Source: Channallabes apus (lineage: Eukaryota; Chordata; Actinopteri; Siluriformes; Clariidae). Taken from it: a DNA stretch of 64,000 nucleotides. Under the pieces are notes generated by a model, which saw only the letters and a list, made by a program, of their open reading frames with translations, was not told the origin of the DNA and made no database searches. The position numbers were made by a program, and so were the translations under genes. Shown piece by piece: positions 1 through 64,000 of the stretch (position 1 is its first letter; every line of letters starts with the position of its first letter). The stretch is from positions 8,591,579 through 8,655,578 of the forward strand of contig CM060115.1 of assembly GCA_030522415.1 (NCBI GenBank), written 5' to 3'.

Positions 1-480
1 CAAGGCACCCATCATGCATAATGTTCTCTGGTGGCAGGGTTGCTTCAGTTGATCAGGTCTAGGCTTAGCAAAATTATGTGGCAATAAAATTAAGCCAAGT
101 TATTACAGTATGTCTTTCATTCATTCATCCATTCAACTTTTATACTTTTAAACACATCTGCAACACATTGTGGGAAATTCGGAACACCAATCAGCCTACA
201 GTAATTTGCATGTCTTTGAACTATGGGATGAGACTGAGGTGCTCGGGAAGAAACTCACCCGGGGCGGAAATCAAACCCTTGATCCTGGAGATGTGAGGAG
301 ACCACTATTCCTGTTATAGTGCTGTATTTTATCACATCTATAAAGATTGATTCTTACCTCATGGCACAGGTACTGTATATTCCCGGACTCGGTCTATCTG
401 AGTCTGAGAGCACAAGGAATCATTTTCACATATGCATTCGCCACCACATTGTGTGCTGAAGACGGTCAAATTAAATATTA
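1..480 (+). mobile_element. Tc1-like transposase remnant, split by a SINE
   Basis: Two blocks (about 1-104 and 357-475) resemble the middle of a fish Tc1-like transposase gene: the stretch around GGTTGCTTCAGTTGATCAGG and GTGGCAATAAAAT, then the ATTTTCACA region. The same sequence recurs at 14,728-14,940, 50,265-50,645 and, inverted, at 63,885-64,000. No open frame survives. A SINE lies between the blocks. A TACTGTA in GGCACAGGTACTGTATATTCC looks like a 5-bp insertion, because the family I recall reads through here without it. Confidence 0.6.
114..306 (-). repeat. Mermaid-type SINE fragment
   Basis: Reverse-oriented SINE. The ATTCATTC tail is at 117-130, and the body includes the CACCAATCAGCC and TGCATGTCTTTG blocks seen in the other copies. 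This copy carries TACAGTA at 197-203, where six sister copies in this window read straight from CCTA into ATNTGCATG. Confidence 0.7.
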
Positions 481-604
481 GGATGTGTGATTTTTCTTTC
501 TTTCTTTCTTTATATTCTGTTATTTTTGGCCAGGCTTGGATTCCAATGACAAATTATCTGCCTATGATCAAATGTGTTGAACACATACAGTGCAGGCATC
601 TAAT

Positions 605-1060
605 AAGCAACAGAACTGCATAGTGTTAGCATAAGTTAACATTAACTAACTAGCCAACAATATACTGTATACTGAAAAATTCTACATTTCTGTCAGAGTT
701 CTATAATATAGCATTTTTTTTTTTTACTACAGTAGATGGATGTTTTTCTATTTCAACTAACAAGCTAGCTAGCTGAGAATCCTCTCTAATGAGTCTGCTA
801 CGTTATGTTATGCTAGCACAGCACCGGACCACAAACATTCATCATTTTGCTAATTAGTTCTCACACAGTGTGCTTTAATCATAGCACACAACCACAATGT
901 TTTCAACTTTTGTAAATATTTAGACTAATAAGAATACTATTTCGCTAACTTATTGCCTTACTGTATATACAGCTTATTTTATTGAAGAAATGTTATGATT
1001 AGCGGTCTGACTTGTCTTCATATTTCTGCTTAATTGAGGGGGGAAAAAAACTCTTCATTT
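605..1060. repeat. Unclassified TAGC-rich dispersed repeat, copy 1
   Basis: The stretch is rich in GCTAGCTAGC-like words and ends near GATTAGCGGTC ... CTTAATTGAGG. The same end block recurs at about 12,120-12,150, so I treat 605-1,060 and 11,565-12,180 as two diverged copies. No coding potential or terminal repeats were recognised. Confidence 0.35.
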
Positions 1061-1324
1061 AATTGAGTGTCTAAGCAAAGGCTAATCCCTTTTACCCCAA
1101 GAAAAGGTTTGGACATATAAAACTACCACGGGCCATGAATAAGTTACAGAATCACCATTAGTCATGAGGAACGCAAGAAGAAATGTGTAATTAATCAGGA
1201 ATGTACTGTAGCAGAGCAACTCCATTCTCCCTAGGAATGGGGACAGGAAATAAGGGACAAAACACCTACCTGCTCTTAAAGGTATCATTGCTGAATATCT
1301 ACACATTTTACTCATTGTCTATAC

Positions 1325-1584
1325 AGCTTTATCTAGTATAGAGGGTTGCTGAGGGCCTGGAGCCTATCCCAGGAGATGAGGCGGGGTACACACTGCCAAT
1401 CCTTTGCAGGGCACACACTACGGGCAGTTTAGGAACACCACTTAGCCTAGTCTTTGGGAGGAAACCATCAAGCACAGGGAGAACATGCAAACTCCATGCA
1501 CAAAGATCCGAGGCAGGAATCGAACCCGTACCCTGGAGGTGCAAGGTGACAGTGCCTCGCCGCTACACCACCGTGCCACCCCCT
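1325..1584 (-). repeat. Mermaid-type SINE
   Basis: Near full-length reverse copy. From left to right it shows the GGAGCCTATCCCAGG block, GCAGGGCACACACTACG, CAAACTCCATGCAC, the B-box complement GGAATCGAACCC, and the head CGCTACACCACCGTGCCACC. Short frames across it are repeat artefacts. Confidence 0.8.
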
Positions 1585-1699
1585 CTTCACATCTGCCTGT
1601 CCTATTTCTCTGACAGCACACCCATGTTGAATAACACCTTTAAAGCAATTGCTTGAATTACACAACTTGACTCTATTGTTCACTGTGGCTATAAATAAG

Positions 1700-2125
1700 A
1701 CCAGCCAGGTGTCATTTCAGCCCACAGGCTTCCACAGAGAATTAAAGAATTAATTGCTTGTTAATTTTAATATTTTGCAGCCTGACATGTTAATTGCTTT
1801 TTTTTTTTCCTGTAAAAGGATTGTGTGACACACAAGGGTTTTTCTTTTTCCAAATAAAAAAAAAATTAAATTAAGGGGCTTCCTAAGCTTTTCCACAAAC
1901 AATTAAGACGGAAATCTTATACAAGTTTCTTCTAAACCCACTTTAAATAAAAAAATCCCCATACTGTATACTTGTGGTGCAAATTACATTTGAATTAATC
2001 AGCAAGCGGCAGATGGCCGTAATCTGATTAAAAGCTTGGAGAGGCCCCTTTCTGTGTGATTTATAAATGAGGCATGAAAGCCAAGACTTAGAATCATGAC
2101 AATCATGCGATGTAATGAAGCAATT
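1700..2125. other. Non-repetitive stretch, possible conserved noncoding DNA
   Basis: I recognise no gene or repeat here. The block around 2,000-2,115 has balanced base composition and homeodomain-like TAATCTGATTAAA words, unlike the repeat debris around it. Conservation cannot be judged from one sequence. Confidence 0.2.
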
Positions 2126-2129
2126 TTCT

Positions 2130-2665
2130 TATCTATATAAATTAAAGAAAAGTTTTGTCTGTACATTGGTCAACTCGCTTTTTCAATGTCCTTATTGACA
2201 TTGGAGGACCCAAAAGGAGGTCTTAAATTTTTTTTTCTGTCTGTATGTCTGTCTGTATGTCTGTCCAGCCAATTTTGTCACAGCATCACGCAAAACTGTC
2301 TAAACAGAATTTGATAAAAACTAAACCAGTCTTTAGGTATCTGCCTAAAGTTAAAAGTGCATCATAAATTAAATCAAAATGTTGAGTAAAAGGGAAGTTA
2401 TGAGCAGTTTTGTGCCAGATTATGTCACAGCATCTAGCGCTTTTTTGGATTCATTTAGCGCTTCTTCCCCTCATGGTGGGCGTGGCCAATCGACGCGATA
2501 GTTTACTGTACCATGTATAGACAGAGTATGCGGAAGACACAGAAATGACTGTAATGCACGTACAAGCTGCCATAACCCTCAAGAAACAGAAACAAAAGTG
2601 CGACAAAAAAAAAAAAAAAAAGGGACGTACACTATGAAAACTGAACCTTGAGTCATAAATGATGT
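2130..2665 (+). repeat. Dispersed repeat, possible non-autonomous Helitron, copy 1
   Basis: It starts TATCTATATAAATTAAAG ... TTTTGTCTGTACATTGGTC, then TGTCTGTCCAGCC, a GTCACAGCATCACGCAAAACTG block, and a run of A before GTACACTATGAAAACTGA. The whole order recurs inverted at 11,085-11,560. The Helitron class is a guess from the TCTATATA start and the lack of terminal inverted repeats. Confidence 0.5.
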
Positions 2666-2714
2666 CGCACAAATTTCTGGAAAATCTTTATCCGACAATG
2701 ACAGGTAGTATGTT

Positions 2715-2880
2715 AATGCACTATACTGTAATTCCCAAAAGTTTGTGGACATCTGACCAAAGTACTCACGTGTGGTTCCTTGAAAGAGTTTACACATTTG
2801 TATTTGTTTAATGCTGTAGCATTACAGTTTCCCTTCACTTGAACTAAGAGGCCTAAGAATGACCATGTGCCCTTGGTGGG
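2715..2880. mobile_element. Tc1-type MITE fragment
   Basis: It contains CCAAAAGTTTGTGGACATCTGACC, a terminal sequence known from many fish Tc1-type MITEs, followed by GCTGTAGCATTACAGTTTCCC. Only one end is seen. A related piece is at 12,650-12,790. Confidence 0.5.
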
Positions 2881-4260
2881 AAGGATTGTATCGTGTATAT
2901 TTTTTCTTTTTAAAAAAACTTTTCAAACAGCGATTACTTCCTGTGAACTTGTGTTTGAACTTGTGATAGTCTAAAAAGGCTGTCCTTATAGGAGACGTGG
3001 GAATATATGGTTGCCAGGTCTCCTAAAATCTTTACCAATTAAAATGCAAATAAAGCTCCAGGCACAAATGAAAATAGCTTCGATGAAGAAAATGAAGACC
3101 TAGTTTCTGGCTTTTTAATGATCGTTAAAACCAATGCACAAATAAATGTGGAACCCAGGTGCGCATTTTTTAAATTAAACTGTATTACACTATTTTCAGT
3201 GGGGAAAAAAAGATCAGACATCAAAGATATCCTAAACCACTCATCCAACCTCATTAAAAGTCCAGATGGCAGTGACGTCATGACACATACAGTACCTTAG
3301 CCAGAGCAGAGCACTCAGACCACATGGCACTTAAGCACTTAGTACAGTATTATGCGATTTTGACACTGCTGTTAGATCATTCAGACATGAACATCAGATA
3401 CTAGGTTTTAAACTCAAATAAGAACTGTGTATGCCTTAACCAGCTGGATTTCTAAATTCTAGTCTTGGAGCCATACAACATGCCAACATGCCCTCGGTGG
3501 CTTCGGTTGGCTCCATGACTAGGCCCACATATCTTAATTTGCTGCTAAATTGCACTACAAATAACCATTTTGTGCTCTGTGCCAAAACTTCGCTGTACCT
3601 ACAGTATTGAGGTTGCGTAAGTTCTAGTGATAAGTATAAGTCTAAAATGTAAGGGCTACATAACCCTTCAGTCAATAACACTTAAAATAGAAAGCTTTTA
3701 GCATGTAGAGAATATTCAACAAAACAAAAATATAAGTACTGTGTAGTCCAGGACCATTGGTCTAAACCAAATAGCCTATTCAACTGTTGATGCCATTGAT
3801 CAAAGTGCACCATTAGCACCAGCCTGTGATGAAAAGAACTCTGTTTGCAAGTTCTGATTGCATTTGCAAAGTTAATTAACAAGAAAGCTTCTTTAGTATG
3901 CACCATATGACATGATCCTGATCATCCACAGAGGAACAGCGGGTCTGTGGGTGCATGATGGCAGGGAGAATGAGAACCTCCATGACAAACACAGAGCTAC
4001 AAGCTGTTAGTATATTCAAAGGAGTGGAGAAATCCTAATAATAAATGAGAAAAGGAAAAAAAAAACCCATGGAAAGCCATGGTCATTACTATTGGTGCTT
4101 ACACAGTTACAGTATGTGTGACTTATTTATATCAATTTATTTTAAGTACGTAAATGATTTACCTGGGTCTATGTTGGTGTGGTTTAAGTTAAGGTAGAAA
4201 TTATGCTTTCGTCATGTTAATAATCTTTCTGATTTTGTTTTAGAATAAATTTCATTCATA
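2881..4260. other. No gene seen
   Basis: AT-rich sequence with several TAC(A/T)GTA motifs (about 3,287, 3,343, 3,597, 4,107) and a short poly-A run. The open frames here are short and resemble no protein I know. Confidence 0.4.
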
Positions 4261-4267
4261 AAAAATA

Positions 4268-4601
4268 TTCAGTACCACTTCAAAGTTTGGACACAAGTTT
4301 GGATTTATTTTCTATGTTCAAGAACAATACTGTTTTTATTTTTCAAAACTATGAAATAACACTATTAGGTTAGGCATTGGGTAATTACTGTAAGTAACAA
4401 CTTTTTATTATAAGGAAGGTCAGCTTGCAAGAACAGTATTGTCAAGTGCATTTGCAAAGCCTATTACGCGTCATGGTGAACCTGTACAAAAGAGATGATT
4501 GCATAGTTTAGCATTATTTTACAAAGCAGAAAGAAATACAAATCAGAAAAGACCATGGGATTAGAAGGTGTATCCAAACGTTTGACTGGTAGTGTTGTCT
4601 A
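4268..4601. mobile_element. Tc1-type MITE with terminal inverted repeats
   Basis: The left end reads GTACCACTTCAAAGTTTGGACACA. The right end, TGTATCCAAACGTTTGACTGGTAGTG, is its imperfect inverted repeat. This terminus is common in fish Tc1-derived elements. The 330-bp interior is AT-rich and noncoding. Confidence 0.65.
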
Positions 4602-4689
4602 GAAATTAGAATGATATTCCAAATTAAACTGCCAAAACTTTAAATAATATTCTGGGCAGCTAAGTGGTGTATAACAAAAAAAGTCCACA

Positions 4690-5165
4690 TTTCAACAATG
4701 AGTCAAAGCCAAAAGAGTAAACTTGCCTTGCAAGTTGCATACTCTCAATCCCCTGTCAATCACAGTGGCACTAGCCAATCATGGGCATCTGTGAGGTTAT
4801 GTATAAGGAAGACCGTAGAAGAATCTCAAGTCCAACCCGGGACTTGAGATTAAATTTCTTGTGAATGAAGGAGTAAAAATGATTGACATTTATGGAAGAC
4901 ATCACATACAGCGATAGACTCTTAGTCACAGTAAAACATTTGAATGTTGCAAAGTTTTAAAGAAGGCTGTATAATCCCGGCTGAGGTGGCTCAGAGCCCA
5001 CTGCAGTTGTTCGCAAGAACATTCAGCAAGTGGAACACCTGAAACATCTTTGAAAATTGATGGAAAACTGGTCACCAACTTGGTGGAAGAGATTCACCTG
5101 TTTGTGGGAACTGTACACACAATCATTCACCAACACCACTTGGACATCACAGGACCTTGGCCTCA
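4690..5165 (+). pseudogene. mariner transposase N-terminal remnant
   Basis: With frameshifts and stops, the plus strand still spells pieces of the mariner N-terminal helix-turn-helix half: KFLVNEGVKMIDIYGRHH near 4,855, SKTFE near 4,935, then VGTVHTIIHQHH near 5,105. The C-terminal DDD catalytic half is absent. No intact product is possible. Confidence 0.6.
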
Positions 5166-5484
5166 GGAACTACAGTTTTAACCTCGCCCCTTACACAAAG
5201 AAAATATATTTCTCTATATATTAACTGTCAATGTATTGATTGGTTTAGTGTTCTGATCTACTGGTAAATTGAAAAGATTTTATATGTTTTATATGCTTTT
5301 ATATTTTATATGTGGATAATCCTTGTTGCTACACTAACTGATACTAACTAATAATTAACAGGAACAAAAGACATTCATATTCCAAAATATATTCACAATA
5401 TACAGAATAATACAGTATATTGTATCAATATATTACAATGTATTGAAAAATATATAAGGAATGTATTTTATATTTAACAATATA

Positions 5485-5513
5485 AAAAAAAAAAAAAATA
5501 AAAAAAAAAAAAA

Positions 5514-5545
<32 letters not shown>

Positions 5546-5548
5546 TAT
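5485..5548. repeat. Poly-A and (AT)n simple repeat
   Basis: Interrupted A runs followed by about 13 AT units. Confidence 0.9.
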
Positions 5549-5717
5549 TTTACAATATGCTTATATGTTAATGTAGTTTGAACAAAATGGACATTATAGG
5601 CATTAATCAGAGCACACCGACAAAGTAAAAGTGTGTGTATAACTCTTTAACATTCATAAAGTTTCAAAAATGTTTCAATTCAAAGTATAAATATCATGTT
5701 TTTGTCTTCATTGCAAT

Positions 5718-5741
5718 ACACACACACACACACACACACAT
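5718..5741. repeat. (CA)n microsatellite
   Basis: About 11 CA units. Confidence 0.9.
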
Positions 5742-5749
5742 ATATTAGA

Positions 5750-7790
5750 CATTAAAGAGACATTAAAGGAGTTCCTGGGAGACCAGCGTTTTCCGTTCAC
5801 TGACCGGGTGTACTGAGAAAATCAAAACCTTGATGGTGTCCAAGCAGCAGTGAAACACTGGGATAAGTGCATTAGTGTAGCAGGTGATTATATAGAGAAA
5901 TAAAGGGAGATTTACTCTCATAACTTTGTTCTGATATTCTGCACAAACACTTGACTTGAGTAACTGTGCATGCTGAAGAATAAAGAAATGATATTTCAAC
6001 AAACTATTCTGATACATTCTTTCTATTGAGAGCATCATCAGAGTAAAATGAATATTTTAATACTAATATCTCTTTTCACAAAATCTGAGTAATCAAATAT
6101 GCAAATATATTTAAACAAGGTCTCATCTGCACAAATGTGCGAATTTTCTAATAAGTTATATGAGCAACTAGCAAAAAGTGATTCTTAATTTGTCGGCAGA
6201 TCCCAAAATTGTTCTTTTAGAACTACGGCACCATCGGTCAAAAAATTCCAAATTCATTCTGGATTGTGTGGAAAACAACCCAGTCGCCTGCGCACCTTTA
6301 AAGCAAAGTTTATTGTCATCCTGGAATGCAAGGTTTCGAGATATGAAAGCATCTCTGGCTTAGCAGTCAGAGACACCAACAAATAATGAAGACGAAGTAC
6401 TTTGCCTTCCCATTCCATTTCAACTGATAGACAGAAAAAGAAATAAATGGACGGCTTGAAATAGGGAGCGAAGAAAAAAATGCATCTAAGAAGACATAGT
6501 ACCGCCTTGCTTCATTACCGCCGGCTGTTTCCGCGTCCTTGAGAGCAGATAGATTTACTATATTTTTGTCGAGGAGCGAGAAAAGGGTGCGACATGCTCG
6601 TGTCGACTAACAGATTTAGCTAGGGTATTGAGCTCATAAACCTCAGGAAGTGATGATATTTGGCTCTGTCTTTCCTCGCACCTCCAGGCCACATGAGCGG
6701 GGGATTGAGCGGTTTATGGGTGATAGGAAGCGGAGAACAGACACGCTGGCCTCCCGTCGGGAGCTAGATTAGACTGCATTCGTCAGGCTTAGTGAAAATG
6801 ATTGGTCCCCTGTCACTCACCTAAATTTATTACACAGGTTTGAAGGAGACTCTATATTCTTGGAAAGGACAAGCCGTCTCCGCTCTGAGACGCGGGACGG
6901 AAGAGTCTGTCAGCCGGAGTGATAGGCAGTCCATAAAAAGGTGTTGGGACGCTGCCTGGTGTTATGCCCAAGTTATGTTTTTATGCACATGATGTACAGC
7001 TTCGGCTCGGAAAAAGTGAACTACATTAAAGTTTGTTTTTACTCTCTTTCTTACAGCACTTTGATGAGATGGTCTTCTTTATCGTTTGTCTTTTTGTTTT
7101 CTACTTAGCGGTGTTCCATTCCATTAGCCCAGGATGTCTTTTTTAAAGATTTATAGCAATACTACTGAAACGTTTATTTTATTATTTGCAGTATATCTTA
7201 TCTTCAATTCAAAATAAGGAATAAAACACTCGAGGGAGTGCCGTTACATGGAACGGAAAAGAAAATAACCAATAATGATGTGGCATGATGTGTTGCCGCG
7301 AACAAACGTGATTATTTCTAATATCGGCATGTCCCGAAGTGATTTATTGCACTTGTACTACGTCAATTTTCCGGTGCTAACATTAACATATTAAAGAACT
7401 ACACACTGCTTAACAGTTTATAGTTGTGTCCTATGTTGTGGAATGTCTGGAAAACAACTTCCTGTCATCATTTATAACAGCTATTGATAGTCATTCCCTC
7501 CCTTTCAGCTGATGTTAATAAGACAGAAATATTGCAGTTGGTTACTGGGATATTGTATCACTATCATAAAAGCCAAAAGGGTGCAACAAAGCAAAAGTTA
7601 TTATATACAGAAGTCTTGCTCAGGCAAGTATTCTCCATTCCTCAGATCTTCTGTATATGATATATCTATCTATCCGTCCATTTAGGAAGCACTGCACTGT
7701 ACTGTAGGTCAAAGGTGATTACCATTATTTATTCCCATATTTACAACTGTCGTAAGACCTCCGGTCAACATTCACTCTGACAGTCACACA
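5750..7790. other. Repeat-poor noncoding interval
   Basis: No gene or transposon is recognised. The part from about 6,370 to 6,960 is richer in GC and CpG than its surroundings. A 61-codon frame at 6,178-6,363 has no family I know and no splice context, so I do not call it. There is almost no TAC(A/T)GTA between 5,410 and 7,690, which is unusual for this window. Confidence 0.3.
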
Positions 7791-7794
7791 GTAC

Positions 7795-7916
7795 GAATAT
7801 TTTAGGGGCATCAATTATCCTAATCTGCATGTCCTTGGACTGTGGGAGGAAACCTGAGTACCCGGAGGAAACCCACCAAGCATGGGCAGAACATGCACAC
7901 AGATCTGAGGCAGGTC
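7795..7916 (-). repeat. Mermaid-type SINE fragment
   Basis: It contains the blocks CAATTATCCTAATCTGCATG, GTGGGAGGAAACC and GTACCCGGAGGAAACCCACC in reverse orientation. Both ends are missing. Confidence 0.75.
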
Positions 7917-7919
7917 TTT

Positions 7920-9600
7920 CTACAGTATATACTACCTATATACCAGTAGTGCTTTAAAATGTGGTCATAAAAGATAAAAAGATATAACATGGAAGGATAT
8001 CATGCATCATAATAATAATAAAAAAAAAAACAGCAAAGAAAATTAAAGTAAAAAGTGAAAGCATCTATACTAGAAACCGATACGGCGGCTGGGTTTGGTT
8101 TGAGTGGGACGATGACTCTGTTGAGGGGTTTTAATGTAATATGGACCTTAAAGGACATTTATTATTAAGGGCCAGATGATGGAGGACCAGGAGCCACTTA
8201 TAACAGTGCAATAACGGCACTTCACACTGGTGCAAAAACAAATGGATAAAGTCTAGATTTTTGCTTAGCCACAATGAACATACAGTATGGAACGTCAAAT
8301 CCAGTAACCATGGGCAGACTGTTGATGCAACAAGGTGCAAAGAAGTTCTGTGATATACAAATGTATTTCTAAAAAAAAAAAAAAAAAGAAAAACACCATG
8401 CATTTGATGCAACTTTCGGAATGAAAAGAGGGTGAAGTGTTTCATCATGCAGGGCCAGCGTTATCATGCTTTTTGCAAGAGAGCAGCTCTTTTTTTTCTT
8501 TTCTTTTTGGGGCCGAGTGCTTCAGGCAGGCATTTGTCATGGTGCTAGCTTGTGCGTCGCCTTTGAAGTTCGCCTCGGTGAACACAATAGATGAGTCACT
8601 CTGTCACATGATGAAGATGTTTCATCTAAACTTTTTTTTTTTTTGCCATTTTTTCAGGATGGATTGCGATCAACGTCTGAGAATATGTAACACTAGAAGT
8701 CCACAATAGCAAGAACACTAATACAATTTTGACATTTTGTGACATTATAATGTCTAGCATTTTGATATTTGTTTAACACAGACATTTTGATCGCTAATGT
8801 CTGAATACAACCTGAAGTGATTAGACTGATGTCTGTTTCTCTACACCACATACTGTAGCAATGTGAATGGAAATCAAAGCCAGAACATCATATATTTAGA
8901 CTTTTTAATGCTGCATTTTATTTATACTGCAAATCTGGCAATAAAGAAGGACAACATTAGCAAGATTACAAACTAAATCAAAACATTCCCACATTTTTTC
9001 CCTGTATAATATAATGCTTAAAGACTTAAGGGAACACTTAGTCCTGGGATACGTTCCGATGGGCTCATGGTTCCATACGAATTGACGACACAGGATGTTG
9101 AGCCAAGTTAACGCAATTCCAAACTGCAGGGAGCGTACAGTAACTGCTCAGTTCAAAGGGAACAAGTGAACAAGAGTTTATCAATTCATCGGAAGTGGAC
9201 ATACAAAAGTTCCCATTAGTTATTGCACCTTCCTGGAACGTGGAAAAAATTTAAGCTTGAAAAGGGATTTATATACAGTAGCATATAATTATGTACTTAA
9301 TTTTAATATGACAATAGAAATGTATAATTAATACAATATTTTATTTAAATGAAAAAAAATATATTTAAATCCTTACTATTGCATTGGCTAGTAATCGTTA
9401 AAAAATGCACAATAATATTATTTTTCTGTAATTCTTGTAAAATAATCCAATCATTTATTCACTATTTATAAACATTTTAATAAATCTACATTTTGTTATG
9501 ATCTCGGGTTGTTTGTCCTTCATTCGTTCATTCTTCAACTATACCTCTTTTTCTCGGTCTCGGGGGGACTGAAATCTATTTTAATTTCACAGTGTGAAAT
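7920..9600. other. No gene seen
   Basis: AT-rich intergenic DNA with poly-A/poly-T runs (8,021; 8,371; 8,631) and TAC(A/T)GTA motifs. The open frames are low-complexity or chance. Confidence 0.4.
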
Positions 9601-9689
9601 TCCCAAAGTAGCAGCTATCAGAGGTGGTTATGGTACCAGGGTAACACACACAGGAGGTGATGTGGTGTCTGAATGGAGGGATTTTGATC

Positions 9690-9805
9690 CATACATACAT
9701 ATACAAGGGATTTCAAATGTAACCAAGCATGGGAAGAAATTACACACACAGACCAGAACTGTAATTCGAACCTCCAGACCTAAAGGTGCAAGGCCAAGAA
9801 ACCAA
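9690..9805 (-). repeat. Highly diverged Mermaid-type SINE fragment
   Basis: Weak matches: CCAAGCATGGGAAGAA, AATTCGAACCTCCAGA and AAAGGTGCAAGGCC fall in the order expected for a reverse copy. A 143-codon frame across it is repeat-derived and not called. Confidence 0.4.
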
Positions 9806-10367
9806 CCAACCAACACCTACCAGACGTCTATTTCAAGAAAAGACTTTTCTGTAAATAAAACTTTCCGTGTGGGGACATTGCCATGCTGGAACAGGCTTAG
9901 GCATGTTAGTTCCATTAAAGCGGAAACTGTACAACTTTAAAAATAAAAATACAATTGTGTATTTCCACGTATTGCTAGCCAGGCATCCACATACTTTTGG
10001 CTCTATATCCTATATCACACACTGCAGTGACGTGCTTGGAATGGCAATCAAGCAGGAGGTTGGACAGGAATGGAAAGGGGTACCTAACAGATGAGCAACT
10101 CATTGTTCAATACTAAATACATCATTGATATTGATGTACATCCTTTCAACAGAAAGTGTGAAATGTTCCTATAAAGTGTGTACAGTCCTGCAGATCAAAA
10201 TTGCCTTGAAGATGAAGAGGATGTTTGTGGTGCCCCCAATTCCATCAGTGCACACGAGGTGAGAACACTGACTACCCGTTCAGCCAATCTGAGCCGAAAA
10301 ATCTCATCAGTGGATGATTTCGTGGCTGACAGTCATTACCCTAGCATCTGCTGCAGTGCTCTGGCTG

Positions 10368-10370
<3 letters not shown>

Positions 10371-10402
<32 letters not shown>

Positions 10403-10440
10403 GCACACACACGCACACATACACACGCACGCACACACAC
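10371..10440. repeat. (AC)n microsatellite with CG interruptions
   Basis: About 35 AC units interrupted by GCAC. Confidence 0.95.
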
Positions 10441-10611
10441 CTCATCTGTGGCAGCGACAGCAGGCTGAATGGGCAATGAGAGAGGAAAAGAGGTTATTGA
10501 GGTGGCACTTGGATTCTCACCTTTCTTCTCAACTGTCAGGTTTGGACATGTGCCAACGATCTATCATACACTAAATCAATATGTTTTGCGATTTATAGCA
10601 CATAATTATGA

Positions 10612-10790
10612 GTTTGCATGTCCTCCCTTTTCTAGGAGGGGTTTCCTTCGATTTCCTTCAGTTTCGTCCAAAAGACCTGGGGTGTAGGCTGACTGTTTTT
10701 CCAAATTATCCGTAGGGTATGTTTGGGTGTGTGTGCATGCTTGTGCCCTGTGATGGGTTGGCACCAAGTGGCAACCTGTGGTTCGGAAAA
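10612..10790 (+). repeat. Mermaid-type SINE fragment
   Basis: Forward, diverged copy: GTTTGCATGTCCTCCC, GGTTTCCTTCGATTTCC, then GCCCTGTGATGGGTTGGCACC. The tRNA-like head is missing. Confidence 0.6.
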
Positions 10791-11084
10791 ATGAATCAAC
10801 ATTGTAGTGCTAAAACATGCAGTTCCTTGAATGACCACTAGGAGTGGTCGAAAGTGAATCAATCCCACAAAATATTCTTGTGTACAACAAAAATAAACAC
10901 TGTTCATGCGCTCTACAAAAATAGTTTTGCAGCTAAATTTCCCATGACAACTCTACTGCAGTAAAAAAAATCGTCAATTTAACTCATCAGCAAAAATTAT
11001 ATTAAACAACAAAATTATATTTACCTAGCATAAGTACCCGTTGTTGACGGTTAAAGAGGGTTAAAGCTAAAAATAAGCTGATCA

Positions 11085-11560
11085 GCATCTGGTGCGAAAC
11101 TGTTTATAACTTCCCTTTTACTCAGCATTTTGATTTAATTTAATGTTAAATCAAAGTTCAGTTTTCATAGTGTACACACCATTTTTTTTTTTTTGAGTAA
11201 GCCATCCTGTCACGCTTTTGTTTGTGCATGGCGAGGATTTGTGTGACTTGTAGGTGCATTATGGTCTTTTCTGATCTTCCTCAGTTAACTATCACATTGT
11301 TTTTTTTATTTTTTTTATTAGTTCTTATAGACACACCCACCTTGAGCGAAAAAGGCAAAGTTTCATTAATTCCTGTTTAGCCAGTTTTGCATCATGCTGT
11401 GACCAAATCTGGCTGGACAGACATACGGTCAGACAGACAGACAGAACATTTTCTGAGACTGTGTTCTGGTCCTTATGTATGAAACGTTAAGATATCATTG
11501 AAAGAGCGACCGATGTACAGACAAAACCTTCATTTTATTTATATCGATTGTGGGTGTGAC
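11085..11560 (-). repeat. Dispersed repeat, possible non-autonomous Helitron, copy 2
   Basis: Inverted homologue of 2,130-2,665. Read on the minus strand it starts at AATCGATATAAATAAAATG ... TTTTGTCTGTACATCGGTC and continues through TGTCTGTCCAGCC and CACAGCATGATGCAAAACTGG to CACTATGAAAACTGA. Poly-T tracts interrupt it. Confidence 0.5.
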
Positions 11561-11564
11561 GATT

Positions 11565-12180
11565 TGACGGCTACATCACAGACGTAAGCCTTCTAGCTGA
11601 CTGTTTAGCCTCACTTTAGCTAGCCGGCAAAATGTAGCAGTTGACATGAGATGAAATGTAGGGTATAAATGATGGAGTTCAATCAAATGCAAAGTAACAT
11701 TAGCACATAAATCAACGTTAGATAACTTAGCGATGCAAAAGCTAAGCTAGCCAGCTTGTGGTACAGTAACTGAAGTAGGGAGGCATGTCGTAAAACCAAC
11801 AGCCAGGCTGAGTTTGTTTCGCCCATTTCCCAACGATTTGATCCCCTAATAATAATTAACTAGTCTGTTGAAATCTAACCTAAATTCTTTTAAAGCACTT
11901 AATCATGCAGGTAGCTGCTGAGTTCAATACTTAAAGCAAAAAAACTATGCAAAACTAGTTTTGTTATTGAGTTAGCTTAAGAGATTTAAAATGCACAGCT
12001 AATATAGCTAGATATGCTTACCGTAGCTACCGAGCTCAGGTTGCATTAGCATGGTAGCTGAATGTTTAGCAGTAGTGTAAAAACCCTATGCTGCTAGTAA
12101 ATGGTCTATATAATTTATTAGCGGTCAATAACTACTCTTAATTGAGGAAAGCTAAAAATAAATAAATAAATAAATAAAGT
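11565..12180. repeat. Unclassified TAGC-rich dispersed repeat, copy 2
   Basis: Rich in GCTAGC words. Its end block TATTAGCGGTC ... CTTAATTGAGG matches 990-1,040. It ends in an AAAT microsatellite at about 12,154-12,178. Confidence 0.35.
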
Positions 12181-12890
12181 AAAGAGCTGTCTTTTGTCTA
12201 CATGAAAAAGACAGGGTGGGGGAAAGCTAAAGCTCGATAAATCCGCCCGAATATACAGTAGTCTGCCAAGTAAGGTTTTATCCCAAGTCTCAAAGTTCTG
12301 TTCTTATAGAAAGTAAACAAACATTGGGCAACAGGAGGTGAGGTAGATTAAACTGAGAAAGACACACACTCTCTCAAGGAGATGAGTCGAGAATCCATCT
12401 GGTGTCCAAGCTGTAGTGCTAATTACAGAACCTGTGATGTCGACTGCATATAAATGACTGTGTCCTTCTTACAGTGTGATAAAAAGCACCTTTTTCTACA
12501 TCTTTTTCATGCTTAGCAGAGAAACACACTAAAGAGGAAGAGAGAAAGTAAGAAACAGATCAAAAAGACATCCTGTGCAAAAACATTGTGTTCTATAAAA
12601 TATGTAAAACAAATCTATTATTTATATTTCATGAATTCCTGACTGTCACACATATTTGTTTTTTGCCAAAGTTGGAACACACAATTGTAAAGAATTGTGC
12701 AGAAGTCTTTGTATGCTGTAGCATTCCAATTCCCCTTAAGTAGAATCATGGTCCAGCATGACAATGTCCTTGCACATAAGACATTTTAGCCGTAAGACAA
12801 AGGGACCTGTTCCATGGTATACTATATAGTACCGTTTTTCTTATTTGTTGATACAGCACTATAGCACGGTTCTACCATATTACATATTTT
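12181..12890. other. No gene seen; weak Tc1-type fragment
   Basis: Intergenic sequence. Around 12,650-12,790 the words GCTGTAGCATTCCAATTCCC and CCAGCATGACAATGTCC resemble the interior of a fish Tc1-type element. Both ends are gone. Confidence 0.35.
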
Positions 12891-12979
12891 GGTACAAACC
12901 GGATTCCAAAAAAGTTGGGACACTAAACCAATTGTGAATAAAAACTGAATGCAATGATGTGGAGATGGTGAGGAGACCA

Positions 12980-13938
12980 GTTTCTCAAGTTTAGAAATAG
13001 GAATGCTCTCCCATTCTTGTCTAATACTGTACAGGCCTCTAACTGTTCAATCGTCTTGGGCCTTCTTTGTCGCACCTTCCTCTTTATGATGCGCCAAATG
13101 TTCTCTACAGGGGAAAGATCTGGACTGCAGACTGGCCATTTCAGTACCCGGATCCTTCTCCTACGCAGCCATGATGTTGTGATTGATGCAGAATGTGGTC
13201 TGGCATTATCTTGTTGAAAAATGCAGGGTCTTCCCTGAAAGAGATGACGTCTGGATGGGAGCATATGTTGTTCTAGAACCTGAATATATTTTTCTGCATT
13301 GATGGTGCCTTTCCAGACATGCAAGCTGCCCAGGCCACACGCACTCATGCAACCCCATACCATCAGAGATGCAGGCTTCTGAACTGAGCGTTGATAACAA
13401 CTTGGGTTGTCCTTGTCCTCTTTGGTCCGGATGACATGGCGTCCCACATTTCCAACAAGAACTTCGAATCGTGACTCGTCTGACCACAGAACAGTCTTCC
13501 ATTTTGCCACACTCCATTTTAAATGATCCCTGGCCCAATGAAAACGCCTGTGCTTGTGGATCTTGCTTAGAAATGGCTTCTTCTTTGCACTGTCAAGTTT
13601 CAGCTGGCAACGGCGGATGGCACGGTGGATTGTGTTCACTGACAATGGTTTCTGGAAGTATTCCTGAGCCCATTCTGTGATTCCTTTACAGTAGCATTCC
13701 TGTTTGTGGTGCAGTGTCGTTTAAGGGCCCGGAGATCACGGGCATCCAGTATGGTTTTACGCCCTTGACCCTTACGCACAGAGATTGTTCCAGATTCTCT
13801 GAATCTTCGGATGATATTATGCATAGTTGATGATGATAACTGCAAAGTCTTTGGAATTTTTCGATGGGTAACACCTTTCTGATATTGCTCCACTATCTTT
13901 CTGTGCAACATTGTGGGAATTGGTGATCCTCTACCCAT
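12980..13938 (-). pseudogene. Tc1-family transposase pseudogene
   Basis: The enzyme would cut and paste its own element at TA sites. The likely start is the ATG at 13,936-13,938 (MGRGSPIP). An N-terminal paired-type helix-turn-helix (QYQKGVTHRK ... MHNIIRRFRESG) is followed by the GRKT-like linker. The catalytic triad is visible as WSDESRF, FQQDNARPH and SPVENIW, with 34 residues between the second Asp and the Glu, which is the Tc1 pattern. Two breaks are evident. Near 13,680 one T is missing from a run, shifting the frame between NATVKE and the next segment. At 13,027-13,031 a CTGTA insertion shifts the frame after QLEAC. Without that insertion the minus strand continues as IRQEWESIPISKLEKLVS, the expected Tc1 C-terminal segment. 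The last residues are lost by deletion. It is not functional. Confidence 0.9.
13025..13031. other. TACTGTA scar breaking the Tc1 transposase frame
   Basis: A 5-bp CTGTA (13,027-13,031) follows a TA inside a conserved protein-coding segment. Its removal restores the frame from EAC into IRQEWE. This is the best single-site evidence that TACTGTA in this window arises by insertion of C(A/T)GTA at TA. Confidence 0.85.
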
Positions 13939-14289
13939 CTTGGCTTCTGAGAGACACTGCCACTCTGAGAAGCTCTTTTTATACCCAATCATGTTGCCAA
14001 TTAACCTAATTACTGTTAATTGGTCTTCCAGCTCTTCGTTATTCTCAAATTTACTTTTTCCAGCCTCTTATTGCTACTTGTCCCAACTTTTTGGGGATTT
14101 GTTGACACCGTGAAATTTGGAATCAACATATTTTTCCTTTAAAATGATACATTTTCTCGTATTAAACTTTTGATCTGTCATCTATGTTCAATTCTGAATA
14201 AAATATTGACATTTGCCATCTCCACATCATTGCATTCAGTTTTTATTCACAATTTGTTTAGTGTCCCAACTTTTTTGGGATCCGGTTTG

Positions 14290-14725
14290 TACAAAGATGC
14301 ATCTATTATACTGTAGCCACTGTACATAACTGTACCCTGTACACTTGGTACTATGGACCACATTCAAGGATACTTTCAAAAATATATTACACAAGTATGT
14401 TTCCCATAATGGTAATATTCAGATTATATGGTAGCATTGTATATATGTAACATTTAATTAAATACCATAATGTACTTTAAAACCTCGGATATTACATGCG
14501 TACAGTAATGTGTAACTGCCCATACTAGTAGTATGTACTAGCATATCTAATATGGTACAGTGTGCACAAACATACAGTACAGTACCATAGTAGATACCTG
14601 ATGAAGTTTGGTACAGTAGCCACTGCGGTATCCGAGAAGTGCTATGGTATTCACAAAGGTATTGTGGCACACATCATGGTACTCTCGTGATACCCACCAT
14701 CTACCGGTACTCTATAAAGTTATGA
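14290..14725 (-). repeat. Dispersed GTAC-rich repeat, copy 1
   Basis: The segment from about 14,455 to 14,725 is an inverted homologue of 43,715-43,960. On the minus strand it starts CTTTATAGAGTACC and contains CAGGTATCTA, TATGTTTGT and AGTACATACTACT. It carries TACAGTA motifs at 14,573-14,584 (tandem) and 14,612-14,618 that copy 2 lacks. Its class is unknown. Confidence 0.6.
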
Positions 14726-14727
14726 CC

Positions 14728-14945
14728 TGGGGTTGCTTCTGTTGGTCAGGTCTAGGCTCAGCAACATTATGTGGCAATGAAGTCAGCTGATGACCTGAAT
14801 GTACTAAGTTATCCCATCTACAGAGTTCCCTGATGACATGGGCATTTTGTAAAAAGTGGTTCTACTGTAGGAGCATGAGGAATCATTTTCATACATTTTG
14901 TGTAATCAAAGCTAAAGGTCACTGAATAAAACCTTAGGAGTTTTT
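14728..14945 (+). mobile_element. Tc1-like transposase fragment
   Basis: Same family as 1-480: GGTTGCTTCTGTTGGTCAGG, GTGGCAATGAAGTCAGCTGA, GAGCATGAGGAATCATTTTC, then AATCAAAGCTAAAGG near the gene's 3' end. Internal deletions remove most of the catalytic part. TACTGTA at about 14,863 interrupts GTGGTTC ... GGAGCATGAGG. Confidence 0.6.
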
Positions 14946-17815
14946 TTTGTTTTGTTTCATATACTGTATGCACTTCTTTGTGCTGGTTTCCCATGGGAAA
15001 GCAAATGTGCTTTTTAGGCAATATATCATACAAATACAATCACATTTTTGCTGACAGGCTATGAGGAAGCATTTCTTAAACCGGTAGCCACAGTGACAAT
15101 TACTATCCACAAATAGGGCCTTACTTTGAAAAAGCATTGCTGCTTTAACAGATGATAGACGTCTGGATTGCAAGGCTACAACAGGACATACATTAAGCTC
15201 ATAATAATTATCCATTTGTGCTCAAATGCCAAGCCAAACAGTTCTGCTCGTGTAATTTCTCTCATTATCTCGTTGATTTGCTGAAAGGTCAGCATGATTT
15301 TATGGATGATCTGCCATCTCTTTTATAATGAACGTTTCCAGAGAGCAACACTTTATCGGGCAAACTATCAGTTATGAAAAGTAATTTACATCGTTTTTTG
15401 TTTTTTTTTCAAATGACAGTTATCTTTTTAAATCTGCAGTACTTTTTATTATGTGAGAGGTGCTTGTATTGAACTACTTAGTTAGGATAACAATTTGAGC
15501 TCTCTTGTCAAGCCATAACAAGATGCTCATGGCAACAGTTGCCTTTAAACAGTACAGTTAACTACAGTGGTGTCAAACTAATATCCATTTTGGGAAAAAT
15601 TTTCCAAGTGTGAAGTGGGAATCATTTGGACTGTGGAAATGGCGCCAACACATAAAATAATTCTTTAGTGTTACTATCAGGTTGATGTGGATATCCTCAT
15701 TGGGTCAGTAAGTCTTCGATAAGTATCGGCACCAGGTACATCCTCAGACAACAAAAAACAAATCACCGCATGCTGTTTTTCTTTCGTGCAAATCAGAAGA
15801 CCATTGCTGAAATTCAAGAGCAACTTGAGGGTCTGAGAGTCAGGAAGATTAAGCAGAAGGCCGACCTTTACTTTCCATCCAATCACAGTCGTGCCTGGAA
15901 GGTTTAGTGATATTAAGGAGATCTTTTTAGTTTTTTCTTTTGTCTGACTTGATCCGTCAGGGCTTCTAACTCACTTCTCTAAAGGTACGTAATATATGAT
16001 CAGCTCTTAAGACGGATGTTCCTTGAGAGAATTTATAAGGATAAGTTAACAATAACAGTATTGCAATGCAGATGATGTCTGTTTACACACCATATACAAG
16101 CACCTGTTCTAACACCAGGCTTCTCAATTGATCAGAACATGCTCTATATTTATTTATTAGACAGTCTGAGGAACCCCTGAAGTGGAACAGCGTATCATCA
16201 CATTGTTCCAGAGCGCCCTGGTACACATCTCATAAAGGCCTCTATTTAAATGCAAATTAGTCATACGGATATAATGTTAAGGACAGTGCGAATAGCTTAC
16301 TGTACGACAGTGTTACACTAGTGCTCTGGACACATTTATAATGCCACCTTGATGAATGCAGCTGGCACTGTCCCAGGAATGTGCCCGAGGCAAGCTGGCG
16401 GTTTTACCCATGATTTGGACACGCTGACCTTTTATGGTCACAACTGTAGATGCTAATGAAATTTAAATCAGTTTTTTATCAGTTTTGAGTTTCAGCAGTC
16501 CTGTTATTGTGTAGCCTTACAGGATTAGTCCACATTATGTAAATGAGATGTGGCTCCTGTTTTCATCATTTGTCCAGTAAGACTTAAAATATTGAAATGG
16601 CAAGTTGCCACTTATTTAATCGTATTGTTGAAACGAGCTAATCAGTAAAATTGAACGTCAGTTTCAAATTCCCGCCGTCATTCATATTGTATGAATTAGT
16701 ATCAGTTATAGTTTCCATGTCATTTTTCCATTGACTCTCCATCAGGGTTGCACGACGTGCTGCAGCATCCCAGCAGTGCCTTTTTGAAACTGTGTAACAT
16801 TCCACCCAATTAATTAGTGCTGTGCATCACCATTTGTAATGGCTGTCACTGATTAAGTAGTGCTCTTAGTGCATCAAAGTACAGTTGCCTCAGGGGCCAC
16901 AAAGGGATCATTGGTTTTAGTTATGCTGTAAAGAACAGTCTGTATTAATACATGACTAGAATAAGGGCAGGCAACAACAACAAAAAAAGCTGTCAAGTAG
17001 AATTTCTGTCTATTAAAACAAGCACTAATTAAAATTTGTACTTCAATGACCACAAAATGACCTTGCAGTCCACCACGTTTAAAACAGAGCTGTACTGTAG
17101 TTCTTCAACATGCAGCAAACAAACTCATATCACGATGCCTACTGTACAAAACTGATTGTGAGGAATTATTCGCCAGTGTGTAATGAACCTTAAGAAATGT
17201 AAATAAATCTTGCCTACAAAGCCTTTGTTTTATTCTTGTCTCCTCTTAAACGCTTACGACATTAAATGGTAATGAAACCTATAACTCACAAGCCCCTATT
17301 GAGGAATAATGGAAGTTTATGTTCAGGCCTGAGGGAGAATGCTGTTAAGTAAATTACCTTGATAGAATTAAAGGTTAACATCCACGTTCACTGTGCACAT
17401 AGTTTTTACTCTTCAATTGCATCACATTGAACAGAAAACCTTTTTGAAAAGAAAAAAAAATTGCAACAAAAATCATCCCAATATCAAACCACATTTGTTT
17501 AATATTAATGATTCTAAAAGCCTGACAAAAGAACAACCTTGCAAGCCGAAACAAATAGCAGTTTTTAATATGAAAATTAGCTGGATCTCAACCGTCTGAA
17601 ATAATTAGAAAACACTAGCAAAGGTTACTATCAATGCTAGCATTTCTGTTTGTAATACAGGGTGGTTAACATAATTCTGATGTCAGGAATCCATGTAAAG
17701 TCTATCTATGCTTACAAAAACTTAATTTCTTCATTTGTTGATATGTTCTTATCTTGTCTTCTGCCGCTAATCACAGCACCGCTAATAACTGTTGAACCAC
17801 AGTTAGCAAGATTAT
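14946..17815. other. Intergenic interval without recognised genes or transposons
   Basis: I find no exon with splice signals and no element with ends. The part from about 16,320 to 17,350 is free of recognised repeats and contains AATTAATTAG and GATTAAGTAG homeodomain-like words. It is a candidate for conserved noncoding sequence, which I cannot test. Confidence 0.3.
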
Positions 17816-18033
17816 TTTAGCAATTTCTGCACAAGTGTGTAACCAGTCATCAGTAAATAATAATTATTTTCACCAATATAATTCGCAACAACTAATCGAT
17901 AAAATCGATAATTATCGATAATGAAATTTGTTGTCAACGAATGCCGTTATCGATTAGTTGGGCTGCTCACGTTACTGAGGAACGCAACCACAAGATGCAC
18001 AAATACACACACAGATACACAGTCGCTCGCGCA

Positions 18034-18125
18034 ATGGAGGTTACAGAAGCGTTTGCAGGAAAAAGCGCGCGCCCCAAGTCCTCCCAGGTATGGGAGCAAT
18101 TTACAGTACATTAAACACCTCTTAT
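18034..18125 (+). pseudogene. hAT transposase N-terminus (pseudogene)
   Basis: An ATG at 18,034 opens MEVTEAFAGKSARPKSSQVW, followed by EQFT. This is like the segment just before the BED zinc finger in fish hAT transposases. TACAGTA at 18,102-18,108 then brings in a stop. Without the 5 bp the frame continues FTLNTS, as expected for the family. The sequence is cut off soon after by another repeat, so no BED finger or catalytic domain is present. Confidence 0.55.
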
Positions 18126-18475
18126 CGGGCGTTAAAATCGAGCGGATTTCTGCCGTTCGTAGTGTCCGGTGAGCGCGGATGAAGCGCCGAGGCTTTTCCA
18201 CACATGTGGGCGCCCCTAGCGACGGGAAGGAATTGGCCTAGAAAAAAAAAAAGGAGTCAGTGAGAGAGTTCACACTTGCTTTGGTGATGTGCGTTTGTCC
18301 GGCTGCGTGGTTATACGGCGTAAAAAGAAAAAACCGTTGCATGCAGATTTTTCTTGCTGTTCAAATCCCAACGAACGCAAGGGAAACACTTCTATCGTTT
18401 TCTTCGCGTTCATTTTATGCTTCGGAGGACCGGATATATCCCATGATTCTATACACAGGGAATATACACTGAATA
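18125..18475 (+). repeat. Unclassified repeat, copy 1 (inverted copy at 62,190-62,460)
   Basis: Shared blocks, inverted in the second copy, include GTCCGGTGAGCGCGGATGAAG, GACGTGCGTTTGTCCGGCTG (with small differences), TCAAATCCCAACGAACGCAA and CATTTTATGCTTC. GC-rich and noncoding. It may be a MITE, because GTTCACAC ... words occur near its edges. Confidence 0.6.
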
Positions 18476-18492
18476 TGTCAGTGTATTTTTTA

Positions 18493-18496
<4 letters not shown>

Positions 18497-18547
<51 letters not shown>
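18497..18547. repeat. (AT)n microsatellite
   Basis: About 25 AT units. Confidence 0.95.
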
Positions 18548-18550
<3 letters not shown>

Positions 18551-18591
18551 TGCCGTCTGCAATTTTTGTTAAAAACAAAAATGTTGATTTA

Positions 18592-18923
18592 CAAACCGGA
18601 TTCCAAAAAAGTTGGGACACTAAACAAATTGTGAATAAAAACTGAATGCAATGATGTGGAGATGGCAAATGTCAATATTTTATTCAGAATAGAACATAAA
18701 TCACGGAACAAAAGTTTAAACTGAGAAAATGTATCATTTTAAGGGAAAAATATGGTGAATCAAAATGTCATGGTGTCAACAAATCGCAAAAAAGTTGGGA
18801 CAAGGCCATTTTCACCAGTGTGTGGCATCTCCCCTTCTTCTTACAACACTCAACAGACGTCTGGGGACCGAGGAGACCAGTTTCTCAAGTTTAGAAATAG
18901 GACACAATTTGGAATCCGGTTTG
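18592..18923. mobile_element. Tc1-derived MITE of the 12,895 family
   Basis: Flanked by TA (18,590-18,591; 18,924-18,925). It begins CAAACCGGATTCC and ends GGAATCCGGTTTG. It keeps about 230 bp of one end and the GACCAGTTTCTCAAGTTTAG piece of the transposase C-terminus, so it is an internal-deletion product of the same Tc1 family. It has no TAC(A/T)GTA motif. Confidence 0.92.
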
Positions 18924-19506
18924 TACATAAAATAAGGTTTAAATGTCAAAATTAAAGATCATTAAACTCTATATGTGGCTTTTGCATTTTTGAAAGTTTA
19001 CTTTTATACATAAATAATACCCTGATTTATTGTTTTATATAGTTAAGCAAAACATCAAATTAAAGCGTTCAGTTTTACCCGATTAATCGATTAATCGAAA
19101 AAATAATCGCCCAACTAATTGATTATCAAAATAATCGTTAGTTGCAGCCCTCGTGAAAATGTACAATATTTTAAAAAAGAGAACGCAAAAATCAAATTGA
19201 AAGTGATGATAGTAGGGGATTAAAAATTAAATGACCAGTTAGTATGATTGTAATTATGTCCTGCTAGCAAAACAGCTGCTAGTGGTGCTACGAACAAGAT
19301 CTGAAAACCTCAACAAATCTCGATCTCTGTATTGATCAAATGTTTCTTTTTGAAGAAAATTTAGAATACCAAGTACAAATAAAAGAAAACTAAACTTAAT
19401 TTAAATGAATAAATACTAGTTTTTTCGCCCTTAGCATATTTATGCATATAGCAGCACTACATTATAAATAAAAATGTTAACTTTGCTAATTTTATTTTTG
19501 CAATTA

Positions 19507-19988
19507 CAGTGGAACCTCGGATTGTGAGTAACGCAGTTTACGAGTGTTCCGCAAAACGAGCAAAGATTTTTAATACATTTTGACTTGAAAAACGAGCATT
19601 GTCGTGGTTTACGAGCACAGAGTATCATGTATAACGCATGCACTTCTTGTTTTGACCCCGAGCGTCACGTCATCACAACTGAGCCAACGGTTTTTCTGTC
19701 TCTTGCGCTGCCGAATTGTAGGTAAACGTCTCCCTTCTGGGTGAATACATTCACACACACACACAAACACACACACTCTATCTCGGCTTTACAGTCCCCC
19801 CTCCTCTCAGGTTCCCAAACAAACTCTGCTCTGTCGTGATTCTAAAGTGCTGGTTAATTTGTTTTTGTTGTTGTTGTTGTTTTACTTTACAGCAGTGATT
19901 CTGTTAGTATGCGCTCACGTGAGTGTGACTAGCGATGTTCCGTGCAGTCTCTCCGTTAATGTGTGTGTGTGTGTGTGTGCACACGCAC

Positions 19989-20039
<51 letters not shown>

Positions 20040-20310
20040 ATTACACACACACAACGCCTGCGTGCACAAACGGAAACACTTATCTGTCTGGATTTATTTT
20101 TACGTTTTTTTTTAAAGGTAAAGTTCAGGTTAATTTGTTTTATTTTTACTTTATTTTTTGTGTTAATTATTTTTATGTATTTATTTTTTGGGGCTGTAGA
20201 ACGAATACTTTGAGTTTCCATTATTTCCTATGGGGAAAAAAAATTGGTTTACGAGTGTTTTGGGACACGAACCAACTTCCGGAACGAATTATGCTCGTAA
20301 TCCTGGCTTA
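19507..20310. mobile_element. pogo/Tigger-like MITE, copy 1
   Basis: The left end after TA is CAGTGGAACCTCGGATTGTGAG. The interior near the right end has CCATTATTTCCTATGGGG, GGAACGAATTATGCTCGTAA, and a decayed terminus. The CAGTGGAACCTCGG terminus is of the pogo/Tigger type as I recall it. CA and GT microsatellites expanded inside. There is no transposase. Confidence 0.6.
19740..20055. repeat. CA/GT microsatellites
   Basis: A short CA tract lies at 19,752-19,776, then (GT)n at 19,961-19,978 followed by (CA)n at 19,993-20,035. The GT and CA arms can pair. Frames of Cys-Val or His-Thr repeats across it are artefacts. Confidence 0.9.
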
Positions 20311-20392
20311 ATTTTTAGGAATAAGTCCACGCAGTAGGTAGTCCTGACTCATTTTTCAGCTCATTATGTGAGCTTTTCCACATAATTTTCCA

Positions 20393-20890
20393 TTTTCAAT
20401 TTCTGCATGTGTGTAACCACATCAGTGACTAATAATATTTTTTCACACCAATATAATTCACAATTGGAAAAAAATTTACAATGTAAAGAAAAGAAGAATG
20501 CAAAAATCTAATTAACAGTGATGACAGTGGAGGATTCAAAATAAAAGACGAGTTAGCACAATTGTATTAGGTCCTGCTAGTAAACCAGCTGCGAGTGGTG
20601 CTAGGAACAAGATCTGAAAACCTCAACAAATCTCGATCTCTGTGTAGTTTGAACGTTCCCTTGTAAAGAAAATCTGCATCATACTTTTAGAATTGCAAAA
20701 ATAATATTAAGTAAAAATAACAGAGAACAAAACTTACTGTAATTTAGATTAATAAACATGACAGTTTTCGTGAATGTTTTGCTAGTATTTTCTCATTATT
20801 AGCAAAGCATATTATTATAAGCATATTTATACATAATGTAGCTGCAGTACATTATAAATAAAAATGCTAACTCTGCAAATGATTTAATAT
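20393..20890 (+). repeat. Local duplication, unit B (no hAT element)
   Basis: Direct homologue of unit A. At the position of the hAT element it reads CACCAATATAATTCACAATTGG. It has TACTGTA at 20,735-20,741, where unit A reads AAACTTAATTTAAATG without the extra five bases. Confidence 0.75.
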
Positions 20891-20894
20891 ATAA

Positions 20895-22074
20895 TAATGT
20901 TATCTTTGAAATTCTATTATCACAGTTAATACTTTAAACCAGTACTAATTTTGCTGTAATCAGTGGTGATTGTTTAGATGCTACTTTTCATAGCTTAAAA
21001 CAAATAATTTACCTTACCTTTTTAATATTTTCAGCATATTTCAGACACAATACCTCTATTGACCTGATAATTAACAATACAGAAATCTGGATTTAAAGCA
21101 ATACTGTTAGGGTATTTATTTGCTCACTGCAGTTGCTGGCAGAGAATGAGTTAATATAAACTGAAATACAGCATTAATGCAGGAGGTACAGTATAGTGTG
21201 AGCCGAGACTCAGGTTTATCAATTCAATTTGTTTCTCCAATAGAATTGAACTGTCACGAAAGAGCCGACCCAAGTCACAGCTCCGCCTTTCTAATATACC
21301 GCCAAAAAGACCTATTCATTTCAGGCTTCAGTGCTGAAACAGAGAGAGAGAGTCCTGAAATGTGCTACAGTCCAGGCTATGTATTTAATCATTTTGTCAC
21401 AGGAAGACAACAGACTGGCGCTTGATATGGTTGCAGGGCCAGGGGCTGTACAGTCTGGGTAAATGGGCATGAGTTTGGGCAGATGGACAGCTATTTTAGC
21501 TTGAAATAATCATTATGATTTTTTCAGAACTACAGACCATTCCTGATTTACTTGATACAGTGTTGAGATAGCACATATTATTATTTTCAAGAAAGACAAA
21601 GTTACATTTTAGTCCTAACTCATTTTATAAAATTGAGGCACCACTTACAGTAATGTTACTATTTTCCAGAACCTTGTTCCCCAGAAACATGGGACTAGTC
21701 CATTTAGCAATTTTCCAAAAACATGCATGCACACTATACCCATTTTCCAAAAGCTCTGAGCTATTGAATGATATAATTTTCTAGAAAGCATGAGCTATTC
21801 TCCAAAGATTTGGACCTAATACTGTCATAGTTTTTAGGAATACATCCACTTAAACATTTTTTTTTTTAAACATAGGGCTAGTCCTGACCCATTTTATAGA
21901 ATTGCTGAGAATTGCTTTCCATATAACAGTTTTCCAGAACATGTTGTTTATTCACAATTATTTTCTAGTAAAATGGAGCGAGTGATGACCATTTATTCAT
22001 AAACAGTGCATTAGTTTGTGTCCATTTTCCAGAAATGTGGAAACAGATTATACAGTTATTTTCAAGAAATATAG
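20895..22074. other. No gene seen
   Basis: AT-rich intergenic DNA. From about 21,640 to 22,060 there is a loose repetition of CATTTTCCAGAA-like words, perhaps a very degenerate tandem array. No transposon ends were recognised. Confidence 0.3.
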
Positions 22075-22197
22075 ATCTAGAGCAGGGGTGGCGAACCTGT
22101 TTGCCATAATGAGCCAAAAAAAAATATTTATCACTACAAAGAGTCACACAACAGATGTGCAAACAACAGAATCACAACTTATACACTTAATTACATA

Positions 22198-22680
22198 ATA
22201 CCGCTATCTCACCTAAGCGGTTTCGCGCGGTGGACGGAAGTACGGTTCATTATGATTCACCGCGAGTTTTTGGCGCTGTGAGTACGTTTCCATCTTTCCG
22301 CGCGAAAAATTAAACGTTTAATTTCTTTGCCGGTCCTCGCGGAAGTCCTTACAGAACTTCACGGAGCGACAGCGGAACGTCGGCGAGCAATCACGGCGAC
22401 TCACGGTGCCTAACTCCGCAGTTCTCATGGATTTTAATACCCCTATCTCACCTATGCGGTTTGACTCTCGGTGAGATGTGGTGTCGGGCACCATGAGTTG
22501 CCGCGATTGCCCGCCGACGTTCCGCTGACGTTCCGTGAAGTTCGCCAAGGTCCGCAAAGTTCCGCGAGGCCCGCCAAAAAAATTAAACATGTTTAATTTT
22601 TATCGCGGAAAGATGGAAACGTACCACAACGGCATTTACGGCCACCGCGCGAAACTGCATAGGTGAGATAGCGGTATAAT
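22198..22680. mobile_element. Foldback MITE nested in the hAT element
   Basis: Two long arms of about 230 bp face each other. The left arm begins ATACCGCTATCTCACCTAAG and the right arm ends in its complement, CATAGGTGAGATAGCGGTAT. Inside both arms the blocks TTTCGCGCGGTGG, ACGTTTCCATCTTTCCGCG, AATTAAAC ... GTTTAATT, CGGAACGTCGGCG and GTGAGATAG recur in mirror order. The whole element could fold into one imperfect hairpin. It is CpG-rich, unlike its surroundings, and has no coding capacity. The family is not known to me. Confidence 0.8.
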
Positions 22681-22684
22681 CAGC

Positions 22685-23024
22685 CTACCTCCTTTTATTT
22701 GACTCAGTGGGACACTTGGTTTCCACAATCTTTTTTAAGTCTGGCTTGTATTCAGTCGTAGTAAATCTTTCACGTGTGACAGTAAGAGCAGAGCGATGTT
22801 TGATTTCACTTGTTTCAGTGTCGAAAAAAGAGATTCACAGATGTAAGTTGACCCAAACATTGACAGTAGTTTGAGTGGAGCCTGTTTGACATTGAGATAT
22901 CTCTCAATCGGCACAATCTTCCAAAACTCCACGGTTCCTTCCTTCCATTCAGACAAAAATGTTCTGTGCTCATCTTCGTATTTGGGCTTAGCTGTACGCT
23001 TCCCTGACTCTGCCATGATGATTG
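22685..23024 (-). pseudogene. hAT transposase C-terminal fragment (dimerisation domain)
   Basis: The minus strand encodes ESGKRTAKPKYEDEHRTF near 23,000, then FGSTYICESLFSTLKQVKS, the hATC dimerisation signature as found in ZBED/GTF2IRD2-like hAT proteins. One frameshift follows; another frame then gives EYKPDLKKIVETKCPTES and a stop near the 3' terminus. The catalytic RNase H-like core is missing. Confidence 0.75.
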
Positions 23025-23254
23025 ACAGGCTACTAACGAACTTCACGTCAATCGTGTTAGTCTATGTTAAATCGCGCGAGAGGTTGTGTAAAAAAAATCA
23101 TTCAAATGCATACCCCTTTATTGGAAAATTATGTTTTGACATTTAAAAAATAATTTGCAAGTGTAAACACAGAACGTGGATAGATTGAAGACGAGCAGCG
23201 AAAGAGCCGCAAGTGGCTCACGAGCCGTGGGTTCACCACCCCTGATCTAGACCA

Positions 23255-24335
23255 AAACATGCTTTTCTAGAAATGTTTTAAGCTATTCTTCATACATTTC
23301 CTAATAATACAAAGCTAATCATAGTCTATATAGGAATCACATTATTCCATATTTTAATTGCTTAAACTTCATAAGACACATAATTTTTTTGTATTAATGT
23401 TAACAAATATTATTAGAAAAGATTCATCTGGTTTATAGAAATGGGACAATTTTGACCCAAAACCATGTCTTAAGCCATTCTGCTGGTAAAAATTCCCTCA
23501 CTAAAAGAAGGCCTAACACTAACAACCTAACACTGAAAAAAAACTGGTGCATACCACGCATAGTAAGCATTGGCACTAAGTATAACCCAATTTGAGCCAA
23601 ATCTCTAGAAAAGCCAGAACAGGACGAAAGGCAGCATGACGAAGTGCCAGCAGACGGAGAGAGGATTTAAGAATGCGGTATTCGTCCCCAACAGACGGGT
23701 CCTCCTTCCTTCTGCTAGACAGCTGCTGCCAGCTCATTCTAGTTCTCTCGTTTTTCTCATTAGTGTACTGCTAATCTCAGGCACAAAGCCCAAATCAAGT
23801 GGCTAGGCCAGGCATCTGTCTATGAATCGAACCTAACACTGGTGCTGAAATTCAAGTACAACATTCATTCTGGTTAACAAAAAGTGAAGGATATAATTGA
23901 ACTGCAATTTAACTAAAGATCAAAAATAGTTAGAATATATTATAGTTACATGCAATCACTATGATATAATTATAATATAATTAGAATCATTATTATAAGA
24001 ACCAGATCATTCAAGAATTAAGGTCCGGTAAAAAATAACCAAAATGTATGTGTTTAAAACTGAATTCCACATTTATGGTACAGTACAATGCAATAATTTC
24101 ATTTCTGAGCAAAAAGGCAAGACGCAAGCCCACAGCACCAGCGTCCTCGACTCCTGATTACTGCATGGTTTAAATGACATGGTTTAGGTGGACTGACTAT
24201 GATAACTTGTCCCTAATGATGACCACAGTGTTCCTGCTATAGGAATCCATCATATCCATGGATGCAAAGATTTACAATGATTCAGCATAATTTAAACATA
24301 GTCAAAGCACTGGTAGGGTGAAATCGTGAGTGGCT
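23255..24335. other. No gene seen
   Basis: AT-rich intergenic DNA without recognised repeat ends. Confidence 0.35.
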
Positions 24336-24339
24336 CCTG

Positions 24340-24930
24340 ATTTTTGTGTCGGTTGAAATGAAAGCCAACACAAAACCTTTGCAGGGTTCAGATTGGTTTG
24401 ATCTAGAGCACATTTGTCAATTCTTCTCCAGAAAAGCTAGTGTGTGCGCAGGTTTTCATTCCAACCAAGGAAAAGCAACACTTGATTCCACCCAATTAGT
24501 TGTTCCTGACTTTTCAATAGACTGGGTGTAACTTCCACTTGGGTCATCTCTTACCCCCAAATGGTTGATGCGTTTGCAGCCTTTTATTCCAGCCGAACTG
24601 GAGGCACGCATGACAGTTGATTGGAGACCAAGATGAATGGATTAAACAAGCGGAATGAATTGTTGCTCCTATTTGTTAGGAATGAAAGCCTGAAGCAACA
24701 CTGGCCCTTTCTGGATAATATTAGTGGCCCCAGGTTTTTAGTCTGTGCAGAGATTCTCCGCCGGCTTCTCCCCATTTCCATTTCAGGTTTCTCCAGGTTC
24801 TTAGATTTCCTTTCAATTCCCCAAAATGGTATTTGACAGATGCTCTTATCCAGAGAGCCTGACATTAATCTCATTATACACCCGAGCAGTTCAGGGTTAA
24901 GGGCCCTGCCAAACGGCCCAACAGTGCCAA
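24340..24930. repeat. Diffuse repeat fragments, including an L2-type tail
   Basis: GCAGGTTTTCATTCCAACCAA at about 24,451 occurs in common fish repeats. GACAGATGCTCTTATCCAGAG ... GTTAAGGGCCCTGCC (24,835-24,910) resembles the 3' tail shared by L2-type LINEs and their SINEs, like that at 56,330-56,370. Boundaries are unclear. Confidence 0.4.
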
Positions 24931-25364
24931 CTTATTATTTTTAGCATTGACAACTATTTAAAAGAACCCATTAAAGTTGTACCCATTTTGATGCAATCCC
25001 TAAATGAAGCATTGAGTCATCATAAGTGATATTAAAAAACCACCATAAACTACACTGAAAGCAACAGTTGTTTCAAATCTCTGATACAATACCAAGAATA
25101 TTAATAATCCTGCCTTTCCTCTTGGTCTGTTGGTGGCCCCTACCAATGGTGGTGCTCAATCACTTTTTCTAAACCTTTTATTCGGATCATGGTTTGTAAT
25201 TTGTGGTCCTTAATCTATCAGGACATGTACAGTAGCAGGCATATACACTAAAGGGGTGCCAATAACCAGGGAAGCGCCACACACACAAACATACACCAAA
25301 GCATTCACCAAGAATGGGATGCCAGTCCCTGGAAGGTCAATAAGCACACAGGCCTGTCTAAGGC

Positions 25365-25505
25365 AGGGTTGCTCAGTGGTTTAGACGTGGTACAACTCAT
25401 AGGACGGTCACAGTTTCAAACACCAGCACAACCAATCTGCTACTGAAACCCTGTGTAACCCTCACTTCTCTAGGAGTGCTACAGTATTACGGCTGACCCT
25501 GCAGT
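25365..25505 (+). repeat. tRNA-derived SINE, second family, fragment
   Basis: Head GGTTGCTCAGTGGTTTAGACG, a degraded B-box region, and tail block ACGGCTGACCCTGCAG. TACAGTA at about 25,480 interrupts GTGCT ... TTACGGCTGACC relative to the copy at 27,487. Confidence 0.5.
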
Positions 25506-25545
25506 CTCTTCCTCAGATTACTACAATTTGGAGCATGTGAACAAA

Positions 25546-25610
25546 AAAATATATAATAATAATAATAATAATAATTTATAATAAAATAAATATAATAAAA
25601 AATATATATA
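25546..25610. repeat. (ATA)n microsatellite
   Basis: ATA repeats followed by AT-rich sequence. Confidence 0.9.
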
Positions 25611-25614
25611 CATG

Positions 25615-26150
25615 TACAGTATATACAGTTATATAAAACATTTATACAGTATACGCCAAAAGTAAGGTGATTTCTTCTTTTAAAATTTCCACCCACTGTC
25701 ACCGTGGAATCTCATTATAGGCCTATATGTAAAGGAATACAAGTTTATCCACACCTTCATACAGTATATTCCTTCATTTGACATGCCTTTAATCAGCTGT
25801 TTATTTCTTTTAGGCTTTTGTTTGTCCAGGCTTTTCAGTGCAGTCACAGTACACATGTCTATATATTTTTGGCCACTAGATGTTTCTAGTGAGCAATTGA
25901 AACTTTGAAACAAAAAAAAAGACTAGTTTTTAACCTTCAGAACTTTGTTTTTATACAGTATGTGACTGTGACCACACCTAACTCTCTCTCTCTCTGTCTC
26001 CTGAGCTGCCAGTAGTCTAGCGGACCTGTCGAACCCATCCTGGTGCCCTACTTCTGGTTGGAGATCACAGTCCCTCAGTAGTTCAGGACTGAAACTCCCA
26101 CAAACAGTTTTATACCTGAGCCTTCAATAACGAAGGTAGACTTCACATTA
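25615..26150. other. No gene seen
   Basis: Contains four TAC(A/T)GTA motifs (about 25,614, 25,645, 25,761 and 25,954) and a short CT tract at 25,983-25,997. Confidence 0.35.
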
Positions 26151-26154
26151 ACGT

Positions 26155-26290
26155 AAACCTTGGATTGCGAACAAAAACGTGCTTGTAATCCAAAGCACTC
26201 AAAGCACCTTTAAGAAATAATGGAAACTGATGATTCGTTCCACAACCCAAAAACATCCATCTGATGTAAGGGAGACGAGAGAGAGGGGAC

Positions 26291-26362
<72 letters not shown>

Positions 26363-26897
26363 CGGAATCCCTGCTGTTTGCTCACCTGAAATCTTTTCCT
26401 TTTAGTGTGACTTTACCAAGGAACCTATCCAATGGCACTTGCTTTTTCCGACTTTTCAGGATGTAATGGAAATGTGACATTGCATTGTCATTGAACAGAT
26501 TCATTACCCGCACTGCTACAGCCTTTTTAACCTTTTTCTTCTCTTGAGCAGTTGTTGGAATACAGTTACTAAAGAACAGTCACTACATTTGGACACAAAA
26601 TAAAAAAAAATGCTTTATGCGCACACACACTTGGTTACAGTGTTATACTGTATACTGTAGTAAACAGTACACGCACACGGATGTTGACTGTATGAGCGAC
26701 GCATGCACGTTGAGACTAAGCATTGGAGACGATTACCCACAATCCCACAGTGCAAGCGAGAGAAGAACCAGAGTATATGTACTGCTCATAGTGCAAAACC
26801 TCACTCGTTTATTGCGTTAAAATTTATTACAGATTTTTGCTCGTCTTGCAAAACACTTGCAGACCAAGACACAATCTAAGGTTTTACTCTACTGAAC
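26155..26897. mobile_element. pogo/Tigger-like MITE, copy 2
   Basis: The left end TAAACCTTGGATTGCGAAC and right end ACACAATCTAAGGTTTTACTC are an imperfect inverted pair of the 19,507 family type. Inside are AAATAATGGAAACTGATGATTCG and a long CA tract. No transposase remains. Confidence 0.55.
26292..26360. repeat. (CA)n microsatellite
   Basis: About 34 uninterrupted CA units. Confidence 0.97.
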
Positions 26898-27014
26898 TTC
26901 CAGCCTCATCAAACTCAGTATGACTGCTGATCAATCCCTGCTATCTGATATCAGCCAAGTGAGGATGGGTTCCCTGTTGATTCTGGTTCCTCTCAAGGTT
27001 TTTTCCTATTTCCA

Positions 27015-27330
27015 TCTCATTTGATTCCCGGTCAGGTTCGATTCCTGTCTTTGTGTGCATGGAGTTTGCATGTTCTCCCAGTGCTTGGTGTGTTTCCTCC
27101 AGGTACTCTGATTTTCTCCCACATTCCAAAGACATGCAAATTAGGCTAATTGTCGTTCCCAAGTTACAAATAGTGTGTAAATGAGTGTGTTTACCCTGGG
27201 ATGGATTGGGACCCTGTCCAGGGTGTTTCCCGCCTCATGCCCTAAGTCTCTTTTGATATGCTCCAGGCCACCATGACCCTGAATACAGGATAAAACAGTA
27301 TAATGTAGACGATGAGGCGATGAAACATAT
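27015..27330 (+). repeat. Mermaid-type SINE
   Basis: Forward copy from the B box (GGTTCGATTCCTGTC) through GTGTGCATGGAGTTTGCATG, GATGGATTGGGACCCTGTCC to a degraded tail. The A-box part is replaced by unrelated sequence. Confidence 0.8.
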
Positions 27331-27486
27331 TTCCTTACACTTTTCAAACTCTTTAGAATATTTTTTTTTCTGTAAAGCTGCTTTGACTGATGATTTTTCA
27401 AAACACTATATAAATAAAACTTAAAAATTTATTCCAAAATAGTTTAGCCTCAATTTTGGCATCATTGCCTCAGGCTGATTCTTCCC

Positions 27487-27680
27487 TTAGGGGCAGTGGT
27501 GGCTCCAGCAGTTAGGGCTGTAGGTTGGTGGGTTTCCGATCGGAAGGTCTTGGGTTAGACCCCAGCACTACCAAGTTTCCACATTTGAGCCACTGAGAAT
27601 GGCCATTAAATCCAGATGTGCTGTATCCTAGCTGACCGTGTGCTCTGTCCCCAGCTTCCTAACTGGGATATGTGAAAATT
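27487..27680 (+). repeat. tRNA-derived SINE, second family
   Basis: GTGGTGGCTCCAGCAGTTAGG corresponds to the A box and GGTTAGACCCC to the B box, followed by GCACTACCAAG, GGCCATTAAATCC and TAGCTGACCGTGTGCTCTG. Other pieces of this family are at 25,365, 32,330 and 48,868. It reminds me of catfish SINEs. Confidence 0.6.
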
Positions 27681-27708
27681 ACAATTTCCATCATCATCTA
27701 TATTATCC

Positions 27709-28037
27709 AGTGGCGCGGTGGTGTAGTGGTTAGCACTGTCGCCTTGCACCTCCAGGGTCTGGGTTCGATTCCCGTCTCTGTGTGCATGGAGTTTGCATGT
27801 TCTCCCCGTGCTTGGTGGGTTTCCTCCGGGTACTCCGGTTTCCTCCCACAGTCCAAAGATATGCAGGTTAGGCTAATTGGCGTTCCTAAATTGCCCGTAG
27901 TCTGTTATTGGGTGTGTGTGCCCTGCGATGGATTGGCATCCTGTCCAGGGTGTACCCCGCCTAGTGCCTGAAGTCACCTGGGATAGGCTCCAGGTCCCCC
28001 GCGACCCTGAACACAGGTATAGAAAATGAATGAATGA
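27709..28037 (+). repeat. Full-length Mermaid-type SINE with a 13-bp target duplication
   Basis: Flanked by perfect direct repeats ATCTATATTATCC (27,696-27,708 and 28,038-28,050). Pol III A box GTAGTGGTTAGC and B box GGTTCGATTCC are intact. The body is close to the consensus implied by the other copies, with a GAAT tail (ATGAATGAATGA). The intact duplication marks this as the youngest SINE in the window. It contains no TAC(A/T)GTA motif. Confidence 0.92.
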
Positions 28038-28050
28038 ATCTATATTATCC

Positions 28051-28312
28051 TGTATACCTGGAGCCTATCCCAGGAAATTTTGGGCATGAGGTGAGGCACA
28101 CTCTGGACGGGGTGCAAGTCAATCACAGATCTTACACACACTCCAATTTGGGAACGCCAATTAGCCTAATCTGCATGTCTTCATATTGTGCGAGCAGACC
28201 AAAGCACCCAGAGGAAGCCCACCAAGAACAGGGAGGACATGAAAACTCCACGCACACGGACCTGGGCTGGGAATCGAACCCAGGCCCTGAAGATACCATT
28301 ACGGTTACCCTT
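28051..28312 (-). repeat. Mermaid-type SINE, reverse copy
   Basis: From GGAGCCTATCCCAGG through CAATTAGCCTAATCTGCATG to GGAATCGAACCC. It directly abuts the young forward copy, giving a tail-to-tail inverted pair. Confidence 0.8.
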
Positions 28313-28319
28313 TGGGATT

Positions 28320-29272
28320 AATAAACTACTAATAATTATTAACTGATTATGTGACCTCACTTACAGTTAGTGTTAAAGTTCATTAAATTCTTACCTTGAT
28401 GCCGGCATCAGAAGTCTTTTTTTTTTTCAGATAGTCAGTAAGACCAGCACATATTGAACATCTGCCTGGTTTAGTTGCATCCTGTATCTGTCAATCACAT
28501 ATTGGAAAACAAGACACCTTTAATTTTACCACTCTGTTAAAAAGCATACAATTAAATATCATCAACCCAAAGACTCCTTAAGCATCCTGTCGTTTTCTTG
28601 AGATTCGCACTAGTTGTCTCTACAGGGAATAAATGTGGTTTGGCGTCATCTGAAATTGCTCTTCCAGTACTTTCTCGTTCCTCGCATATGCACAGGAACC
28701 CTGTGGGAAAATAACTATGTTCAACAAAGCGTGAAAGCAGAGCGACGGAATTGAGGCAGGAGGGCCGAACGAGATGCAGAGTCTACACTTCAGCCAAGAG
28801 AGAAAGACAGGAAGAGTTCGACATTCTGCATTTGTGTTCCCCTGGATATTGAGCGAGAGAATAAGAAGTGTGTGTATGCAGTGTGTGTAGGAAACACTTC
28901 TAATCTAAGACATGATACACACATATCAGAGCTGCAGCATGTATTAATTGCCTTAATTGGAACTTCGGCATTTTGGAATACCGATATCGCAAACAGGTGC
29001 AATAAGCAAAATATTCATCTACTGTAGCAAACTAAAATGTGTTTCTCTTGGTGTCATTTGGACGGAAGAAAAATAATGCATGCCAATAGTCATGCATAAT
29101 AGCTTATACTGTATACACACTGCACTGTACCGTATAATATAATACACACAAAGATAGACACAAACATGCCCTGGCTGATTCATACTGTGTCATACACTCA
29201 TACAGTACACAAGTCAGCAAAAACAAAGATGCAGCCAAGTGTGTGCTCATCGATGAGGTACATGTGAAAACA

Positions 29273-29275
<3 letters not shown>
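28320..29275. other. No gene seen
   Basis: Intergenic sequence with no recognised element. TACTGTA motifs occur at about 29,019, 29,105 and 29,201. Confidence 0.35.

Positions 29276-29307
<32 letters not shown>
29276..29307. repeat. (CG)/(CA) microsatellite
   Basis: CGCGCGCG followed by about 12 CA units. Confidence 0.9.
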
Positions 29308-29309
29308 TT

Positions 29310-30095
29310 ATATACGTGCATGAAAGGAATTTATGTATCAAGAGAAACACATACTGTACACAAAGCCAGGTGGCATAAAGTTGCACCCGACCTGTAGGGG
29401 GAGCCAAAAACATGGTGATGTGGAGATGTCAGTGGAAAACAAACAACCCTACACACCCATACTCACACAAAATTAAGAGGACTTACTACATACAACATGG
29501 TAGCTGTGGCTATTGAAATAAAGTCGGACTAAATAAATAATGTTTTCTTTTCCAGGCTGGAGCCAAAGGGCAAGTTCCGGTTGTGAAAAATTGAAAAATG
29601 AAGCCAACCTGAAAATGCCAAAAACGTGCAGTTCCTCCAACGTCCACTGGGAGCTAAAGAGGTTGACCAGTTCCATTTGTATGGCTAGAGTACTACTGGC
29701 TTAGAAGATCAAACGTTTAAGAATCAACACCGACACCCCCTGTATTCTGACCCCAGCATGTGTATGTGCAAAAATTGCACTGTGCTGTAATGTCTGTGGG
29801 AAAAAGAGTCTTTTAACAGTTTCTAAAATTGTCTCCGGCCGTATACACACATATACCAAAGTAATAACCATGTACAATATTCAATCTTTTCCAAGCAAAT
29901 TAATTTAACGCAATGTGATGCAAAGCAGTTTCTCTGCAGGAACCCATTAGTATGATGTTCTTTTTTATGAAATACTGTGTTAGGTTTTCTGCCAGATGTA
30001 CAGTAACAGACAGACAGACAGGTTCTATCTACTGTACGTAATTTCTTGATTCAACAGGTCTGGCAGTAATCAGGCGTGGATGTTGCAGGTTTGAA
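29310..30095. other. No gene seen
   Basis: Mixed sequence; a short GACA tract at 30,008-30,021. No domains or ends recognised. Confidence 0.3.
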
Positions 30096-30099
30096 ACTC

Positions 30100-30354
30100 A
30101 GCTTTTTCCAAAAATCACAGTTCATTCATGATTTACCCAAACTTTTTCACATAGGGCCAGGTAGGTTTAGACAGCTTTTTTTCCCTTAATAAATGAAATC
30201 ATCATTTAAAAACTGCATTTTGTATTTACTCCGGTTATCTTTGTGTAATACAAACATTTGTTTAATAATCTTGATCATTTAAATGTGACAAATATTATTA
30301 AAAAAAACAAAAGGCAAGAATGGGGTGAATACTTTTTCACAGCACTGTATTATG
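30100..30354 (-). mobile_element. Tc1-type element, one end
   Basis: On the minus strand it begins CAGTGCTGTGAAAAAGTATT at about 30,350, right after a TA, then CACCCCATTCTTGCC. It runs to about 30,110 with CTATGTGAAAAAGTTTGGG. The CAGT start matters for the scar hypothesis, because an element with CAG termini would leave TAC(A/T)GTA on excision. Confidence 0.6.
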
Positions 30355-30527
30355 AATTTCATTAGCGACCTAAGAACAAGCTCAAGCTATCTACAGTAGC
30401 TACCGTATCCTTGCTTCTGTGGTGTTAGATCTAGATTATCTAGCTAGACAATATTCTATCCAAACACTAAACATAGTAACCTGCAGTAACTAATAAGATG
30501 GTAAGCTTTTGATCTCTTAATAAAATT

Positions 30528-30592
30528 AGTGGATTGGCACCCCATCCAGGATGTACCCTGCCTCGTCCTGGGATAGGCTCCAGCCCCCCCCA
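30528..30592 (+). repeat. Mermaid-type SINE tail fragment
   Basis: GTGGATTGGCACCCCATCC ... GGGATAGGCTCCAGCC, the 3' body block only. Confidence 0.75.
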
Positions 30593-30639
30593 AACATATT
30601 CGAATGGACTCGCGTGTTCAGCCTCAGACTGATTCTCTT

Positions 30640-31385
30640 TAGGCACTAATGCGAAACTGATTAGCTCTATTTCTTTAATACATTACCTGACAAAAAAATA
30701 ATAGAGTTACTTACTAAGAAAACAAATGAGAGACATACGACCTCATGAATTAGCAGCGAACACAATTACACTCCTTTGTTCATAAATGCACAATTAATGC
30801 GAGTGATCTAAGCCCTAAGGCTCGAGCCATCGGTTGTGATGAATCAGGAGCACCTTATGAAGGGGTCACATGACTACATTAATTTTCCCCATCCTAATTA
30901 CTGGAGGCTAATCTATTTTAAAAGAGGTTGAACATCAATTAAATTTGCTAATTCAAATTCAAAAATGTAAACAATTGTACAGATTTCACTGCTTAACACT
31001 AATTTACTCAACTTTGCATTGAAATGTTATGGCTAATTGGTGAACAGTAGAATCTTTTCTAATAAGCCTCATTGTTCAAACTTGGTGAGAATATATTTGT
31101 TTAGGGTTGTACTACTTCTAGTCTTGTACATTAATCTGATGATTAGTTAAATTATTGGCGTACGGTCTCTAGCTACCAAATAAACTAAGCTTTAAAGTTT
31201 TAATTACTTTCAAATACACAATGTACATTTGTTAATTCAGTTTCTTTGTTAAGTTAAATTTGATGAAATGTTATGTCTTGCGAAACATTGATTATTGATT
31301 ATTGATTATCTTTTTTCGTGCCAAGTACTACAAATACTAGTATACTGACACCCATACTGTAAGTAAACTTCTAATGATTGTTCTG
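30640..31385. other. Repeat-poor block with homeodomain-like words
   Basis: From about 30,640 to 31,000 the sequence holds ATTAGC, CCTAATTACTGG, ACATTAATTTTCC and CAATTAAATTTGC words and no recognised repeat. It is a candidate conserved noncoding element near, but outside, any visible gene. Confidence 0.25.
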
Positions 31386-31389
31386 TAAA

Positions 31390-31889
31390 TATAAGAAAGT
31401 GCCATGAAAAAGTATTTGCCCCCACCCTGATTTTTCTTAAATATTTTATTGCACACTATGATCGAGATCATCAAACTAATTTTAATATTACATTTAAGAT
31501 ACTCAGAGTAAATCTAAAATGCACTTTTGAAATGAAGAAAAAAAGCCGTTCAAACCTGTCTGGCCCTATGTGAAAATGTAATTGCCCCATAACCTAATAA
31601 CTGGTTGTGTTACCCTTGGCAGCAGCAACTGCAATAAAGCGTTTGTGATAACTGGCATTGAGGCTTTCACGTCACTGTGGAGGACTTTTGGCCCACTGTT
31701 CTGTTTAGAATTGTTTTAATTTAGCCACATTGGAGGGTTTTCAAGCATGAATGGCCTCATCACAGATCACAAACCTTAATTCTTTAATTAAATTTTCTTT
31801 TATAATAAAAAATTATTTTATAATAAAATTATCTTTAATATAAATACTAAATCAAAGGAAATGGACAAATACATTTTCACATCATTGTA
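31390..31889 (-). mobile_element. Tc1-like deletion derivative with transposase C-terminal remnant
   Basis: The left end is TGCCATGAAAAAGTATTTGC and the right end, ATACATTTTCACATCATTGTA, is its inverted partner. On the minus strand the interior (31,600-31,760) spells, with breaks, the end of a Tc1 transposase: a serine-proline-rich region, then ITNAL/LLQLLLP in shifted frames corresponding to the usual KRFIAVAAAKG segment. The catalytic core is deleted. Confidence 0.6.
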
Positions 31890-31894
31890 ACCTT

Positions 31895-32325
31895 CCTGCA
31901 GAATTCCTGCAACTGCTCTGAACTACTCAGCTATTAAGATATTCTGAACTATTTTCAGTATATATCTCATACCACTACAACGTACACAACTGTATATATT
32001 TATTTTACAGAATTATACCTTATATTATATGTAGCAGCTGTGAGCTGTCACTTTATTGACTTTTTTTTTTTTTAACTTCCTTTTAAAGGTCACATATTAC
32101 GGTATATTGCTTTTTCTAAAGTTAACTTTTAATGCTTCATTTGAAACAGTTGACTCAATCTGGGATCCATGAAATTCGTTCTGTTTAAAACGTGCTGTGT
32201 CTGTAGCTGTAAATTCGAACTGCATATATCAGGCCAAGCAGAACGACACATACTGTAGGAATCAAAGAAGATTCAATAATGAATTTTCCATTATAGGTCT
32301 CTTTTAATGAAAGCTAATCTCGGAG
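31895..32325. other. No gene seen
   Basis: AT-rich sequence with a poly-T run at 32,062. Confidence 0.35.
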
Positions 32326-32329
32326 TATC

Positions 32330-32425
32330 AGGGGTAGCTCAGTGGTTAAGGCATCAAACTATGATTTGGAAGGTCCCAGGTTCAAATCCCACGACAACCA
32401 AGCTAGATAAGGGTGTCTGCCGAAT
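32330..32425 (+). repeat. tRNA-like SINE head
   Basis: GGGGTAGCTCAGTGGTTAAGG is an A box and CAGGTTCAAATCCCACG a B box, spaced as in a tRNA. The sequence continues into TAAGGGTGTCTGCCGAATGC, a SINE body, so this is a retroposed head and not a tRNA gene. Confidence 0.65.
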
Positions 32426-32429
32426 GCTT

Positions 32430-33585
32430 AAATGTGATATGAGAACAAAGACTTTCAGCCTGTTATGGCTGTTTATGTAATTGATATGAGAAAGTACCCT
32501 GTCTCGTAATGTTGCGCAATATTAAATGTAATCATAATTGTATATAAAGTTTTTTGCTTAACATAGATAGCAAATTGCTTTCATATTAGCAGAATAAAGT
32601 AGTATTAACAACCATACTACTACACTTGTTGTTCCAGCTGGTCGCCACAGCGGACCATCCAATCCACACGCACATGTAACCTTGGCACAGGTTTCCTTCC
32701 TGATGCACCTCTCCCATTGTATCCAGGCTTGGGACCGGCACTTTATCCAGTGGCTGGAGTTTGGGAATTGGGTGGGAATCGACCCCAGTATAAACACTGT
32801 TGTTGATTGTTTCCCTATAACACCGTGTCCCCAAGTGTTTTATTGCTCAAGTAATACAATAAACTTAAAAAGGCCTTCATTCTCATTCCGTTCATGCACA
32901 TCCCTTTGCATGTCTCCACCAATATAAATTCATATATTACCACATTTCCAGCTCATCCTTTTATTTATAATGCATTACATACAATACACATTTCATTCAG
33001 TATATCAAACGGAATATTGTCTACTGTATGTGATTTCAGGTGAGCATCAACTTGCCAAAGGATCGATACTACAGAGTCGAGCCTTAAGGATTGATGCATG
33101 TCAGTATTATAGATTTGCCCTTTCCTTCTTTGATTAGCATTAAGGTGCGATAATGATGCTGGCGAGATGAAAGAGTTGTGGCTGAAATGTAATCATCTTA
33201 AAGCAGAGGGGAATGATTCATGAAAAGAAATAGCCTGTAATCGATTTGTTATTAATCATCATTACTGCTGTTAACGAATATAGGGCATGCTTCCAGTTAC
33301 CTCATTACGCTACATCAGTGGTTCTCAAAATAGAGTTTCATTGCCCTCCAGAGGTCCCTGAAGAACATACAGGGGGTCCTTAGGAGAAGGTTGGACCTGA
33401 TTCAGCTCCTGCTGCCAGGACAGACTTGAGCCAAATATCCAGCGGATGGAGACAGCTCAGTGTGTTTCAGGCTCGATAAGTGTGTGTGCTACTGTAAATG
33501 TGTTGGTTTGTGTTGCACAGTGATGAATGGGCTATGATTAGGTCCAGCTCCTGGACTTTTGTTCCTGTAGCAAGGATATCACAGG
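32430..33585. other. No gene seen; possible conserved noncoding block
   Basis: 32,620-32,800 resembles a common fish repeat (GTTCCAGCTGGTCGCCACAG, ACCTCTCCCATTG). 33,050-33,300 has ATTAGCATTAAGG and GTTATTAATCATCATTA words and no known repeat. No exon is recognised. Confidence 0.3.
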
Positions 33586-33589
33586 GTGT

Positions 33590-34085
33590 ACAGTTATGTT
33601 CAAAAGTTGGCGCTCCTTCTTTAAATTCGATGTATTTTTGCGTGAATACATTTAAAAAAAACTCACCACAGTATTTCAGTTGGGTTAAGGTCTGGACTTT
33701 AACAAAACCTTGATTCTTCTATTTTTCAGCCATTCTGATGTAGATTTACTGGTGTGTTTCAGGTCACTGACCTGTCGAATGACCCCAATTTCACAAACCT
33801 TTACTGCCATGATTGACAGTGGAAATTAGGTGTTTCTGCTGAAATGTTGTTTCGTTTTCACCAATCATGGTGCTGGGCATTAAGGCTAAACAACTCCACT
33901 TTCGTTAGATTTGTCCATAGGACATTGTTCCAGACGTCTTGGTAGAGTATTTGTTCAAATGCAGTTTAAACATCAGTTGTGCTTCCATGTTCCTTTTTGG
34001 ACAAAGGCACTTTCCCCAAGCCACACTTCCAAACAAACCGGACTTGATCAGTCTTCATGCTCAGTTGTGAGATGTAATAAGTAAA
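33590..34085 (-). mobile_element. DNA-transposon remnant, probably Tc1/mariner class
   Basis: The words GTCTGGACTTTAAC, AGCCATTCTGATGTAGATTTACTGG, TAGGACATTGTTCCAGA and GCACTTTCCCCAAGCCACACTTCC match, in order, the antisense of a transposase that I remember as abundant in fish genomes. No end or intact frame is seen, and I am unsure of the superfamily. Confidence 0.45.
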
Positions 34086-34089
34086 GAAA

Positions 34090-35025
34090 TATACTGTTGG
34101 ACAACATGTGAAATTATACTCATTGCATGACGAGTACAAAAATAACATAATTTTCTGCATGTGGTGATAACAATATGGATTTTAAACGCAGTTGGTGAAA
34201 TTTTATAGAAATACCAGAATTTTGTCCAGAAGATGTATATCATGTTGATCAATGTTGTTAATTTTTAACTGTACGTGACTTCTTGCACAAAGTCTTGTTG
34301 AAGGTTCATGAAGAGCAGATGATGGCAGCAGCAGTGGTGTACAGTAGCTCCCGCAAGGGCGGAAGCCCGAGCTGCTTGGAAGAGGTTGTTGGAGGTTGTG
34401 GGTTGTAGTAGTGGTAGTTGTTGTTCTCGCTGGTTTCCTTAGGGTTTTTGTCCCTTCAGGGTGACTCTGTCCCATGGGTGACTGGTCCAATAAGATGTGG
34501 TTGCGGAGCTTAGCCACGCCTCACATGGTTCCCCCTTTTGTGCATACATTAGCTCGTTCTCTCGGCTGTTACATGGGGCCCAGCCGGTTGGAGTTTGAAT
34601 ACATTTTTATAAAGTCATTTTTCATGAGCTCTGTTCATGCTACCAATTTTCCGTGTTCACCAACGTCCTTGAATAAAGCCAGCTTTCGGTTGATATGAAA
34701 CATTACATATCTTATGATTCCCATGTGCCTGTAGAGGATATGCAGTATAGAGATTGAATTAATGAATGTAGTAGTACATGTATGTTAAAGATATGATCAA
34801 TGTATCAGTACATTTTATTGTTTAAATACATGACTTGGTCCTTAGTGGCAGTAAAGAGGTAACACTACCCTTAGAAATACTGCAACATGCCCAAAAGTGA
34901 CAGAAACATGTAAAGCATTTGTCCATGAGGTCTTTGTCAGTGTGGTGGCCAGTGTGTGGGAGGTATTGATGGCACGAGTGAAAGAGTGGGAAAAGGAGTG
35001 ACGAGTGCATTATAGCTTAACTTAG
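34090..35025. other. No gene seen
   Basis: Includes a TTG/GTAGT-rich patch at 34,380-34,425. No exon or transposon end is recognised. Confidence 0.3.
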
Positions 35026-35029
35026 AATT

Positions 35030-35965
35030 TCTGGAGAAGAAACCTGTTCTTCAGCCTGCCAGTTCTGGATTAAATGCTGTGGTTCCGTCTGTCTCATGGC
35101 AGTCTGGTAAGCAGTCTGTGTGCTGGGTGATTGTGGTCCGTAATGAGTTTGTGAGCCTTTTTCAGACATCGTATAGGGCTGGAAGTTTGTTACTAATAAT
35201 TAGTTCTCACGACCCTCTGGAGGGCCCTCCGGTCACGGAGGGAGCAGCTGCCAAATCGCTCTCTGTGGAGCATTTTTTGAAGTTGCTCAAGATTTCATAT
35301 TGGAGATGAAGCTTACTGAGCCTCCACATGAAGTAAAGCTGCTGATGAGGAGATTTTATCACGGTCTTAGTATGAACAGATCAGATTAGGTTGTTAATGA
35401 AGTGCACACCAAGGAGCTTTGAAACTCCTTCCTCTTTCTGCAACGGTGAAAGAGAACGTGCCGACCATTCTGAAGCCAGCTGTAGACCACACTCTTCTGT
35501 TTAATTTTGCTGATATCGAGGTAGAGGTTGCTGTCGTTGCAGCACTCTGATAACACTCTCACCTCATCTCTGTAGGCTGTCTCATCTCTGACCCTGAAGA
35601 GGCCCAGAATGGTGGTCATCAGCATACATAAAAATCATATCAGGGGAGACAGATGTTGTTTTTGACCAGACACTCACACTTACATGATTGTAAAAGTCAG
35701 AGCCACAGGGCGATAATCATTTAGACATCTGTTTCCAGACATCGTAGGAACGGGACAACAATGGTCTAGTTGAAGCATGTAAATCACAGACAGACATGGT
35801 TTGACTAAAGATATCTATGAAAAGCTCTGCTAGCTGTCTGCAACATGCTTTGAGGGCACCACCTTGGGCACCATCATCTTGCATAGGTTGAACGTTCTGA
35901 TCACACTGTTTTCACTGTCACGTAAGTGTTGCTTAATTCAATCCAAGCATAGAAACTCATCAGGT
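35030..35965 (-). pseudogene. LINE reverse-transcriptase remnant
   Basis: Minus-strand fragments include DETAYRDEVRVLSECC, LYLDISKIK and later pieces around the GAGGGCCCTCCGGTCACGGAG block. They correspond to the part of a fish non-LTR reverse transcriptase after the catalytic ADD box. Frames are short and interrupted. I recognise it as the class often labelled jockey-like in fish annotations; the exact clade is unsure. Confidence 0.6.
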
Positions 35966-36418
35966 AGTGATGCATATACGTAGTCCCCAGTTCCCGATTT
36001 GTAATCTGCGTGCAAACCATTCCACATTATACAAGACAAACACCTCACTATATGCTAAACTGTTCTGTTTCCTTACCTCTCTTGCCACATTAAACACTAT
36101 GTGCCCATCCTGAGGGATACAGTGTCCTGTTTCTGCCTGAGGCCAACAGACAGGATTCCTCCTTTAAGGTAAGCGCTATACCCAGTAAACAGTAGACCTT
36201 AGTAGGATGGCTCAATCTAGGAGAGATCAAGTGGGTTTACCGATTTGATATGTTTTGACGTGAATCTTTTGACAGCACTTTAAATTGATGTCATCAAAAG
36301 TAAGTAGTGGGATGTTACGTCCCTGACGTATTATATACTGTATATATATTTTTTTTCTGTGTTGCCTGCTCTCTTGGGTGTGTTTCCCTCTCTCTGTTTT
36401 TTTTTTTAAACAGGTTTA

Positions 36419-36585
36419 ATTGGCCTCTACCGTGGAGAGGGGTGCTGATTGGAGGATCAGTCAGTGATGTGTGCCTTACTCCCGCCTCCTGTACCTCCAT
36501 TGGACAAGCACTTCCTGAACCTGTGTGCCTTACTCCCGCCTCCTGTGTTGCCATTGGACTAGAACTTTGTGCAGCTCTATTTAAA
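36419..36585 (+). promoter_or_regulatory. LTR U3 promoter: four inverted CCAAT boxes and a TATA box
   Basis: ATTGG, the inverted CCAAT box bound by NF-Y, occurs at 36,419, 36,448, 36,499 and 36,553. TATTTAAA at 36,578-36,585 is a good TATA box, placing transcription start near 36,610. The 3' LTR has the same elements 5,694 bp downstream. The factor assignment is from motif knowledge only. Confidence 0.6.
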
Positions 36586-36972
36586 CGCCATCCTGCCTGC
36601 TGCTCGGGAGACAACTGCTTGATTTGTTATGGTGTTTTGCTGGTATATATTGGACTCATTGTGTATTGACTTTTGCTGCCCTTTTCGACCTCGATTTTTG
36701 CTATTGCCCTTTGTATATAATTTTGTATATAACTTTGTAAATATCATCGTGTATATAGTGGTAAGTAGGGAGTCGACGCCCTTTTTGTTCTTCCCCCATT
36801 TTTTCTCCTGGTTATGCTAGTCAGGGAGTTAGGTAAGACTATATGTATTTTGGTATGTTTTTGTTGTTAGGTTAGGTAGACTTTTGTGATTCTAGTTAGT
36901 GGGTTTGGTTTATTATTTTGGCATTGTCGGCTCCTGAAGATATTACCACCTTTGTAAATATTTGTACACAGA

Positions 36973-36978
36973 ATTAAA
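36973..36978 (+). promoter_or_regulatory. Possible LTR polyadenylation signal ATTAAA
   Basis: ATTAAA is the commonest variant of AATAAA and sits in the LTR after the predicted start. The functional copy would be the one in the 3' LTR (about 42,667). Confidence 0.4.
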
Positions 36979-37088
36979 CTGCAGTTGATCTCAACCCCCC
37001 CATTTATTTCCCCATTTACCTTCTTTCCTTTTCCTAATTTATTTTATTGTCTGTTGCGGCCTGACCCTAGACCAGGACGTAACAGAAT

Positions 37089-37101
37089 TGGGGGCTCGTC
37101 C
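37089..37101 (+). other. Primer-binding site, tRNA-Pro
   Basis: TGGGGGCTCGTCC starts 4 nt after the LTR and matches 13 nt of the 3' end of tRNA-Pro, the primer also used by murine leukaemia virus-type elements. Confidence 0.85.
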
Positions 37102-37181
37102 ATTGTTTTGTTGTTTATCTGCTGGTTTTTGGTTTGTTTGTTTGTTTTTGGCTATAGGAGGTGTGTGTGTTTGTCACTAAT

Positions 37182-40100
37182 ATGGCAACCAAATTTAATT
37201 TAGACCAGTTTGTTATTTGTCCTTCAGTGGAGCATTTTGAAAGGTGCAGGAAGGATGACTTATTGTTGCTTGCTGACTTTTACAGCATCTCGGTCCCACG
37301 GAGCGCGAATAAGCGCGACATTAAACAAATGCTTCAGGCAGAGCTGATTAAACAGCGCATTCTTATGGATCCTACCGAGGCGGGTGTTGTATATCAGTCC
37401 GGTAAGTCCGAGGATTCAGCTACAGCGGAGGCTGTGGTCGAACCCAAGGACCCCGCACACATAGATCCTGCGGTAGTAGGTCCGTCACTGAATGACCCGA
37501 AGCTCGCGCTGCAATTGAAGCAGTTGGACCTAGAGTTAGCCCGTCAGCATTATGAATCTCAAATGCTTCAATTTCGTATGGTGGAACTCGAGTCTCAGAG
37601 GGAAATTAAATTAAAGGAATTGGAGTTGGCACTAAGGAGTAAGCCAGCTTCAGATTCTCTTGTTCATGGCCCTCTGTCTCCTGTTCGAGCATCATCCCCT
37701 GTTCTGCATCCTGCACCTGCATCTCCTGTTCTGCATCCGGCACCTACAACCCCTGTACAGGCGAGTGACTCACCACCCGCACCTAGTGGCTCTTCAGCTG
37801 TAAGTTCATCTGGCTTTGACATTAGCAAGCATATTGCTTTAGTTCCTATGTTTAGAGAAAGTGAGGTAGATACATACTTCACTGTATTTGAGCGTATTGC
37901 AGCCACACTACAGTGGCCTAGAAGCATCTGGTCTCTTCTATTGCAATGCAAGTTTGTTGGGAAGGCACAGGAAGTGTGTTCCGCTTTAAGTTTGGAGCAG
38001 AGTTTGGATTATGAAACTGTTAAAAATGCTGTTTTACGTGCTTATGAGCTTGTCCCTGAGGCCTACCGGCAGAAATTTCGTAAACATGTAAAATCTGCCA
38101 ATCAAACCTATGTTGAGTTTGCACGTGAGAAGTCTGTGATGTTTGATAAATGGTGCACTGCCAGTAAAGTTAGTACTTTTGATGGATTGAAGGAGTTAAT
38201 TTTGTTGGAGGAATTTAAGAATTGTGTTGCGGAGAAGGTGGTAGTTTATCTAAATGAGCAAAAGATCACTTCACTTTCAAGTGCAGCCGTTTCAGCTGAT
38301 GAGTTCACACTGACTCATAAAATCACTTTCTCTCCCCCACGAGGTGAAGATTCCCAACGTAGTGTTAGAAGCCCTCCAAGTTCTCAGAAAGTTACTCCGG
38401 AGAGTCGGGAATGTTTCTACTGTCATGAAAGGGGTCATCTCATTGCTGCTTGTCCTATCTTGTCTCGTAAAAACCGTAGGAAAATGCAGACCCAGCCCAA
38501 AAGTGTCGCATTAACACACGTACCATCAATGCACCAGAAAGATGGTAAATGCTCACAATCCCCTGTAGATCCTGCTTTTGAACCTTTTATTATGGAAGGT
38601 GTTGTGTCCATATCTAATTCTGAGTTAGAACAAAAACCACTTCGCCTGCTGAGGGACACAGGTTCTGCCCAGTCATTCATTTTAGAGGGTATTCTGCCAT
38701 TGTCTGATAAAACTAGTTGTGGTGCAGATGTACTAGTACAAGGCATTGAAATGGAAATAGTGAAGGCTCCTCTACATAACATATTTCTGAGATCTAGGTT
38801 GGTTACGGGTCTTGTTAAGGTGGCAGTCCGTTCTCAGCTGCCAGTAAAAGGCGTTTCATTCATTTTAGGCAATGACTTAGCTGGGGGGAATGTTTGCCAG
38901 TTGCCTATTGTTACAGATGTACCTGTAATTGATGAGAATGAGACAATCTCGCGTAAATTTCCACGAGTGTTTAACTCGTGTGTGGTCACACGTGCTCAGG
39001 CTCGTAAGAAGAGAAGTGCGGAAGATTTTTCCGATTCATTCATGTGTGCGGAAGACCCCATATTTAAACTTTCTGTTGTGCCTTCACCCCCTGTGAATAA
39101 TCCAGATACTGTCTCTACTCCAATCTTTGGACCCAGTTGTGCTAAACCTTTATTTGGACGTGATCAGCTGGTAAATGCTCAAAAATCTGATAACTCCCTT
39201 CAACCATGTTTCATTTCGGCAGTTAAGGAAGCAGAATTGTCACAGCGGCCTACTGCATATTTTGTTAAGGATCAGCTGTTAATGCGTAAATGGACACCTA
39301 AAAATTCTGATAACAACTGGAGTTCAGTATTCCAGGTTGTGGTCCCAAAACCTTATAGAAGTCATGTCTTAAGTATTGCTCATGACCATGACTTGTCTGG
39401 GCATCTGGGTATTCGAAAAACATATGCTCGAATTCTAAAGCATTTCTTTTGGCCGGCTCTGAAATCAGATGTAGCATCCTACTGTCGTTCGTGCTCAATC
39501 TGCCAAATTGCAGGTAAACCTAATCAGGTCATCCCTCGTGCTCCACTCTGCCCAATTCCTGTGATGGGAGAACCTTTTGAGAGAATTTTGATAGACTGTG
39601 TAGGTCCCCTTCCTCGAACAAAGTCGGGAAATTCATATTTACTCTCTTTAATGTGTGCTGCATCTAGATATCCTGAGGCTATACCACTTCGCAACATTAA
39701 GTCTCGAGCTATCGTACGTGCCCTTACCAAGTTCTTTTCTACTTTCGGGCTACCCAAGTACGTCCAGTCTGACCGTGGTTCCAATTTTATGTCGGCCCTG
39801 TTTAAAAGAGTGTTGGAAGAGCTTGATATAAAGCATCAGGTCTCTAGTGCCTATCACCCAGAATCACAAGGTGTGTTAGAAAGATTCCACCAAACACTAA
39901 AATCGATGCTTCGCACATATTGCTTGCAGCACAGAAAGGACTGGGACGAAGCAGTTCCATTCCTACTATTTGCAATACGGGATACCGTACAAGAGTCTCT
40001 TGGATTTAGCCCAGCAGAGTTGGTTTTTGGCCATTCTGTTCGAGGTCCTTTGAAAGTGCTTCAGGAGAAAATGTTGTCTCCTACTTCGGTCAGTCCTCTA

Positions 40101-41972
40101 CCTAGAAACGTTTTAGATTATGTAAGCCTGGTTCGAGAACGCCTGCACACGGCATGCAAGTTAGCTCATCGTTCGCTCACCTCCTCCCAGGCCAAGATGA
40201 AGAGGAGATTCGATAAGAAGGCTGTGGTACGTGAATTTAAAGAAGGTGACCAAGTGCTTGCTTTACTCCCGATTACAGGTTCTGCCCTTCAAGCTAGGTT
40301 TTCTGGTCCATATATTATTAGTTCTCGATTAAGTAGCACCGATTATGTGATAAAGACACCTGACAGAAGGAGGAAGACTCGTGTCTGCCATGTAAATATG
40401 CTAAAACCTTTTTTCTCTCTAAATACTGAGGAGATTTCCCCAATCACCCCTGTTGCGATTGTCTCCACAGGCATTACACCTGAATATTCTCCAGAATTCG
40501 ACGGTCTCAATTTGGGTAGAGCATCTGTCCCTTGTGCGAGTTTGTCAAACTCTGTGTGGCTAAGTAAACTTGAGTGCAAACTTGTCCATCTACCAGCTTC
40601 CGCCCAGGAAGACATCATTAGGCTCATAAGGAGTCACCCCGCACTCTTTTCAGACACACCCTCACGCACAACCGTCATTGAACATGACATAGATGTAGGC
40701 GACCACCGACCTATTAAACAAAATGCCTACCGAATTAACCCGACCAAACGTGCTATAATGAAGCAGGAGACTGATTATTTGCTAAGAAATCAGTTAGCCA
40801 TTCCCAGTTGTAGTCCATGGTGCTCTCCCTGTCTTTTGGTTCCAAAATCTGATAATACTTATCGATTTTGCACAGATTATCGTAAAGTTAACTCTGTTAC
40901 CAAGGCTGATTCATTTCCTCTTCCCCGGATGGAAGATTGTGTTGACCGGATAGGTCAGGCAAGGTATGTCACAAAATTAGACCTTCTAAAAGGCTACTGG
41001 CAAGTTCCACTCACTCAGCGAGCCTCTGAAATCTCTGCTTTTGCTACACCTGATAGATTTCTTCAGTATACAGTCATGGCTTTTGGTTTAAGAAATGCAC
41101 CTGCTACCTTTCAGCGTTTAATGACACAAGTCTTAGGTGATGTGAATAATTGTGAAGCCTACCTTGATGATGTAGTTGTGTTTGCAGATACCTGGAATGA
41201 GCATCTCTCTGTTTTAAACTGTGTGTTTGATCGCCTCCAGAATGCTTCTCTGACTCTGAACCTTGAAAAGTGTGAATTCGCTCATGCTACTGTTACCTAT
41301 TTAGGCAAGCAGGTGGGACAAGGCATGGTTCGCCCGCTGGATGCTAAAGTGCAGGCAATTAAGGCATTTCCAGCCCCTAGGACAAAACGAGAACTCAGAC
41401 GTTTCTTAGGTATGGCTGGATATTACCGAAGTTTCTGTAGAAACTTTTCAGATGTGGTCCTTCCACTAACAAACCTTTTTCGTGACTCTATCCCTTTTGT
41501 GTGGTCTGCTACTTGTCAAGATGCATTTAATGCTGTGAAGCTATTGCTGTGCAGTGCACCTGTTCTTTCTGCCCCTGATTTTAGCAAACCCTTCCAACTT
41601 GAAGTAGATGCCAGTGGTACCGGGATAGGTGCAGTACTCACCCAAGAAGATGCTCATGGTATCGATCACCCTGTGAGTTTCTTCTCCCGTAAATTTAATC
41701 GTTGCCAGCTTAACTATAGTACCATCGAGAAGGAAGCTCTTGCCCTCTTACTTGCACTTCAGCATTTTGAGGTGTATATTGGATCCAGTCCTGAACCCAT
41801 AGTGGTGTTTACTGATCACAACCCTCTCGTATTCTTACAACGTATGACTAATAGTAATCAACGACTCATGCGCTGGGCCATGATTGTACAGGGATTCAAT
41901 ATTGACATTCGGCATAAAAAGGGATCTGAAAACATTGTAGCAGACACGTTATCTCGCTGTGAGTCTGAGTAG
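37182..41972 (+). CDS. Gag-Pol polyprotein, Gmr1-like retrotransposon (1,596 aa)
   Basis: I chose the ATG at 37,182 (MATKFN); the frame is open upstream but without an ATG. Residues about 105-155 look like a coiled coil, followed by a Pro-rich stretch. Residues 212-362 form a capsid-like helical region (FRESEVDTYF ... VYLNEQK) resembling the SCAN domain. A CCHC zinc knuckle CFYCHERGHLIAAC is at 411-424. The protease shows DTGSAQSF at 492. Integrase has a zinc-binding H736/H741/C771/C774 and catalytic D805, D864, E900 (35 residues between the last two), with a GPYI motif at 1042. Reverse transcriptase follows from about 1165, with D1267 and YLDD at 1327-1330. RNase H residues include D1476, TDHN at 1544 and the last Asp at 1588. 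Gag and pol share one frame with no frameshift or stop between them. All catalytic residues I looked for are present. Confidence 0.95.
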   Translation: MATKFNLDQFVICPSVEHFERCRKDDLLLLADFYSISVPRSANKRDIKQMLQAELIKQRILMDPTEAGVVYQSGKSEDSATAEAVVEPKDPAHIDPAVVGPSLNDPKLALQLKQLDLELARQHYESQMLQFRMVELESQREIKLKELELALRSKPASDSLVHGPLSPVRASSPVLHPAPASPVLHPAPTTPVQASDSPPAPSGSSAVSSSGFDISKHIALVPMFRESEVDTYFTVFERIAATLQWPRSIWSLLLQCKFVGKAQEVCSALSLEQSLDYETVKNAVLRAYELVPEAYRQKFRKHVKSANQTYVEFAREKSVMFDKWCTASKVSTFDGLKELILLEEFKNCVAEKVVVYLNEQKITSLSSAAVSADEFTLTHKITFSPPRGEDSQRSVRSPPSSQKVTPESRECFYCHERGHLIAACPILSRKNRRKMQTQPKSVALTHVPSMHQKDGKCSQSPVDPAFEPFIMEGVVSISNSELEQKPLRLLRDTGSAQSFILEGILPLSDKTSCGADVLVQGIEMEIVKAPLHNIFLRSRLVTGLVKVAVRSQLPVKGVSFILGNDLAGGNVCQLPIVTDVPVIDENETISRKFPRVFNSCVVTRAQARKKRSAEDFSDSFMCAEDPIFKLSVVPSPPVNNPDTVSTPIFGPSCAKPLFGRDQLVNAQKSDNSLQPCFISAVKEAELSQRPTAYFVKDQLLMRKWTPKNSDNNWSSVFQVVVPKPYRSHVLSIAHDHDLSGHLGIRKTYARILKHFFWPALKSDVASYCRSCSICQIAGKPNQVIPRAPLCPIPVMGEPFERILIDCVGPLPRTKSGNSYLLSLMCAASRYPEAIPLRNIKSRAIVRALTKFFSTFGLPKYVQSDRGSNFMSALFKRVLEELDIKHQVSSAYHPESQGVLERFHQTLKSMLRTYCLQHRKDWDEAVPFLLFAIRDTVQESLGFSPAELVFGHSVRGPLKVLQEKMLSPTSVSPLPRNVLDYVSLVRERLHTACKLAHRSLTSSQAKMKRRFDKKAVVREFKEGDQVLALLPITGSALQARFSGPYIISSRLSSTDYVIKTPDRRRKTRVCHVNMLKPFFSLNTEEISPITPVAIVSTGITPEYSPEFDGLNLGRASVPCASLSNSVWLSKLECKLVHLPASAQEDIIRLIRSHPALFSDTPSRTTVIEHDIDVGDHRPIKQNAYRINPTKRAIMKQETDYLLRNQLAIPSCSPWCSPCLLVPKSDNTYRFCTDYRKVNSVTKADSFPLPRMEDCVDRIGQARYVTKLDLLKGYWQVPLTQRASEISAFATPDRFLQYTVMAFGLRNAPATFQRLMTQVLGDVNNCEAYLDDVVVFADTWNEHLSVLNCVFDRLQNASLTLNLEKCEFAHATVTYLGKQVGQGMVRPLDAKVQAIKAFPAPRTKRELRRFLGMAGYYRSFCRNFSDVVLPLTNLFRDSIPFVWSATCQDAFNAVKLLLCSAPVLSAPDFSKPFQLEVDASGTGIGAVLTQEDAHGIDHPVSFFSRKFNRCQLNYSTIEKEALALLLALQHFEVYIGSSPEPIVVFTDHNPLVFLQRMTNSNQRLMRWAMIVQGFNIDIRHKKGSENIVADTLSRCESE

Positions 41973-41993
41973 GATTGAACTTGATGTTCAATC
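41973..41993 (+). other. Perfect small hairpin between stop codon and polypurine tract
   Basis: GATTGAAC, a five-base loop TTGAT, then GTTCAATC: an 8-bp perfect stem that begins on the base after the TAG stop and ends 2 nt before the polypurine tract. A G-U and an A-U pair could extend it. Role unknown. Confidence 0.7.
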
Positions 41994-41995
41994 TT

Positions 41996-42006
41996 AAGGG
42001 GGAGGG
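41996..42006 (+). other. Polypurine tract
   Basis: AAGGGGGAGGG lies directly before the 3' LTR and would prime plus-strand DNA synthesis. Confidence 0.9.
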
Positions 42007-42778
42007 TGTTACGTCCCTGACGTATTATATACTGTATATATATTTTTTTTCTGTGTTGCCTGCTCTCTTGGGTGTGTTTCCCTCTCTCTGTTTTTTTTTT
42101 TAAACAGGTTTAATTGGCCTCTACCGTGGAGAGGGGTGCTGATTGGAGGATCAGTCAGTGATGTGTGCCTTACTCCCGCCTCCTGTACCTCCATTGGACA
42201 AGCACTTCCTGAACCTGTGTGCCTTACTCCCGCCTCCTGTGTTGCCATTGGACTAGAACTTTGTGCAGCTCTATTTAAACGCCATCCTGCCTGCTGCTCG
42301 GGAGACAACTGCTTGATTTGTTATGGTGTTTTGCTGGTATATATTGGACTCATTGTGTATTGACTTTTGCTGCCCTTTTCGACCTCGATTTTTGCTATTG
42401 CCCTTTGTATATAATTTTGTATATAACTTTGTAAATATCATCGTGTATATAGTGGTAAGTAGGGAGTCGACGCCCTTTTTGTTCTTCCCCCATTTTTTCT
42501 CCTGGTTATGCTAGTCAGGGAGTTAGGTAAGACTATATGTATTTTGGTATGTTTTTGTTGTTAGGTTAGGTAGACTTTTGTGATTCTAGTTAGTGGGTTT
42601 GGTTTATTATTTTGGCATTGTCGGCTCCTGAAGATATTACCACCTTTGTAAATATTTGTACACAGAATTAAACTGCAGTTGATCTCAACCCCCCCATTTA
42701 TTTCCCCATTTACCTTCTTTCCTTTTCCTAATTTATTTTATTGTCTGTTGCGGCCTGACCCTAGACCAGGACGTAACA
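42007..42778 (+). repeat. 3' LTR
   Basis: 772 bp, starts TGTTACGTCC and ends GGACGTAACA. I saw no mismatch with the 5' LTR. Confidence 0.95.
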
Positions 42779-42783
42779 TGGGA

Positions 42784-43084
42784 TAAGTAACCAGAAAACA
42801 TTGTGCATCCAAAGATCAAATGATCCAAATAATGTTAATATTCGACATTCCATGATCAGCAAAATAAATTGCGATGTGTTCGTATAGCTGCTGCCAAATC
42901 TTTAAATAATGACTAAAGATAATTTCCTACCTGCCGCAGTCCAAAAGAAAAAAAAGGGTGCAGTTTTATACTATTTGATTAGACAGTCATGGAACTTTAA
43001 ACTTTTAAATTTGTAAATAATAAATAGTTTTTACTTGATTTCGGCTTTGAAATCAAGTAAATTTTTAAGCAATTGAAACTTTAG
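42784..43084. other. No gene seen
   Basis: AT-rich flank of the retrotransposon insertion. Confidence 0.4.
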
Positions 43085-43245
43085 GGTTGGTAATGGGGTA
43101 CACCAGGTTGGGGTGCCAATCCATTGCAGGGCACACATACTGTACTTACTCACACACTACGAGCAATTAGACTAATCTGCATGTCTTTGGATTTTATTGG
43201 AGGAAACCGAAGTACCCGGAGGAAAGCCAACAAGCACAACAAGGA
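43085..43245 (-). repeat. Mermaid-type SINE fragment
   Basis: Reverse copy: GGGGTGCCAATCCATTGCAGGG, TTAGACTAATCTGCATG, AAGTACCCGGAGGAAAGCC. TACTGTA at about 43,138 interrupts the CACACA region. Confidence 0.7.
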
Positions 43246-43249
43246 AATT

Positions 43250-43714
43250 AACACTTTGATGAAACAATTAATACTAATTCTCCTTCAGAGGTTAAACATA
43301 TGTTAATAAACTTTCCTAGTCCAGAAGATTATTATTTTCTTATAACTAAAATTGCTGTTTTATTCCAAATTTATATTGAACTTGGAGAATGCTAATTTCA
43401 TTCATGGAATAGCAATGTATTAAATAAATTGAGTTGTTTGTGCCCGTGAATTTTTTTCGGGCAGCTCGAGCTGCCAGAACGAATACAGTAACTTACACTA
43501 GCACTCTTTATACCTGTGGTGGCCAGAAACATCTCAGCATGCAGTAAGCATTAAACCAGGTGGTGGATTGATGAACTACAACAGCAGAAACTACATTGGG
43601 TTCTAGTCCTGCTGAAGGTTTCAATCATTTTCATCCAGTGCAGAGATGCAGATATGGGAGTAATGATTGGGTAGCAAAGAGGAGGATGCAGATCAGGTAA
43701 CAATGAGACATGGA
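43250..43714. other. No gene seen
   Basis: Unrecognised sequence. From about 43,640 words such as GATGCAGATCAGGTAACAATGAGAC resemble units of the minisatellite further right. Confidence 0.3.
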
Positions 43715-43960
43715 GGCACCATAGGACTTTATAGAGTACCAGCGTGGGACTTCAGTGGGTACCGTGATAGTACTATTGGGACAATTGCTGAAAACCATGG
43801 TAATCATTGGGTACCCCAATGGGTACTAAAGTTCCGCAGGTATCTAGAATGGTATGTTTGTACATACTGTACTATACTAGATATATTACAGTAGTACATA
43901 CTACTGGCATGATATAGTACAGGCAGTACCATAAACTTGTTTAATGTATTTTTGACATTA
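43715..43960 (+). repeat. Dispersed GTAC-rich repeat, copy 2
   Basis: Homologous to the reverse complement of 14,455-14,725: CTTTATAGAGTACC, CGCAGGTATCTAGAATGG, TATGTTTGT, AGTACATACTACT. At 43,887-43,893 it has TACAGTA, absent from copy 1. It lacks the tandem and single motifs that copy 1 carries at 14,573 and 14,612. Confidence 0.6.
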
Positions 43961-44159
43961 TCCTGGTACGTGCTCCATGATACGATTACACTACATGGTA
44001 AAACCATGTACCATTATTATAATTATAGTACATGTTCTACTGTAATAAAAGTACATACCATGGTAGAACCATGTACAGTACTATAGTATAGTATAGTGCA
44101 TGAACTATACCAACAAATAGGGTTAAAATACTAGGCTACAACATATCCTGGTAAAATTC

Positions 44160-44350
44160 TTATGGGAACATAGTGAGACAGGAGGTAACAGATGGGTTTC
44201 AGTTTTGGAAGGAACACAGAATGCAGATAAGTTAATGACACCAGATTGGGTGGTGACACAGATTGGGTTATAGCACAGATGACCCAGATTAGATTGCGAC
44301 TTTGGGGCTGCAGATTGGGTAATGACACGTCCAGCCAGTGATTGCTTCAA
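44160..44350. repeat. Degenerate minisatellite, block 1
   Basis: Repeated variants of GCAGATTGGGTAATGACACA, about 27-33 bp apart (AGATTGGGTGGTGACACAG, AGATTGGGTTATAGCACAG, GCAGATTGGGTAATGACACG). Confidence 0.65.
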
Positions 44351-45655
44351 TAAACTCATTGTACTGAGTATTCCTGAAGTTCCTCGTCTTCATACCTTTA
44401 AATGACATTTTGCAGTCTGAGATACATTTTGGTCCATTTTGTTTTCTCTCTTCATTCGTGCAAACTCACACACCGGACTTAAGGGACATGGCCATGGCAC
44501 TGCATGTTATGATAGGAGTGTAAAGTATTGGATTGATATTTGATACCAGTATCAATAACACCATCAGCATCTTTTCATTACGGATACGTGCATTGTCCCT
44601 AATAACGTGAACAGTCGGTAAGAACACGCGTGTGCCTTGCAAGCTAAAAAACAATCAATATAAATAATCAAGACTCAGCCTCACAAGGTTTGTGCAATTA
44701 TTTTAAATGTATAAAGTTGAACAGATATATATTTTTTAACCAGTATCTGAAAATATACAACATTGAAAGATAAGTCAAATTAACAAGGATAATTCATACT
44801 ATAATTAATAAGTAACAATAATCATCAAAATTTCTCCTTATCCAGAAACACCTGAGGGAATCAAATCAATCAAAAAAAAAAGGAAACAACACAATCATAC
44901 ATAAGGATCATCTAAAGGAATGGAGAAAAGAAAAAACAACAACCAGGAAATGAGAAGTATGAGAAGATAAAGAGAGAAATGATTAGAGGGAGGGCAATAA
45001 ACCAGGGCAGATTAACAGATTAACAATACATGTCACTCACAGTCACACTCATTTGGTTATGTACAGCAAATTCCTGCAGTGCCGTGGACGTGGATAAAAA
45101 AAAAAACACACACACATACACACACACACACACTCAGTGCAGATGCTCGGGCAGAGATGAAGGGAGCTAGAGGAGATTCATGGGGTCGGTGTGTTTTTTT
45201 GCTCTTTGTGTGTGCACTCTACAGTATGTGTGTACTGTATATACTGTGTGTGTGTGTCATCAAATGTGCACGTGTGTGTTCCCCTATGCAACTTTCAGGT
45301 GCTGGTCTTTGAAGCATGATACAATGCTTCCTTCATTCTCTACTCTCATATACATTCTGCTTTTGATAGAGTTCAAAAGAAATATCGTGCAAAACAACAT
45401 TTCAAAACCAGCTTTGAATTTGTTTTTATTCCATTCTGTGTCTATCAAGCTTTCAGACACTTAAGCTTGGCTGAAGAAAAAAATAAAAGACAAAAAACAA
45501 TACGAGTAATGATGTCTGAGAAGCTCTTGCCAAAGATTCTTCATGTTATAAAGATGGAAATTTAGTCACGCTTTTATTATTTAATTTTTGTAAAGGAACC
45601 ACTAGTTTTTAAACTGTTCTTTTTGTTTGATAAATGAAATCTATGTAAAAAAAAA
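44351..45655. other. No gene seen
   Basis: AT-rich interval with a CA microsatellite at about 45,105-45,134 and a GT-rich patch (45,180-45,280) carrying TACAGTA and TACTGTA 14 bp apart. 44,840-45,010 is purine-rich. Confidence 0.35.
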
Positions 45656-45659
45656 AAAA

Positions 45660-46345
45660 CTTGTGAAAATGCCCAGATTTGGTGGTAATATTAACACAGA
45701 GAGCACAGATTAGGTAATGACAAAAGTGATGCAAATTGGGTAATGACATGAGAATGCAGAATGGGCCTCGGACATGGACACACAGGAAATCACACAAGTA
45801 ATGCAAATAACACAGATAGAGTAAAGTCACCACGGACACTGAAGGGCTAATGATATTTATTGAGTTACAGTAAGACGCAAGGAATGCTGATCAAGTGACA
45901 ACGCAGGGTAAAAAGAAATTGCGTTGCAAAAGGAGGGTGGCAGATTGGGTAGCAAAACAGGATGTAGATTGGATTACAATAGGGGGCAGATATAGTAACA
46001 CATGCTGGCTAATGGCACAGGGGACACTGATGGAGTAACGGGGACCGAGTAGTTTGGGGACACTTTTGGGCAGCAAAACAGGATGCAGAATGGATTACAA
46101 CTGCTTATACCTAGCAGATGCATGCTGAATTTTGTTGTGGGGACGCAGATTGGGTAATGACACATATAAGGCATATTGTGGTAAAATACAGAGGAACAAT
46201 GTTGAATCAAAGATGATGGCATGTAATGAGGGAAGTCCAATCAAGTTACAACTGCAGCAGTGCAGACGGACGGGAAACACTGGGAAGGCAGATCACGTAC
46301 GAATATAGGGAGCGCAAATCTGGGAACACTATGGGGAATGCAAAT
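45660..46345. repeat. Degenerate minisatellite, block 2
   Basis: About twenty variants of the same unit as block 1, such as CACAGATTAGGTAATGAC, GCAAATTGGGTAATGACATG, GCAGATTGGGTAGCAAAACAGG and CGCAGATTGGGTAATGACAC. Units differ in length, so the array is old. It ends about 580 bp beyond the man1c1 stop codon. Confidence 0.65.
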
Positions 46346-46349
46346 AAGG

Positions 46350-46924
46350 ATGCAACTGTTGAACATACTGTAGGTAAGACAAGATAAGATGGGAGGGGCG
46401 AATCATGTACTGTAATGGTAGCGGGGTGATGTAGTAATTCTTAAAAAAATAACTTGTATGTTTGCTGAATATTTGTTGCTTTCTATTCTTTCGAGCTTGC
46501 GAATCCCTTGAAAGAGTCATTAATAAAAACAAATCGTTCACAAATCGCCTGTCAGTAGCTTGTAAAAAAGAGTAAAAAGATGGACAGAAATAACATAGTG
46601 CTGAAGAAAAGTGAAGCGATTTTTTTTTTTTCTCTTTCTCTCGAAGTAGCCCGTGATGAGGCGGTGCCCACCCCGCTAATCTTGGCCTGAAGTATATTCC
46701 ATTTTCCTCACGGAGGAAAGAAAGAAGGGAACAAAGGTGCTCTCATCACAAAAAAAGTAATTTTCATTTTGATTGTCCACAGAGAATGTCCCGGCTCAGG
46801 TATTACAATCACAGCGTGCAGCGCGAGATCCTTTACAGAAGAAGGAGCAGAGAGGCTGCAGCAGGGCCAGTGAAACCGACGCCCTGTCTTGCTGTGCGTG
46901 TGTATCGGGGTGTGTCATTGCAGG
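46350..46924 (-). other. Probable 3' flank or 3' UTR of man1c1
   Basis: This follows the mannosidase stop codon on the minus strand. I see no convincing AATAAA close to the stop on that strand, so the UTR length is unknown. Confidence 0.3.
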
Positions 46925-61475
<14,551 letters not shown>

Positions 61476-61667
61476 ATACCATGAGGGTGAGTCAAAAATT
61501 ACCCACACTATGGTTATATTGAAACGTCTGTTGGTCTTATCAGCACTTTCCGTTCAAAGCTACTGTCTTCCCCAGTCACTGCTGTGCAGGTGTAAATGTG
61601 TTACATCAGTTCATACTGTATGTACTGTAACTGCGGTGCGAGTAAAAATGGACGCCCCACTTGTGAT

Positions 61668-62460
61668 TAAGGCCTTGTTCACACGGGCGTTAAATTTTTG
61701 GATAAACGAACGAGCTCTGAACGTCCTAGACGTTTATGTTGCGTTTTGTAGTGCCGCTCGATTGACTTCTACACTGGCGTCCGTTTGTCTCTGTCTAACG
61801 CCAGCCTGCAGCCCAAATTGTAGTTTGTGTGTTTAACCTGTGGGGGGCAGTGTGTCGAGAACTAGATATGAAAGCCCTGGTCATTTTATTTGAGGTGCCT
61901 CCTTTTAATATGGACCATTTTGCTATATTAGACATTAATCTTATTGTTTTTAAAATTGTAATTAAATTATTATATTTTATATAATATATAAAAATCTTTT
62001 TAAAAATAATACGGCGATGTAGGGAGAGAAAAAAAAACGCTGCCACTACTGGGTTCACCCTCTGACTGCATGACGTCGGATTAAAGGGAGTTTTTTGTGG
62101 TTTATGAAGAAATGCGAACATTTCCGCGCAAGTTTTATTTTTTAAGCATTTTATTTTTGCCTTTTTTCCGCATTTCCCTCTGTATAGCATGTAGGATCAT
62201 GGGATATATCCGGTCCTCAGAAGCATAAAATGGACGCGGAGAAAACGAACTACAGTAGACACGGTTTCCTTGCGTTCGTTGGGATTTGAACGCCAAGAAA
62301 AAGCTGCATGCAACGTTTTTTTAACACCGTATAAACACGCAGCCGGACAAACGCACGTCACCGAAGCCCGTGTGAACACGTCATTGACTCCTATGTGTAG
62401 AAAACCCTCTGCGCTTCATCCGCGGTCACCGGACGCTACAAACGGCAGAAAAACGGTCGA
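61668..62460 (-). repeat. Insert in the mariner, with repeat copy 2
   Basis: The part 62,190-62,460 is the inverted homologue of 18,125-18,475. Words like GTTCACACGGGC occur near both edges (61,676 and, inverted, about 62,368), suggesting a MITE. TACAGTA at 62,251-62,257 is absent at the matching place in copy 1 (CTTCTATCGTTTTC). Confidence 0.5.
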
Positions 62461-63110
62461 AGAGTATAAGCAAAAGCGTTTGGATATCTTCCAAAAAAAA
62501 AAAAAACTGGACAGAGACTTTAAGGCAACTTAAAGAGAATCATTACTGGTGACGAGATGCGGATTCATCACTACAAGCCTGAGAATAAACGGCACAGTTT
62601 GGAATGGGAACATCCTCAATCGCTGACCTAGAAAATGTTCAGAAGTCAACCATCAGCTGGAAAATTGATTGCTTACAGTTTTTTGGGATTTTTAAGGGCC
62701 AGAATTGGAACATTATCAGGATGAAGGTTCAACAATCAACAGTGCTTGTTACAATGAGACGCTTATTGAAGAGCTGAAGCCTAAACTCTGGATTAAACCA
62801 GAGGACTGCTATCCAAGGGCGTCGTGATCTTGTATGATGATGCACATCTGCACACTTCTGCCCACACTGTCGACTCTCTGCAAAATCTTAGTATTGAGGT
62901 GTTAAAGCATCCTCCATATAGTCCAGATCTTGCTCCATTAGACTTTCACCTGTTTGGTCCCCTGAAAGCAGCCCTACAAGGACAAAGATTCACTTCTGAT
63001 AAAGACAGTGAAGACAGCGGTGCATTTGTGGCTCACAGCTCAGCCTGAAAGTATTTTTTAATGGGGGAATACGAAAGCTTGTAGACAGATGGACAAAGAG
63101 AAATAAATTA
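62460..63110 (+). pseudogene. mariner transposase catalytic-region pseudogene
   Basis: Readable pieces: YKQKRLDIFQ near 62,465; ITGDEMRIHHYKPENKRHSL near 62,550, with the first catalytic Asp; LYDDAHLHTSAHTVDSLQ near 62,835, with the second Asp; PPYSPDLAPLDFHLFGPL near 62,912, with the third. The final Asp-Leu-Ala-Pro-Leu-Asp signature is of mariner DD34D type. Several frameshifts and stops separate the pieces. Confidence 0.8.
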
Positions 63111-63124
63111 AGAGTGTCATTGTC

Positions 63125-63880
63125 AGCCTCTTATTCATTTAATGTTACTGTACATTACATTAATATACAGTATAGCGTCCAGTACACCAGCACATTTATA
63201 TAAAACACGTGCCCTACAGTATATGGTGCAACAGAAATACTTGTAAATCACTGAAATACTTTTTAAAAGAGATGCAATCCAGGGGTATTTGTAAACATTT
63301 CTGCTACTACCGAAGTCAAAAATCTGACTTGCTGCCATATTATACTGTATGAGTCACGCACAGTAAAATGATTGCTCTCTTGTTGCTTTGTCGTAGCATG
63401 CAGAGGGAGAAAAAAGGAGATAAGAGAGATGCTAAACTTGGCCTCCATTATAGATGCTCTCTACATCATTACCCATACGGGTCAGAACGGCTCTAGCATC
63501 TCTGGCTCTGGAAAAATCAATGCCTAATAGAGTGAAGAGGGGCAGGGGCACCTAGGGACATCCTCTGTACATGATACAAACTACCATTTTTCCAGCTATT
63601 GGTGACTCAAATATCACTATGTCTAAATATCGCTATGTCTAAATACAGGTATCGCTATGTCTCTGTCGCTATGTGTATGTACTGTACTTGCAGGGAATTT
63701 TATTTAATAATGGCAAAAATCATTCTGTCTATCACTCTAGACAATTAAATGCTGAGAACACATAATCATGTACTGTATTACTTAGTGTAATTAACGATGC
63801 TAATATAAGTGTAATGGTAATATAAAAAAATTTAAAAAGTCCCGAAATATGGCTGTGTCATCTGGGAACTAACAATCTGT
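63125..63880. other. No gene seen
   Basis: Dense in TAC(A/T)GTA: about 63,145, 63,164, 63,214, 63,342, 63,678 and 63,769. CGCTATGTCT is repeated several times at 63,600-63,675. Confidence 0.35.
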
Positions 63881-63884
63881 TCAT

Positions 63885-64000
63885 TCAGTACATTCAGGTC
63901 GTCAGCTGACTTCATTTTATTGCCACATACAGAGAGTTGTCCTGTGACCACTATGCATGATGGGTGCATCGCTTCATGCTCTTCCCTCCTTACCCTGATG
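63885..64000 (-). mobile_element. Tc1-like transposase fragment, runs off the window
   Basis: The reverse complement reads CATCAGGGTAAGGAGGGAAG, CATCATGCATAGTGGTCAC, TGTGGCAATAAAATGAAGTC, the same gene segment as 50,265-50,470. Confidence 0.65.

Follow-up and report, generated by a model that had tools for sequence, protein, structure and literature searches.

Excision of transposons of the Sleeping Beauty (SB) type leaves the heptamer TAC(A/T)GTA as its characteristic footprint. By the established SB pathway, a CAG-ended Tc1/SB-type transposon would insert at a TA and later depart, the transposase cut lying a few bases inside each end and each broken flank being left with its TA followed by a CAG overhang. 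The overhangs would then be aligned during end joining around an A:A mismatch that is repaired to CAG or CTG, with the net result that one TA would gain 5 bp. This heptamer is given as the product of SB excision (PMC3432063), and the footprints (PMC3432063, PMC8151067) resemble the case presented here in the identical 7-mer, the 5-bp gain at TA, the palindromic target preference and the near equality of CAG and CTG. They differ in that they arose in cells into which a transposon had been brought, whereas ours are germline, already contained in a genome sequence, very dense and found without their source element. ZB, a Tc1/mariner element of zebrafish, leaves 0-3 bp in footprints described as SB-like, and has the reported target preference ATATATAT (PMC7913693). 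Passer, a fish element of the pogo superfamily, likewise duplicates a TA target and leaves small footprints (PMC9976928).

The stretch of DNA analysed here, termed the window, comprises 64,000 bp of the catfish Channallabes apus. Judged from its letters, most of the 114 copies of TAC(A/T)GTA in the window are probably (roughly 0.9) excision footprints of CAG-ended Tc1/SB-type transposons. We infer the excision step, the Tc1/SB identity of the source as well as the near-disappearance of the source elements. A sequence-only reading had already proposed excision scars, and that proposal gained support from the specificity of the word, the palindromic flanks, 5-bp gains at TA and a Gypsy interior that is free of the motif.

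1..64000, no strand assigned: full set of TAC(A/T)GTA (n = 114), characterized by counts, shuffles and flank preference

The + strand carries 63 TACTGTA and 51 TACAGTA, the two forms being about equally frequent (P 0.30); the earlier tally by eye had come to about 110. From the dinucleotide content of the window 9.9 copies are expected, corresponding to an 11.5-fold excess, and 200 dinucleotide-preserving shuffles yielded a mean of 9.5 (sd 2.8) and a maximum of 17. The surplus over chance amounts to about 104 copies in 64 kb or about one per 615 bp, for which the earlier estimate of one per 600 bp was right as far as the window is concerned; with all copies counted, there is one per about 560 bp, in repeats and introns alike. 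The window includes introns of a mannosidase gene. A comparison of TAxxxTA words with a shuffled background, suggested at the same time, was run on the window with 32 strand-collapsed TAnnnTA classes and only TAC(A/T)GTA proved strongly over-represented. No other such word in the window showed a comparable excess, all staying at or below 2.4-fold: the next-highest classes were TAATATA (2.3), TACCGTA (2.2, 6 copies) and TATAATA (2.1), and TACGATA occurred three times against 3.0 expected. Other footprint forms, among them TACAGCTGTA, TACACTGTA, TACATGTA and TACAGGTA, were unenriched in the window, and the 0-3 bp left by ZB (PMC7913693) contrast with the window, where clear enrichment is confined to the 3-bp CAG/CTG form. 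TATA is present 448 times against 310 expected, a surplus that is unreadable as a zero-base footprint because of TA microsatellites.

Flanks were analysed for the 94 isolated sites, the 20 close-lying ones being left out. All three positions outward of each TA differ from those at TAs in general (chi-square 23.7, 27.7 and 24.9), and their summed statistic is 76.3, against a null maximum of 37.7 when sets of 94 TAs were resampled 20,000 times. The preference is AT-rich, palindromic on both sides of the motif and of the Tc1/SB type. At least four of six flank positions agree with AYATATRT, the SB target preference, at 39 of 94 sites; the corresponding figures are 705 of 4688 for TAs in general and 71 of 406 for the remaining TAnnnTA words. 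These flanks also bear on the possibility that the footprints stem from another TA-inserting superfamily with CAG ends (pogo/Tigger/Passer or their MITEs), for which it speaks that Tigger-like MITEs of Rhodnius start with TACAGT (PMC4678618), that Passer inserts at TA and leaves footprints of 0-4 bp (PMC9976928) and that no Tc1 with CAG at both ends was found in the window. The target consensus of Passer, AAGTACTT (PMC9976928), is however at odds with the window in having T as the second base outward of TA, a position occupied at our sites by A or G in 67% of cases and by T in 18%, while ATATATAT of the Tc1 element ZB (PMC7913693) agrees with them. We consider this origin improbable.

Direct comparison with a relative was possible for 12 copies, the other 102 of the 114 being without one. 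Scans of the collections viral_contigs and genome_contigs for DNA from related organisms turned up no usable locus. The sequence-only reading had held that comparable copies always differ by C(A/T)GTA added after a TA. This stood for six copies at five loci, clean gains of 5 or 10 bp at a TA, one of which shifts the frame of a Tc1 transposase; it did not hold for one contrary copy, and the others were approximate (one), ambiguous (one) or uninformative (three). The proposed tabulation of 5-bp insertions was carried out within the window on paralogue alignments. These hold 97 distinct insertions, 11 of them 5 bp long; four of the 11 contained TAC(A/T)GTA and none of the remaining seven was TAnnnTA in form.

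197..203, + strand: TACAGTA in one copy of a dispersed repeat, 5-bp gain at TA; exactly 5 bases are absent there in 7 of 7 other aligned copies
14573..14584, + strand: tandem TACAGTACAGTA, 10-bp gain in the alignment with the paralogue at 43.8-43.9 kb
14612..14618, + strand: TACAGTA, 5-bp gain relative to a paralogue, the exact gap position depending on the aligner
43887..43893, + strand: TACAGTA, 5-bp gain in the alignment with the paralogue at 14.5 kb
62251..62257, + strand: TACAGTA; the alignment with the paralogue at 18.4 kb has a 7-bp gap here, made up of 5 bp at TA and another 2 bp
43138..43144, - strand: TACTGTA on the + strand, ambiguous in comparison with repeat copies
13025..13031, - strand: TACAGTA (minus-strand reading) inside a Tc1 transposase, frame change with a predicted 5-bp gain
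13687..13693, + strand: a copy that is not a scar but native transposase coding sequence, NATVKE being read across it in the window, P0007 and P0013

In the transposase, 109 of 123 protein alignments stop at query residue 230, which is the motif at 13025, and past it the untouched sequence takes up the transposase again in another frame, as in P0007. Several of the listed homologues of the transposase (e.g., P0001-P0004, P0008 and P0009) are likewise out of frame near 13025 without the extra residues of the window, so the frame can be lost here by other routes too. A selected protein-binding motif kept or spread across the region, an alternative raised in the sequence-only reading, would accord with the palindromic nature of TACWGTA and with its being noted beside regulatory motifs of ribosomal protein genes in Caenorhabditis elegans (PMC3575287). 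It does not predict gains at TA, though, whereas the comparable copies arise as 5-bp gains and not as substitutions, the density of the motif is alike in repeats and introns, and one copy disrupts a transposase frame; we regard selection for binding as extremely improbable.

A young retroelement provides a further comparison.

36279..42778, + strand: young LTR element of the Gypsy type, with 98.5% identity between its LTRs and its interior at 37085-41974

Its interior is devoid of TAC(A/T)GTA where 7.4 copies are expected: none of its 283 TAs bears the motif, whereas the window beyond the element has 112 copies at 4272 TAs (Fisher P 0.0012). Both LTRs carry the motif at a matching place (36336 and 42030). 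This pair, together with the copy that is Tc1 coding sequence, is what could be expected if dispersed repeats or MITEs contained the motif, internally or at their ends, and it had been copied along with them. Against this, motif flanks have little sequence in common beyond three bases per side, and among 1459 near pairs of CAG-anchored arms five reach 14/24 matches, compared with about two predicted by the 17109 far pairs, and a single one reaches 16. Such copying appears very unlikely as a general explanation.

Five tandems had been reported near 14,573, 53,622, 54,056, 59,174 and 60,479; all are present, with coordinates correct within 2 bp. In addition to the one at 14573 they are:

53620..53631, + strand: perfect tandem TACAGTACAGTA, from the motif count
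54057..54068, - strand: perfect tandem, TACTGTACTGTA on the + strand, from the motif count
59174..59185, - strand: perfect tandem, TACTGTACTGTA on the + strand, from the motif count
60479..60490, + strand: perfect tandem TACAGTACAGTA, from the motif count

All five are same-phase and none is mixed, where independent re-hits would predict half to be mixed, which counts against a simple excision story; another two same-phase pairs lack the outer TA. These seven cases favor slippage or tandem duplication specific to C(A/T)GTA, already envisaged earlier for CTGTA, and they could have arisen by slippage at a scar already in place. As the origin of the motif itself slippage is barely conceivable, since at the clean loci the relative shows a bare TA without a CAGTA or CTGTA template from which either could be made, and the palindromic flank preference is not predicted by it. 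The motif sites are also clustered, a further point against a simple story: gaps of at most 100 bp number 34 vs. 18.6 expected (maximum of 5000 random placements, 31) and gaps of at most 20 bp 11 vs. 4.0 (maximum of 5000 placements, 11), possibly reflecting local hot spots or local hopping. Among the short gaps, four lie near the 5-bp step of a tandem or its neighbours.

The 19 one-mismatch classes of the motif comprise 265 copies vs. 203.4 expected. The ratio of 1.30 (low-complexity words excluded) does not significantly exceed the mean of 1.11 (sd 0.11) of 31 control words, two of which were higher; this lack of a clear excess of decayed scars likewise speaks against a simple story. Dating by decay would at face value give a mean divergence of about 5%, but as the excess is not significant no age is claimed for the scars.

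A search of the window for CAG-terminated elements, also suggested by the sequence-only reading, revealed no convincing two-ended element and one possible end. No inverted-repeat pair with CAG ends reached at least 17/24 matches within 3.5 kb in the window. Looser anchors yielded one pair (16/24, 53836-54168, 333 bp) where about 0.4 are expected, which is not convincing as a resident element.

57234..57258, + strand: possible single CAG-ended transposon end, TA followed by CAGACAGAAGTTTACATA, carrying the motif at 57252

This candidate end presumably resembles the SB terminal repeat; no partner was recognised for it. Because the window holds no convincing CAG-ended inverted-repeat pair, its scars seem to outnumber resident CAG-ended elements, in line with the earlier statement that they far exceed the elements that remain.

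The literature searched, which covers few subscription journals, yielded no description of a natural TAC(A/T)GTA record of such density (about one per 615 bp). A paper on catfish repeats uses "transposon footprints" once in its available text, apparently for the copies themselves (PMC5953449). We give even odds to the extension of the pattern to the whole genome, with one SB-type scar per several hundred bases, millions in total, a source family that has largely vanished and excision repair as a leading source of small insertions. If true, the scars would constitute a site-by-site fossil log of cut-and-paste jumps that is readable from sequence: transposon history is usually told by the copies that stayed, while scars record jumps of which no copy remains. 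About 104 of 4,689 TAs (about 2%) appear scarred in the window, and if this holds genome-wide, excision would rank among the main sources of 5-bp insertions, excision rates could be measured, bursts of activity dated and the target preference of lost elements recovered. In such genomes, a small indel or frameshift may be the scar of a transposon.

For the Gypsy open frame, a search with its first 200 residues yielded a single match, 44% to Leuciscus waleckii. Among the 120 of 231 matches listed for the Tc1 transposase, a TCB1 protein of Polypterus senegalus is 96.3% identical over 219 amino acids and the best named carp copy 86.6%, and the likeness to the Polypterus protein could be explained by horizontal transfer.

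On the plus strand, the window contains 63 copies of TACTGTA and 51 of TACAGTA, i.e., 114 candidate excision footprints, where the sequence-only reading had counted about 110. With a GC content of 39%, the dinucleotide content of the window predicts 9.9 copies, and 200 dinucleotide-preserving shuffles yielded a mean of 9.5 (sd 2.8, maximum 17). Among the 32 TAnnnTA classes in the window, the motif TAC(A/T)GTA is enriched 11.5-fold over expectation vs. 2.3-fold for the next-ranking class; for one class, TACGATA, the count is three copies with 3.0 expected. The excess over chance of about 104 scars per 64 kb corresponds to one per 615 bp, very close to the earlier estimate of one per 600 bp, and to 2.2% of the 4,689 TAs in the window. 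Motif number per 4-kb bin ranges from 1 to 16, the poorest bin (36-40 kb) lying largely inside a young Gypsy-type element, and spacing is more clustered than under random placement (34 gaps of at most 100 bp observed vs. 18.6 expected). The mouse genome comprises 2.7 Gb. Relative to the more than 300,000 sites given for it (PMC4378557), density in the window is about 16-fold higher. The type of scar is already known and its natural density is the striking part; any genome-wide density is an extrapolation from a single window.

Excision of Sleeping Beauty (SB)-type elements, as suggested earlier, is very probably the cause, a reading supported by motif flanks, gains at TA and the interior of the Gypsy-type element. 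A CAG-ended SB-type element would have been excised from a TA, with end joining keeping the CAG overhang and yielding TAC(A/T)GTA. Repair after SB excision involves an A:A mismatch step, and the ratio of 51 CAG to 63 CTG fits the CAG/CTG expectation of SB-type repair (P 0.30). TAC(A/T)GTA is what SB excision leaves behind (PMC3432063), the footprint arises by end joining that retains the CAG overhang (PMC8151067), and CAGT-ended Tc1 families are common in salmon (PMC2198921), which indicates that suitable sources exist in fish. CAG-ended inverted-repeat pairs were sought across the window and none was convincing; a possible single CAG end is located at 57234 and itself contains a motif.

The claim that the motif represents a 5-bp gain at TA wherever related copies can be compared was largely, though not invariably, right. 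Among 12 comparable copies, ten in paralogue alignments inside the window and two compared with transposase proteins, six are clean gains (five loci), one is approximate, one ambiguous, three are uninformative and one is contrary. The paralogue cases are:
Motif 197: exactly 5 bases missing at TA in 7 of 7 other aligned repeat copies
Motif 14573/14578 (tandem): private 10-bp gain vs. the copy at 43.9 kb
Motif 14612: private 5-bp gain vs. the copy at 43.9 kb, gap position aligner-dependent
Motif 43887: private 5-bp gain vs. the copy at 14.5 kb
Motif 62251: 7-bp gap vs. its paralogue (the approximate case)
Motif 43138: ambiguous paralogue comparison
Motifs 36336 and 42030: Gypsy LTR pair, present in both LTRs, uninformative
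Motif 43865: one-base variant without gap in the paralogue, uninformative
Motif 14501, just beyond a BLAST match, faces TATGGTA ungapped in a poorly aligned edge and was left out of the 12. The paralogue alignments contain 97 distinct insertions, 11 of them 5 bp long; the motif lies inside four of these 11, including the ambiguous 43138, and none of the other seven is of TAnnnTA form.

A Tc1 transposase encoded on the minus strand at 12.9-13.7 kb (Pfam DDE_3 and HTH_Tnp_Tc3_2) has a PDB match to SB100X with E 7.5e-42. Among the matches listed, 109 of 123 protein alignments stop at query residue 230, the site of motif 13025, past which the unedited sequence continues in a different frame as IRQEWESIPISKLEKLVSS, identical to the homologue P0007; the homologues P0001-P0004, P0008 and P0009 are among those also losing frame nearby, in other ways. 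The contrary case, motif 13687, is native coding sequence, the window reading NATVKE just as P0007 and a further homologue, P0013. Also among the matches listed, a TCB1 protein from Polypterus senegalus is 96.3% identical over 219 aa, a sequence likeness that may offer a lead to horizontal transfer. The Tc1 element (12893-14291) carries TACAAACCGG at its ends; another copy, at 18590-18902, is shorter.

Under the scar reading, the former target site is made up of the bases beyond the two TAs of the motif. At 94 isolated motif sites (20 of the 114, within 16 bp of another copy, were left out), T is enriched and A depleted at the first base outward of TA, A or G prevails at the second and T at the third, with left and right sides in agreement. 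Chi-square values vs. all TAs (3 df) are 23.7, 27.7 and 24.9 at positions 1-3, falling to 7.0 at position 4 and 5.8 at position 5; lesser deviations also occur at positions 6 (13.8) and 8 (10.1). The summed statistic of 76.3 was never attained in 20,000 resamplings of 94 TAs (null maximum 37.7), and the flanks of 406 other TAnnnTA words in the window lack a comparable pattern. The SB target consensus is AYATATRT, and at least four of six flank matches to it were present in 39 of 94 motif sites, 705 of 4,688 TAs and 71 of 406 other TAnnnTA words. The Tc1 element ZB is assigned the target preference ATATATAT, said to resemble SB and Bari closely (PMC7913693). The preference of pogo-type Passer, AAGTACTT (PMC9976928), mismatches the motif flanks at the second base outward.

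The Gypsy-type element (36279-42778, LTRs 98.5% identical) has no motif among 283 interior TAs, where 7.4 would be expected given the 112 among 4,272 TAs elsewhere in the window (Fisher P 0.0012), a deficit to which composition may contribute because the interior is coding and has 44% GC, the test still being per TA. The motif-free interior of this young element fits a time-dependent build-up of scars. A clear excess of decayed scars was looked for in the window and not found, pointing to fairly recent activity or to a test that is weak at this size. The element carries a 1603-aa open frame in which, by eye, an integrase-like part precedes reverse transcriptase, an order known from Gmr1-like elements.

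Perfect tandems are present at 14573, 53620, 54057, 59174 and 60479, as correctly located before; all five are same-phase, and the mixed-phase forms TACAGTACTGTA and TACTGTACAGTA are absent from the window. Pairs without an outer TA comprise two more same-phase and likewise two mixed cases. Re-hitting of scarred sites could account for the number of tandems, not for their uniform phase (half mixed expected vs. five of five same-phase, one-sided P 0.03), and duplication of a pre-existing scar is a possible origin of same-phase tandems. Positions 7697 and 17090 are likewise among the same-phase tandems.

Matches to mannosyl-oligosaccharide 1,2-alpha-mannosidase IA in four minus-strand open stretches (at about 49.3, 54.4, 55.6 and 60.1 kb) place the right part of the window within a vertebrate MAN1A-type gene. 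Between 49180 and 60160, 21 motif copies start, none of them inside the four matched blocks, whose limits were set by hand. Motif 49178, some 20 bp beyond a block, probably adjoins a splice donor, barely within an intron. Self-comparison revealed the arms of a long imperfect palindrome at 22195-22680, perhaps a MITE or foldback element, and by eye the open stretches 22738-23061 and 62797-63045 resemble relics of hAT-type and mariner-type transposases, respectively.
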